This document shows positions 1 through 64,000 of a stretch of DNA of 64,000 nt, in pieces. The DNA is from Sphaerolaimus hirsutus (taxonomy: Eukaryota; Nematoda; Chromadorea; Monhysterida; Sphaerolaimidae), in NCBI GenBank assembly GCA_964036195.1, contig OZ038459.1, positions 8,615,206-8,679,205 of the forward strand, in the 5' to 3' direction. Each line of letters begins with the position of its first letter. Positions within the stretch are counted from its first letter, which is position 1. The position numbers and the translations under genes are program-made. Under the pieces are notes generated by a model. The model saw nothing but the letters and a program-made list of their open reading frames with translations, was not told the DNA's origin and ran no database searches.

Positions 1-167
1 GCAAAGTAAAGTGTCAAATGTAAAGTCAAATGCAAAGTAAACTGTCAATTGTCATGCAAAGTTCAGTAATAAAATTTTTTCTTTTTTGTTTTGATTGACA
101 CTTTACTTTGCATTTAACTTTACATTTGACACTTTACTTTACACTTTACAGGGCTTGGGATTGCCCC
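1..167 (+). mobile_element. Introner-family fold-back element, left end outside window
   Basis: The sequence is a self-complementary array of GTAAAGTGTCAAATG-type words and ends in ACAGGGCTTGGGATTGCCCC, the right terminus of the introner family seen elsewhere in the window. The left terminus is cut off by the window edge. It lies 5' of the KAL1 coding start and no exon touches it. Confidence 0.6.
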
Positions 168-2002
168 CAAATATCTTATGTTACACATTATGCATTCTTG
201 ATGTGAAGTGAAGCACTCAGCCCTGTTGCAAAAAATGGCTGAAATGAAAAATGTGAATCAATGCACTTTTTGATGTGAAAGTTTTACTGTGAAATGGAGC
301 AGTAGTTGATGCGAATCGCGGCACCTTTTCATGCGAAGTAGTGCACTTCTGTGATGCGAAATTGTTGTTGTGAACTGAGGCACTATTTGATGCGAAACAT
401 AGCACTAACACCTGATGCGAAACAACGTTGATGCGAAATGGTCTGGACTCTCTTAGCTGAGGTGCGGGGATACGGCCTTCACTAGCGTTCGCAAAAACAG
501 TTATCACATAAAGCCCCAGTTTCAAAATGCGTTTTTGTAAAATGAGAAGGTTCAGATGGTAAAAACGATCTGAAATGACATGTGCAAAATTTTTTTCTTT
601 TATTTGATGTTAATATTTGAATTATGCTTAGAGAATCATTCCTCTGTTGATTTGTTTCATCTGTACTTTTGATCGAAATTACTTGATTTTTGCAAAGAAA
701 ATTAAACATTTCTCTTCAGAGCACCCATTTGCAGTGGTGTTTGATGGTTATCTCCAGATGCGTGTGGTTGCACATTGTTTAATTCTGTATTCTTTACTAA
801 CATCTCAAAATTTAATTTTAAGATAGTTTACACTAAATGAAACTGTAACAATATCCCAACACCAGTGAAGCAACCTCCAAGTAATGTTGCAGTTGATAAT
901 GTTTCCGTGCAAAAGTTTTACTAAATCAAAATGTGTTTACTTTGGCTACCGTTTTTACCAAAAGATACTTTGTTTTCATAAAACATTGTTTTAAAAAGCA
1001 AAACAAAACGGTAGAAAAAATACCTCCTAATCCTAGTCTTCACGAATCCATGTTTCTTTTAGGTTGAATGCACTGATGTGAACTGCGCAGTGCCTTTGCT
1101 CCCCTAAATGAGTTATCGGACTTTCTACAGAAAAACAGCCTCGCATGCAGCGACGGCTTTTCACGCTTTCAGAGTGCACTGTCTTTTCAGACTGTCTCTC
1201 CTTTGACATTTCTATACAAAACATTACCTACATTGAGGCAGGCCAGTTAAATTAATTCAAATCCTGTGTGCATACAGCAACAGCAACAGTGAATGCAAAA
1301 ACACGCGCTAGCTATCGCTCGCGTGCCGCCCTCCGCGCGGCCGCCGCGCCGTGACCCCGCCCATTTTGCATTTCCTGGACTTGGGGCACTGGAGATATTA
1401 TTTTACGGCCCCATTGCCCGGTTGAATGGCAGCGAGTGAAACCGCAATTTTGTAGGTATTTCAGGGCTGTAGTATATTTTAGTGTGGTAGTGAGTGGTGT
1501 AAGAAAAGTTTTATGTGGGCCGGAATTGAGCTCAGCAGCTGCTTTGTGTTTAGGTGAATGAGCTTTGCTAGTGGCGCATGTAAATACGACCATGTCCATG
1601 CGTATTTTTGTTACATTCGTACCTCACTGGTCTCTATTCTAGGATTAGATTTACCTTGAAAAACACGATGTGGGTACGTTAGCATCCATTGTTTCCAAAT
1701 TAGTATTCCTATTGTTGTTTTGCAAGCTTTCAGCCAGGTTTTTCTCTCTCACTACTTTTCGCAGCTTTTGCACCCGCTCCCCCATTGATTTGATCTTTGG
1801 CCAGTTTTCCTTTCATGCTCGAAACTTTCAGCTTTTACCTGCCATTTCAATCGCACAAAATGCCCACCCATTGACATTGACATTGCATCATCGCAGGTTC
1901 CATTTGCGATACTGGATGCGTCATAAAATGGAGTGAAGAATTTACACTGCTGCTGCATTAAAGGAAGGATTAAAAACGCTACGATTTTGGCTGGCAACCG
2001 AC
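168..2002. other. Upstream region of KAL1, no gene seen
   Basis: Bases ~200-460 carry a degenerate tandem array built on GATGCGAAAT/GCACT words. The rest shows no convincing exon; the short open frames on either strand lack splice context and protein features. The KAL1 promoter and 5' UTR presumably lie here, but no specific site can be assigned. Confidence 0.4.
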
Positions 2003-5000
2003 ATGGCGTCAGTTAAATTGGCGCTTGGCGCCGTGATGTTACTTATGCTTATGCATGATTTCGGCTGCGCTGCGGACGAACTTTTGGCGGCCAGATGCGA
2101 ATCCCGCTGTCTGCACTTGTTGGAGCAGCGCGCCGACGTGAGTTACTTTTTCCAATAGTCTACCTACCGAAAATCCTCGAATGAGTCCCCCTCGAATAAC
2201 TCCTCCCTCGAATAACTCCTCCCTTGAATAACCCCCCTGGCGAGGTGAGGAAAAATAAGTCCCCCTCGAATAACTCTCCCCTCTGTATGAAAATGATACA
2301 ATACAAAAAAATATTAGCCTACAGCAGCGACAGCAGATACATGATGTGTATGCAGTGTATACACATTTTTGTTGTTGTACAGTTAAATACATGAGTTGAC
2401 AGACTGCATCCAGACAATGGACCAAGTCCAAGTTCTCTGAGGCAAGGATTACTCCCCCCTCGAATAACTCCCCTTGAAACCCCCCCCCTCAAAAACTTCT
2501 GATGAAAAAATGACTCCCCTGGGGACTTATTCGAGGATTTAGTGTATATTTTTATTTTATACTTTTACCGCGGCGCGACGTTTTCACTCATTTCAATTCA
2601 CTCAACCTGCCAAAATTTCACGCCGTCGAAAAGCACCTGCTGCACTGACCATCTGCCGCGCTGGCACTTATTGTAAACAGTCGCCCCACCTGACAATTAT
2701 CAGGCGGCTAGATCATGCCTTAAGATAATGCATTATGCTGAGTGACCGTCGTGAATTGTGGTGGGGCGCAAAAAAATATCGCGTGCGCCGGGTCCATTTC
2801 GTTTGGGCACCGTTTTCTCGTTTCACAGTAATTGAGCACTGCACTGCATTGTGCTGCAGCAGTGCGCTGCACATCCGCTTTGTGTGTGGGCCGTTTGAAT
2901 TGAATGCTTGAGGTGAGAATGGGTTCTCTCGATCCATCCAACGGCTGCGTGAGCGCGTGATTATGCCCGGTCCATTTCCACGGCCGGGTTTCTGACTGGG
3001 TAGGTCTTTTTATCACTGCGGCCGCCGGACGCCCATTTGCATTTGATGGGATAGCCGGCGAGCCGCTGCAACACGCTTCATTTGCCGCGGCGGCCAGAAG
3101 ATTTTACCTATGTGCCGCCGCGACGGACATTTCTTTCTACGCGAAATGCGAAATTATTCCTTTTTCGACTATTGAGAATTGAATACAAAGGGATTTTTTC
3201 TACGGTCGGTCGCGGAGGGTGCCTCGACGGTTTCCGTTCGAGGGTTATAAAAATGATCGGTAGTTTTTATCTAAAAATTCCGCGGAAGAATGTGATTTCT
3301 TCGCTGAGATGTGCAGAATTTAGTTGTCAGCTGGCGGCCATAAAACTCTTTGTGTATTTAGCTAATGGTCATTTCTGGCTTTCAGGCCCATTAAGCTTCT
3401 GTATTTGGCCGCAGTAAAACTGGTTCTTTATTAGCCTTTATGCCCACCGCGGGAAATGAAGCCGTTCTGATTGATGGCTACTTATGAAGTTGTTTTGAGT
3501 TTTGCGGCTTTTTTGTGCCTGCCTTTTGATCTGTTACCAAACGGGGAAGCATTTACTATGTTTAGTAGTTGATGATGATCGTGATTGGTGATGGAACGCT
3601 GCGGAACAACTGTTCGATATTGGCCTCTAAATTGGCCGACTTTAAATGAGTTGTCGCGGCTAATGGCGCTTTTATGTCACTTTTTAACCGCCCGGCTGGC
3701 CCTGGTAACGGTAGTCGTTCTCTTTATGGGCTGCCAATCATTGGGCAGCATTTGCCACGCAAAATGATACGTTTCGAATGAATTCAATGCGGGCGGCGTG
3801 AATCATGCAGACAGGCACATGCAGTTGATCACACTGCGGCGTGATCTCACACAGTGCACTGAAAAGTGCATGTGCACCGAACCCAAGCTGCCACTTCAGT
3901 TTTCAGCGGCACTTGAATCCATTGGAACCTGTGGCGCTCTTTCGTGCGCTCTCCGAGGGGCTCCTTTCAAAATAATGGGCTCATAAGTGGCACTTTCCTG
4001 TGCGGTGCCCCCGTTCCGTCAAAGGTGAATGGAATTGTCCCGCTGCACTATTTTTAATGAATTCAATGTTGTAACGTGCTCGAGACAACTTTTGTCGGCC
4101 GCCTCTTTTGTTCCCATTTCAAGTTCACACTTTGCATTCATATGCGCACTTTGATCTTCAAAAGAGTGCAGTTTACATTAGGGATTACACTGTAGCATCG
4201 AACAGCGTGTGACATGTGTGTGTATGAGTGAGTACATTAGTTTACAGTGGGTAGGAACTCGGCAGGTGGCTTACATTCAAGCGGGCACTTCAAAATAATC
4301 CTCTCCTAGTGGCTGGTGGTGCGCGCGTGCCTAATAACGGGATTAGGGCGTCTCTCAGTGTGCAGTGCGCCAATTCAGTCATTAGCACTATATTCAGTGC
4401 TTATCCTCGATTCACTGTGTGCAACTGTACTCGAATGTAAATATAAAATGTTGGGGTCTCGGGGACCCACTTGAGCACGTGTTCAAACAAGTGGACACTC
4501 ATTGTTTCCTAACTCAGTGCATTCAGTCAGTGCGCTTTTTTAAGTGACAATTTCTAATCGGCAAGGTGAGAAGTGACATTGCACATGAATCAAGTGCAAC
4601 ATTTCTAGGCGTCCATAGTCTGATCACCGACTAAATGCATGTTGCGCAACCCAATGAGAATGCACGCGAAAATCGAGCCAGCTTATGCAATGGGCCCTTT
4701 TTGCATGATGTCCATCTTTTATGCGGTGTGAATGTGATGGCCGACTTTTGTACATCTTCTGACATAGTCAGGGACAATGATGCTTTGCTGGTGTTATTAA
4801 GAATTGCGGATTTACATGCATGGGTCAACTGTTGGGCGCGTTGGATTAGCCGAAATTTACGTGTTAGCCGAATGAAAAGCAGGTGCTCGTGGTGCTGTAA
4901 AATTGGGCCCCGACCCCTACGTTTCGACGTAAAAACGCACGTAGTTGTGCAATAACGCATGTAAAAAATAGCGGCCATCAAATGGCACATGTGCGGGATC

Positions 5001-8000
5001 GGCGACCTGTGCGATCAACCATTGGAGCGTGAAATTATTCTTGTCGCATTTTGTATTTTATTCATCACGTGAGCATCGCTGATGATCAATTATTTTTACT
5101 GCAATATGTTTGCACTTTGCGCATTTGCACGCATTTGTGACTAGACTAGTGCACGAGCGCGGTTGTCGTATGATTAGTGCAACAACGTGTATTAATTAAT
5201 CATCGATGTATGTCGATCGACAAAATTGATTATCTGGCTATCTGCCCGCTAAGTGTGTTAGGTTATGCGTTTACCATGAATATTATTCAATTCTGTACAT
5301 TTCCAATGTATTTTGATGAAATTTTGAAGGAACGTCACCGCGCCACCATGTGGCGAACAAAGTTCTCAAATTTCCTTGTATTTGGGCCAACACATCAACC
5401 GTAGACATGTGTTTGCGTATAAATACGCGAACAATATTTATGAAAGCGACGGGTGGCGGCATCCAAGTTATTTATTGACACGAGGCTACCACATTTTCAA
5501 TCATCAATTCGCAGTAGGTAATAAGTAGCGCAAACATAAATAAATTCCTGTCAACTGTCTCTGGGCCAACACAATGACAGCTGTGTTGCATGGCGCAGAA
5601 ATTATGAAACGATAAATTACTGATGATTATCAGCGCCAGTGTCCAATATGATGCCGAATTTCTTGACGAGTCGTCCTTATCTGCATGTCAGATCTAATAA
5701 CGCATGTCAATGCTCAAATACAATAGAGAATTATGCTCGATGGCCATTTTTGCCCGTGGGTGTCCATTGTCCAGCTGGTGCGAAGGTCTGGGCACCTTAT
5801 GACAAGATTTTTGAGTGCGTGGACAGCGCAAATGTGTGGCATTGGCGATCTGTCATTAGTACGGTACACACAAGTGCCATGTTCCCAACTCTGTTTACCC
5901 CCCTTCCATGGCCAACTTTTATGCATGGGCAAATAAATAAATATGATTTGATCTTTTGTCTACTCATTGTCGACAATGTCAACACTGCGGGCTGGGGGGC
6001 TTGGCTTGAGCACTATCATGTTCACACCGTGGATGTTGTGTGTATTTATGTATACATGTACGCGTGTGTGTGCACACTAATCGCGGTTGATCTCAATTTG
6101 CACTGATCAAATTATTCACGCTAGTACCATTTTATTGGCCTTGTTGTGGTGAGAAAATGTGCCCAATGCCGAGAATGTCCAGGTCACTACTCTGTGACTC
6201 AGGTGCTTTACACTGCGATTCGTACTGTGAATGTGTCCTTTATTTGCATTATTCATTTTTTCACCCAACTAAAACACATCTGGTTCATTCGTTTCACGGT
6301 AATTTGAGACTTCGGCGGCTGGCAGCACGTGTTTTTGCAACCGCGGCCCATGACACGCCAACAGAAGCGCGTCCAAAAACTGGGGGGCATAGAATTTCGA
6401 TTTCTGCGGTTCACAGATACAAATGTCAATTCGCATTGGACGACGCACTGCGTCAGAAGGTGCAAAAGTGCGGCGGGTTTTTTATTTAATCTATTCAGCG
6501 ACCTTTTACCGGCTGTGGGAGTTTTCAAAAATGTCATTACACAAATTTATTCAACCAACTTCAATGGGATCCTTTCTGTAGAGCTAGCGTCACTTCACAT
6601 CCTAGTCAGTTCACATTCTCTGTATTTGGACACTTTACATTCCACAGCACCGCGCCTGTTAATATCGTGTAAAAAATGGATCATCCCGTACTTTTCGCAC
6701 ACCTCACATTCAAGGGTCATGCAACAGACGTGAAAAATTCAGTGTGTTCATGGCTTCACAAAATCAGCATGGGTATTGGCACAAAAGTATTGGCATGCAC
6801 CGGGATTTGATTTGTGCAGCAAGTGCGAAACGAATTGAAATGAAAATCTTCAAGTACGCACAACAGACAACACTATTTCAAACAGAATGTACCATAGGAT
6901 GTAAACTGTCGCTTTGTGGGAGAATGTAAACTGTCCAGGATGTAAAGTGGCCTGGGGCCTTTCTGTACGGCCGAACTTGAATTGAGTGCGGTTTGTGGCT
7001 GTTAGCTGAAGTTACTATGTATTTACCTCAATGGATGCTGGGCAGTAATGTATCGTAGTTAAGCAGCAAATGTAGTAGCTACAGCTAATACTCAGTGTCA
7101 TTTCCGGCCACACGTGATTGACTTAGTTCACTGGGTGAAAGTACCACTGGCTACTTATTGCTACACGCATTGTGATTATAGTAAGCTGATTTCCAGTAGC
7201 ATTTCACGCAGTCCATTGCAGACTTCGTGGCAGAAATCATGATTTCTGCCGCATTCAACCGCGTTCGACGTTCTTGCCGCATTCATATTTAGTATACAGG
7301 GTGGCTAATTTCTCGAATGCCGGAGGAATTTGCAAACCTTCGTGTTTCGTTTTGCTTTGCTACCCATCAAGTTACATGGCAAAACGAAGCAACAAAAAAG
7401 ACCAGACTGCACGAAGCACTTGAACCGCTTTATCAAGAACTTCCCGATCACGATATCACCCAGCCGCGCGGCACGTGCCGCGTCAAGTTCATCAAAGACG
7501 GCAGCATGCATCACCCGCTGTCACAATGGTTGCGCCGCCGCGGCCTACGGGTGACCGATCGAGCGCATGATTCTTCCGGCCGCTTGCCTCGGTTCTTTCT
7601 AGAATTGACGTTTTCGGAGCCAATTTTCCCAGTCAAAATGGCACATTCTTCAAGTGCCGCGCCGCCGCGCGTCATGGTTAATGATTAGAATGGCTTGTCA
7701 ATTTGCGTTAAAATTTCACGCGCACGCATGAAATTCACTCGGCGCCGCCGCCGCCGCCGGGTTTTGGAGTGAAATTTGAAGCCAATTAAAGTGTAATTTC
7801 GCTGGTGCCAGTCCTGCATGATGGCCAATTGTAGGGATTTATTGGCCCCATTGAAATTAACGATTGAAATTAACGTTATGAGTGAAAACGTCACAAAATC
7901 ACATTTAAAACACCCATGATTAGTTCGCAATATGCTCATGCATTTAATAAAATCAAACATCAAACACAGATCCAAGGCGAGGAAGTTCGACGGCGCGACC

Positions 8001-11000
8001 TCAAGCACAACATCTTCGATCTGTGCGACGGCGACTCCAACTGCAGTTCGGTCAGTCGCATTTTTAACGTATTTTATTTTACCCTGACGTTTGTTACGCT
8101 CTTTGCAACGTTTACTGTGTCGATTGCGGTCGGACGGCAGAGTGCAATGTCACTCTGCGCTGGAATTAACTGAGGCACTTGCCGCGTCTGCCCTTCATTT
8201 CATGTGACGACGTTTTCTTTCATGTAATAGCGATGTTTTCGCACCTCGGTTCCTTTCCTACACACACACACTACATTGTATTTATGTGGGTAAATATGAG
8301 GATTGAGGGTAAGACATAAATTGCCCCGAGCCTTCCGTCTCCGTGTTTACATATTTGAACGCATCGACTCAAGGTCGAAACATGAGCATCGAGTGATTTA
8401 GGTTCATAATTTGACCACTTGCAGTTCGTACTTCAGTATAAATAGTTCTACGAGAAGAAAATTTGATGTGAATAGCGATTATTTTTGAACAAGACCCCTT
8501 TGAATAACTCCCCATGTTGGCCTGGTGAGCAAAAAAATAACACCCCCCTTGAATAACCCCCTCTTGAATAACTCTCCCTTTTGAATACCCCCCATATTTA
8601 CTTTATTTCATATGTGTATCCACAATGTGTATTTGAATGATTCCGATGCCGATGAACACGAATTTTAGCATGAATACCGTGTTTTTGTGGTAAATTAACT
8701 GTTGAATACATGGGTTACATGAGTTGACAGAATGCATTCATACATTGAATAAAGTGCAAATTCTGAGGAAAAAGAACTTCCCCCTTGAATAAGATCCCCC
8801 TTCCAAAACTTCTGACAAAATAATAACTCCCCTGGGGTCCTATTCGAGGATATACGGTATGTACGTACAATACATGGTGCACATTTTGTTTATCAATGTC
8901 CACTACAAAATGGCCATTGATTAACCATCGAACAATTATCACACGCGATTATGTTACCGGCTCGCGGGGGGGGGGTATTCACCTGGCCGCTCGGCTGGCA
9001 CCGGCGGCACTAATTTGCTGCAGTTTGAGTGATAGCCTTGCCGCCGGCCGCAGTCACATGCACATTGGGGGTACGCATTGTTGTTGGAGGTGCATGTGGG
9101 AGTTGTTTGAGTGAGGTGCCACTGTTAAATGCGCCCTGGGATTGGCTATCTGGAGTTTGGTAACTCTGTGTGTGTGCGTTTCACTTTTACAAAACGGTGT
9201 GAGGTGTTTTGTTATATTACTTTTACACGCTCGTGAATTGTGATATATACAGTTCTCTGTATTTTTGTTATTCAAACCTCAGTTACCTGTTGCAATTCAC
9301 AAATTTGAAATGAAACGCATGTAGCCGCAAATTCATTAATGCGGTGCGTACAAATATTACGATGCGCGAGTGTCGCAACATGTCCAATAAGCCTCGGCCA
9401 TGATTCCTCACCATTGATTATAACCGAAACCTCACTGCACTCTGAGTAAACACAATACACTTAGCGACGGGCGCTTTGGATGCAAATATTTCGGTGGACG
9501 TAGCATGATATTGGGCAATTTGTCCCCCATGAGCCAATTCAAATTACGTCCAATGTGAATTATTGTTCAACTGAATGGGACACTCGAAATTTTTTGTTTG
9601 CTCACATTTCAACACACTGTTAACCATTGTGGACATACAAATTGGCGCCGCTCCAATTAGGCAGATATAATGGGCCCGATGTTTGGCTAAAGTGGTGCAG
9701 AGCAAATAAACAGCACCTTGGTGCGAGTGAGCGTTATCTGATTTCGGATTTTGGATCTTTGCCAAGGTTCTTTTGTCTACCGTATTTCCATCGAAATACC
9801 CCCGGGGGGTTTATTGTTTCAGAGTGAGAATTTTGAGGGGGGGTTAAACGAGGGGGGGGGGGGGGTATTTCGAGGGGGGGGGGGGGTTTATTATTTCGCC
9901 AGAAATTTTTTGAAATCCCAGTACTAAAATGTCGTCTGAAACGTACGCAGACGTCGAAAAATGCAACAAAAATCGCCATTTATAAGACTCTAAAGTGTGT
10001 AGACGTACAAACACTGTTCTCACATAACAGAGTCATCGTTTTTAACGTGTGTTCTGCATTGCCCGGATGACAAACCGCAGCCTTTGTCATTTACGTTCTC
10101 CATACACTAAATTTGGGGGGGGGGTATTTCGAGGGGGGGTTTATAAGTTCATAGTGTCCATTTTGAGGGGGGGTTTTTCGAGGGGGGGTATTTCGAGGAA
10201 ATACGGTATATCGGGACCCTGTTCACATCCAGTGAGACTACTTCATTTTCACGGAATTTATTTGAACGACTAGAAACGTAAATAGGAAGTATCTAAATTA
10301 GCCGTTCTCATGGGTATGGGAAGTAAATTATGTGGACCAAAATTGTCCCTGCCAAAATTACAGTTGATCATGCGAGATGCTCATTGTGCAACGGAAGGCG
10401 TTTATACATTTGTATAGCACTTTATTTGGCGTGACACTCTGAATTGTATATGCTTGCCGTTCCCAATCCAAATATTTCGACTTCCATGCAACGCATGTGA
10501 TGCAAACATGTTGCTTATTGCGAAGCCAGCTAAATGGGTGCCATTACGTTCTACGACATGCTTTTCTTGTGCCGCCGCAATTATGCAACGGCACAAAGAC
10601 AACCAAAGCCGCATTTATACGATTCTGCTCGGTTTGTTCAAAGAGCCCCGGCGCTTCAGGGACTCGTTACATGCTTGTAAATGTTAATTTGTGATTTTTA
10701 CCAGCGCAAGAATTTTCGACTGTGCCTTATTCTGCCCGAGGCTCGATTTCGCGGCACACTACAATGTTGAAGTGAAAAAACCTCGCGCCGCAGCTCTGTG
10801 CAAAGAAAATACATAGCAATCAAACATTCAGATGCAACAATACGCATTCGGAATTGATAATGATGTTGTGGGAAAATGTGCCGCGTTCTGCATCTGGGGG
10901 CATTCCCAGAACCTGTAAAATGTCAAATGCCATGCAACATGTCAAAAGTAATGTAAAATGCCCTGCAATATGTCTGATGTCTTGAAAGGTGTCAAAAGTC

Positions 11001-14000
11001 ATGTAAAATGCCCTGGAAAATGTCAAACAAACGTTTGCCATTTTCCAGGCCATTTCACATGATTTTTGACACTTTGCAAGACATTTGACATTTTACAGAC
11101 AGGCTCTGGGAGTGGCACCTGCGAGTGGGTGCGACCGCCACGCAGGTTCACCTCCGCATGCAGCTTTACTTAGTGCTGCCTCGGCTTGGCACCAGCCAGC
11201 ACCGCAATCCGTTGATGGGACGCATTCCATTTGCGAAATTTTAAACACCGTTCGCAAAGCGTGTCGCTGGCAAACTGGCCGTTTCGAACCTCGGAATGCT
11301 GGTTTATAAATTGAAAATGGTTATGGGTGCTGAATCTGAGGTCGGCCGCCCCAGCGGCGCAATTCATGCATTGCTTCAATGAGAATGCATGCGCTGCCCT
11401 GCGTGAATCATGCGCGACGTTTGGAGGTGCTAACTATTCTATCGGCCCCGTGTGAGTCATGGTCGTAACGCCTTGGAAGCACTTTGGGCTACAAATTTTC
11501 AATGTGTCTTCGTTTGGCGTTTATAAACGAATTTTTTTGGCATTTTATGCATGTGCTCGGACAACAATTAAAAAATCTGAGCAGCCGATCACGCTGAGGA
11601 CCATATGCCGCGGCGACTAGCGATTGTTTCAAAATGACCAATCAGCACATCCATGTGCATCCGTGCATGGAACGTCACACCGCTTTGACTGTCACCGAAA
11701 TCACGCTTCAAAGCTTCATTCCATTCGGTCTGCGGTCATTTTTATGGCACCGGTTTTGGATTGTAAAGCCAGCCTGGAGGCAAAAAGCGGAATCACGAGA
11801 CATTTTGTTGGGGGGGGGGGGGATTTGCGCCTTTGCGGCTGGGTCCATGATGCTGCGATTTGCATAATATTGCGCAATCACTACAATTTTTGACCGGCCC
11901 CTTTGACATGCTAATCTGTCTTCCTGCTTCGCGCTTATCGTTGGCTTTTTGCCATCTCAATTCACGTTATTTGACCGAAACTACGCGTGGGAAATGTCCG
12001 GTCGCACCGGGATTTGCATAAATACGTTGGCTTTTTGGATAGGTTTATGAAGAAATATTGGGGTTAAAAATGTTGGCTTGTTCACAACACACAACTCAAA
12101 AAATTGCTTTACATTTTAGCTACCGTATTTCTTCGAATAAACCCCCACGAAATACCCTATGTCTGAGCGAGCTTATGAACGCCCCCCCTCGAAATACCCC
12201 CTCAATCGATTAACCCCTCAAAATTTGCACTCTGAAAAAATAAACCCCCTGGGTGTATTCAGAGAAAATACGGTATGTATTTTATGTGTTTTCATCGTTC
12301 TTCACAATCGAACGAGTAAACATCGGTAATTTTTGCTGGGAACGTGTCGAGCTGGCGGCAATAGTCTGGCGACAACAAGATGCCCACAATGTCTTCCGCA
12401 AATAGTCGTTAGGAGAAAATTCCTCGGAGTGGCGGTACGAATAAAGGCGTTCACGTGTAAATACACGTGTTTGTTTTGTGCTTACTAAATGAGAAAATCG
12501 TCTCAGCGGCCTCAGCGTTTCCGTGCCTTTTTTACGTGACGAATAATACGCAAAAACGCTTCGGTGTGTCAAATTTTTACCATGATCATTCATGCTTATC
12601 TTTTCAGCAAACATTGCATGCAAAGCTCCTTTTGGCTTTTGGCAGAAAAAGCCCTGTGGCTGGAAAATATCGCTGTAGTAACCGACCGAAGTCAATTCCG
12701 TTTCATTGGCACTTTGAATGCATCTACAAGCCACAATTTCTGTGTATTAGCCTAAAAATAAACAGAACATGCTTAAATAGAACAAACAGCGATTTTGCTT
12801 TTCCGTTGCTGATTACTTTGGATCAAGCAAATGCAGCGGTATTTCTGGCCGCTTGAAATATACTTCCAATCTGATGAAATGGGGGGGGGGGCGCCGGGCT
12901 TTTCGCACTGGGGGAACGGAGCAATCCACACAATGGACCGCGGTATATATGCGTGAGCATGCATAATATACGCATGTGCTTTGGTGAAATTCAACTGTGC
13001 CAGCGACTTTTCCCGGGCGCATAATGCACAGAGAGCTGACGCCTTTGCCCCGGCTTCAAGTCGACTGCAGCCGCATGTGAACGCCACTTTCGCTTTAGTA
13101 AAGTCTTCCGTGAGATTGCCTTAAGTGCATCCGTGCTAAGTGCGGCCGGTCGACGCCGTTTTCTATAAGCATGTGCCATGATATTATCGTCGAGTTGAGA
13201 GAACGATGTTCCGGTTCCGCGTGAATGCGGTGTTCGAGTGTGCGCTGGTGTGAAGTTTACGAAATCGCTGCATCTTAACATGTTATCCCCATATGAAAGG
13301 TATTAAAATTGTGCCTGTCACATTTTCTTAGCTTTTTGAAGCACAAATAAATTCCGGTGGTTTTCAACTGTATTTATCTTTAGTGTACCTGACGAATGTA
13401 TTTTTTTGTATACCCGTAGAATACACAACTGTATGCTGTAAAAATACCTGTAGCGAAAGCAATGCATGGCATTTTCCCCAAACTTTCAAACTTAATTTCC
13501 TCAAAATGCAACTATTTGTGAATTGGTACCCTTCATGTGCTCCACTATCTCATCATACAGTATTATGTGCAGTGTAAATATTTCTGTACATCATCCACTG
13601 AACCGTAATGAATGAATGATGCGTGAGCAGATCTGCCCACATATATTTTTCACAACCCTTCACCCTTCATTTAAACCACACGCATCTCCAGATGAAGCAC
13701 ATTGCCAAGTGGTACACAACGAAATCACAGCCTCGTTTATTGGGCAACATTGGGCCTAGTGGCAATCAATTTCGGGCCCGACCACTTGAGATAACATATA
13801 GAGTAAGATAATTCAATCAAACTGGATTAGGGGGTACTAAATAAGAGTGGGGGGCTGGCCGCCATTAGTGTGATACAAGCTTACGACGGCTTGAAACATT
13901 TCTAGTGGCAAATATAACGCGCAGCTATTTGCGCATGCTCGCGCATGAATTATGAAGGTCCAGGGGTAAATTGGCCGAAATGTTGGGTCAATTGCGCGTG

Positions 14001-17000
14001 CCCGAATCGGCTCGGAGTAAATTGAGTGCCAACAAGCTTCTGGGTCAAATCTTGAAGAGCTGGTGCGAAATTTAGACAACTCGACACGTTTTTTTTAGTT
14101 GCAGCAGGAGTAAGTTGCCAATGCTTTCATTGGCACATATTTAGAAGCGTGCAACGTAATTGAATTCGTAACGTTTCGGGTAATTGAATAGAATTACTCC
14201 TGTTGCTCGAAACACTTAAATATTTACTTGGTACTGTCATTTGGAAACCCAAATAACGCATTTTGCAGATGTTAAATGTTTGCAAAGTTCATTCGGGAGT
14301 CTTATGAAGGGAAATTTATTCACGTTCGCCTGTTTCATTTCACAATAACAACACTCATTTCACTTTTCAGTGCTCCGCCGCCTGCGTCGACCTGTACGAC
14401 ATGGACTTGGAGCTGTGCAAAACGACCCGCTGCGCTGTAAGTTTTGCATTTTACATTTACATTTCTTACGACTGACTACGTAACGACTGTAAAACTGGCT
14501 CTCAAAATTGCATTCAATCCTGCGATTTCAAGATGGAAAAGTTTCGAAGTTATGGGCTCTATATTAGCCGTATCTGCGTGTCGCAATGGTCTCTTTCGAC
14601 TGAGTGCTTTTGAAATGCTTCAATTTGAATGTGCATTTTATGCCGCGCGGCAGACGGCCGTCGCGCTACTGTATAAGCTTCCCAACTGCGTCGAGAAAAT
14701 GCCAAGTACTACGGAGAAAATTGTCTCAAGCGGCGGCGCCCGCCCGCGCACAAAGAGAGGGCGCGCTGATGAAGAAATGCAAATCAATCAGTGCTTATAG
14801 AAAGCTTTTCTTGCGTAAACATTTGGCCTAAGTTGGCCGACCTGCAGTGCAATAGAACCAAGTTGTGTCCGGTCCCAATTTGAGGGTAGTCGTTAGCGCG
14901 CTGTTGTAGTTGAAGATTTTCTGAACTTATTCCTATACGGAGAACTTCAAATCGGCGGACGGCCCATGCGACGCAGACACGCAGTAGATGTAAAACTTGT
15001 AACTCCAAAATTGAGTAATGCCGCAGTTACATGACACGCGTTGCTTGTAGCGAATCTCCAGGGTAATTTATCATGTGGAAGTTGAGTTAGGGTTGCCATG
15101 TCTCTGATTGAAGGCTGAATTTGACAAATTTTGTTGTTGCCCAAGTGGCATGAGGTCAATTTGCAATATTGAATCTATTTACCAGTCGAATCAGTTCATT
15201 TTTGGGCCAATTTCGGACAATGAACGGGTAATTGTTAAATCAATTCAAATCAGCTGCCCCGCAAAAGTGTGCCATATAAACGTTTTGTATTTTGTATAGT
15301 GTATTTAGAACGTTTTGTATGACCTGGGAAAAACGGGGGAAGGTATCACAGCGAATCTCACAAGTTTGATAAAATGTTGCATGTTCCAAAATAACCCCCC
15401 CCCAATCCGCAGACGGTGGCATCTGTGCAATCGTGCGCCGATTCGTGTCAATTCCAACGTCACATCGCCGGCAGCAAAGCGGGCACGTGCCCCAACAGTC
15501 TGCCAGAGGCGCTGGCGCTCGCTGCTGACCAAGCCAGTGGCAAACTGACCAGTGAACAGGTTGGACGTGGTTTTAGTTTACTAGTGGGTTTTTTTGAGAT
15601 GTCTACTAAGACATGTCGATATTACCCTACTCCAAAAAGTATCCTTTTGATAAATATTTTTTTTATATTCACTTTATATCCTCGAATAAGTCCCCGGGGA
15701 GTTATTTTTTCATCATACATTTTTTACTGGGGAGTGATTCGAGGGAGGTTGATATTTCCAGGTTCATATTCACATTCTATATGAAAAATACTGTATACTC
15801 GATAGCCAATATTTGTATTTATAATATCATTCCCCCAACCTTTTACATTATGCTTTCACTTTACCCCTTACTTAAAAGTAACTTCACTTTACAACTTTAC
15901 AAATCTTCAAGTGCCACACTCGTTTCAGGAACCAACGGGCACACTGGAATGCGTCACGTCATGCCAACACGACGCCGACTGTTCGGGCACGCTGAAGTGC
16001 TGCTCGAACGGCTGCGGCTGGTCGTGCATGCGGCCCGACTTGCACCACGCCGCGCTCGGCATACAGCTGCCGCACAGACCCGCCGAAGTGCAGGTGGGAA
16101 TAGTGGATTTTAATACCTATGCTTCTTGTTGCTGGTGCCAGTCCCGAGCCCTGTAAAGTGTAAATTGTCATGTAAAGTGTCAGGCAAAGTGTCTATTCGT
16201 CATGTCAAGCTCAGTAATAAAATATATTCTTTTTTGTTTTACTTGATACTTTACATCACATTTGACATTTTACAGGGCTCCGTACTGCCCCCGGTGTTTT
16301 ATTCGTTCTGTATGAACGCATATAATAACCACAAAAGAAACTTGCAGGCAACCGAACGCAAGCGCGGCCGTTCCGCCATTGTTCGGTGGACCCTGAAAAG
16401 CGACCCCAGAGAAACGCTGGCCACCTACAGCACCGTGTACGTGGTGCAGTGGCGCTGGGCCGTGTCCCAATCTCCCGGTCCTTACGGCTACACGAGGTGG
16501 CAGGTTATCTCGAAACGGAACAAGCCTTACGCCATCCTGAAGCACCTGCTCAGCCCGGGCAGGTATTATCAGTTCAGAGTGGCCGCCGTCAACGACAAAG
16601 GCACCGTTGGCTATTCCGAAGTCAGCCCCGTCTTCAAATTGAGCAAAGGTACGGTAGTTTACGCGGCACAATTTTGCCAGTAAGTCGCTATTAATACACA
16701 CGTTTGTGCAGATCCGAAACCGCCGAACAAACCTCGCGATTTGGTGCTGGGCGCGCGCGCGGTTAATGAGGACGGCACGATCAGCCAAGAAATCCACTGG
16801 CGTGCGCCGTCCAGCGATTTGCCCATCGTTCACTATCAGGTGAGTCATAAAAATCTACCGTATTTTCTCGAAATACCTCCAGGGGGTTTATTTTTTCAGA
16901 GTGCTAATTTAGAGGGGTGTTTCGACGGGGGTTATTTTTTCACAGTGCTGATTTTGAGGGGGTGGGCATATTTCGACGGTGGAGGTATTTCGGGGGTGGG

Positions 17001-19554
17001 GGTATTTCGAGGGTGGTATTTCGAGGAAAAACGGTATGTAAAATACCTACATACTTAAATTCACATGCCGCAATCACACTAGACAACTAATGCTCTATTT
17101 TTATCGCAGGTGTCGTGGACAGTGGACGAGTCGTCGTCGACCACCAGCAGCGGCACGCAGAACGACATGGCCGCCAGGAACCAGTCGCCCCGCGATCTCA
17201 CAGGTGGCCAATATGACACCGAGTTGATTCCAGCTGAACTGAATGGCGCCCTGCTCAAGTCCTTGCAGCCTGGTCGGTTTTTCGTTTCGATTGGTGGCTT
17301 TCATTGGTTGACCATCGTGTTGGATTTTTTAGACAATTTTTTGCCGCCACGCGCAGATAAAAAGTACAAAGTTTCGGTGCAAGCTATAGTGGAAGGGGAA
17401 ATTGACGAAAAAACGGGTGCACCGGCAATCATAGAATTGGACACTGATCAATTGCTGAACGCTCCAGCCACGGCCACTCCGCCGCCACTGTTCATTGAGC
17501 CAGAGTCAGTTGACAGCCGTGAAAACGCGGCGTCAGTTGACACAGCTCAGTTGACAGAACATGTCACTACCACCACCAAAACTGCCAAGCCTGTGACATC
17601 CACAAAGGAACCTATGACAACTAAGGTTGTAGTCACTGAGAGACCAGACCGGAATAATGACATTGACGAAATCCATTTGATCGCGTCGCCAAACAGCCAC
17701 GCCAGATTTTTGACCAAAGAATCAGATGTGCAGATGATTCGCGAATTGAAGGTGGATGAGCCATACTTCCAAAATGGCCTCATAAAAGCGGATATCAGCT
17801 GGGATCTCGTGAATAATGGTTGGTCAATTGTCGGCTTTGTAAAAGTGTGAGGCATTCGTGGAATTAATAGTTGTTGAAACGTATTTTCTTTTATTCGATA
17901 AATACATTTACTCGAGCACAGAGTAAATAAGTTTACAGTTCCTCCGAAAAAAGTTCCGGTACTCGCTTTTACGTATACTTTTTGAAAGTACTCGAGTACA
18001 GAAAAGGCATGGAAGGGAGAAAGTTACGTTTTTTTTGTACTCGAATTGTGAGAAAAAAAATACTTTACGTTAACTTCTACTTTGGAAAAGTTGAGCACTT
18101 TTAACAACTCTTATGGAATTACCATTGCATTGCAGTTCTGCTGTCGACTGGCGCGCGGCTGGAGTTCGAAGTGGCGTGGTGGCCGACTGTGTGCCTGGAT
18201 GGGGCGCATGCGAGTCGCCCCGAATACACGCTCATTAAGCCATTGGTTGCCACAACCGAGGTGCGTTAGCTCGTCGCAAAAACTTATGAAATTTACTCGG
18301 CGGACATCACACTTAGTATGGAAACCTACCATAACCCATCTGATGAATAATGAACCAAAAATTATACAGTTCTCTTCAACATAAGATATCACTTTTACTC
18401 TGGAATAATTTATTACAAAATTTATCACGAGATTTGATTCATTAAATTATGGTATGATTCTGCACACACTTCACAGTTATAGGTAAACTACCAAACGAGC
18501 AAAATCACACCTCCTCCACTCCACGCAGATCACCCAATTCTCCCTGTACGACCTCCAGTTCAGCTGCCAGTTCCAAATCAACGTGACCAGCATCATTGGC
18601 GGCTTGAAATCCACGCACACGGCTCAAACGGAACTGCGCGTGCCGATCTGCGGTCAAACGCCCGTCAAGGGTGCCGTCAAGCCGACTTGCCCCATTGTGG
18701 AACCGGCCGCGCCTAAGGCTGTGGGCGATTTGACGTGCGATATGACCGGGCCCATGCCTTTGCTTAGGCAATCCAGGTTGGTGTTGTCGTTGGTTTACTC
18801 TTTCTGAGCGCAACGTACCGTATATCCGCGAATAAGACCCCATGGGAGTTATTATTTCGTCAAAAGTTTTGGAGGGGGAGTTATTCAAGAGGGAGTTATT
18901 TTTTCTCACCTGTCCAACAGGGGGAGTTGTTCAAGGACATACGTTATGTGGAGATGGGGACTTATTCAAGTCCTTGAGTGAAACACACGAGCACCCTGAT
19001 TTCAGAATCGGCAAGTCGTCGGCGCTACTCAACCTGACAGCCATATGCACGTGGCAGTCACCGACCGCCGAGCCGAACAGCCGGCCCGTGGTGGGCTACC
19101 GGGTGATCACGGGTCGCAAGTTGACCGGGCACAACTTTGGCATGGCCAACGTGCAGGGCATGGCCAGCATCGACCAGAACACGGTGGCCATCAAGGTGTT
19201 GCCGGCGGGGCAGCACGTGCTCACCATGGACGCGCTCCTGCCCGACGCGGAGTACATCGTGCAGGTGCAGCCCATGTCCGAGGTGGGCTTCGGCCCCGCC
19301 GTGCAGAAGTTGTTGCGCACGCCTCCGCTGCACAAGAGCAAAAGTGAGTCGAGTTTTTCACGAATATCGGTGGACATGTTGTGTCTTTGTGACGTCATTT
19401 TGTGAAATAATTTTCAGGTGCGATGAATTATGCTGAGAATTCAAAGGAGTCCGGTTTGGACACTTCAAATACAACAAGAAGCAGGTATTCTTGGTTATTA
19501 ATGATACTTTTGACGTTTGTACCTGCCTTGGCTGTTCGGTGGCAGGGTTCATAA
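2003..19554 (+). CDS. KAL1: Anosmin-1 / Kallmann syndrome protein homologue (13 exons)
   Basis: Exons read from splice sites with matching phases: 2003-2137, 7970-8050, 14371-14436, 15413-15559, 15929-16093, 16348-16648, 16712-16839, 17110-17272, 17357-17818, 18136-18260, 18529-18776, 19006-19343, 19418-19554 (about 831 residues). The order is signal peptide (first ~24 residues), N-terminal Cys-box (RCESRCL, then the C-DGDSNC-SSC pattern contributed by the isolated 81-nt second exon), a WAP four-disulfide core (residues ~144-198, KCCSNGCGWSC), then about four fibronectin type III domains. The first FN3 has YVVQWRW and YYQFRVAAVND, close to vertebrate anosmin. A Thr/Pro-rich linker lies inside exon 9. 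In the family this is an extracellular, heparan-sulfate-binding protein that modulates FGF signalling and guides neurons and axons. The last exon ends in a hydrophobic stretch (SWLLMILLTFVPALAV), so the product may be membrane-attached rather than freely secreted. Family assignment is firm; individual exon edges are inferred. Confidence 0.9.
2138..7969 (+). other. KAL1 intron 1
   Basis: A GT(GAGT)...(CAC)AG intron of 5.8 kb. It contains a TACCGTA/CTCGAATAA-type element at about 2160-2545, and elsewhere unique-looking sequence rich in TGCAC/CATTCA words. The open frames at 7317-7688 include a GC-rich patch but have no supporting splice phase or domain. Confidence 0.6.
8051..14370 (+). other. 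KAL1 intron 2
   Basis: A 6.3-kb GT...AG intron between the 81-nt second exon and the exon at 14371. It holds repeat elements at about 8487-8862 (CTCGAATAA type), 9780-10209 and 12121-12275 (CTCGAAATACCCCC type), and a reverse-oriented introner-family copy at 10897-11118. G-homopolymer runs occur at 8966, 9850, 11812 and 12883. No further exon was recognised. Confidence 0.6.
10897..11118 (-). mobile_element. Introner-family element, reverse orientation, within KAL1 intron 2
   Basis: The left end is GGGGCATTCCCAGAACCTG and the right end CTCTGGGAGTGGCAC. The body is a fold-back of TGTCAAA...CATGTAAAATG words. Flanking 3-bp direct repeat CTG at 10894-10896 and 11119-11121 (CAG when read on the element's own strand). 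The orientation is opposite to KAL1, so it offers no splice sites to that gene, and it lies deep within an existing intron. Confidence 0.8.
16135..16291 (+). mobile_element. Introner-family element inside KAL1 intron 16094-16347
   Basis: It begins GTGCCAGTCCCGAGCCCTG and ends GGGCTCCGTACTGCCCC, with CTG before it and CGG after it (one mismatch in the 3-bp repeat). It sits 41 bases downstream of the real donor CAG|GTGGGA, so here the element enlarged an intron rather than making one. Its core contains an AT-rich loop instead of the usual TGCAAAATGG hairpin, like the copy at the start of the window. Confidence 0.75.
16858..17035 (+). repeat. TACCGTA-ended element in KAL1 intron 16840-17109
   Basis: Ends CTACCGTATTTTCTCGAAATACC and GGTATTTCGAGGAAAAACGGTATG, inverted with respect to each other. 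The interior is degenerate tandem copies of GAGGGGGTATTTCGA. Confidence 0.75.
17273..17356 (+). other. Short 84-nt KAL1 intron that stays open if retained
   Basis: CAGCCTG|GTCGG...GCGCAG|ATAAAAAG. Its removal gives the canonical FN3 strand sequence LQPDKKYKVSVQA. If retained, the intron is 28 sense codons with no stop, so retention would insert 28 hydrophobic-rich residues (GGFHWLTIVLDFLDNFL) into the FN3 loop. The splice is inferred from domain continuity. Confidence 0.75.
17867..18113 (+). mobile_element. hAT-like non-autonomous element in KAL1 intron 9
   Basis: Ends ATAGTTGTTGAAA and TTTAACAACTCTTA, with interior repeats of TTTACTCGAGTAC type. Flanked by an exact 8-bp duplication TGGAATTA (17859-17866 and 18114-18121). 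The 8-bp duplication and (C/T)AGAGTTGTTA-like ends fit the hAT superfamily. Confidence 0.8.
18819..18955 (+). repeat. TACCGTA/CTCGAATAA-type element fragment in KAL1 intron 18777-19005
   Basis: The left end TACCGTATATCCGCGAATAAG is followed by ACCCCATGGGAGTTATTATTTCGTCA and GGGGGAGTTATTC repeats. The right end is decayed. Confidence 0.6.
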
Positions 19555-20415
19555 ATGAATATTAACGTATACTAAATAGTAGCTTAAATGTAATATAAGT
19601 AGCCACACATGTTTATGCTTTAAAAAACTTAAAATAAATAACTGCTGAAAAAGTTTATCTCAATAATGCAAATCTTACGAATCTAAAACTCTCGCCCGAC
19701 TAGGGTTCCATGCTATAGGCTACTGACGTTTTTTAGCTTGAAAGAAAAGCTTATCATGCGCAAACATGGGCTTCTGTGGCTACTTATTTGTACTCAATTT
19801 TATTAATTTGCCAAACTGAATCTACGTCATTGATGTATAGAATTCTATTCATTTGATTTGTTTTGAAATACTATTTACAGTCGAGCATCCATATGCAATA
19901 ATGTTTTTACTGTTAGATTTATACCTTGGTATTTATAATTTGTTTAATCCGACAAGTAAAATGTTTCCTCGTTTATTCGAAAGTGTCTCAGATGATCCCC
20001 GCCTTAGTAATTTAGTAAATATTGATGATTCATTCTAATAATCATTTTGTCCTCTATTAGCCTTCGAAGCTTTTTTGTAATTGTTAGTAATTAGAATAAT
20101 TAAGTTTAACTGCCGTTTCGCGACAAAAAATCTACTACCTTCATAATGGCTGTGATATTTTGCCTGTATTTTTATATTTATTTGTTTAAACATTTCATAA
20201 CTCTAAGTACCTACCTATTTACCTAAGAATGCAGTCCAATTCGCAAGTATTATGTTCGCAATTGATATTGTAAATATTTATATTGATATTTAGGTATTTA
20301 TATCCTTTCATTTTCGAGTTTCATTCATTTCGCAAGTGCTTGTCATCTTATACAGTATTCAATTCGGTTTTGAAACCAACGGGCTTTGATACCAGACAAG
20401 TATACATTTATTTTC

Positions 20416-20421
20416 AATAAA
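20416..20421 (+). terminator. Candidate KAL1 polyadenylation signal
   Basis: AATAAA in the AT-rich region 860 bases after the KAL1 stop. Another AATAAA at about 19633 would give a much shorter 3' UTR. Neither can be chosen from sequence alone. Confidence 0.35.
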
Positions 20422-20499
20422 TGTTTCAAACATCAGTTTTCAGTTATTGTTGAATGATCAGTGAATGGCGATCACGCAAGCACATCTGTGGCCGAAACT

Positions 20500-20655
20500 T
20501 AACAGGAAAAATAATGGTGTTAAGACCAGTGACAAGTGTTGTCATTACTTGACTTGTCACTTGACCTGTCACTAGTGTTACTTGTCTTGTCACTTGACCT
20601 GTCACTAGTGTTACTTGTCACTTGACCTGCCACTTTTCGCTTGGCTCATCACTTA
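20500..20655. repeat. Degenerate CACTTGACCTGTCACTAGTGTTACTTGT array
   Basis: About four imperfect copies of ACTTGTC/CACTTGACCTGTCAC words just past the stop codon of the minus-strand kinase, inside the presumed 3' UTR region of both convergent genes. Confidence 0.6.
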
Positions 20656-23600
20656 TCACCTGCTTCTTTTTTTGTCACTAGCCACAGCCACTTGCATCTC
20701 CCAGTCATAAGGCGGACAGTTTTGCGCTGCGGCTGCCAGTTGCTGCAGTATGCCGTCGTAGTCTGGCGTGTCCGCGTAGCCCAATTCTAACACCTCCATC
20801 CACATCTTGGTGACCAGCGCCACGGGCAGCCTGCCCACCAGGGGGCAGTCCCAGACCCTGTAAAATGCCTTGTAAAATGTCAAATGTTATGCAAAGTATC
20901 AAAAGTCATGAAAAGTACCTTGCAAAATGGCAAACGTACGTTTGCCTCTTTGGCCCCGCACACGCTAGTTGACATCCACACCAAATTGACATCGACACCA
21001 TCGACCCGATTCAAAGCTTGCTGACGAGCCGACAAACGACGTTCAAACGCAAGCTTTGAATTGGGAGCGGAACCAGTTCACATTTGGTGTCGATGTCAAC
21101 TAGCGTGTGTAGGGCCTTTCCAGGGCATTTTACATGACTTTTGACACTTTGCATGACATTTGACATTTTACAGGGCATTTACAGTGTCTGGGACAGGCAC
21201 CAGCACGTAGTTGGTGTCGCGTTTCATCTGCGCAACTTTGGCGTTCTCGCGCACACCGCGCCACGGCAGCGCACCTGCGTTTGTTCGCATTCCCGAGATG
21301 TGCTTTAACGTTGCCGTGCCAGTAAAAACGTCAGGTGGTAAAAACGTGTCGACCCAATTGGCGGCCCACACACTAGTTGACACACGTGTCCACTAGTGTG
21401 CGGGCCGCCATTAGTGATCCTTCAAGGAACACTCACCAGTAGTCATCTCCACGAGACTAAAGAAGGCGGCAGTGAGGTCGCAGGCGCGGCTCTGTTCCCT
21501 GCGGGCGTGCACTCGCAGCGACGCGTACCTGGCCGTGCCGCGGAAGCCCGCCCTGGCCCTCGGCTTGCGCACTTTGCACTTGTCCGCGTCGCCCAGCGTG
21601 CCCCTTACAAAGTGCCGCCGCACCAAACCGAAGTCCAGCAAGTACACTGTGTGGCGAGTTTCCTGCGCGGTTGCTGTGCAAGTTTAAAGTGTGCCGAGAC
21701 AGGTGTGAAATTTTTTTGACGGAAAACGGAAAAGTGAGCAATTCTGGCGGAAAAACGGAAAGGGAAAAAAGTTCTGCCGGAAAAATGGAAATGCAAAGAT
21801 AAAATTTTTTCAGCTGCCGGAAAATGCAAAGGAAGACATTTTTCAGCCGCCGAAAAACGGAAAGCGAAAAGGTAAAAAAATTTTCTGCGGAAAGACGGAA
21901 ACTGAAAACGGAAAGTTGACACCTCAGTGCCGAGTGAGGGAAGCGACCGTACCGTACCATTGTGATGCCCATGGCCAGGTTGGAGGGCTTGATGTCCCTG
22001 TGCAGGTAGCCGTGCGCGTGCACCGTGCGGATCGCCTCCACCAGCTGGTGCGTGATGCGCGCCGCCGTGGGCAGCGAGAAGCGCGCGTTGCTCGTCGACT
22101 TGCGCACGTCGGACATGTTCTCCGAGTACAGGTCCATTACGAACCAGTTCAAGTCGGCCGTGTTCCCGCTGCCGTACAGATTCGGTATCTGCGGATGCAT
22201 CCACGTGTGACTGAGCGGGTGAAAGTGCCAGCACAATGGATGTTAGGGTGTTTGCGCTGCGCTGCACTCACGTGCGGGTACTTTCCATTTTGCAGCACGT
22301 TGATGAGCACGTGCGCCTCCAGAGCCATGCGGTAGCTGTGCCTCGCGTCGACCCTAACGCCACTTCCAGACATGTATAATGCTCTGTGAAATGTCAAATG
22401 TCATGCAGCGTCAAAGGTGACGTAAAATTCCCTGCAAAATGGCCACTCGGTTGCTCGGTAAAAAGGCGAACGTACGTTTGCCATTTTCCATGACTCTTGA
22501 CACTTTGCATGACATTTGACACTTGACATTTGACAGGGCATTTTACATGTCTGGGAGTGGCACCTGGGCGCCACCTTGACGGCGACGGCGGGGCAGCCGG
22601 GCCTGGCTGTGTCTTGTGCCCTGTGGATCTCGCCGAAGCCGCCCGCGCCCACTTTGCCCACGATGCGCCACCGCCCGCGCAGCTGCACATTTGCAATTAC
22701 GCGTTATTTCCCCTAAACGGGGCGGGTGGAACAAGCACAGCTCTACTGCCATCCATACGATGCGACAGGTCGCTTTCCGGTATTGAATAACAAGGGTACA
22801 AAAAAGTACCCACACCGTTTCTGACTCGTCGATTTTTATATGAAAGTTCGTTTTTTTGGCGCCATGGAAAACGTTTTCCGCTTTCCCGCGTTTTTTCAGA
22901 TGCAGAAAACATGCTGTACAAAACATCTCGGGACAATAGAAGTCCAAAGTTTCTACAATAGCTATAAATACTCCGCTGACCGCACGCTATCGATTTTACT
23001 GAAGGAAACACTCCTTCATGACAACATCGTCATAAATTAAAATGTTCCAAAAAAAGAAAAACACGTTTCAGGAGAAAACCTTCGTCGCTTATACGTGGCT
23101 CCGCTTAAACTCCCCTCTCTTAAAAAACACCCCCTGCTGGTTTTTTGATGTTCACCCACAATGTGTATTTGAATGATTTGGATGCTAATGAACACGAATT
23201 ATAGCATGAATATGAATAAAATACCATGTTTTTGTTGTCGTTGAATTACATTAATTCATGAAATACATTAATTACACGAGTTGACGGAATGCATTCGTAC
23301 AATGAATAAAGTGCAAGTTCTGCGGAAAAAAATACACCCCCCCCCTGAATAACACCGCCCCTCAATAACTCCCCCTCCGAAACCTCTGACGAAATAATAA
23401 CTCCCCTGGGGCCAGATTTAATACTCCCTACAGATTTGTAGGGTAGGGCGTACGCCCGACAGATTCTTTAAAGTTTAGCCGCATCGACGCACATGCACCG
23501 AGAGCAAGGCGGTTCGTAAAATACACGAAACCATCCTTTAAGGTTGCCGATATTGCAATATGACGTATATCACTTCGATTTTGGCCCGGAAATCACGATT

Positions 23601-24231
23601 TCGTCATTTCTTGGCCGTCTGCCAATTCGTTTTTTATTTTATTTTGTCGGGCGGGTTACTCGCATAAGTCGCGCTTTTGTGTAGTCAGGTGGTTACTTTT
23701 TTAGTGTTCACTGTCTGCAACCGAAACCATGAGGGCAGCGACAAGAAAGAAATGCATGCACGAGCGTACAAAAGCGCGACTTATGCGAGTAACCCGCCCG
23801 ACAAAATAAAATAAAAAACGAATTGGCAGACGGCCAAGAAATGACGAAATCGTGATTTCCGGGCCAAAATCGAAGCGGTATACGTCATATTGCAATATCG
23901 GCGACCTTAAGGGATAGTTTCGTGTATTTTACGAACCGCCTTGCTCTCGGTGCATGTGCTTCGATGCGGCTACACTTTAAAAAATCTATCGGGCGTACGC
24001 CTTACCCTACAAATCTGTAGGGAGTATTAAATCTGGCCCCTGGGGTCTTATCCGAGAATATACGATAATTACTTTTCAAGACTCTTCACATTAGTCTTGT
24101 TATTTCGCAGGTCAAAGGAGTTTTACCAGGTCGCCGGGCTGGAGCAGCCACGCGTGCCGCTTCGAGCTGACGTTGCGCGTCACCAGCGGCACATCGTGCG
24201 GCCGGCCCACCTGCAGCTGCAACCCGTCGCC
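20656..24231 (-). CDS. Tau-tubulin kinase-like (CK1-family) Ser/Thr protein kinase
   Basis: Exons on the minus strand, 5' to 3': 24231-24127, 22682-22564, 22353-22272, 22188-21958, 21662-21437, 21274-21201, 20838-20656. All junction phases agree except the last (see the intron 20839-21200). The product shows the whole kinase core: glycine loop GAGGFGEI, VAVKV lysine, catalytic loop HRDIKPSN, DFG, and GFRGTARYAS, which is the TTBK/CK1 form of the activation segment. It then has LPWRGV and PDYDGIL near the end, and stops about 20 residues after the kinase fold, so there is no long C-terminal tail as in vertebrate TTBKs. All residues needed for catalysis are present. The segment before the glycine loop (RHAWLLQPGDL) fits a TTBK N-terminus. 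Further 5' coding sequence up to about 25.5 kb appears split by two transposons, so the start codon is unresolved. Two introns are introner elements. Confidence 0.85.
20839..21200 (-). mobile_element. Introner element forming the last kinase intron (CTG target, nested insertion)
   Basis: On the kinase strand the exon reads ...TACGTGCTG, then element start GTGCCTGTCCCAGACACTG, and the element ends GGTCTGGGACTGCCCC, followed by CTG and the resumed coding frame GTGGGCAGGCTG. Coding frame and TTBK homology continue exactly if the element plus one CTG is removed. The flanking 3-bp repeat is CTG (plus strand CAG at 20839-20841 and 21201-21203). The 3' end is therefore CTG, not CAG, and no canonical AG lies in the right phase. 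Another fold-back element (about 20952-21116) is inserted into its centre. Confidence 0.85.
20952..21116. mobile_element. Palindromic CACACTAGTTGAC-family element nested in introner
   Basis: Begins GGCCCCGCACACGCTAGTTGAC and ends GTCAACTAGCGTGTGTAGGGCC. The arms are inverted repeats (GACATCGACACC / GGTGTCGATGTC) around a shorter core with AAGCTTGC/GCAAGCTT. The surrounding introner sequence is continuous on either side, showing this insertion came later. Confidence 0.8.
21362..21411. mobile_element. Minimal CACACTAGTTGAC-family palindrome in kinase intron 21275-21436
   Basis: A 50-bp near-palindrome, GGCCCACACACTAGTTGACAC to GTGTCCACTAGTGTGCGGGCC. It consists of little more than the two ends of the family seen at 20952, 39451, 51752 and 55326. 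Confidence 0.7.
21700..21934. mobile_element. GTGTCAA/TTCCG-array element in kinase intron 21663-21957
   Basis: The interior consists of tandem CGGAAAA(C)GGAAA...TTTTTTC units, the complement of the TTTCCGTTTTCCGG arrays at 28003 and 56459. The right end GTTGACACCTC resembles the TTGACACCCTA terminus of that family. The ends are decayed. Confidence 0.65.
22354..22563 (-). mobile_element. Introner element forming a kinase intron (210 bp)
   Basis: On the kinase strand: exon ...GTGGCGCCCAG, then GTGCCACTCCCAGACATG..., ending CATGTCTGGAAGTGGCGTTAG, then exon GGTCGACGCGAGG. The join gives VKVAPRVDARHSY with no frame change. The body contains the family words TGTCAAATGTCATGCAAAGTGTC and the central hairpin. 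The right-hand AG is from TAG, a one-base variant of the CAG on the left. Confidence 0.88.
22700..23095. repeat. Dispersed repeat shared with 55430-55690
   Basis: The segment with CTGAAGGAAACACTCC and the following A-rich stretch recurs (diverged) at about 55465. It lies in the large kinase intron between 22682 and 24127. No exon was recognised. Confidence 0.5.
23412..24036. mobile_element. Foldback element with long terminal inverted repeats and 9-bp duplication
   Basis: The two arms (about 280 bp each, from CCAGATTTAATACTCCCTAC inward) are nearly perfect inverted repeats around a core of about 60-80 bp. Flanked by the exact 9-bp repeat CCCCTGGGG (23403-23411 and 24037-24045). A 9-bp duplication with long terminal inverted repeats is typical of Mutator-like elements. 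It is inserted inside a CTCGAATAA-type element whose remains flank it (about 23095-23411 and 24046-24066). Confidence 0.85.
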
Positions 24232-24241
24232 CTGGCGGTTA

Positions 24242-24677
24242 AGCCGGAATTACAGCTCAGCGGCGTTTGACGTGAAATGATGACGTTGTAAAATTGATTA
24301 CATCAAAATAGACATAGGTACAGCGTTGAAATTTCGGAATTTGATAGTTCTAGTAATTGTGTGTAATGTCCTAAAAAAAATTAAGAAAATAATTATTATT
24401 TAATAAGTTATTAATTTTATGTAAAAATTTACACATTCTACGTTCACGTACAACATTTCACGTCAAACATTTTACGTCACCAAAAAATTCTGACGTTAAA
24501 TTAATAACTACTTACATAATGATTATTTGGTAAATTTTTTTTGGGACATTACACACAATTACTAGAACTATCTAATTCTGAAATTTCAATGCTGTATTTA
24601 CCTTTGTCTATTTTGATGTAATCAATTTTACAACGTCATCATTTCACGTCAAACGCCGCTGAGCTGTAATTCCGGCT
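24242..24677. mobile_element. MITE with TTA duplication next to the kinase exon
   Basis: Inverted ends AGCCGGAATTACAGCTCAGC / GCTGAGCTGTAATTCCGGCT extend over at least 70 bp. Flanked by TTA at 24239-24241 and 24678-24680. A TWA target is characteristic of PIF/Harbinger. It lies 10 bases upstream (kinase sense) of the exon at 24231. Confidence 0.8.
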
Positions 24678-24680
24678 TTA

Positions 24681-25600
24681 TCGCAGATCGGGTCACGTAC
24701 GACTAACGATGGCAAACCCTCCACAAATAGAGTATTTAAAATTTTAAGTATTTTTTCTAAAATGACTTTTCGAATTTTCGAATTTTTCCCTGAAACAGTT
24801 TTCAAATTTTTGAATTTAGTTTTTGAATTTTTGAATTTTTTGTTAGTTTTCAAATTTTTTTGTTAGTTTTCAAATTTTTTGGGTAGTTTTCAAATTTTTT
24901 TGGGTAGTTTTTGAATTTTTTGAAAAAAAATTGTATTTAAAACTTTAAATGCAGTATTTGGGTAGTCATCATGTTCATATAACTTTTTAAACCTTATTTT
25001 GACAATTTTGTAGCATTTACATCAATTAAAGCCTTGTTTCATTCACTCATCGATACAAGCACAGGGAAAGGCAATGAACCAAAACATATTCAAAACCAAT
25101 GCCAATCTACACAACTTATCTGTAGTGACTGCACACACTTTACAATGCACTCGAATCATAAACTCGTTTCTAGAGACTTGCAACTTAACATTTTTAAATT
25201 TTTATTACAGCTCAGACACACCGCAAGTCAATTGTCAATTGATTAAGAATGTTGAATTTAAGAATACATATCAATGCCTTGAATTCCCTAAAAAAAATCG
25301 AAAAGTCTTTTTGAATCTTTTGAAGAAAAAATATCGATTTTTATGTATTTTTTTCACCACGTGCTCAAAAATTCGAGAAGTCCAAAAAAATTCGAAAATT
25401 CGAAAAGGTTTTCGAATTTTCGAATCTTTTTTTGCCATCGTTACGTATGACAAATTGGCCCGCGTCCAAGTTATCGGTTGTGTATTGTACTATTTTATTG
25501 AAAGCGCTCAAAGTGCTTAAAATCGCGAAGATCAGCTCCATTTTGCTCATTTTCTCCTGCATAATCGATAATCTCATCGATATTGCTTTATACATGGTTA
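24681..25600 (-). pseudogene. Transposon-split 5' coding segment of the kinase gene (probable)
   Basis: On the minus strand the bases just upstream of the kinase exon at 24231 read on as coding if two insertions are mentally excised: the MITE 24242-24677 and the hAT-like element 24704-25443. The flanking pieces then join in one frame: NLDAGQF (about 25452-25475), VVRDPICD (24680-24703), and RQGDGLQLQ leading into the first kinase exon. A possible ATG-proximal hydrophobic start (MELIFAILSTLSAF) lies near 25540. The MITE puts an in-frame stop after PICD, so the segment is either dead or bypassed by splicing or a downstream start. The acceptor before GDGLQLQ (CCGCCAG) sits only 4-10 bases from the MITE end. 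This is inference from frame continuity and target-site duplications, without transcript support. Confidence 0.45.
24704..25443. mobile_element. hAT-like element with TAACGATGGCAAA ends
   Basis: Ends TAACGATGGCAAA and TTTGCCATCGTTA; interior rich in TTCGAATTTTTGAA words. Flanking 8-bp repeat CGTACGAC (24696-24703) and CGTATGAC (25444-25451), one mismatch. It splits a stretch of kinase-strand coding sequence. Confidence 0.75.
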
Positions 25601-26602
25601 TATACCCTATTTTGGGTCTAGGTATTTTATTTACAGCGATTTCGAAATAATCCTTGGACAGCTGTTTCTAGCCAACTGCCAATTTGTCATACGTTGTCAT
25701 AATGTTATCACGGCAAAAAGTGATTGTACTATTGTGTCACCTTGTCACCTGTTTGCTGTATTGATTCTCTCCCCCGTGCGCCGCATCCACCATCGCTCGA
25801 TGGACCAGTAGATTAGCTGTTACTTTTTTACAAGCAGTGATGGAATGACTTCTTGGCGCTACTTTTCTGCCGCGCCGCTGGCAGCGAGCCAGATAAGTCA
25901 GGGTAAATTTGTGATTTCTTTCTGCAACGCGGACGCAATTCCCTTGTTTTTTCGAACGTGTCTTTACATTTTACATTTTTAATTAATGTGTAATTAGATA
26001 CCTATTTATCTCTAACGCACAAAAAATACACACAATACACACAAAAAATCGTCTTTCCATCACTACACGACCAAAAAATTTCGATGCTTTTTAGAGTGAT
26101 GACCCAGCGTCCTGGGTGTCATCTATAAAACCGGATTGACGGATACTGACATAATGAAAACCGTCGCCCGCTTGCGGCATCACTGTGGCTTGTGTGCAGT
26201 GCAGTGGTTATCATCACCGCAATTCAGAATGTAACCACGAGATTCACCGCACAGACAGGTGATGTTCCGGATTGTTCTCACTTATTACCAGTTTTGGGTA
26301 TGTTTTGGCCCATTCGTCACTACGATCCTTCACGAAATTTTCTGACGAAATAATGAAACCCCCGCTTGAATAAGCCCTCTTCGAATTAACCCCCCCCCCA
26401 TTCAAAATTTGTTGGCGAAATAATTCACCTCCTGGGGGTATTTCGAGGTAATATGGTAGCTGGTATAAACCCTGTTCTAACGTTACACAGTCATTGTTTT
26501 TTTGAAATGTTTAAAAACACGTTAAACACACGTCTTCTGTATTGCCCTGATCACAAACCGCAGCTTTTGCTATGTGTGTTCTCTTTACACTCAATTTGAG
26601 GG
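25601..26602. other. Intergenic, no gene seen
   Basis: Contains a possible hAT-like fold-back at about 25836-26066 with CAGTGATGGAATG / CCATCACTA ends, and a decayed TACCGTA-type element at about 26330-26460. No exon with splice context was recognised. Confidence 0.45.
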
Positions 26603-26610
26603 GTATTTAG

Positions 26611-27399
26611 CAGAGTTGTTAAAATACCGGTATTTTTGGAAAGTGTAAGTGTAAGTGTAAATACACTTTCCAAATTTTGAGTATGGATACCAAAAGTGTA
26701 AGGTATTTTTAAAATACCTAGGAAAGTGTAAAAAAAAGTGTAAGTGTAAAAAATTTTTTGACAGAGCTCTCACTGTTGAGCATTAAAAAACACCACTGTT
26801 TTCACCTTGAGATCACTTTATTTGTCATTTTCATGCATTTTTTCACATTTTGCATTTTATAGAACATTTCAGACTGTAACAAATACTGTAGTGGTATGAA
26901 GTTCCCTAATAATGGCACTTTTTCACTGTTGATATTTTACTGATTAAGCAATGCGATACAAACTGTTTAAATGTAAGAATGGACATGCAGCAAATGTCAA
27001 TGCAAAACCCAGTTGACTTTGTGTCCAGCTGGTGAATTTCCATTGATCTTGTCCTTTTTTACAAAAGTATGATGAACTGTAGAATACCATAAGTACTGAT
27101 CAAAGGTTGGAGATCAAAGGCTAGTTTGTACATTTGTCATATTTTCAACATTCAATGCATAACTGCATGTGTGCACTGTGCAGTTATTTTTTTTACATGA
27201 CCCTATTTTATGCTTTCTCAAAAGCATAAAACAGGGCCATCTGAAAGAAAAAAATACACTTTCTGTACCCGGGTATTTTGCTCAGGAAAGTGTAAAAAAA
27301 GTGTATGGGTATTTTATGAAAGTGTAAGTGTAAGTGTAAATATAAATACCCATTTACCCGGGTATTTCGGGTAAGTGTAAATACACTTTCGCAACTCTG
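26611..27399. mobile_element. hAT-like element, CAGAGTTGTTAAAATACC family
   Basis: Ends CAGAGTTGTTAAAATACCGG and TACACTTTCGCAACTCTG, with sub-terminal tandem GTAAGTGTAAGTGTAAA and ACCCGGGTATTT. Exact 8-bp duplication GTATTTAG (26603-26610, 27400-27407). About 790 bp, no transposase. Confidence 0.9.
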
Positions 27400-27490
27400 G
27401 TATTTAGAGGGGGGTTTAAATATTCATACTGGCCATTTTCAGGGGGGATTTCGAGGAAATACGGTACGTTTTAGCCGCAGTGCGCCACAA

Positions 27491-27901
27491 CTACCGTATT
27501 TCCTTGAAATACCCCCAGGGGGTTTATTTATCAGAGTGGAAATTTTTAGGGGTATTTCTCGGGGGGCTTATTCGAGGGGGGTTTATTTTTTTGCCAGAAA
27601 TTTTCGTAAAGGGTGGTAGTAAAGAATGGGCTTTGACGTACCCAAAAAAGTGATAAAGGTGACCTCACAAGATATGTCCATACATATAAACGTAGATAGG
27701 TACACATAAACTAGTCTATGTGTCGCTGTGATGCAAATTTCATGTGCATCATGTACCTTATGTACATGATGTACCTTTTTCCAAACGGGAGGTATTTCGA
27801 GGGGGGATTATTTTTTCCCCTGCTCGAAAACACCTGGGGGTATTTCGAGGGGGGGGGGGTTAATTCAAGGGGGGGGGGGGGTATTTCGATGAAATACGGT
27901 A
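27491..27901. repeat. TACCGTA-ended CTCGAAATACCCCC element
   Basis: Inverted ends CTACCGTATTTCCTTGAAATACC and GTATTTCGATGAAATACGGTAG, with polyG/polyC-rich tandem interior. Confidence 0.75.
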
Positions 27902-28002
27902 GGTAAATGGCATCACCGCCATGGAGCCTACACACTAAATTTTGGCAACAATATCACCACAAGTAGGTAAAACAGGTTTTTCTTCAATTATTCAGCCTCC
28001 GT

Positions 28003-28523
28003 TAGGGTGTCAACTTTCCGTTTTCCGTTTTCCGTTTCCGCAGGCAAAATTTTGTTTCTGTTCCCGTTTTCCGGCTGCTAAATTTTTTTTCCGTTTCCGT
28101 TTCCGTTTTTCCGGCTCATTTTCCGTTTTCGGGCTAAAATTTCAATTTTTCCGCCTTTTTTCCGTTTTCCGGCTCAATTGTCTGTTTTTCCAACTTTTTT
28201 TCATTTTCTGGCTCAATTCTGTTTTCTGTTTCAGCCAAACTGGTAAACATGCATGCAGGTTCTCAATTATGTGAATTGTTTCTATTTGTAGCAAGATTTC
28301 TGCAAATTTTTTGATTTCTGGATAAATTTATGCAAATTTTTTTCCGTTTCCGGCATAATTTCAGCAAATTTTGCCGTTTCCGTTTCCGGCCTTTCATTTG
28401 TCCGTTTTCCGTTTTCTGGCAGGTGCAAGATTTTTTCCGTTTCCGTTTCCGTTTTCCGGCAAGTGCAAAAATTTTTCCGTTTCCGTTTCCGTTTTCCACC
28501 AAAAAGTTTTTGTTGACACCCTA
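28003..28523. mobile_element. TAGGGTGTCAA element with TTTCCGTTTTCCGG arrays
   Basis: Ends TAGGGTGTCAACTTTCCG and TTGTTGACACCCTA, with TTCCGTTTCCG tandem interior. Flanks GCCTCCGT and GTCTCCAT match at 6 of 8 positions, an aged 8-bp duplication. It belongs to the same family as the large composite at 56459-60389 but carries no polymerase fragment. Confidence 0.75.
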
Positions 28524-29238
28524 GTCTCCATGCCCATGAGATGGCATTGGGATACTTATAATATCTCGAATGTTCAGATCTTGTATGTAGAATATTCAGA
28601 TGGGGCTGTCACGAACATGAACTGAGATCTTCAGTCAAAGACACAAAGAACTCGATTCATTCGCACTTACTTATGTCTAACGCTGGAAGTGTGCCAATGG
28701 TAACAAAACCATGCAGTTGTTGTAAAGATGAAAAATTGCATTGTTGTTTAATTAAAACCTTAATATAACAACAATGCATTTTTTCAACTTTATATGAAAA
28801 TTGCATTCGTTAAACATCGTTGGCAACTTGGCACTCTTCCCCGCGTGCAAGGCGCAAAGCCACTGGATTATATTAATGACGACATATTTTCACCCAGTCT
28901 CTTGCCATATGTGCTTCTATCAATCACCCGAGAAAATTGTCATTTATGTAAAATAGGTAAGTTGAATATCTACCAGTTGCATATTCCCTTGTGAATGATA
29001 ACAAAATATTATGTTTTACCTACCCTTTATCAAACCTATTGTGGATTGAACACTTTTAATACGTGGCAATAAATCAAACTTTGTAAATTTTGTCCATGGG
29101 TGAGTGCAACCAACTACTTGACTGTGATTATTTACGGCCACCAGTAATCGAAATAAATTCCTTATCAGCCATATTTGTATTGTCACTCGACTCAAGAGTC
29201 AAAATGCTCCTCCTTTGACTTCTTTTTAGGCCATCACA
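28524..29238. other. Intergenic, upstream of the PAN/lectin-like gene
   Basis: Contains a small TIR-like hairpin region about 28720-28810 (TTGCATTGTTGTT...AACAACAATGCA). No exon was recognised. The promoter of the gene starting at 29239 should lie here, but no defined motif stands out. Confidence 0.4.
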
Positions 29239-32200
29239 ATGGCCCAAACTCAATCACTGTTCGCTTGTATTTTATCTGGACTTATACTCGCACACGAAGG
29301 TGAATAAAAAAATTTTTAAATAAAAAAACGCATTCAAATTTTACCGCTATATATACAAATTTGCAACCAGGCCACAGCTTCAGTCCGCGGCCAGGGGACA
29401 GTTTCTCCTGTTCACAGAGGCACCGGGAATTGCACCAAGCCGGCGCAGAGGCCACCGCCGAAAAGCGGGCGCCGCTGGCCGTCGCGCACACTGATCACAA
29501 GTTGAAATGTGTAGTGTTGTTGTTGTTAAAAAGCTGCTCGGTGTAGGACACACACCCATATCGAAGGTTCTGGGAAGTGATGAAAACGCCTGTATCCACT
29601 AGTTCACTGTATTAAGTTCACTGTTTGATTCCGTAACTTGATAAATAACAAAGTGTGAAAAATCGAGTTACATAGGTGCAGATCTGTTGTATATACCGTT
29701 GCGACTATACTGTTGCGACCCCCAAAAATGCGCTGAAAACAATAAAGCGACGGTCACCTTAATAGAGTAGGTATTTACGGTAAATGATAAAAAAATTTAG
29801 CAGTACTGGGGCCAGTTCCGCAAGTGTACAAGTTACTAGTTAAAACATAAGAGTTGAGTAAAATTACAAATGCCGAGTTAAGAGTATGTTAAAGTTTAAG
29901 AGTTGAGTCAAATGACAAATGATTAGTTAAGAGAAAAGTTAAAATTGAAGAGTTGAGTTAGATGACCAATGATCAGTTAAGAGATAAGAATAACGTTAAG
30001 AGTCAAGCAAGTGTATCCAAATCTTTTTTTTTTCGTATACAGATCTTATGTTTTTGTATCCAAATCTTATGAGAACATAAGATTTGGATACAAAAACATA
30101 AGATCTGGATACGAAAAAATAAGATTTGGATACACTTGTTTGACTCTTAACTCTACTCTTATCTCTTAACTAATCTCTTGTCATTAAACTCAACTCTTAT
30201 CTCTTAACTAATCTCTTGTCATTAAACTCAACTCTTAACTTTACTCTTATCTCTTAACTAATCATTTGTCATTTAACTCAACTCTCAACTTTACTCTTAT
30301 CTCTTAACTAATTATTTGTCATTTTACTCAACTCTTATGTTTTAACTAGTAACTTGTACACTTGCGGAACCAAACACATTTCATCCAAATTCCGATAACT
30401 CCAAAAGGAAATTAAATGCTTAGGTAAATAGGTTTTTGGTTGCTTTTTTCAACAACACTAAATGTGCTGCATTATGCAGAAATCATGGTACCTGTACAGG
30501 TAAGTTTTTCTGCTCGGTTCCATCAGCATTACACCGATTAAAAGCCAAGGCGTTTTTGTCAGGATTCGCATACAACGAGGCCGATCAGACATGCACCCTA
30601 CGAGATAATGCAGACCCCATCAACTTTGACCCAGCAGCGGACCAGATGTGTCGCAAAGCTGACACTGCTGATAAACTACAATCATTCTCGCAGATTTGTG
30701 AAGAACACGCCACCACACCAATTTATATACCGTATCACCTCGAAATACCCCCATGGGTGTTTATTATTTAGCCAGCAAAATTTGCGGGGGGGGGTTAATT
30801 CGAGGGGGAGCTTATTCGAGGGGGGTCTATTATTTCGTCAGAAATGTTTGTCAAATTCATGATAAAGTAAATATACGCAATTACGTACCCAAAACAGGTG
30901 ATAAAATGTGTCCAAACAGGGTATATTTGGACATAATAACGTAATTAGCTACACAAACTAGTCTATGTGTAGCTGCGATACAAATTAGCAGTATAAAATA
31001 CATCATGTACATCGCATACATGATGTAGGTACATCATTCCGGAGGGGGGTATTTCGAGGGGGGTTATTATTTCCCCATCCCATTTTGTGGGGGTTTATTC
31101 GAGGGGGGGGGGGGTTATACAAGGGGGGATAATTCGAGGTAATACGGTAGATCAATGCTAAATTTCTCATTACATAACTAAATGAATGTCATCAGATTGT
31201 TTCCAACTATGCAGATACGCAAGTAGTTTACTACAGGGGAAAATGCATTATAAGTTCTGGGGAAAATCTGGATACACTTCAAAAGGCACTCGTCCAATGT
31301 CAGCACATCGCCAATGTGACCAGGATCAGGACCAGGCTGGTCTACGTCAATTCAGCTTCCAAAGCCACTGCCATGTACAGCCTCTCGATTGCAGTGAGTG
31401 CTTATTGTTCTACCGTACTTCCTCGAATTATAGGGTTTATTTTTCAGAGTGCAGATTTTGAGGGGGTATTTCAAGGGGGGGGGGGGTTCCCTTTCCTCAG
31501 CTCCGTCGGACATGGAGGTGGTACATCAAGAACGGGTATTTCGCGGAAATACGGTATGTACATTTTGGAACCTATCTACTAGTGATGTAACAGCGCCATG
31601 GCGCTGGCGCCTGGCGCTAGCGCCAAAGCAAAAAGCGCCATGGCGCTTTTAGCGCTTGGCGCCATTTTGCTGTGGCGCCATTGGCGCTTGGCGCTGGACT
31701 TATGAAAAGCGCCATGGCGCTTTTGGCGCTTGGCGCTATAATGCCCTGGCGCCATTGGCGCTTGGCGCTAGTGTTTTGAAAAGCGCCAAAAAAGCGCCAC
31801 GCAGCTTAAAATTCACAGCAACACTTGATGCAAAAATATGTGTAAATTGCAACAATAAAAGTCTAATAAACACCCCAAATTCTGTAATATTTATCTTAAA
31901 GGCATTTGGACAGTATCACCTGAATAGCCTTCGCCCAATTGCTAAATTACATATCTGGAGCAAACTTGCACCTTTGCAACAAATTTTTTTTTTTTAAACA
32001 GCTAATTTTTACACTGTAAGGCAATTACTTTAAGGCTAATATGATGTCGTATTTACTGTTGTAATATCATCTCTTACAGGAAGAGTTATTTCATTATTTT
32101 ATCTAATAACTGCAGCTTCCAACTTACGGAAGAAGCAACATTTTGGCTGATTGGAGCAAAAAGAATTAAAGATAATCATATATGATTTTAACTAAACTAA

Positions 32201-34211
32201 TCCCAGTGCTCTAAAAAGCTTTACCTCACTGCTAATGAAATAAATAAATAAAGCACTGCTGCATATAAAAACAGTGAATTTTTTTGGCGCTGGCGCTTTT
32301 GGCGCTTGGCGCCACTGTCCTCTGGCGCCATTGGCGCTTGGCGCCACTGTCCTCTGGCGCCATTGGCGCTTGGCGCCGTGGTCTGGAAAAGCGCCATGGC
32401 GCTTTTGGCGCTTGGCGCCATCTTGCTGTGGCGCCATTGGCGCTTGGCGCTGGCTTTGGAAAAGCGCCATGGCGCTTTTGGCGCTTGGCGCTGGCTTTGG
32501 AAATGCGCCATGGCGCTTTTGGCGCTTGGCGCTTAAGTCCTGGCGCTTTTTACATCACTACTATCTACCTACCGCAAATCCTCGAATAAGATCCCCCTCG
32601 AATAACTCCCCCCTTGAATAACTTCCACCTGTTTGCGAGGTGAGGAAAAATAACCCCCCCTTGAATAACTCCCCCCTCTTGAATAACGCCCCCTCTGGAT
32701 GAAAACCATATAAAACCTTACAAAAATACAAAAGAATATTACATAGAGCAGCGACAGCAGATACATTATGTGTATGCAGTGTACCTATACACATCTTTGT
32801 TGTCATAGGGCAGAGTTGTTAAAATACCGGTATTTTTGGAAAGCGTAAGCGTAAGCGTAAATTCACTTTCCAAATTTTGAGTGTGGATACTAAAAGCGTA
32901 AGGTATTTTTTAAATACCTAGGAAAGCGTAAAATAAAGCGTAAGCGTAAAAAATCTTCAGGGGGTTTTTGCTCAGTGAATTCGTTCAAAATCAAGCTTTC
33001 AGCGACATTTTTTGGATGTCTACTTGGTAGTCTGCCCTTAGATGTTGATAGCAATTAATCGACAGTGACAGTTAATTAATCTTCATTTCCGAACTTGGAC
33101 TTTGTGCTGTCGATTTTTGCGATGTATTTATACCTAATTGTCATAAATACTTACCGCATTTCTTCTAATAGCGTAAACGTAAGACATACTACATGTCTAC
33201 TTATGTCATCTTTATTTTCGAACTCGAACGTCGTGCATTTTCGGCCGCAAAGTTTCTATTCTAAAGCCATCTAAATAGTTTGCCCGAGGACACAGTATAA
33301 AAGTGACATTCATATTGCGACACAATTTGTACATGTGCCATGATTTCCAGTGCATTACTGCACACATGCAGTCATTTTTTTGGTATGCAGTTTCGTTCAC
33401 TTTCTTTTTTGTATTTTTACACTTTTTACAAAAGCATAAAACTGGACCATGTGAAAACTTTTTTACGCTTTTAGTACCCGGGTATTTCGGCCGGGAAAGC
33501 GTAATAAAGCGTACGGGTATTTCATGAAAGCGTAAGCGTAAGTATAAATACCCATTTACCCGGGTATTTCGGGTAAGCGTAAATACGCTTTCGCAACTCT
33601 GTCATAGGGGACAGTTAAATACCTGAATTTCATGAGTTTACAGACGGCACCCATAGAATGAATTAGGTAAGTCAAAGTTTTACGAGGAAAAAATAACTCC
33701 CCCCTCGAATAACTCCCCCCTTGAATAACTCCCCCCTGTAAAACGTCTGAGGAAAAAAAACTCCCCCCTCGAATAACTCCCCCCTTTGAATAACTCCCCC
33801 CTGTAAAACGTCTGAGGAAAAAATAACTCCCCTGGGGTCTTATTCGAGGATTTACGGTATATATTTTAAGCAAGCACCAGTCGTGATATTCAACAAGACA
33901 ATCAAACGGCAACGACTTAAAATGCAGCTCTCCGACTAAATAAATACTCACCAATTTCCCTAAATCAATCTCACATTTCTATCACAAATACTATGTAACA
34001 TATTTATCTTTTACAGGCGAACATCGAAATCGGCGGGTGGATAAACCTGCGGCGCGACAACGTCACAGTGGACGCGCCCTACTTCAACGGGCCCTGGGTG
34101 ATCGTGAACGCGGACGGCAGCGTGAACAGGAGCGCCACGCCGCCGCCCAGCGCCTGGTGCAACGGCCCTTTGTGGGGCGGCACCGTGAAGGTCGGCTCGC
34201 AGTCGGGCTAA
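29239..34211 (+). CDS. Secreted protein with PAN-like and C-type-lectin-like regions
   Basis: Proposed exons: 29239-29299 (signal peptide MAQTQSLFACILSGLILA), 29371-29510, 30424-30499, 30563-30697, 31215-31393, 34017-34211 ending at TAA (about 261 residues). Phases agree at every junction. Removing the 63-nt intron 30500-30562 restores a PAN/apple core: KCAALCRNHGTCTG followed by FAYNEADQTCTL. The next two exons look like a C-type-lectin fold: YRGKC, a spaced second Cys, then GGWINLRR and ADGSVNRS...WCNG in the last exon. Such proteins are extracellular and bind carbohydrate or protein ligands. The EPN/QPD sugar-specificity motif is not evident, so calcium-dependent sugar binding is not supported. 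The second exon is the least certain: it has a weak donor, AAATGT|GTAGTG, and is low in recognisable features. The introns hold TACCGTA-type and GGCGC-type elements. I do not recognise a named orthologue. Confidence 0.6.
29809..30375. mobile_element. GGCCAGTTCCGCAAGT-family fold-back element
   Basis: Left end GGGGCCAGTTCCGCAAGTGTACAAG, right end CTTGTACACTTGCGGAACC. The arms are made of tandem AAGAGTTGAGTTA / TAACTCAACTCTTA words around a perfect hairpin AAGATTTGGATAC...GTATCC. It lies in the intron 29511-30423 of the PAN/lectin-like gene. Confidence 0.75.
30727..31149. repeat. TACCGTA-ended CTCGAAATACCCCC element
   Basis: Ends ACCGTATCACCTCGAAATACC and ATAATTCGAGGTAATACGGTAG, located in intron 30698-31214 of the PAN/lectin-like gene, 29 bases after its donor. 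Confidence 0.75.
31412..31556. repeat. Short TACCGTA-ended element
   Basis: Ends TACCGTACTTCCTCGAATTA and GTATTTCGCGGAAATACGGTA, only 18 bases after the donor of the exon 31215-31393. Confidence 0.7.
31580..32560. mobile_element. hAT-like element carrying GCGCCATGGCGC/GGCGCTTGGCGC arrays
   Basis: Ends TAGTGATGTAACAGCGCC and GGCGCTTTTTACATCACTA; exact 8-bp duplication CTATCTAC (31572-31579, 32561-32568). The sub-terminal 220-280 bp on each side are tandem units mixing GCGCCATGGCGCTTTTGGCGCTTGGCGC, around a unique AT-rich core (31805-32275). Confidence 0.88.
32571..33862. mobile_element. CTCGAATAA-type element interrupted by a hAT-like element
   Basis: The left part (32571-32810) starts CTACCGCAAATCCTCGAATAAG and the right part (33610-33862) ends CTTATTCGAGGATTTACGGTA; both carry tandem CTCGAATAACTCCCCCC. 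The interruption is the hAT-like element 32811-33601. Confidence 0.8.
32811..33601. mobile_element. hAT-like element, CAGAGTTGTTAAAATACC family
   Basis: Exact 8-bp duplication TCATAGGG (32803-32810 and 33602-33609). Sub-terminal repeats are AAGCGTAAGCGTAAGCGTAA, the C-for-T variant of the copy at 26611. Confidence 0.92.
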
Positions 34212-34504
34212 CGCGAACAGTGATGCTGAGCAGTTGTCGGCTTTTCCTTGACAAATCACTTTAATTGACAAACGAAACTTTAAAAAAAGGGGGGCAATAC
34301 GTGCATGATTTTCAGAGGGAAAACAAGAGTGGTTGGGAGAAAACGCTGATCTCAAATAGGAAGGGTCTTAAAAACCTTTTAATGGAATTTTCGTGTCTGC
34401 TGTGCCGGGCTTTTAGCCCAAAACTACCTAGTGGACTTGTCAACTTCTTGCCAAATTTTTCGCATTTTTCCCCAAAAAGGTCACATTTGGCACTATCGTA
34501 CACA

Positions 34505-34903
34505 CGGTATTTCCTTGAAATGCCCCACCTCGAAATACCCCCTCAAAATGAATTTTTAAACCCCCTCGAAATACCTCCCCAATTTCACTGTATAGAGAAC
34601 GTAGAAAACAAAAGCTCTGGGAAACACAGAACACACGTGAAAAACAATGACTGCGTTATGTTAGAACAGGAATTATACCGTCTACGTACATATATAAGTC
34701 TATAGAATCTTATCAATGGTGGTTTTTGTTGCATTTTTTGACGTCTGTATACGTTACAAACAACGATTTTGTACTGGGATTTCAAAAAAATTCTGACGAA
34801 ATAATAACCCCCCCCTCCCTGGAAATACCCCCTCGTTTAACCCCCTCAAAATTTCCACTCCAGGAAAATAACGCCCCCGGGGGTAATTCGAGGAAATACG
34901 GTA
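34505..34903. repeat. TACCGTA-ended CTCGAAATACCCCC element
   Basis: Ends CACGGTATTTCCTTGAAATGCC (decayed first bases) and GTAATTCGAGGAAATACGGTAG. It follows the stop of the PAN/lectin-like gene by about 300 bases. Confidence 0.7.
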
Positions 34904-35040
34904 GGCATGTGAGGTCACAAAAGTTATGAAAAATAATGAAAAATGTGCGGAAGTAGCCCCGGATGACGTTTCCGGGCCCAACTCGAAATTATCATATTTT
35001 GCACTTGTCGACTTTTTGAATTGGTCGCCTTATGTTCATT

Positions 35041-35241
35041 GTTTCAACAACTGCAGGAGCCAAATACGAAAAGTGTCGTAGAACCCTACATACTGTTCAG
35101 CACACCGGGACCGACCAAGTGGCCCGGGGTTCACACGGGCTTCGCTACAATGTGTTGTGTTTGGGCGCACGCGCTCTGCGAACTCGGTCCGTTGAGTTGA
35201 CAGATTGATCACTGTTGGGGATGGGACTGGTTTTAACACAA
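35041..35241. other. GC-rich open stretch, unresolved
   Basis: Both strands are open here: plus, after an ACTGCAG acceptor-like site, about 48 codons containing PYILFSTPGPTKWPGVHTG; minus, about 67 codons. No matching donor and no recognisable domain. It could be a lost exon or chance. Confidence 0.2.
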
Positions 35242-35413
35242 ATTGAATTTTGAATCATCGAAGTACAGCGAGTAAGATATTGCACTTCAAAACGTCGCCA
35301 CGGTTTTTCTTTACACCGACGACGAATTGAACGGAAACGAATGTTCCGAATTGTCCGGAGGCGAACGAAATATTCATTTGTTTACTGTGGGGCTGAAAGT
35401 TATTGAACCGAAC

Positions 35414-37692
35414 CAGGGTTTGCAAAATTTCAGGAGAGAAAAAAAGAAATAAAATGGAAATAAAATGGAAAATTTAAGAATCAATAAAATAAGATGGAAA
35501 ACTTCAAAATAACAATAAAAATTGTATCAAAATTCCAATTTTTGTAATTTTTTGTAAAATTGTATAAAAATTTGTATTTTTGTAAAATTCTATAAAAATT
35601 TGTATCTTTTGTAAAATTTTTTTTTTTGCTTGAGTTTCTACCTGTTTATTCACGGAAATGGGGCAGTCCTAAGCCCTGTAGTGTGAAATGTCATGTAAAA
35701 TGTCATGCAAAGTGTCACTTGTCATGACGAATGTAAAGTAAACTGTCAATTGTCAAGCAAATTGTAACCAAGTTTTATGTTTTGTATCTTGTGTGAACAT
35801 TTGAATACAAAAACATAAGATTTGATTTGGATACGAAACATAAGATTTGGATACAAAAAAAGATTTTGATGCACAATTTACATATTGAATGACATTTGTC
35901 AAGACAATTGACACTTTGCTTCACATTTGACATGACACTTGGCATTTTATATGACAATTGACACTTTACTTAATTTGACATGACACTTGACATTTTGCAT
36001 GACAATTGACAATTTACTTCACATTAGTACTGACAATTGACACTTTACATAACATTTTACAAGTGCACCCAGAACACTACAGTAGTCCTTCTACTGAAAA
36101 TGCAAATTATTGTAATCAATAATTGTAACTTCAGACTTGCAACTACCATATTATTAGCCCCCCCCCCCTGATATACCCCCACCAAATTGAATGTAAACAG
36201 AACGTACATGACAAAAGCTACTGTTTGTGATCCGGACGATGCAGAACAGGCATTAAAAACAATGACTGTGTTACGTTAGAACCTGTTTTACACCATCTAC
36301 ATAAATACTTATGTAAATTTATATACTCTCATACATGCGCTTTTTGTTGCATTTTTGGACGTCAGTGTACGTTACAAACAACATTTTAGTACTGGTCAGT
36401 GTACGTTACTTTTAGACTTCAAAAACGTTCTGACGAAAAAATTTGCCCCCCCCTCGAAATAACCCCTCGTTTACTGCCCCTCAAAATTCTCACTCTGAAA
36501 AAAATCACCGCCAGGGGGTATTTCAAGGAAATACGTTAGCTAAGAATACCTACTGCATGCACCTTTTTGCACCTGTAATGCAGAAGTTTGTCACTTCATC
36601 TGTTTTTCATGTTTTCAAGTCTAATGATAACAATTTTCTGGCCTTGCGTGCCAGATTCTGATTTTTTTGTAAAAAATTTTGTACAATTTTTGCAAATTTT
36701 CTTGTAAAATGGTGTGATTTTTTTTATTGATGACTTTTAGGAATAAAATAAAATGAAACAAGAATAAAATTGGAAAAAAATACATGTTTATACAATTTTT
36801 ATACAATTTGTATACCAATAATTTTTATAAAACCAACCCTGACTAGTGATGGAATGGCGCCATGGCGCTGGCGGCATTTGAGGGCGCCAAAGGGCGCCGC
36901 GCCATGGCGCCCTTGGCGCTTGGCGCCCTTGGCGCATGGCGCCTTGCCCTAAAAGGGCACCAAAATGGCGCCAGCAGGGATTCAATGCGAGCGCAGCATA
37001 AATGAAAAAAATGGTGTCCGTGGAATCAGGTGTCTCCAAGATTTTGGCCCTCGCGGGGGCTGGATACATAGCGAATCGCTCCTCCGGAGGGATAGATAGC
37101 TGAAAAATCTGAAAACATCTGACGAATCAGAAGCTGAGAATGATGAACCGTCGAACTTGCAACTTCGTAAATCAATGACTACAAATCGTCATAATTCCGT
37201 TTTAGTTCACTTCAAGAAAAGATCCATTGGAAAATCTATTTGAAGTCGATGGATCGTTTTGTCAAATGACAATTTTCATTGTGTTTGAATCGAATGTCAT
37301 GTGTGAGCATTATTTTGTGCAAAAAACCTTGTTTCTAGTCCCTTTTGTGTTTATTTTATCCTGGAGAATGTAGATAAAGAAGTGATTGTGTGCACTACAG
37401 TGTTGGATAATCATTTTTTGGCACACACAGCGTATTGTACACACTTATTTATCTTGGCGCATTTGGCGCCTGGCGCCCTGATTTTCAAATGGCGCCATGG
37501 CGCCCTTAGCGCTTGGCGCCCTCTTTCCGTGGCGCCCTTGGCGCCTGGCGCCTGCTTTCTGAATGGCGCCATGGCGCCCTTGGCGCCTGGCGCCCTTTTT
37601 CTGTGGCGCCGTCGGCGCTTGGCGCCCAGTTTCTGAATGGCGCCATGGCGCCTGGCGCCCTTTTTTCTGGCGCTTTTCCATCACTGACCCTG
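35414..37692. mobile_element. hAT-like CAGGGTT element interrupted by a GGCGC hAT-like element
   Basis: Starts CAGGGTTTGCAAAATTTCAG and ends AAAACCAACCCTG at 36841; duplicated ending at 37692 because of the nested insertion. The 8-bp flanks AACCGAAC (35406-35413) and ACCCGAAC (37693-37700) match at 7 of 8 once the nested element is discounted. It contains a fold-back (about 35667-36065), a TACCGTA-type element (36150-36537) and ATAAAATGGAAA tracts. Diverged copy at 50378-51385. Confidence 0.75.
36844..37686. mobile_element. hAT-like TAGTGATGG element with GGCGC arrays
   Basis: Ends TAGTGATGGAATGGCGCC and GGCGCTTTTCCATCACTG; exact 8-bp duplication ACCCTGAC (36836-36843, 37687-37694), which includes the last bases of the host CAGGGTT element. 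Sub-terminal GCGCCATGGCGCCCTTGGCGC arrays on both sides. Confidence 0.88.
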
Positions 37693-37757
37693 ACCCGAAC
37701 CATGCAGACACGCATACCTAATTGAACCTAATTATTGGAAAACGTTATTGTAAAATA

Positions 37758-39015
37758 CACTACCGTGCAGAATAGTTGAGACTTTTTGCGCTGCATGATT
37801 AATGTTGCCAGAATTTCGAAATGGTCGATATGCAAAACATTTGGATACTATACATGGATACCCTGGAGGGTTGACTACACGTGCCCGGGATGACCGCCCC
37901 TCGAGTTCAAATCTGCATATTTTCTTAGTGTACAAACATATTAACTCAGTTTGTTCATGTTTCAGAATAGTTGAGACTTTTCTTGTTTTGGGCAGTAGGC
38001 ACCAAGTATCTCATATTAAAGTCTATATCCAATTCCTATGTTCATTTTTCAACAAAATTTTACCACAACTGCTTGCCTGCATCCCTGAGCTCTGTGTGCA
38101 GCAAGAAACATTCTAAGCATGAACAGCTTATGGCAATGCATATGTGGAAATGTGGCATTTATTTATTTTTGCTGCAGTTTTGCATCCATTGCCAGCAACT
38201 CAGAAATGCGGGTAGGCATATAACTGAGTGGGGCTATTTGGTGTGTAAATTTGAGGTTTTGGCTTTGCTCTATTAGGGAGAAAAGTTGGCCCAACTGTGA
38301 ATGAGTAATGTGCAATTATTTTGGATGGAATGAAGATGGAAGTTTGTAAGTGCTATAACTTTTGATTGGAAAGAGATATTGAAAAAACGTTTTTGTCATA
38401 TTGATTCTCTCTGTCTAAAGTATGTTTTAGACAGTTAAATAACAAAATTTTCATGCTGCAAACCCCAGTAAAATAAGCATGAGATATTTTGACACCATTG
38501 AAAACTTTGAAGTGCCATAACTTTTGATTGGAAAGAGATATCGAACTCATTTTGGTTTTAAATGAATCCTCGTTGTCTGAAGTATATGATAGCATGTTCA
38601 ACAAAATTATTTTTTCATGTTCAAAAACTGGGTCAAATTGACATACGGAATTTAGACATCACTAAACTGACCACAAAAATAGAATCTGTAGATTGTCCCG
38701 ATCATTTTAAGTTTTGAATGATTCAAATCAGCCCAGAAATGGTTGAGTTATTAAGCTTCAAAGACACTCATCCAGATTGCCCATTTTTTGTATATTTATT
38801 GACCATCTTTTTATAGACCCCCCTTATCTCGGGCCTGGGGGATTTTTTCAGGAAACAAAATTTTTTCGTAGTAGCCCCAGCATCAAACCCCAACATACTC
38901 AAATGGCATCAAAATTGGGCAAGGGACAAGAAATTGGGAAGCAAAAAAGTGCGGTGGACCCCCAGCCTACTGTTTCTCTATGTGTGAAAAGTCTCAACTA
39001 TTCTGCACGGTAGTG
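37758..39015. mobile_element. Tc1/mariner-like non-autonomous element
   Basis: Inverted ends CACTACCGTGCAGAATAGTTG / CAACTATTCTGCACGGTAGTG flanked by TA on both sides. No transposase frame was found. Part of its interior (about 38340-38900) recurs at 52060-52830. Confidence 0.82.
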
Positions 39016-39099
39016 TATAAGCAGCTTCAAATCAATAAATCAACTCTTGCCTGTCTTCCGTTCTGTCGCTAAAGAACATCCAAACATATAATACCATAC

Positions 39100-39425
39100 C
39101 GTAAATTCTCTAAAAATGCGACTGTCGTACTATTGTTTTCAGTACATTTTTGGGTATCGCACTATTGGAGATGTCGTATTGCAGACTGTCGCATCATATT
39201 TTTCATCGAATCATAAACATGCTCACATAACTCAAATGCGACCGATTGCAACATCGTTACGCTTTTTTTTCTCAGGGTGTCGCATTATTGGAGAGTGTCG
39301 CATTATTAGAGAGTGTCGCATTATTAGAGAGTGTCGCATTATTTTCACACAACGTGCCTAAGGGTGTCGCACTATTGGAGATGTCGTATTATTAGAGACC
39401 TGTCGCATTATTAGAGAATTTACCC
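39100..39425. repeat. TACCGTA-ended element with TGTCGCATTATTAGAGA array
   Basis: Left end ACCGTAAATTCTCTAAAAATGCGAC and right end GTCGCATTATTAGAGAATTTAC are inverted. Internal tandem GTGTCGCATTATTAGAGA (about four units at 39284-39345). Confidence 0.75.
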
Positions 39426-39450
39426 ATTAGAGATTTGTTGTATTGCCAGA

Positions 39451-39615
39451 ACACACACTAGTTTACCAACACGAAATGCTCGACCATTTTGGTAAACTGT
39501 TTTGACAAAACAGTACGAAACGCCGTACAATTCTGTACTGTGTTTCGTACTGTTTTGTCAAAACAGTTTACCAAAATGGTCGAGCATTTCGTGTTGGTAA
39601 ACTAGTGTGTGTGCG
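39451..39615. mobile_element. CACACTAGTT-family palindrome just before the PAN exon
   Basis: Starts ACACACACTAGTTTACCAAC and ends GTTGGTAAACTAGTGTGTGTG, with arms of about 75 bp, a near-perfect hairpin. The right end is 24 bases upstream of the PAN exon, so the exon's polypyrimidine region is squeezed between them. Confidence 0.85.
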
Positions 39616-39638
39616 GCCATTACCCATTTTCTTCGCAG

Positions 39639-39916
39639 ATGACCCCTACTACGAGCCGAAATGGGTGGTGAAATCTAGTGGAGAGCACATAATCCCCGAG
39701 CACATTGTGGAAACGTTGAATGTTGACTCCTATCAAACCTGCGGCCTGCGCTGCCTGCAGACGGACGAGTGTGCAAGCATCGCGTTCAACGGATACACGA
39801 AAACGTGCCTGCTGCAGCGCTTTGAGTATGATGAGTATGGGTATGATTATCTGGACCCACCGGTGAATGTTGGCAAAGTTCCAGCGAACGGATTCGTGTG
39901 GTTTGAGAATGAGTAA
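39639..39916 (+). CDS. Terminal exon with a PAN/apple domain
   Basis: Acceptor TTCTTCGCAG precedes an open frame that ends at TAA 39914-39916. It starts with two bases of a split codon (phase 1), so at least one upstream exon must exist. The translation has the PAN signature: TCGLRCLQTDECASIAFNG followed by YTKTCLL, with the paired cysteines and the aromatic after the second pair. It closes with GFVWFENE. PAN modules mediate extracellular protein or carbohydrate contacts. No upstream exon is evident in 34.2-39.6 kb, which is mostly transposon. It could be an alternative last exon of the PAN/lectin-like gene upstream, whose exon ends at 29299, 30499 and 30697 are also phase 1, or a remnant of a separate gene. 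A fold-back element ends about 25 bases before the acceptor. Confidence 0.7.
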
Positions 39917-40096
39917 TTATTTTTCGCTTGATACCTTTCTCGCTGTTAAATCTACCTACCGTATTTCCTCGAAATACCCCCCCCCCTTCGAAATACCCCT
40001 CTCAAAATGGGCACTATGTATTTGTGGTCCGGGAAATGCATGATAGACGTTCAAAACACTTACTGTGGGTATTTCAAACACTAAACACTTACTTAA

Positions 40097-40187
40097 TATG
40101 GGTATGATTACCTGAAGCCACCGGTGAATGTTGGCAAAGTTCCAGCAAATGGATTTGTGTGGTTTGAGAATGAGTAATTCTGTTCCG
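40097..40187 (+). pseudogene. Tandem partial duplicate of the PAN exon end
   Basis: This segment repeats the last part of the PAN exon (39836-39926), including the stop codon and bases beyond it. Differences are few and mostly at third codon positions (for example GCGAAC/GCAAAT, TTC/TTT), with one replacement changing the Asp of LDPP to Lys. There is no PAN core and no acceptor that would give a full domain, so it is most simply a partial duplication, separated from the original by half of a TACCGTA-type element. Confidence 0.7.
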
Positions 40188-41303
40188 CTTCGAGGAATTT
40201 AAGCGTTGATAGCCTTACTTACTCGCTGTTAAATCTAAATACCTGGATATTTTAACGATACCAATACGACATATATCTACCCCATCTTGGCGCAAATTTA
40301 TGTTCAATCTGTCAATTACATTTACTGCGGATGTCCATCACTAGAAAATTATGTTTTGGCTCGTTTTAACTACTGATGGAATAGCGCCATGGAGCTGGAA
40401 ACGACTATAAAATCGGTGGGGTGGGAAACTTTCGCAAACCTCGATTTTTTTTTTAACGCACAATGATCTACTTGAGGAAAGTTATAGTGTGCGTTGATTG
40501 AGTCTGGCACTGTCCTCAGCAATAAATAAAACAAGCGGCAGACTAAATCGGGCCGAGCGCCTGACGCCATTTCACCAGTGCAAACCGACGCATAAAAAAT
40601 TGCAAAATAACCACGCGTGTGTAACGATGACAATCCCTTTGGAAAATCGTTTTTAAATTTTGAAGTTTTTCTTTTAAAATGACATATAAATTCAAACTTT
40701 TTTCAAAAATGGTTGTTGTATTTTCGAATTTCGAACGTTGGAATTGTTTTGGAATACTTTTCGAGTATTCGAATCTTTCCAATAAATTATTGAATTTTAG
40801 AATTTTTCTTCTGAATTTTTTAACAGATTTGCAGACTTCCAAGCTGTTATTGCAGACACATCTAGACATTTTTTTACAAATATTACACATTTTTTTATAT
40901 TCATGTGAAATGAATGTCTTGAATTCCGTTTCTGCATTTGATATTTATGCATTTACAACCAAAATACCTAGAGAAAAAATCGAAAAATCGATTTTTGAGT
41001 GTTTTCTGTGGTGAGATGGACTACAAAACGTAAACCACAAAAAAAAATAAAAATACGAGAAAGAGTTAGAATTTTTGTTTGCCATCGTCGCGCGTCGGCA
41101 TGTGTTGTTTGTGCGCAGCCTGTGTAGTGCTGAGTATAATCTACTGCGACAGATTCAGTGTGATAATTATTTGTGTCTGACAATTGAGGCAGATTGATCA
41201 ATGAAAATTGGTCAGTGATCCTGAAGTAATCATCCCAATCCCAGTAATATACATACCTGTCTGCGCACATAATACGACTGTCTGGCGCCAATTTTTGCAT
41301 AAT
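40188..41303. other. AT-rich intergenic stretch, no gene seen
   Basis: Contains a solitary TGATGGAATAGCGCCATGG (about 40374), resembling the left end of the GGCGC hAT-like family, and TTCGAATTTCGAA-type words at 40650-40830. Open frames on both strands lack splice context. Confidence 0.4.
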
Positions 41304-41999
41304 GGCCCTGCGCACCATAGTTGTTAAAACGTAGTTACGTTTACTCGGCAAATACGGATACTCGAGTACTTCGTAAATACACTTACATTTCCTCACGAAA
41401 AAATACCGGTACTCACTTACTCGCGTACTTTTTGAAAATAAAACGTATTTCAAACAGGTTTTTCAATAGGCTTTTTAAAGGCATAAAGACACCAAAGGGA
41501 GAGAAAAGCTTAAAATATGGACAAAATATGCAAAATAGCATAAAAATAGGCAAAAACACATAACTAGTGAATTTGATGGTGAAAAAGTTCAAAAAGTTGT
41601 GATTTTGAGCGAAAATTGAAGCAAAATTCCTCAAAAGTACCCACTTGTACGTTTTCCGGGGACAGAAGTAATTTACCCACGTTTACTCACGAGTGAAAGT
41701 AAAAAATAAATGCTTTATGTTTTCTGTACGCACGTGTGAGTAAAAAATTCTTTACATTTACGTTTACTTTTGAAAAAGTTCGGTACTTTTAACAACTCTG
41801 CTGCGCACATTAGTTTTCACAGGAAATTTCGAAAACTCATAAATGAGCTTTGAACGTGTTTGGGTTTACCACAATGAGTCATTTTTAATCTCCATCAACT
41901 GTAGTTGACGGCCACCTCATTGTAGAAATTACAAATGCGTTCTAAAACCCGATTTGTGAGTTTTAGAAATTTCGTGTATAAACTAGTGTGCGCAGGCAC
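41304..41999. mobile_element. CACACTAGTT-family element with nested hAT-like element
   Basis: The left end GGCCCTGCGCAC is separated from its continuation ATTAGTTTTCAC by the hAT-like insertion 41316-41800. The right end is AAACTAGTGTGCGCAGGC. Confidence 0.7.
41316..41800. mobile_element. hAT-like element (CATAGTTGTTAAAA ... TTTAACAACTCTG)
   Basis: Exact 8-bp duplication CTGCGCAC (41308-41315, 41801-41808). The interior has TTTACTCG/CGAGTAAA words like the copies at 17867 and 61062. Confidence 0.88.
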
Positions 42000-42182
42000 A
42001 ATCTGTCAGTTGACTATACCCGTTCTCCACATGGACATAAATACTGACGCTGGATGCCAGCCCAAATGAACATATATTTGAATCCGTTTCCCTTTCGATC
42101 AGTGAAAACTGATCAACACAGTTGTTGCAAAAAATAATGGTCAGGTTTAGATAATATTATGTAAATACTTGAAGCATAGATA

Positions 42183-42631
42183 CCGCATTACCTCGAATTA
42201 TCCCCCCCCCCCAAATTCACCCCCTTCGTATTAACCCCCCCCCCCCCCCCTCAAAATAGACTGGGGATATAATAAACCCCCCTCGAAATACCCCCCTCCT
42301 GAATGATGTACATCATGTAAATATGCAATTTTCATGATGTATTTATCACTGCTAATTTGCATTGCAGCTACACATGTTTGACTAGTTTGTGTAGCTATCT
42401 ACGTTTTTATGTCCAAATATATCCTGTTCGGACACATTTATAACCTGTTTTGGATACGCAAATGCCTACTTTTTGCTACAATCCTTACTAAAGTTTCTGA
42501 CTAAATAATACCCCCCTTCGAATAAGCCCCCCCCCCCTCGAATAAGCCCCCCTCTCGAACTACCCCCCCCCCCTTAAATTTTGCTGGCGAAATAATAAAC
42601 CCCCATGGGGTATTTCATGGTAATACGGTAT
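42183..42631. repeat. TACCGTA-type CTCGAAATACCCCC element
   Basis: Ends TACCGCATTACCTCGAATTATCC and GTATTTCATGGTAATACGGTA, with long C-homopolymers. Confidence 0.7.
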
Positions 42632-42774
42632 TTACATACCGATACGTGCACATGCATATATTTATATGACGTGTCAACTTCGAAGTACAAAGTTTCGAAA
42701 ATAGCATCTAGAAAATATGAGATTTTATGATCTCCATGATTTAATTTAAATTTAATTAAATAAACACTTAAGGC

Positions 42775-43340
42775 CCCTTTCACACTGCACTTGTGTGACG
42801 ACAATAGATCTTACTCGATCTTACTATTTTTTAGCAGATTTTCATGAGTGTGACGACTGGTCGGCCTCGTCATTGGCGACAAGTAGTGACCCTTTTTAAC
42901 CATGTTCATTGTGACGACAAGATCAAATATTTTACTTGTCGTCACACTCGTGCAATGTGACGACCAATTTGTTTTCAATTGTCGGCGCACCTGTTGGGCT
43001 CCGACAGTGGCAAAATTTTTTAAAAACATGTATAACTCTTGAGCAACACAAACGATTCATCTGAAGTTTGACATGCATATACACTTAGGTGGTATGTATA
43101 CTTTACCACATTCACTCATGAATATGGAACTTTTCACCCGACTTATGGAACTTTTTCAAGTGTTATCGGAGTCGTCACAAAAATGCAGTTTGAACGCTGT
43201 CTAAATTAGAAAATTTGATAACTAGGATAACTAAATAGCACATAAAGCATACAATCAGAGTAGGCTAGATGTCGCCATGTCGCCATTTCAGTTTTCACCC
43301 AAGTCACGGTGAAAACTAGTGTGTGTGTACCTAGGGCCAA
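42775..43340. mobile_element. Probable CACACTAGTT-family element
   Basis: The right end GTGAAAACTAGTGTGTGTGTACCTAGGGCC is clear. The left end near GGCCCCTTTCACACTGCAC is diverged. Interior has GTGACGACAAG words in both orientations. Confidence 0.5.
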
Positions 43341-43453
43341 TCAACCAAATTGGTAGTACTCTTTACATACTGATAGTATGATACTTTCCGTTTTTCCTTG
43401 ATTATCTCCCCTGAATAAACTGTAGTGGATAAACAATGAAAAAGCAACTCCAG

Positions 43454-44168
43454 GGGCCAGTTCCGCAAGTAGACAAGTTAAGAGTTAAAAGTTAAGAGTT
43501 GAGTTAAAGGTTAAAAGTTTAGTCAAAAGTTGAGTTAAAAGTTAAGAGTTGAGTTAAAGGTTAAAAGTTGAGTCAAAAGTTGAGTTAAATGTTAAGAGTT
43601 GAGTTAAAGGTTAAAAGTTGAGTCAAAAGTTGAGTTAAATGTTAAGAGTTGAGTGAAAGGTTAAAAGTTGAGTCAAAAGTTGAGTTAAATGTTAAGAGTT
43701 GAGTTAAAGGTTAAAAGTTCAGTTAAAAGTTGATTTAAAAGACAAATGGGTCATTCGTTGCAGAAGCGCGATACGCTGATCTTCAATCATATTTTGTCCC
43801 CGCATGGCCATTCTGAAACAACGTTCCGCGATTTTTTTTTTAGCGATAATTTTTTTGGATACGTTATTTTCAAATGTCGTGCATACAACATTGGCAGCAT
43901 GCCAGCGAACAGCCGTATCAATACCAATTACACATTTTTATTTTTTTACCATCATTTTCCACTTGTCTCTTAACTCTCAACTCTTAACTCAACTCTTAAC
44001 TCAACTTTTAACCTTTAACTCAACTCTTAACATTTAACTCAACTTTTAACTCAACTCTTAAATTTTAACTTTTCTCTTAAACTTTAACTTTACTCTTAAC
44101 TCGCCATTTGTCATTTTACTCAACTCTTAACTTTTAACTCTTAACTTGTCCACTTGCGGAACCGGCAC
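43454..44168. mobile_element. GGCCAGTTCCGCAAGT-family fold-back element with CAG duplication
   Basis: Left end GGGCCAGTTCCGCAAGTAG, right end CTTGCGGAACCGGCAC; CAG on each side (43451-43453, 44169-44171). Arms of tandem GAGTTAAAAGTTAAGAGTT / complementary words. The ends and 3-bp CAG duplication match the introners although the body is different. Confidence 0.85.
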
Positions 44169-44519
44169 CAGAAAAATGGACATGCATCTGTGCAATGGGA
44201 CGTTTCTCACTCAATCCATACATTGTGGCTACACACCGCTATGGCGATTGTGACCGGTAAACTTGATATTTTACACTTTGCAATTTTTTTCCAAGAATTT
44301 TGATGCCAATCAGAAAATATGCAATCACATGTAGCTGTTGCGTTCCAGCTCATAGGAGCTAATAACTAGAGCAACACAATATTTCAAATTTTGTTAATTT
44401 AAATTAGTCGAAACTAAATGTTCGGCTTTGTTACCATGCAAACAAATAAATATCGTAGCGTTTTGGAGAGTTTTGGTGCACCTGATTTCGTTCATCTTTC
44501 CGTTGATACCTTTCGGGTG

Positions 44520-46729
44520 CAGAGTTGTTAAAAGTACCGAACGTTTTTCAAAGTATGCGTATGCGAAAAGTAGTTTGTTTTTACTAACCCCTTGAGTACA
44601 GAAAGAGTAATTTGTTTACTTTTATTCGCGAGTAAATGAGAGTTAAATAAAGGCAGAAAGCGAAAGGCTTTTTCCCAGAAGACGCAAAGGCAAATATTTT
44701 TCTCGTGAAAGCGTAAAAGTGGGTAAAATTAATTTTTCTTTCTGGAAAATGTAAAAGGGAGCATTATCAATGTTTACCCTGGACGACAAAAAGGTGATTT
44801 CTTTATGAAAAACAGGGGTCTCTTATGGAGCGATTACAGCTCGGGCGTAAAATTCCAGCGTAAAATTCAATCGCAAAATTGATTACATAAAAGTTGATGA
44901 TGATACAGGTCTGCAATTTTTCATGGAGAATACCGTATTTCTTCGATCTTATTGACGTGTTCGATTACATTGGCTTGCTCGAATACTTTGGCGGGTCTAA
45001 AGAGCATCTGAAAAATACATTGCCGTGCTCGAATACATTGCCGTATGAACAAAATTGACGTTGCATGATCTGATGCATGTCTTGATGTTTGCCGCCATAC
45101 ATCTGCACATCGTCTGTTTGTTTGTCATGTTTTGCTTTTGCTATCTACCAGAGTTGCGAAAGCGTATTTACGCTTACCCGAAATACCCGGGTAAATGGGT
45201 ATTTATACTTACACTTACGCTTACGCTTTCACCAAATACCCTTACGCTTTTTTACGCTTTCCCGGCCAAAATACCCGGGTACCAAAAGCGTAAAAAAGCT
45301 TTTCACACGGTTCAGTTTTACACTTTTGAAAAAGCATAAAACCACAAAAAAGAGTGAACGAAACTGCGTACCAAAAAATTACTGCGTGCGTGCAGTGGTG
45401 CTGGAAATAGTGGCATATTTACAAATTGTGTCGCAGTATGAATGTCTTGCTAATACTGTGTCGTCGAGCAAAATCGTGGCTTCAGATAAGAAATTTTGGG
45501 CTGAAAATGGATTCCGACGACGATGTTGTCGCCGTCGACAGCAGTAACTCCAAGTTGAAAGATACAAAGATGACTTACCGTGTTTCTTCTAATAGAACGG
45601 CAGCCTCCAATAGAACGGCACCTCCCATAGAACGGCAGGCAAATAAAGTTGACAAAAAAATTGAACGGTGCTCTTCTATTAGAAGAAATACGGTAAGTGT
45701 CGCTGCCGATGAATTGCCAAACAACATATGAGGGCAGACTACTACGTGGACATCCGAAAAATGCCGCTGAGAGCTTGATTTGGAAAGAATTAACTGAGAA
45801 AACATCTCTTAAAAAATTTTTACGCTTACGCTTTCATTTACGCTTTCCCAGGTATTTTAAAAATACCTTACGCTTTCAGTATCCATACTGAAAATTTGGA
45901 AAGTGTATTTACGCTTACGCTTACGCTTTCCAAAAATACCGGTATTTTAACAACTCTGCTATCTACTCATACGGTATTGTGCAGCGTATGTCACGAATTT
46001 ACAATGATTTGCACTTACGTCACTAAATGCACTTAAATGATGAATACGATCTGAAAAATATATTGCCGTGCTCGAATACATTGCTGTGCTCGATTACATT
46101 GACCCCCCAAAACCGCTTGTGAAACAATACATTGGCGGTCAATATGATCGAAGAAATACGGTATGTTTATCAATACCTTCATTGTGCCCGAGCGTCATCA
46201 TCCACAGTCACTGCAATTTGATTGTGGAAATTCAAAAATTTCTATTTTACGCTGGAATTTTACGCCAGCTGAAGAAAAATCAATTCTACGCTATGTCATT
46301 GCATGCAATCACCTGGCGTAGAATTGACTTTTCTTCAGCGGGCGTAAAATTCCAGCGTAAAATAGAATTTTTTGAATCTCCACAATCAAATTGCAGTGAC
46401 TGTGGATGATGACTCTCGGACACAATGAAGGTATTGATAAACATATTCTCCATGAAAAATTGCACACCTGTATCATCATCCACTTTTATGTAATCAATTT
46501 TGCGATGGAATTTTACGCTGGAATTTTACGCCCGAGCTGTAATCGTAGCATTATGGCAAAAATACTCTTTCTGTACTCGGAAGAATTACTGTACTGTACT
46601 CGAGTACTCTCAAAAAGTAAGCATACAGTCGAGTACAGATACTTTTATCAAAGTATGCGTATGCGTATTTACACAGTAATCGAGTATGCGTACTTTTAGA
46701 GTAAAAGTAAATGCGCATTAACAACTGTG
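44520..46729. mobile_element. Nested hAT-like complex
   Basis: Outer ends CAGAGTTGTTAAAAGTACCG and TTAACAACTGTG; flanks TTCGGGTG and TTCTGGGG agree at 6 of 8. Inside lies an inverted-repeat element from about 44831 to 46543 (ACAGCTCGGGCGTAAAATTCC and complement). Inside that are a TACCGTA-type pair (44935 / 46160), a further hAT-like copy (45149-45958) with a TACCGTA-type piece in it (about 45577-45692), and a hairpin at 46190-46410. Confidence 0.65.
45149..45958. mobile_element. hAT-like element, CAGAGTTG family (inverted)
   Basis: Exact 8-bp duplication CTATCTAC (45141-45148, 45959-45966). Ends CAGAGTTGCGAAAGCGTA and GGTATTTTAACAACTCTG; same family as 26611, 32811 and 53028. Confidence 0.9.
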
Positions 46730-48331
46730 TTCTGGGGGCTGTTTTAAATAAAGTGAGGTCATTTAACAACATTTTCAAAGTTTCATGTTTCGGTACACTT
46801 TTAACAAACAAGGAATTCTGAAAACAAATTACCTAATCAGTAACTGATTAACTAAATAAATAATAAAATAAGACATTAAGATATTCATTATTTCGAACAG
46901 TTCTCTAATTTTCAAGTTTACAGAAAGAAGTTTCAAAGTGATCTTGTGCACAATTTTTCCTGGCTCATTTCCATTACACTTCCCTCCGAAAAATTACACC
47001 TAAATGAGCACTGGATGTTTTTTTGTCGTATCTGGTGTCGGTTTTCACAGCGGGGAGCGTTAAATTTAGATATCGTTAAATTTAAAATCAATTGCTACGG
47101 AATGTTATTGTCACTTTCCTCTGAAGGTCAGTTTCAACGTGTATGGCGATTATTTTTATCGACGTATACTGCACGTTTGCATGTATTTTTATCATGTAAA
47201 TTTACATGTGATGTTTCATGCACGAAAAAAATTATGTCAATTACTCAATGTCAATTATCAAAATTATGTCAATTATGTCAATTACTTGTCAATTATTACT
47301 CAATTATAATTTATGAGTACAAGTTTTGAACGTTACCGAACATTTGCGTTCGGATATAACATTGGCACACAAAAACCAAAATTTCAAAAAATTTGAAAAG
47401 CACATAAATTGTCCTTGAACGCATTTTGGTTTACCGGAATCAGGTTTACGTAAGCTACTGCTGGCGGAGATTTTAACAATGAATCATTCCGGTAATCTCA
47501 AATGCGTTTAACACTGATGTACGAGTTTGCCAAATTTTCAGAATTTTTGCTAGAACCTTGTCTTGTGCTGTCTTGTGTGTGTGCAGAGTACTAACCTATT
47601 TGATTACAAACTGTGACATACCTGAACTGTAAGGGGCAGGCTTATCATTTAAATGTTTTCACCTGAATTTGCGTAAGAACGTAACTTGTAGCTGTGAAAG
47701 TATGGCGAAATATTAATGACCAAAGGGCGTGCCCTAATCTTTCCCATTTTTATACTATTTTACCTAACTCACATCAATTTCTACCTACACCTAAGTTTCA
47801 GGGAAAATACAAGCCTGTACACAATTGGCCTGTAGCCTCCATTTTGGCTATCGACACCATCTTCCTGGCGCTTTCCCACCACTGCAAAAACACAGTCATT
47901 ATCGCTGCTCGCCTGAAGTAGTAAAAATGTTTTCATTAGCATTGAAAAATGGGTGATTTTAAGAAAATATAATTAAACCATAGTCTCAGAAAATCTTCTG
48001 GGAAATAACCTGGGAGAATCTCTCAAAACATAAAATACATTGAATCTCTATAATTGAATAAAGAGAATTTTTTACATTTTTCATAAAAATATGATGAAAT
48101 ATCTCCGGAAACCTGGAAAAACTATTAAAAAAATAAAAGATTTCTTGTATTTACTATTTTTCAACAAAAAAGATCTCCCGACATTTTTAGAACGCTACCT
48201 AATTGCAGTGTAGGTATTTATATTCCAGCGTAAGTAGAAGCAGAAAAAGCGCAGATCGCAACACGTATACATTCACTGCACTCGCCCACCAAATTCAAGC
48301 AGAAAACAAATTCTGTAAATAAGTAAATACG
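46730..48331. other. Region upstream of the SLC13 gene
   Basis: AT-rich. Tandem GTCAATTA words at about 47236-47300. A low-confidence exon at 47805 is listed separately. The SLC13 promoter should lie near 48.2-48.3 kb but no core motif is convincing. Confidence 0.4.
47805..47921 (+). other. Possible isolated terminal exon, function unknown
   Basis: After the acceptor-like CTAAGTTTCAG there is an open frame of about 38 codons (GKYKPVHNWPVASILAIDTI ... AARLK) ending in TAG. It lies about 400 bases upstream of the SLC13 start codon. No matching upstream exon was found and no domain is recognisable; it could be chance. Confidence 0.2.
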
Positions 48332-51300
48332 ATGGGCGACGCGGACACGCAAACACCAATAGAAGATGGGGCGGGCGCGAGCAACCGCCGACCGCGGAAG
48401 GGGCACATCAGGTGCCAGTCCCAGACCCTGTAAAATGCCCTGTAAAATGTCAACTGTCACGCAAAGTGTCAAAAGTCATTTAAAATGCCCGTTTGGCATT
48501 TTATCGGGCATTTTACATGACTTTTGAAACTTTGCATGACATTTTACATTTTACAGGGCATTTTACAGGGTCTGGGACTGCCCCCAGCTACGCGGACAAC
48601 GTGGTCGAGCAGCTCATCGACACCGACAGCTACGCGTCCAGCGAGGCCACCAAGAAAGGTGGGTCGTTGGTTTGGTGTTTTGGCAGTGTGAGGTGTACGT
48701 TTTTGACCCGTGGAGAGAACTTTGAGGGGCTTCAGTCGACGTCAAGTTACATTCGTATAACTTGGCGCAGGATAAATCGGATAACTGTGGTTATTTACAT
48801 GTGTGTCAAACTGTGGTTACATTTTAAGTATTTGTGCAAAGCATGTATGTATTAAGGTATGGTCAGCACGTAATCTTTACAGGTGTTTATGTATACATTG
48901 TATTGTAATGTTTATGCAAACATTTATGAAATTGTTTCGCTGCTTTTCTGTAATGGATTGACAGTTCAGCAACAGTAATCTAGTGTAATTGTAATTAACA
49001 GACAATGCACGTATGGTTTGTCCGTTAATTACAATTACACAAGATTGCCGGTGCTTAACTGCTAACACCATTCCAAAAAACGGCGGTACCATTTCAAAAA
49101 GTTTTATTTTGCTTCTGACATTATACTGGAAACTAATTACATTCACATTCAGTCTATCCCTAAACTGGTCGTTGATAAATTCATTCGAAATCGGTTATCA
49201 ATGTGTATCACTCAGTTGAGTAATACAATACTCGATCAGTACTCATTCAGTTGCGTATACCGTCCGAACAAACCCAGTTTTGATAGGCTGTACATTGATG
49301 GAAAAGTGTTGGAACGCTCTATGGACATCAGTAGCAAACCTTACAATAATCTAATGAGGTATTATCAACTCATCCAGGAAATTAGCGTTTCATTCCAGGC
49401 TAAAATTTTATTTGACTGTTTTGTGAGTTGATCAATAATTCCGGTGAAATCTCAAAATTCCATGGTCCAAATTTCCGCGACTTTCCTAAATATGTATCTA
49501 CTGTGATGTGAGGCAAATAGGTAAACATTTCCATTTCGTTTTTTTCCGAAATGTAGGGTTTACAACATCTACTTGTCACACTTTTCCGTCTCCGTTGAAC
49601 TGACCACTATCAAATACATTCACAATATCAATAGAAACGAATATTTACTACGGTCAAAACGAGTGGATTACTTGCCGATCATGATTTTACAAAGCGACTT
49701 TCTCAAAACACCTCAACATTGGTTGCTACAACGAAAGGCGCTAAAAATGATATTAATAAATATTTTCAAGCTATTTGAATCGAATGCTAGCTACATTTTG
49801 AACGAAGTCCACTGATTTGAGCGAAATTTTATGCCACTTTCACTTCACTGCCGTCTAAATTCTGCTGCTGGTGATGTCTCAAATTTACAGTGCTGAAATG
49901 AGCGCAGCTGCAGCTGCAAATTATGCTGCCTCAAGCGAACTGAGTAAAAACCTTGATCAACATGATATTTACCGATCTTGGAAGACCCTGTCGCAACTTT
50001 ATAATGAAATTGGTACGCTTTTCGATTCACAAAAAGCATTATTACCACGGCTTAAATTCGGTTACATGTGAATCATCTGTCTGGTGGAAAGTGGTGTGAT
50101 GGTGGGAATACATTTCTCCAGGGCCGAAATTCCTACGTTTGAAGATAGATATAAGTAGGTATTTAACCTTACTGTCTTTTGTCAAATTTACCTTAGGTTT
50201 TTGCCATTGAGCAAGTGACTGAACGTTCTGGGTTTTTTCAGCATTGTCAATTGCATGAAAAACACATATAATTATGTATTTGGAACGTTTACCAATGTGA
50301 TTAAACTGTTTAAACAGTCACAACGTAACGGCAGACGAAAAGCTTTATAAATGGCTATTTATTTACATATTCACTTGCAGGGTTATCAAAATCTCAGAAA
50401 AGAATAACAATAAAATAAAAATAAAATGGAAAATTGAAGAATACAATAAAATAAAATAAAATGGAAAATTTCACAATAAAAATAAAAACTGTATAAAAAT
50501 TCGAATTTTTGTAAAATTTTTGTAAAATTGTATACAAATTCATATTTTTGTAAAAATTATATAAAAATTCATATTTTTTGTAAAAAAATTTCAATTCATA
50601 TTTGTTTATAGTTCAACCTGTTCATTCGCGGAGCTGGGGCAGTCCCAAGCCATGTAAAGTTTCAAAATGTCATATGAAATGAAATGGAAAGTGTCAATTT
50701 TCATGAAAATGTTAAGTAAAGTGTAAATTGTCATGACAAATATAAATTAAAGTGGAAACTGTAAAGCAAATTGTATCTAAATCTTATCTTTTGTATCCAA
50801 ATCTTGTTGTTTTTGTAACCAAATCTTATGTGAACATTTGGATACAAAAACATAAGACTTGGATACCAAAATATAAGGTTTGGATACCAAAACATAAGAT
50901 TCAGATACACAATTTACACTCTGCATGACATTTGTCATGACAATTATACTTTGCTTGACATTTGAGATGCCAATTGACTCTTTACTACATTTGTCATGAC
51001 AAGTGACACTTTGCATGATGTTTTACAAATGCGCCCAGCACACTCCAGTAATCCTTCTACTGAAAATGCAAACCATTCTTATCGATAATTGTAACTTAAC
51101 ACTTGCAACTAGCTAACAATACCTACTGCATGCAACTTTTGCAAAGTAATGGAAAAATTTGTCACACGTTTTTCATGTTTAGGTCTAATTATCACATTTT
51201 TCTGACCTTGCATGCAAGATTCTGATTTTTTAGAAAATTTCTGTTAAATTTTTGTAAAATGGTCCATATTATTATTTTATTATTATTTTGGAATAAAATA

Positions 51301-54300
51301 AAATAAAATGAAACAAGAATAAAATTCAAATTAAATACATTTTTATACAATTTGTATACAAATGATTTATATAAAACCAACCCTGTTCACTTGACTAATT
51401 TTTTTGGCAGCAGAGATCAGCAGCCAAATAAACAGACCGAAATGGTCACGTAAATAGTGGCATTAATACGTCGTACTTATTCACATTTCTCATTTTTTGC
51501 AAAGTCCTTATCATTGCACGAAATACATCATTATCAGCTCATTAACGTTCAGATGGTTTGTTTTTTCATTATTTTTCAAATATGATTACGTAATGTTGTG
51601 AAAACAAACTCGCAGAAATGGCATTGAAATGGTTCCAAAGATTCTGGAAATGGATAGTGATTGTGGTGACGCCGCTCGCGGCGCTCCCATTGGTTTTCAG
51701 TGTGGGCACAATGGTGAGTCTCCCCGGGGTATTGGGCCTCCACATTGAACCCACACACACACACTAGTTGACATCGCAAATTCATGCCAACTGAATGTCA
51801 ACTAAATAACACAAAAAAAAACTTTTAAAGCAGACATTTTACAGAAAGAATGAAAATTAAGTCTCATGATATAAAATTAACAATGCTTTTTTATTTATAT
51901 AACGTCCTTAATTTGAAATCACATATTAGGTTGTAAACTAAATAACCTTAATTTTTTTGCGATTTCACATTCATGCGCCACATTCTGTTGTACATTGGCG
52001 GATATTAGTGCCGTTTGAGTATGTTGGGGTTTGGGGTTGGGGCTATGGCGAAATCTTTTTGTTTCCTCGAATAATCCCCCAGTCCCGAGATAAGGGGAGT
52101 CTATAACAAGGTGTCATTTTGAACGGCTGATCTGGACGTTGGGCGGATCTTTTGAAGCTCCGTACATCATCCATTTCTGGACCAATCTGGGTCGATCAAC
52201 GCTTAAAATGATCACAATAAACTGGAGATGCCACTGTAATCTTCAGATCATCTGTACATTTAATCAGATTTCCCATACAAGAAAAAATTGCGAACTCTTG
52301 TATGAAATTATCATTTTGAAAATGCATAGAGATAACCTGAGCATCACCATGGGATCTCCAGGTTATTGAGATCATTTGAAGTGTTCATCGGTGAAAATCG
52401 GCTGAGAAACGGATTTGGAGTTTTGACATTGCACACATCATTCTTCATGCGGTTATTTATGTGGATGGGAGGCGAAAGTTTGAAGTGCTATAACTTTTTA
52501 TTGGAAAGAGATATTGAACTCATTCTTTTGGTATACGACTTCTTGTGGTGTAAAGTAAACGATAGCATGTTCAGTTAACTTTATTTTACTCGTCTAAAAA
52601 CCGGTCAAATCGGCATAAGGAATTCTGGCATCACCAATACGACCTCAAAAATAGAATCTGATGGTTGTCCCGATCATTTTAAGTGTTAAACGGTCCAAAT
52701 TGGCCTAGAAATGAATGAGTTATTAAGCTTCTAACTCAATCAGCAAGATCGGCAATGCAAAATGACCATGTTTTTATAGACCCCCCTTATCTCGGGACTG
52801 GGGGATTATTCAAGGAAACAAAAAGATTTTGTCATAGCCCCAACCCCAAACCCCAACATACTCGAACGGCATTTATATCCGCCAATGTACAACAGAATGG
52901 GACGCATGACTGTGAAATCGTAAAAAAATTAAGGTTATTTAGCTTACAACCTAATAATTAACCAAAATTTAGTTGAATCTAATTGACACAAATTTTGATG
53001 TCAGCTAGTATGTGTGTGTGAGCCCATCACAGTTGTTAAAATACCGGTATTTTTGGAAAGCGTAAGCGTAAGCGTAAATACACTTTCCAAACTTTGAGTG
53101 TGGATACTAAAAGCGTAAGGTATTTTTTAAATACCTAGGAAAGCGTAAAATAAAGCGTAAGCGTAAAAAAATGTCAAGGAGTTTGTTCTCAGTGGATTCG
53201 TTCAAAATCAAGCTTTCAGCGACATTTTCAGATGTCTACTTGGTAGTCTGCCCTTAGATGTTGTTAGCACTTAATCGACAGCGACAGTTAATAAATTTTC
53301 ATTTCCGCACTCAGACTTTATGCTGTACATTTTTGCGATGTATTTATACCTAATTCTCATAAATGCTTACCGCATTTCGTCTAATAGCGTAAACGTAAGA
53401 TACACTTATGTCATCTTCATTTTCGAACTCAGACGTCGGGCATTTTCAGCCACAAAATTTCTATTCTGAAGCCATTCCATCTAAATCCATTTTAATATTT
53501 TGCCCGATGACACAGTATAAAAGAGATATTCATATTGCGACACAATTTGTACATGTGTCGTTATTTCCAGTGCATTACTGCACACATGCAGTCTTTTTTG
53601 TATACAGTTTCGTTCACTTTTTTGTACTTTTTACACTTTTTACAAAAGCATAAAACCGGACTATGTGAAAAACGTTTTTACGCTTTTAGTACCCAGGTAT
53701 TTCGGCCGGGAAAGCGTAATAAAGTGTACGGGTATTTTATGAAAGTGTAAGCGTAAGCGTAAGTATAAATACCCATTTACCCGGGTATTTCGGGTAAGCG
53801 TAAATACGCTTTCGCAACTCTGAAGCCCATTGCAACTCCAAAAAACTTTACATACTGAGTGCTGGTTGAATTTCGTTGTCAGGAAGCGCGTTGCGGCTAC
53901 GTGCTGATCGTGATGGCAGTTTACTGGATGGCCGAGGTGATGCCCATCGCCGTGACCGCCCTCATGCCGGTGTTCATGTTCCCGCTGCTGTCCATCTTGA
54001 GCGCGGCCCAGACGAGTTCCAACTACCTCAAGGTAGATATGTACAAACATACCGTATTTCCTCGAAATACCCCCCCCCCTCAAAATGGGCACTATGAATT
54101 TGTGGTCTGGGAAATGCATAACAGACGTTCAAAACACTTACTGTGTTATGTTTGAACATCGTTTATACCATCGACTTCCTTATATAAGGCTGTAAAAACT
54201 TATAAATGGTGGTTATTGTTGCATTTTTCACGTTTTTCTCTCAAAATTTTCACTCTGAAAAAATAAACCCCCCGGGGGGTAATTCGAGGAAATACGGTAG

Positions 54301-57300
54301 ATAGATACTCTGAAAAACTCAAAGCAGAATAGGAAATGTATGAATGGAGACTGATCAAACGTACTTGTGCTGTGCGTAAGCTTGGTATATTCACCTCAGC
54401 GACTTTACACCTCGCACGCATGGTTTACGCTGGAAGCATGCCAACGATATACAAATCATGTGATTTCTATAAAAACAGGAAAAATTGTTTCCTTTATGTA
54501 GAGGAACTTTTTATAAATAGAAAAATAAAGGTGCTTTTTTGCTAACGTAGGTATTCACAACAATTTTTTTCACCATTTTTATGAAAATCGCATGCTTTAA
54601 TCATCATTGGCACGGTTCGAACGCGAGACACAAATAACTACCGTATTTCCTCGAAATACCCCCCGGGGGGTGATTGTTTCATAGTGCTCCCGAGGGGGGG
54701 GGGGTTAAACGAGGGGGGGGGTATTTCGAGGGGTGGGGGTATTATTTCACAGGAAATTTTTTGAAATCCTAGTACAAAATCGTGGTTTGTGATGTGCGCT
54801 GGGGTAGAAAAATGCATCAATAACTGACATGTATCAACTCCTGTATACTAATATTAGTACGCAGATGGTATAAACACTGTTTTAACGTGATTCCAACATT
54901 GTTTTCACGTGTGTTCTACACTACGCAGAACACAAACTGCAGTATTTGTCATCTACGTTCTCTTTACACTCAATCTGGGGGGGGTGTTTCGAGGGGGGGT
55001 GATTGTTGCATGGTGGTCTCGAGAGAGGGGGTCAAACGAGGGGGGGTATTTCGAGGGGGGGGGTATTTTGAGGAAATACGGTAGGTATGCGCGCAAAGTG
55101 TGATGTGACTGAAGTAGGTACCTATACACGTGGTCACGAATGTCACGCAGGACACCAACTTCCTGTTCATGGGCGGGCTGATCATGGCGCTGGCGGTGGA
55201 AGAGTCGAACCTGCACACGCGCATCGCCCTGCGCGTCCTCCTGCTGGTGGGCGCAGAGCCGCGCTGGCTGCTCGCCGGCTTCATGGCTGTCACCGCCTTC
55301 CTGTCAGTGCGGCGCATGGGGGCCACGCACACTAGTTGACATTGTGAAAGATGTCAACTAAAAAACAAAGAACAATTTGAAGCATCACACTTCACAGGAA
55401 CAACGAAAATTAAGTGTCGCGATATAAATTTAAGTATACTCGACGGACCGCGTGCTATGCATTTTTCTGAAGGAAACACTCCATCATGACGTCATCATTA
55501 ATGAAAAAAAATAATTGCAGCAAAAAAAAGAAAAAACATGACGGGAAAAGCATTCCTCGTTTGTACGCGACTCCGCCTTTTTCTTTTTTTAAATATTTTT
55601 CTTTTTGTGAAAGTGTATACAGGTATATAGTGTATCCAGCTCGCGAGTTATCCACCAAGACATAAAAAAATTTTGGGCGCATACTTTGCGGTCCGCCGAG
55701 TATATGCTCTAAATGTCACAAAGTAAAGTTAAAATCACACAATTAACCAAAATTTAGTTGACACGAATTTTTATGTCAACTAGTTTGCGCGGGCCCACAC
55801 AAACAGTTAGCGGTGCAACCGCAACATACAATCGAGTGACCCAACCGCGCGCAGGAGCATGTGGATCAGCAACACCGCCACCACCGCCATGATGGTGCCC
55901 ATAGCGCTCGCAGTGCTGGAGAACCTCAGATTGGCGCAGTCGCGCGGCGCAGAGTCGGATGAGGAGAACAGCGACGCGGACACGGCCACCAAGAACTCGG
56001 ACACGCCTAGGATCGAAGTGTCCAGCGTACAGAAGACAAGCTCGCCCAGGTGCCAGTCCCAGACCCTGTAAAATGCTCTGTCAAATGTAAAATGTCACGC
56101 TAAGTGTCAGAGGTCATGTAAAATGCCCTGCAAAATGGCAACTCGGTTGCCATTTTGCAGGAAATTTTACATGACTTTTGCCACTTTGCATGACATTTTA
56201 CAGGGTCCGGGACTGCCCCCAGACGCAGCGGCAAACAGGGGCACTTCAGTCGTACAGCCGACGAACTGCAGGCACCGCCGCACCGATCCAGGCAGATGAG
56301 CCGTATCGAGCAGGACTACGAAGCTAATATCACGTGAGTTACATTCAACTGGAAAGGCGCGCCACACAAAGCACTTGAAAACAGTCATAACTAGAAGTCG
56401 AAAGTCACAACTAGAAGTGCATTCGAACGTTTTTAGTTGTGAAAAAGAAGGCCACCATTAGGGTGTCAACTTTCCGTTTCCGTTTTCCGTTTCCGCAGGA
56501 AAATTTTTTACCTTTCCGTTTTCCGTTTTCCGGCAGCCAAAAATTTTTTACCTTTCCGTTTTCCGTTTTCCGGCAGCTGACAAATTTTTACCTTTCCGTT
56601 TTCCGTTTTCCGGCAGCTGAAATTTTTTTACCTTTCCGTTTCCGTTTTTCCGGCCCATTTTTCCATTTTCCGGCTGAAAAATTTTTACCTTTCCGTTTCC
56701 GTTTTACCAGCCCATTTTTCCATTTTCTGGCTTGATTTTCAGTTTTCTGATATTTTTCCATTGTTTTTCCAATCTGTATTTATCTTCAATTGGCTCATCC
56801 CATTGTGTTGTTTTTGTCTCTTGGAGCAGCATTGACAACTGGGATTTCAGGGTCAGTGAAACAGGTGCTGTGAACCCAATTGAGTCATATGCTGACACCA
56901 ATAATTGTTTCAAGTTTCGTCTGGTTGGTGTTGTGATGCTGTCAATTTGCAATTTTGGTGTTGATATTGCCAGCATGTCCGTTCGGTGATTTTATTTCAT
57001 GCCCATTACTGCGACAATTTTATTCACCTTTGGACTCCTGTCGTTTTCTGCTATTTCATTCATGACTGATCTGGAGTTTGACAGCCATTCCCTCATGTTC
57101 ATAGAACATTGGTTAAATAAAGCTTTGACTTTGTAATATAGTTCTAAAGCTTCAACTTCATTCGTGACACTCATGATGAAGTTATCGACGTAAATGTTGT
57201 TTATTATCATCACCAACTGGTTTCGTTCCCCTTCATTTTCTTCATATTCATTCATGTTGTTTATTGTCACATTTAAATGGTATTTTATGACTGCTCCCAA

Positions 57301-60300
57301 AATTGCTGGGCTGCAGACAAGTCCAAACAGTACGTGTTTAAAACGAAGTACTATTAAGTTATTTTCAGTTACTGGTTTTGAGTAGGGTGTCAAATTTCCG
57401 TTTCTGTTTTCCGTTTCCGCCTTTCCGCAGGAAAATTTTTTACCTTTCCGTTTTCCGTTTTCCGGCAGCCGAAAAAATTTTACCTTTCCGTTTTCCGTTT
57501 TCCGGCAGCCGAAAAATTTTTACCTTTCCGTTTTCCGTTTTCCGGCAGCTGAAAATTTTTTACCTTTCCGTTTCCGTTTTTCCGGCCCATTTTTCCGTTT
57601 TCCGGCTGAAAAATTTTTACCTTTCCGTTTCCGTTTTACCAGGCCATTTTTCAATTCTCTGGCTCGATTTTCAGTTTTCTGGCATTTTTCCATTGTTTTT
57701 TCAATCTGTATTTATCTTCAATGGGCTCATCCCATTGTGTTGTTTTTGTCTCTTGGAGCAGCATTGACAACTGGGATTTCAGGGTCTGAAACAGGTGCTG
57801 TGAACCCAATTGAGTCATATGCTGACACCAATAATTTATTCAAGTTTCGTCTGGTTGGTGTTGTGATGCTGTCAATTTGCAATTTTGGTGTTGATATTGC
57901 CAGCATGTCCATTCGGTGATTTTATTGCATGCCCATTACTGCAACAATTTTATTCACCTTTGGACTCCTGTGGTTTTCTGCTATTTCATTCATGACTGAT
58001 CTGGAGTTTGACAGCCATTCCCTCATGTTCATAGAACATTGGTTGAATAAAGCTTTGACTTTGTAATATAGTTCTAAAGCTTCAACTTCATTCGTGACAC
58101 TCATGATGAAGTTATCGACGTAAATGTTGTTTATTATCATCGCCAACTGGTTTCGTTCCCCTTCATTTTCTTCATATTCATTCATGTTGTTTATTGTCAC
58201 ATTTAAATGGTATTTTATGACTGCTCCCAAAATTGCTGGGCTGCAGACAAGTCCAAACAGTACGCGTTAATAATGAAGTACTATTAAGTTATTTTCAGTT
58301 ACTGGTTTTGAGGCATCTTTCAGTCAGAAAAATCATGTGTAGTCTCTAGCTTGGTCATGCAATCCTATTTGCAAAAATGCCTTTTCATTATCGGCAATTA
58401 ATGCTAGATTGCCTGCCCTGAACCTCAGGAGTAGGCCCAGTGCTATTGGTGTTCTAATTGGTCCTCTAAAAAGGCACTCATTGAAACTGGGCTTACCTGC
58501 CGACCCATTGTACATGATTCTGCATGATGTTGATTTGCCCGGCATGATTACTGGCTGGTGTGGCAGGTAATGAATCCCCTTGTTGTCTGTTTTGTCGTCA
58601 CAGATCTCAATTATTCCCTTTTCTAGTTGGTCGTCCAAAACTTTCCGGTATTGTTCGAATAAGTTTGGATCTTTGTTGAATCTTCTTATCAGTGATTTAA
58701 ACCACACCAAGGCTTCTGCTTTTCCCGTGGGCAGGTCACTGATACTCTCTTTATACGAGCAGTCAATATAGTATTGTTTGTTGTTGTTGTTGAATTTTAT
58801 GCTATTTATTATCATCTCCTCTGCAATGTTGTCATCAATTGCATAGGGGTCATCAGTGATTCCCACTGCTTCTAGACTGTGAAATTGTCATAGTGTTTCC
58901 TTTCCTATGGCCACTATGGCTACTTTTTGATGATTTTTTGTTGGTTCAGTTAAGCTTGAACTACAAGTGATCTTACAGGCATGATCCATAGTTGCAGAAT
59001 GTACAGCTACCACAATCAAAGCCAAACAGGCAAACCTGCATGCAGGTTTTCCTTCTGCAAATGTGTCTATTAGCGTGCTCATTTCACTTTATTTTTTTCC
59101 GTTTCTGTGAAAATTTTGCTTTCCGTTTTCCGTTTTCCGGCATTTCATTTTTCCGTTTTCCGTTTTCCGGCCGACAATTTTTTTTTACCTTTCCGTTTTC
59201 CGTTTTCCGCTGAGTGAAATTTTTTTACCTTTCCGTTTTCCGTTTTCCGGTAGAAATTTTTTTTTTACCTTTCCGTTTTCCGTTTTCCGTAAAGTGAAAA
59301 AAATTTACCTTTCCGTTTTCCGTTTTCCGTAAAAAAATTTTTTTGACACCCTAGTTTTGAGGCATCTTTCAGCCAGAAAAATCATGTGCAGTCTCTAGCT
59401 TGGTCATGCAATCCTATTTGCAAAAATGCCTTTTCAATATTGGCAATTAATGCTAGATTGCCTGCCCTGAACCTCAGAAGTAGGCCCAGTGCTAATGGTG
59501 TTGTAATTTGTCCTCTAAAAAGGCACTCATTGAAACTGGGCTTACCTGCCGACCCATCGTACACGATTCTGCATGATGTCGATTTGCCCGGTGTGATTAC
59601 TGGCTGGTGTGGCAGGTAATGAATCCCCTTGTTATCTGTTTTGTTGTCACAGATCTCAATTATTCCCTTTTCTAGTTGGTCGTCCAAAACTTTCCGGTAT
59701 TGTTCAAATAAGTTTGGATCTTTGTTGAATCTTCTTATCAGTGATTTAAACCGCACCAAGGCTTCTGCTTTTCCTGTGGGCAGGTCACTGATACTCTCTT
59801 TATATGGCCAGTCAATATAGTATCGTTTGTTGTTGTCATTGAATTTTATGCTATTTATTATCATCTCCTCTGCAATGTTGTCATCAATTGCATAGGGGTC
59901 ATCAGTGATTCCCACTGCTTCTAGACTGTGAAATTGTCATAGTGTTTCCTTTCCTATGGCCACTATGGCTACTTTTTGATGATTTTTTGTTGGTTCAGTT
60001 AAGCTTGAACTACAAGTGAAGTTACAGGCATGATCCATAGTTGCAGAATGTACAGCTACCACAATCAAAGCCAAACAGGCAAACCTGCATGCAGGTTTTC
60101 CTTCTGCAAATTTGTCTATTACCGTGCTAATTTCACTTTATTTTTTTTCTGTTTCCGTGAAAATTTTGCTTTCCGTTTTCCGGCATTTCATTTTTCCGTT
60201 TTCCGTTTTCCGGCCGACAATTTTTTTTTACCTTTCCGTTTTCCGTTTTCCGCTGAGTGAAATTTTTTTACCTTTCCGTTTTCCGTTTTCCGGCAGAATT

Positions 60301-63300
60301 TTTTTTTTTACCTTTCCGTTTTCCGTAAAGTGAAAAAATTTTACCTTTCCGTTTTCCATTTTCCGTAAAAAAAAATTTTTGACACCCTAGCCACCATACA
60401 GATCTTTGAAACGTTCGAACGATTTGTTTTCCGATTTTTTTTGGTTATGGGTGATGACTTCCGACTTTTCACTCCGACTTCCGATTTTTGTGCTGCATGT
60501 GGAGCACCAAAAATGCTTGGAAAAATGGATGCCAACTTTCAAAATAGGTATTCATGTGCAGATCAATATGGATCACGGATTATATTATATCGTTGGGAGA
60601 ACATTCACATGCGCTAGTTTCGACCGATTTTGCTAGACTAGCGTCTAATCTGAGCTGGTTCTCTTCAGTAACAAGCAGCTCAGTCAACTTAGACAGTTAG
60701 CTTATAACGACATAAATTAAATCCAAAACTAAACATGAACAATATAGGTAGATAGCCAGCATGATGAGCCACTTATTTTAACAATAAATTTTGCATGAAT
60801 ATTTATGCAAAATAACTGCTAGTGTTTGGTGATATGTAAAAAAGAGCAATACTTTGGGCCAGCCGCTGCCCGTAAAACGAAATGTAAAATGCGAAACGTC
60901 ATGAAAAATGCAAAAAATACTTTGTTAAAGTTATCTCACATTTTACCAGGATAATTATAGTTAACTTGAAAGCTAACCAGTAAAAATATATTGCATGGCA
61001 TTTTTCAGCATGTGAGTGCTGGTGCTCTCCTTGATCCAGGGGGCACTCCCAGACCCTGTAACAGAGTTGTTAGAATTACTGAACTTTTTTAAAAGTATAT
61101 GTAAACGTAAAGTATTTTTTTTTTACTCACCACAAAGTATAGAAAACGTTTTTTTTACTCGTACGTACGCGTAAATGTGGGTACTTTTCTGTTAGTGTAG
61201 TTACTTTATAAATATGTCCCACATTGAATTTTCATAAATACATTTTCCGTACGCGTACGCTTTGAAAGTGTACGCGTACAAGTGCGTACGGTATTTTTTT
61301 GAAAAGTATATGTAAATGTATTTACCGCGTACTCGCGTACGCGTATTTTTCGAGTAAACGTACATACCTTTTAACAACTCTGCCCTGTAAACAGCCCTGT
61401 AAAATATAAAATGTCATGCAAAGTGTCAAAAGTCATGTAAAATGCCCTGCAAAATGGCAAACGTACGTACAGGGCATTTTAAAGGGCCTGGGACTGGCAC
61501 CAGCACTTCCCACTCAAAAACACGCCGCCCACGCACGCAGATCTGCCTACGGCCTAGACGCAGCAGTGGCTCACCGGAGCGAGTCGCTTCAGGTCACCGA
61601 AGCGGACATCCGCGCCGAGATGGACACGGACGGCGTCAAGGTCAAGGCGGCCGTGCGCCACCACAGCATGGTCATGAACGAGGAGCAGGTGCCAGTGCCG
61701 CAAAAGGGGTAGTGAACAACTGTTTGAGAAGTGAGAAGTGGAATGGGAAGAGAATTGAGAAGTGAAATGAGAAGTGAAATGAAAAGTAAATTTTTATGAA
61801 AATTACACAAAAACTTTTATTTTGATTAAAATTTCCTATTTTATTCTATCCAGCAAAAAAATTTAAATGCTTGATTTGAAAGCATTATTATTTGATTTTT
61901 TTTGCATTTTCTTGTCACTTTATTGCCACTTTTGAAAATTGTTACCTTTCACTTCTCAATTCACTTTTCAGTCCCCATTTCACTTCTCACTTCTCAAGTG
62001 GTTTTTGACTTCTCCTTTGGCGGCACTGGCCCCAGGTGCGCCTCATGCTCGAGGACCAGCAGCACACGGCGCTAGTCAAGTGCGTACTGCTGTCCATCTG
62101 CTACGCGGCAAATCTTGGCGGCACTGGAACTCTCACTGGCACCGGGCCAAATTTGGTGTTTAGGGGACAGTTGGACGCGTGAGTTCATTTGATGGGTGGA
62201 TGAGGTGATGGGGTTGGTACACTAAATAATGAACAGTACAGTACGAAGACAAGCGCGAACATTTGAACACAGCGTATTTCCTCGAAATACCCCCAAGGGT
62301 TTATTATTTCGCCAGCAATAAATATTTGAGGGTGTTAATTCGAGGGGGTGTTATTTCGTCAGAAATATCACACATTTATCGGTGCAAAGACACTTGGCTA
62401 ATTTGGAATAAATTATGGGATCGGAATAAAGGAAACGTTATCGGGACAAAGATTGCGCCTTAAAATGTTTCGGGATCGGGTTTGGTTTTGAGATTTTGGG
62501 ATCAGGGACGGGGTTTCGGGATCGAGACTGATAAATCCCGGTATTTTTCAGGATTCGGTGCCGGGATCCCGTTTGAACCCTGAATGCGAGTAAACTATCG
62601 CCTACCCTTCCAGCCTGTACCCCGGCAAAGACACGGGCATCAGCTTCGCGTCGTGGATGCCGCTGGCCATCCCGCCCATGCTGCTGTGCCTGGTGCTCGC
62701 CTGGTTCTGGCTGCAGCTCGCCTGTCTGGTGCCAGTCCCAGACCCTGTAAAATGTAAAATGTCATGCAGTGTCAAAAGTCATGGAAAATGCCCTGCAAAA
62801 TAGCAACCGAGTTGCTATTTTGCAGGGCATTTCCATGAAATTTGACACATTGCATGACATTTGACATCTTACACGGCTTTTACAGGATCTGGGAGTGCCC
62901 CCAGGGCGTCAAGCGCACGTTCAGCTGCCAAAGGAAGCCGCTGCACGTGCGCAATGCGGCAGAGTTCGCCCTGACTAGGAGATATGCGGCCTTGGGCAGG
63001 ATTAGGTGAGGTTTAAGTGCAGAGCACAATCAATCAGTTCAATCAAGCACAGAGGATTTGATGTGATTGGTATTATATGATAACAAAGTGTAACGCTATC
63101 GCAAGGAAGTAACCGATACCGATTTTTACCTAACTTTAAAGTGACGATATTTACCGCAAAGGTTCTTCTGTCCAATTTCACCATTGAAGTTTTCTATGAC
63201 TACTTTTCAATGCTATAACATTCCTATTCCAGAGGTTTACTATTTAGGATACGTAAGTTAATTTTTACTATTCCAAAACATTCCAGTAACATTTCAAGTG

Positions 63301-64000
63301 AAAGTAGAATTATGCATTCTCGCCATGACCAAAAAGGAATTACCTAGTTGCCAATCCCAGACCCTGTTAAAGCCCTGTAAAATGTAAAATGTCATGCAAA
63401 GTGTCAAAAGTGATGGAAAATGCCCTGCAAAATGGCAACTCGGTTGCCATTTTGCAGGGCATTTTCCATGACTTTTGACACTTTGCATGACATTTCATAT
63501 ATTACAGGGCTTTTACAGGGTGTCTCTGTGAGTGCCCCTAGGTAAATACCATTCAAATGGCCCCACGCCAAATCAATCACACGCTAGTTGACGGTCAATG
63601 ACAGTTGACGGTTGACGTCAAAACTAGTCAATTAATTTATACTTTTACCCACTCACAGCTTCAATGAGTGGTCAGCAGTGGTCTGGTTCTTTTTGTTAAT
63701 AGCGCTATGGATATTCAGAGAGCCAAAGTTCATGCCCGGCTGGGCGAACTTGTTCCCAACAGATCCTAATGGAAAGAGGTTCATTTCTAATGATTGAATG
63801 TGAACATTCGCGTTTTGCTGGAATTGAACGCAAATAGACATGCTTAAAAACTACGCAGCTATATCTCTGACGCTGTTGCATCGATGTTCGTCAGCGTCAT
63901 ACTATTTGTCTGGCCGAAATCGATGCCGGACTTCACAGGTGTGCTCCCTACCTTGAACTTATTCTGTTCTGACGTTCACATCAAACAAATTTCAGGCGAA
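48332..64000 (+). CDS. SLC13 family Na+/dicarboxylate-citrate-sulfate cotransporter (5' part, 14 exons, runs off window)
   Basis: Exons with consistent phases: 48332-48411, 48588-48658, 51616-51713, 53883-54032, 55151-55302, 55855-56049, 56223-56333, 61541-61688, 62036-62178, 62614-62728, 62905-63005, 63659-63778, 63859-63938, 63996-64000 (continues). The N-terminal ~50 residues are hydrophilic ([12 protein letters not shown]), then the first membrane segment [16 protein letters not shown]. Family hallmarks follow: [33 protein letters not shown], the first SNT sodium-binding motif in [15 protein letters not shown], a long charged cytoplasmic loop, then [25 protein letters not shown] and [10 protein letters not shown]. 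These are the order and motifs of SLC13 (NaDC/NaCT/INDY) plasma-membrane cotransporters, which import di- and tricarboxylates or sulfate with sodium. Substrate cannot be told from this part. Four introns (48412, 56050, 61689, 62729) are introner elements. The second SNT motif and the C-terminus lie beyond the window. Confidence 0.93.
48412..48587 (+). mobile_element. Introner element forming SLC13 intron 1 (176 bp)
   Basis: Exon ...GGGCACATCAG, then GTGCCAGTCCCAGACCCTG ... GTCTGGGACTGCCCC, CAG, then CTACGCGGAC. The whole intron is the element plus one copy of the 3-bp duplication CAG (48409-48411 and 48585-48587). Removal gives KGHISYADNVV in frame (phase 2). The body folds back on itself: TGTAAAATGTC...AAAGTGTCAAAAGTCAT is complementary to the second half. 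Confidence 0.93.
49068..50071 (+). pseudogene. Unrecognised AT-rich coding-like block inside SLC13 intron 2
   Basis: Three consecutive open stretches lie on the plus strand: 49068-49433 (about 121 codons, e.g. [16 protein letters not shown]), 49554-49815 (about 87 codons, e.g. [15 protein letters not shown], ending NEVH), and 49871-50071 (66 codons, e.g. [18 protein letters not shown]). The first ends at a GTGAGT donor and the second is preceded by a TAG acceptor, but the phases do not match. The third has the same problem. Base composition and codon use are much more AT-rich than in the SLC13 exons on either side. I do not recognise the protein. It may be a decayed gene, a piece of a mobile element or an old insertion. 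The hairpin at about 48978-49035 just upstream suggests mobile DNA nearby. Confidence 0.3.
50378..51385. mobile_element. hAT-like CAGGGTT element in SLC13 intron 2
   Basis: Ends CAGGGTTATCAAAATCTCAG and ATAAAACCAACCCTG; exact 8-bp duplication TTCACTTG (50370-50377, 51386-51393). Contains a GTAAAGTGTC fold-back region (about 50636-51030) resembling the introner body, including the left word GGGGCAGTCCCAAGCC. Confidence 0.88.
51752..53024. mobile_element. CACACTAGTTGAC-family element with nested element, SLC13 intron 3
   Basis: Ends CACACACACACTAGTTGACAT and ATGTCAGCTAGTATGTGTGTG. The centre (about 52060-52830) is a separate inverted-repeat element, starting TTTCCTCGAATAATCCCCCAGTC and ending in its complement, that shares sequence with the Tc1-like element at 37758. 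Confidence 0.7.
53028..53822. mobile_element. hAT-like element, CAGAGTTGTTAAAATACC family, SLC13 intron 3
   Basis: Ends CACAGTTGTTAAAATACCGG and CTTTCGCAACTCTG. Flanks GAGCCCAT (53020-53027) and AAGCCCAT (53823-53830) differ at one base. It ends about 60 bases before the exon at 53883. Confidence 0.88.
54051..54299. repeat. TACCGTA-ended CTCGAAATACCCCC element, SLC13 intron 4
   Basis: Ends ACCGTATTTCCTCGAAATACC and GTAATTCGAGGAAATACGGTA, starting 19 bases past the donor of the exon 53883-54032. Confidence 0.78.
54642..55082. repeat. TACCGTA-ended CTCGAAATACCCCC element, SLC13 intron 4
   Basis: Ends CTACCGTATTTCCTCGAAATACC and GTATTTTGAGGAAATACGGTAG; long G runs within. Confidence 0.78.
55320..55800. 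mobile_element. CACACTAGTTGAC-family element in SLC13 intron 5
   Basis: Ends GGCCACGCACACTAGTTGACAT and ATGTCAACTAGTTTGCGCGGGCCC. It starts 18 bases after the donor CT|GTCAGTGCGG and occupies most of this 552-bp intron. Interior resembles 22925-23095. Confidence 0.8.
56050..56222 (+). mobile_element. Introner element forming SLC13 intron 6 (173 bp)
   Basis: Exon ...AGCTCGCCCAG, then GTGCCAGTCCCAGACCCTG ... GGTCCGGGACTGCCCC, CAG, then ACGCAGCGGC. 3-bp duplication CAG at 56047-56049 and 56220-56222. Join gives [11 protein letters not shown] in frame. Central hairpin CCTGCAAAATGGCAAC / GTTGCCATTTTGCAGG with a 4-base loop. Confidence 0.93.
56704..57374 (-). pseudogene. BEL/Pao reverse-transcriptase fragment, outer copy, C-terminal part
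   Basis: Minus-strand frames 57374-56992 ([29 protein letters not shown]) and 56976-56704 ([19 protein letters not shown]). The YVDN replacement of the catalytic Asp is shared with the inner copy, so it preceded the duplication. Frame break between the two parts. Confidence 0.8.
57383..59353. mobile_element. TAGGGTGTCAA composite element, inner copy
   Basis: Ends TAGGGTGTCAAATTTCCG and TTTTTGACACCCTA; exact 8-bp duplication GTTTTGAG (57375-57382, 59354-59361). The uninterrupted version of the target, ACTGGTTTTGAGGCATC, is present inside this inner copy at about 58301-58317. That shows the inner copy landed within its twin's captured sequence. Confidence 0.93.
57640..58866 (-). pseudogene. 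BEL/Pao-type reverse-transcriptase fragment (inner copy)
   Basis: Minus-strand frames 58866-58333, 58230-57922 and 57912-57727 read as consecutive parts of a BEL/Pao pol. The first has [23 protein letters not shown] and [20 protein letters not shown]; then the [17 protein letters not shown] region (best seen in the outer copy) and YVDNFIMSV at the place of the YVDD active site; then [11 protein letters not shown]. Stops and frame changes separate the parts, and Asn replaces the second catalytic Asp (YVDN), so it is inactive. Gag, integrase and LTRs are absent: this is a passenger, not a functioning retroelement. Confidence 0.8.
59382..59915 (-). pseudogene. BEL/Pao reverse-transcriptase fragment, outer copy, N-terminal part
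   Basis: Near-identical to 58333-58866, with the same start and the same end (ARDCT versus ARDYT); [11 protein letters not shown] is closer to the family consensus than the inner copy. It belongs to the outer element and continues across the inner insertion into 56992-57374. Confidence 0.8.
61040..61500 (-). mobile_element. Introner-family element, reverse orientation, with nested hAT-like element
   Basis: Left end GGGGCACTCCCAGACCCTG, right end GGGCCTGGGACTGGCAC; CAG on both sides (61037-61039, 61501-61503). The hAT-like copy 61062-61382 is inserted near its left end. It lies in SLC13 intron 7, 40 bases before the exon at 61541, and its orientation offers no splice sites to the gene. Confidence 0.85.
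61062..61382. mobile_element. hAT-like element nested in an introner-family copy
   Basis: Ends CAGAGTTGTTAGAATTAC and CTTTTAACAACTCTG; exact 8-bp duplication CCCTGTAA (61054-61061, 61383-61390) taken from the introner terminus. Interior TACGCGTACG-rich palindromic words. Confidence 0.92.
61689..62035 (+). mobile_element. Second-family introner forming SLC13 intron 8 (347 bp)
   Basis: Exon ...GAGGAGCAG, then GTGCCAGTGCCGCAAAAGG ... CCTTTGGCGGCACTGGCCC, CAG, then GTGCGCCTC. CAG duplication at 61686-61688 and 62033-62035. Arms are GAAGTGAGAAGTG-type words and their complement. Body unrelated to the GTCAAAAGTCATG family, but the architecture is the same. Join EEQVRLMLE is in frame and matches SLC13. 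Confidence 0.88.
62273..62370. repeat. Partial TACCGTA-type element, SLC13 intron 9
   Basis: Starts CGTATTTCCTCGAAATACCCCC and continues GGGTTTATTATTTCGCCAG and GGGGGTGTTATTTCGTCAGAAAT; the opposite end is missing. Confidence 0.6.
62729..62904 (+). mobile_element. Introner element forming SLC13 intron 10 (176 bp)
   Basis: Exon ...CTCGCCTGTCTG, then GTGCCAGTCCCAGACCCTG ... GGATCTGGGAGTGCCCC, CAG, then GGCGTCAAG. The flanks are CTG (62726-62728) and CAG (62902-62904), a one-base mismatch. Join ACLGVKRTF is in frame (phase 0). Central hairpin CCTGCAAAATAGCAAC / GTTGCTATTTTGCAGG. Confidence 0.92.
63348..63538 (+). mobile_element. Introner-family element inside SLC13 intron 11
   Basis: Starts TTGCCAATCCCAGACCCTG and ends GTCTCTGTGAGTGCCCC; TAG on both sides (63345-63347, 63539-63541). 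The first base is T instead of G, so the usual GT donor is lost. It lies within intron 63006-63658 and does not bound an exon. Confidence 0.82.
63577..63632. repeat. CACACTAGTTGAC-family fragment
   Basis: CACACGCTAGTTGACGG ... GTCAAAACTAGTC, a 50-bp near-palindrome, 27 bases before the exon at 63659. Confidence 0.6.

Follow-up and report, generated by a model that had tools for sequence, protein, structure and literature searches.

Among animals and land plants, introners have been reported from two groups only, both of them animals (Gozashti et al. 2022, PMC9860276), and the same report describes introners of Chrysochromulina in which the 5' splice site lies in the element while the 3' site comes from the target duplicate. 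The elements analyzed here, in a 64-kb window of the Sphaerolaimus hirsutus genome (the whole stretch of DNA under study) and across its assembly, resemble the introners of that report in being alike almost to the splice borders, in their inverted repeats and target duplication, and in their enrichment in genes. The main family, F1, resembles the Chrysochromulina type in that the element would contribute one of the two splice sites and the target duplicate the other. In contrast to the introners as cited from that report, F1 duplicates a CWG target, and many of its copies lack an AG.

Duplication of 5'-CWG-3' is described for NuwaI, a member of the PHIS superfamily with animal hosts, whose terminal inverted repeat usually starts with GGG and whose autonomous copies encode a DDE transposase and a Myb/SANT protein (PMC4482050). 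F1 shares with NuwaI, as characterized in the cited parts of that study, the CWG duplication and the animal host; of its two ends, one is of the GGG type and the other GTG. In contrast to NuwaI, F1 is a non-autonomous family, and a transposase with F1 ends was not found in the loci examined. Two further systems share features with F1. In Amoebophrya, introns that form hairpins are bounded by short direct repeats and have non-canonical borders; unlike the host of F1, this organism is a dinoflagellate, the borders are very variable, and no CWG rule is described in the cited parts of the source (PMC7789003). Fritillaria possesses a duplicated U2AF and non-canonical introns, with 95% of its introns affected; these introns, from a tunicate, set an animal precedent for departures from the GT/AG rule, including at the 3' end (PMC13326754). 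F1 itself is likely undescribed in the open literature searched. New here are CTG-duplicating copies that have no AG at the border and lie forward in conserved exons.

Elements at exon joins in the 64-kb window

The first-pass annotation had read five introns as a single fold-back family end to end and a sixth as an element with another body and the same layout of ends, and comparison of the copies bore out both statements. The five (20839-21200, 22354-22563, 48412-48587, 56050-56222, and 62729-62904) are F1 throughout; the sixth, at 61689-62035 (F2; termini GTGCCAGTGCCGC...GCGGCACTGGCCC), has a body unlike F1. In translation, the exons read in frame after excision of each of the six elements, as had been claimed. 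The accompanying claim that every join falls in a conserved domain went too far: the joins of both kinase introns, 61689-62035 and 62729-62904 lie inside an aligned domain, whereas the join of 48412-48587 lies in a short N-terminal peptide without a Pfam match and that of 56050-56222 separates the two parts of SLC13 that gave matches.

Two F1 introns belong to a TTBK-like kinase gene on the minus strand (nematodes among its best matches, 37-38%). At 22354..22563, the exons meet in the TTBK1-aligned kinase domain, with CAG on the 5' side (22564-22566) and TAG on the 3' side (22354-22356; terminus GTTAG). The copy at 20839..21200 has CTG on both sides in the coding strand and therefore a border without AG (kinase-strand terminus CCCCCTG); the joined frame aligns to TTBK1, and retention would introduce 4 in-frame stops. 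The remaining introns lie on the plus strand in an SLC13 gene, the protein of which is nearest to that of the nematode Plectus (45%). The F1 copies at 48412..48587, near the start of the gene, and 56050..56222 are both flanked by CAG/CAG; the copy at 62729..62904 has a 5' CTG and a 3' CAG, and its join aligns to SLC13A5/A2 with a 2-residue gap relative to human SLC13A5; and the F2 element at 61689..62035, with CAG on both sides, has a join that aligns to SLC13A5.

The fold-back body is apparent from 48411-48491 and 48505-48585, which are 91% complementary. RNA folding, run on 48412-48587 and 56050-56222, predicted hairpins of -114.9 kcal/mol (z -18) and -96 kcal/mol (z -16), respectively, in each case a single hairpin spanning nearly the entire intron with both borders at its base. 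An Rfam search of the window gave 0 matches, and an F1 20-mer had no exact match in IMG/VR viral contigs. For the host, COX1 (contig C762) matched the named records listed at 66-70%, most of them from insects and one from the priapulid Halicryptus (68%), and matched an unnamed metagenome protein at 90%.

Genome-wide copies, target duplication and coding context

A genome-wide search for the termini, which the first-pass annotation had proposed, revealed F1 ends in abundance: exact CWG-flanked ends occur 1,572 times in the 348 Mb assembly, compared to 0 for the reversed control, and the 12-mer CAGTCCCAGACC occurs 5,824 times, compared to 18. The ends are asymmetric, with GTGCC starting one and CCCC preceding the duplicate at the other, so that the opposite end, read as a terminal repeat, is GGGGC against GTGCC. 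Element ends fall at the in-frame exon joins from which the borders were inferred.

F1 copies duplicate a 3-bp CWG target. The sample (n=80) was drawn from a single contig, within its first 13 Mb, and required an exact CWG and 16-base 5' end, which favors young copies. The 3' end was located in 75, by a finder that favored CWG; CWG stood on both sides in 62, and the 3' triplet was another one in 13/75. Among 59 distinct two-sided copies, 26 were CAG/CAG, 23 CTG/CTG, 8 CTG/CAG, and 2 CAG/CTG, i.e., the duplicates were identical in 49 and differed at W in 10. The insertion target, CCWGG, is approximately palindromic and should therefore not itself fix the orientation.

A coding-like score was obtained for 28/71 sampled copies, compared to 87/1,600 CWG sites (Fisher 5e-16) and 7/70 CCWGG sites (Fisher 7e-5) of the window, the codon score having been trained on exons from the same window as these control sites. 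Multiplied over the strict copies (28/71 x 1,572), a rough extrapolation from one contig, this means that about 600 introns could derive from one CWG-target family. At a codon score above 10, 14 copies were forward and 2 reverse; above 5, 6/28 were reverse, of which Pfam contradicts L067 and L111, while the remaining reverse calls stand and count against an introner origin. Pfam was weighted above the codon score because the latter alone placed L067, L111, and, weakly, L127 in reverse where Pfam favors forward (for L127 below the cut-off). Pfam matches above the curated cut-off crossed the junction in 9/34 forward and 0/36 reverse joined peptides (Fisher 8e-4), these peptides having been hand-selected from 64 forward and 65 reverse ones; for four forward peptides the frame was picked by eye, and for L100 the 3' border too. 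Matches below the cut-off were left uncounted, both forward (L069, L077, L083, L086, L106, L127) and reverse (L083, L111, L117, L129), the reverse-strand L117 being a weak GDT1 match near the junction and not across it.

Matches of equal length flank the junction in OSCP1 (twice), an E1 dehydrogenase, and a 7TM receptor, which implies no net gap, and the ALKBH7 join aligns gaplessly. Furthermore, all 35 copies treated as coding have in-frame stops when translated through. F1 copies are thus very likely introners. This reading, already put forward in the first-pass annotation, is well supported genome-wide by target-site duplications, terminal inverted repeats, coding enrichment, one-way orientation in exons verified by homology, and in-frame stops; within the window, it has to accommodate one intron of the six (20839-21200) without a border AG, and splicing is predicted from the DNA.

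Origin of the introns and copies without a border AG

We consider it highly probable that F1 and F2 are introners in the form of short non-autonomous CWG-target DNA transposons (NuwaI-like, PHIS superfamily), the exon insertions of which become introns. Insertion duplicates the 3-bp CWG target; the element's two leading bases would serve as 5' splice site, and the duplicated target would supply the last exon bases and, where it is CAG, the acceptor AG as well. With this acceptor, splicing would excise the element plus one duplicate, and thereby restore the old mRNA. Since the reverse end starts with GG, a terminal donor would be available in one orientation only, in keeping with the directional bias of exonic copies. 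The resulting rule, that the element gives the donor and the target duplicate the acceptor, is simple and testable. For a CTG target, T may later change to A in the 3' copy, nearby sites may be used, or CTG may itself act as 3' splice site at some rate.

The large share of insertions without AG at the sole border that restores the protein exactly speaks against this model. CTG duplicates account for 23/59 distinct two-sided copies; AG is present at the 3' border of CAG copies and absent from the protein-restoring border of CTG/CTG copies. Such copies lie forward in conserved exons of OSCP1 (L067), the E1 dehydrogenase (L109), a permease (L111), ALKBH7 (L101), and the receptor (L102), and together with the kinase copy at 20839, homology-verified exonic CTG/CTG copies are forward in 6/6 cases; the reverse CTG/CTG candidates L056 and L089 were called by codon score alone. 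In-frame read-through was considered since insert lengths are divisible by 3 in these copies apart from that of the kinase, and was ruled out by 3 in-frame stops in each of the five. The exonic CTG copies are either spliced as GT...TG, spliced at other sites, or faulty alleles. It is possible, though less likely than not, that the spliceosome of this organism removes GT...CTG introner introns, tolerating TG as a 3' splice site, and that later T-to-A changes in the 3' copy make them canonical. If either CWG target is accepted and a TG acceptor tolerated, an insertion can be harmless whichever base stands at W. The CTG share offers a natural experiment on the strictness of the AG rule and the maturation of new introns.

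It is quite possible, if short of probable, that only CAG insertions, and CTG insertions with a 3' copy that is now CAG, are working introns, exonic CTG/CTG copies being faulty alleles of recent origin that are in the course of being lost. Consistent with this, mismatches at the 3' end are fewer in exonic CTG/CTG copies than in the rest of that class (one-sided P 0.034), a difference not seen in CAG/CAG copies (P 0.23), and the cyclin and AMP-binding joins have a 5' CTG and a 3' CAG. Strict full-length CTG..CAG copies outnumber CAG..CTG copies 23 to 15, a weak AG-making excess (P 0.13), with CAG..CTG falling to about 11 after merging of look-alike duplicates (P 0.03). However, faulty alleles need not be forward in all six verified cases, and in the receptor pair L102/L104 the exon is nearly unchanged after insertion and duplication, the duplicated exon differing by 1 silent mismatch in 270 positions and the CTG element by 12 mismatches in 168 plus 28 gap columns. 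GT-AG splicing off the element borders, with few residues gained or lost, is unlikely: it would alter a conserved protein, and whereas suitable pairs exist for ALKBH7 (one residue lost), OSCP1 (six residues replaced), and the kinase copy at 20839-21200 (seven residues added), the nearest for L102 and L111 add 17 residues, and none was found for L109 in the range tried.

The many copies outside coding sequence would suit ordinary unspliced MITE insertions, with the affected genes being pseudogenes or assembly artefacts, but the coding-like enrichment, the forward bias, and the conserved joins make this very improbable. We give similarly little credence to a non-spliceosomal, hairpin-based removal that needs no AG; it is suggested by the near-complete hairpin of the two folded introns, at whose base both borders lie, and by the introners of Amoebophrya, which form hairpins, carry direct repeats and vary at their borders (as cited from PMC7789003), but a symmetric hairpin should be indifferent to direction, yet the verified exonic copies are GT-first. 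Reverse splicing is the route proposed for fungal introners. Copying of introns via RNA in this manner would account for direction-specific presence in exons; we regard it as extremely unlikely here, given the CWG duplications and terminal inverted repeats, the copies outside genes, and the fact that CAG and CTG duplicates are about equally frequent.

Transposase candidates and further copies in the window

DDE_Tnp_4 gave at least 163 matches in the assembly, with 150/306 candidates scored. Two of the DDE_Tnp_4 families, each present in numerous near-identical copies, were rejected as mobilizers of F1, since their ends are of a GGCCCC type and not those of F1. The F1 core (at most 1 mismatch) was not found in 42 transposase loci, 30 of which are only 3.6 kb long, and this lack of a transposase with F1 ends among the loci examined weighs against the introner model. 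The first-pass description of the transposon as active or recently active goes further than these data: many copies have near-consensus ends, but no F1-ended transposase was found among these loci.

While the five F1 stretches named in that annotation are real, the window holds seven more F1-like copies that it did not list, and neither these nor a weak F1 match at 60856-61013 were placed inside an identified coding exon. A copy at 10894..11118 (minus strand; CAG/CAG) and a diverged F1 relative at 35660..36063 (plus strand; end GGGGCAGTCC) lie outside identified exons. On the plus strand, the copy at 16135..16292 apparently lies within an ordinary intron of a KAL1-like gene, that at 63349..63541 in an ordinary SLC13 intron (CTAG flanks, end TTGCC), and a second diverged relative at 50636..51028 also in an SLC13 intron. 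A further copy (1-169) is cut by the window edge. A 715-bp element with F2-like ends at 43454..44168 (minus strand; CTG/CTG in element direction) lies outside identified exons, and its body had no match to F2 in BLAST. The last F1 copy, at 61040..61500, is on the minus strand and thus reverse to SLC13, has a gene-strand CAG, and adjoins an exon starting near 61504; a GT 18 nt within its end could be a candidate in-frame donor.

F1 copies in the window and their host genes

A search profile for F1, the fold-back family, was made from the five introns that the first-pass annotation had reported, and it recovered all five in the window, upholding their assignment to a single family. The accompanying claim that introns in two genes are the same element held as to family, with one copy of the five departing from it in its flanks: the copy at 20839-21200 in the kinase gene (hereafter the kinase copy), read on the coding strand, has CTG in place of CAG. 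The host gene on the minus strand resembles tau-tubulin kinases (Pfam kinase; best solved relative TTBK1), and the one on the plus strand encodes an SLC13 transporter (Pfam Na_sulph_symp; SLC13A5/A2). The window also contains a KAL1-like gene whose product has WAP and fn3 domains. The profile search identified seven more F1-like copies in the window, one of them truncated by the window edge; the match at 60856-61013 is weak. Identified coding exons, which make up approximately 5% of the window, harbor 5 of the 12 copies (P 2e-4). Well-kept copies start with GTGCCAGTCCCAGACCCTG at one end and terminate in CAGGGTCTGGGACTGCCCC at the opposite end, with a fold-back body in between.

The window was also scanned for inverted repeats between identical CAG or CTG triplets with a GT start on one strand, using rules derived from the first look. 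This yielded four elements: two F1 copies; F2 (61689-62032), located in SLC13 with a body unlike F1 and the same layout of ends; and an element at 43454-44168, the ends of which resemble F2 and the body of which has no BLAST match to F2. Additional repeats in the window comprise a large inverted repeat at 23397-24051 (284-nt arms, 95% complementary, 87 nt spacer), a loop-free hairpin at 46162-46445 (two 142-nt arms, 94% complementary) and mutually similar GGAAAACGGAAA-type repeats within ordinary introns of the kinase gene (21700-21960) and SLC13 (56450-56760).

Genome-wide copies and insertion into coding exons

The host assembly searched comprises 348.5 Mb in 762 contigs, one of which (C762, locus L051) is mitochondrial; its COX1 is translated under the invertebrate mitochondrial code and has a 90% match to a metagenome protein. 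The 12-mer core of F1 occurs 5,824 times in the assembly versus 18 times for the reversed control, and the full GT end flanked by CWG (CAG or CTG) 1,572 times versus 0 for its control; the strict CAG..CAG count is 96. From the first 100 listed CWG-flanked copies, taken in order along the initial 13 Mb of contig C1, 80 were fetched, and the 3' end was recognised in 75 of these (CWG in 62, another triplet in 13). After removal of duplicates, the 59 two-sided copies consisted of 26 CAG/CAG, 23 CTG/CTG, 8 CTG/CAG and 2 CAG/CTG (5'/3' triplets), proportions that apply to well-kept copies, since an exact 5' end was demanded and CWG was given a bonus by the 3'-end finder. The sequence around the target is roughly palindromic (C-CWG-G). 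Two copies (L081 and L106) adjoin short tandem repeats translating as repeated peptides.

A codon score, for which 1,082 codons from window genes served as the training set, assigns 28 of 71 F1 copies to a coding-like context, compared to 87 of 1,600 CWG and 7 of 70 CCWGG control sites from the window, training exons included. The score favoured the GT-first (forward) direction by 22 to 6, and by 14 to 2 at a stricter threshold. Joined peptides, i.e., exons translated with the element removed, were then chosen for Pfam searches from 64 forward and 65 reverse candidates. A junction-crossing match over the curated cut-off was obtained for 9 of the 34 forward peptides run (frame picked by eye for L067, L100, L111 and L122, as was the 3' border, CACAG, of L100) and for 0 of the 36 reverse peptides run. 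These matches correspond to OSCP1 (L067, L068), PAN (L078), kinase (L100), 7TM receptor (L102), E1 dehydrogenase (L109), cyclin N (L110), permease (L111) and AMP-binding (L125) domains. Furthermore, ALKBH7 (L101) aligns without gaps to the solved human protein over the junction. All 35 copies translated through (29 from the sample treated as coding, 6 from the window) contain in-frame stops, 1 to 8 per copy, and therefore have to be removed if the gene works.

Borders lacking AG

The nine Pfam-verified junctions carry CTG/CTG in four cases (L067, L102, L109, L111), 5' CTG with 3' CAG in two (L110, L125) and the CAG kind in three (L068, L078, and L100, the 3' side of which is irregular). With ALKBH7 and the kinase copy added, all six CTG/CTG copies in homology-verified exons are forward, and in each of them GT...CTG at the border is the only solution that restores the peptide exactly. 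No frame-restoring GT-AG pair was present in the range tried for L109, and the closest pair adds 17 residues in L102 and L111. Milder GT-AG options (one residue lost in L101, six replaced in L067, seven added in the kinase copy) exist in three of the six cases, which slightly lowers the odds of splicing at a border without AG.

The best indirect evidence for working genes with CTG/CTG insertions is a duplicated receptor exon carrying the same insertion. Taking its GTGAGT as the exon end, the two exon copies show a single, silent mismatch over 270 positions; for the element the alignment shows 12 mismatches over 168 positions plus 28 gap columns (Fisher 7e-5). Exon-limited gene conversion is a possible alternative explanation for the nearly unchanged exon. 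Two observations count against working CTG genes. Among CTG/CTG copies, those in exons appear younger than the rest (P 0.03). Among full-length copies, CTG..CAG exceeds CAG..CTG by 23 to 15 (approximately 23 to 11 after look-alike duplicates were merged), a weak sign that AG-creating changes are favoured. The five homology-verified CTG/CTG inserts of L067, L101, L102, L109 and L111 all have lengths divisible by 3, despite in-frame stops in each.

Proposed mechanism and related elements

F1 exhibits CWG duplication, inverted repeats, asymmetric ends, coding-like enrichment and a single direction in homology-verified exons. We propose that it would be transposed in trans by a CWG transposase, with the element supplying the 5' splice site and the target duplicate the 3' splice site; the difference between terminal GT and GG would explain the importance of direction. 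A second GT (CCT|GTAAAAT), read in frame 18 nt inside the consensus ends, could act as an alternative donor, including in the reverse copy beside the SLC13 exon at 61504.

By structure, F1 is of the introner type with the donor in the element and the acceptor in the target duplicate, as described in PMC9860276, where introners are given for only two groups among the animals and land plants surveyed. F1 shares its 3-bp CWG duplication with NuwaI transposons of the PHIS superfamily, for which this duplication is a mark and which, in the survey that describes them, occur in animals only (PMC4482050). Amoebophrya is reported to have hairpin introners that carry direct repeats and whose borders are non-canonical (PMC7789003), and for non-canonical 3' ends there is a precedent among animals in Fritillaria (PMC13326754). 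Among the open-literature titles and abstracts listed, which give partial coverage, we found neither a description of CWG-target introners nor introners in nematode-like or priapulid-like animals.

The fetched loci also include a Harbinger-type (DDE_Tnp_4) repeat (L033 and relatives, L009-L038), most copies of which are approximately 98-99% identical; it was probably active recently. One end reads TGGCCCCGCGCACACTAG inwards, the length varies on the other side, and the ends are unlike F1. A second DDE_Tnp_4 family (L039:2534 onwards, L040-L048) is likewise approximately 98-99% identical and starts with TGGCCCCACACAAGCTGG.
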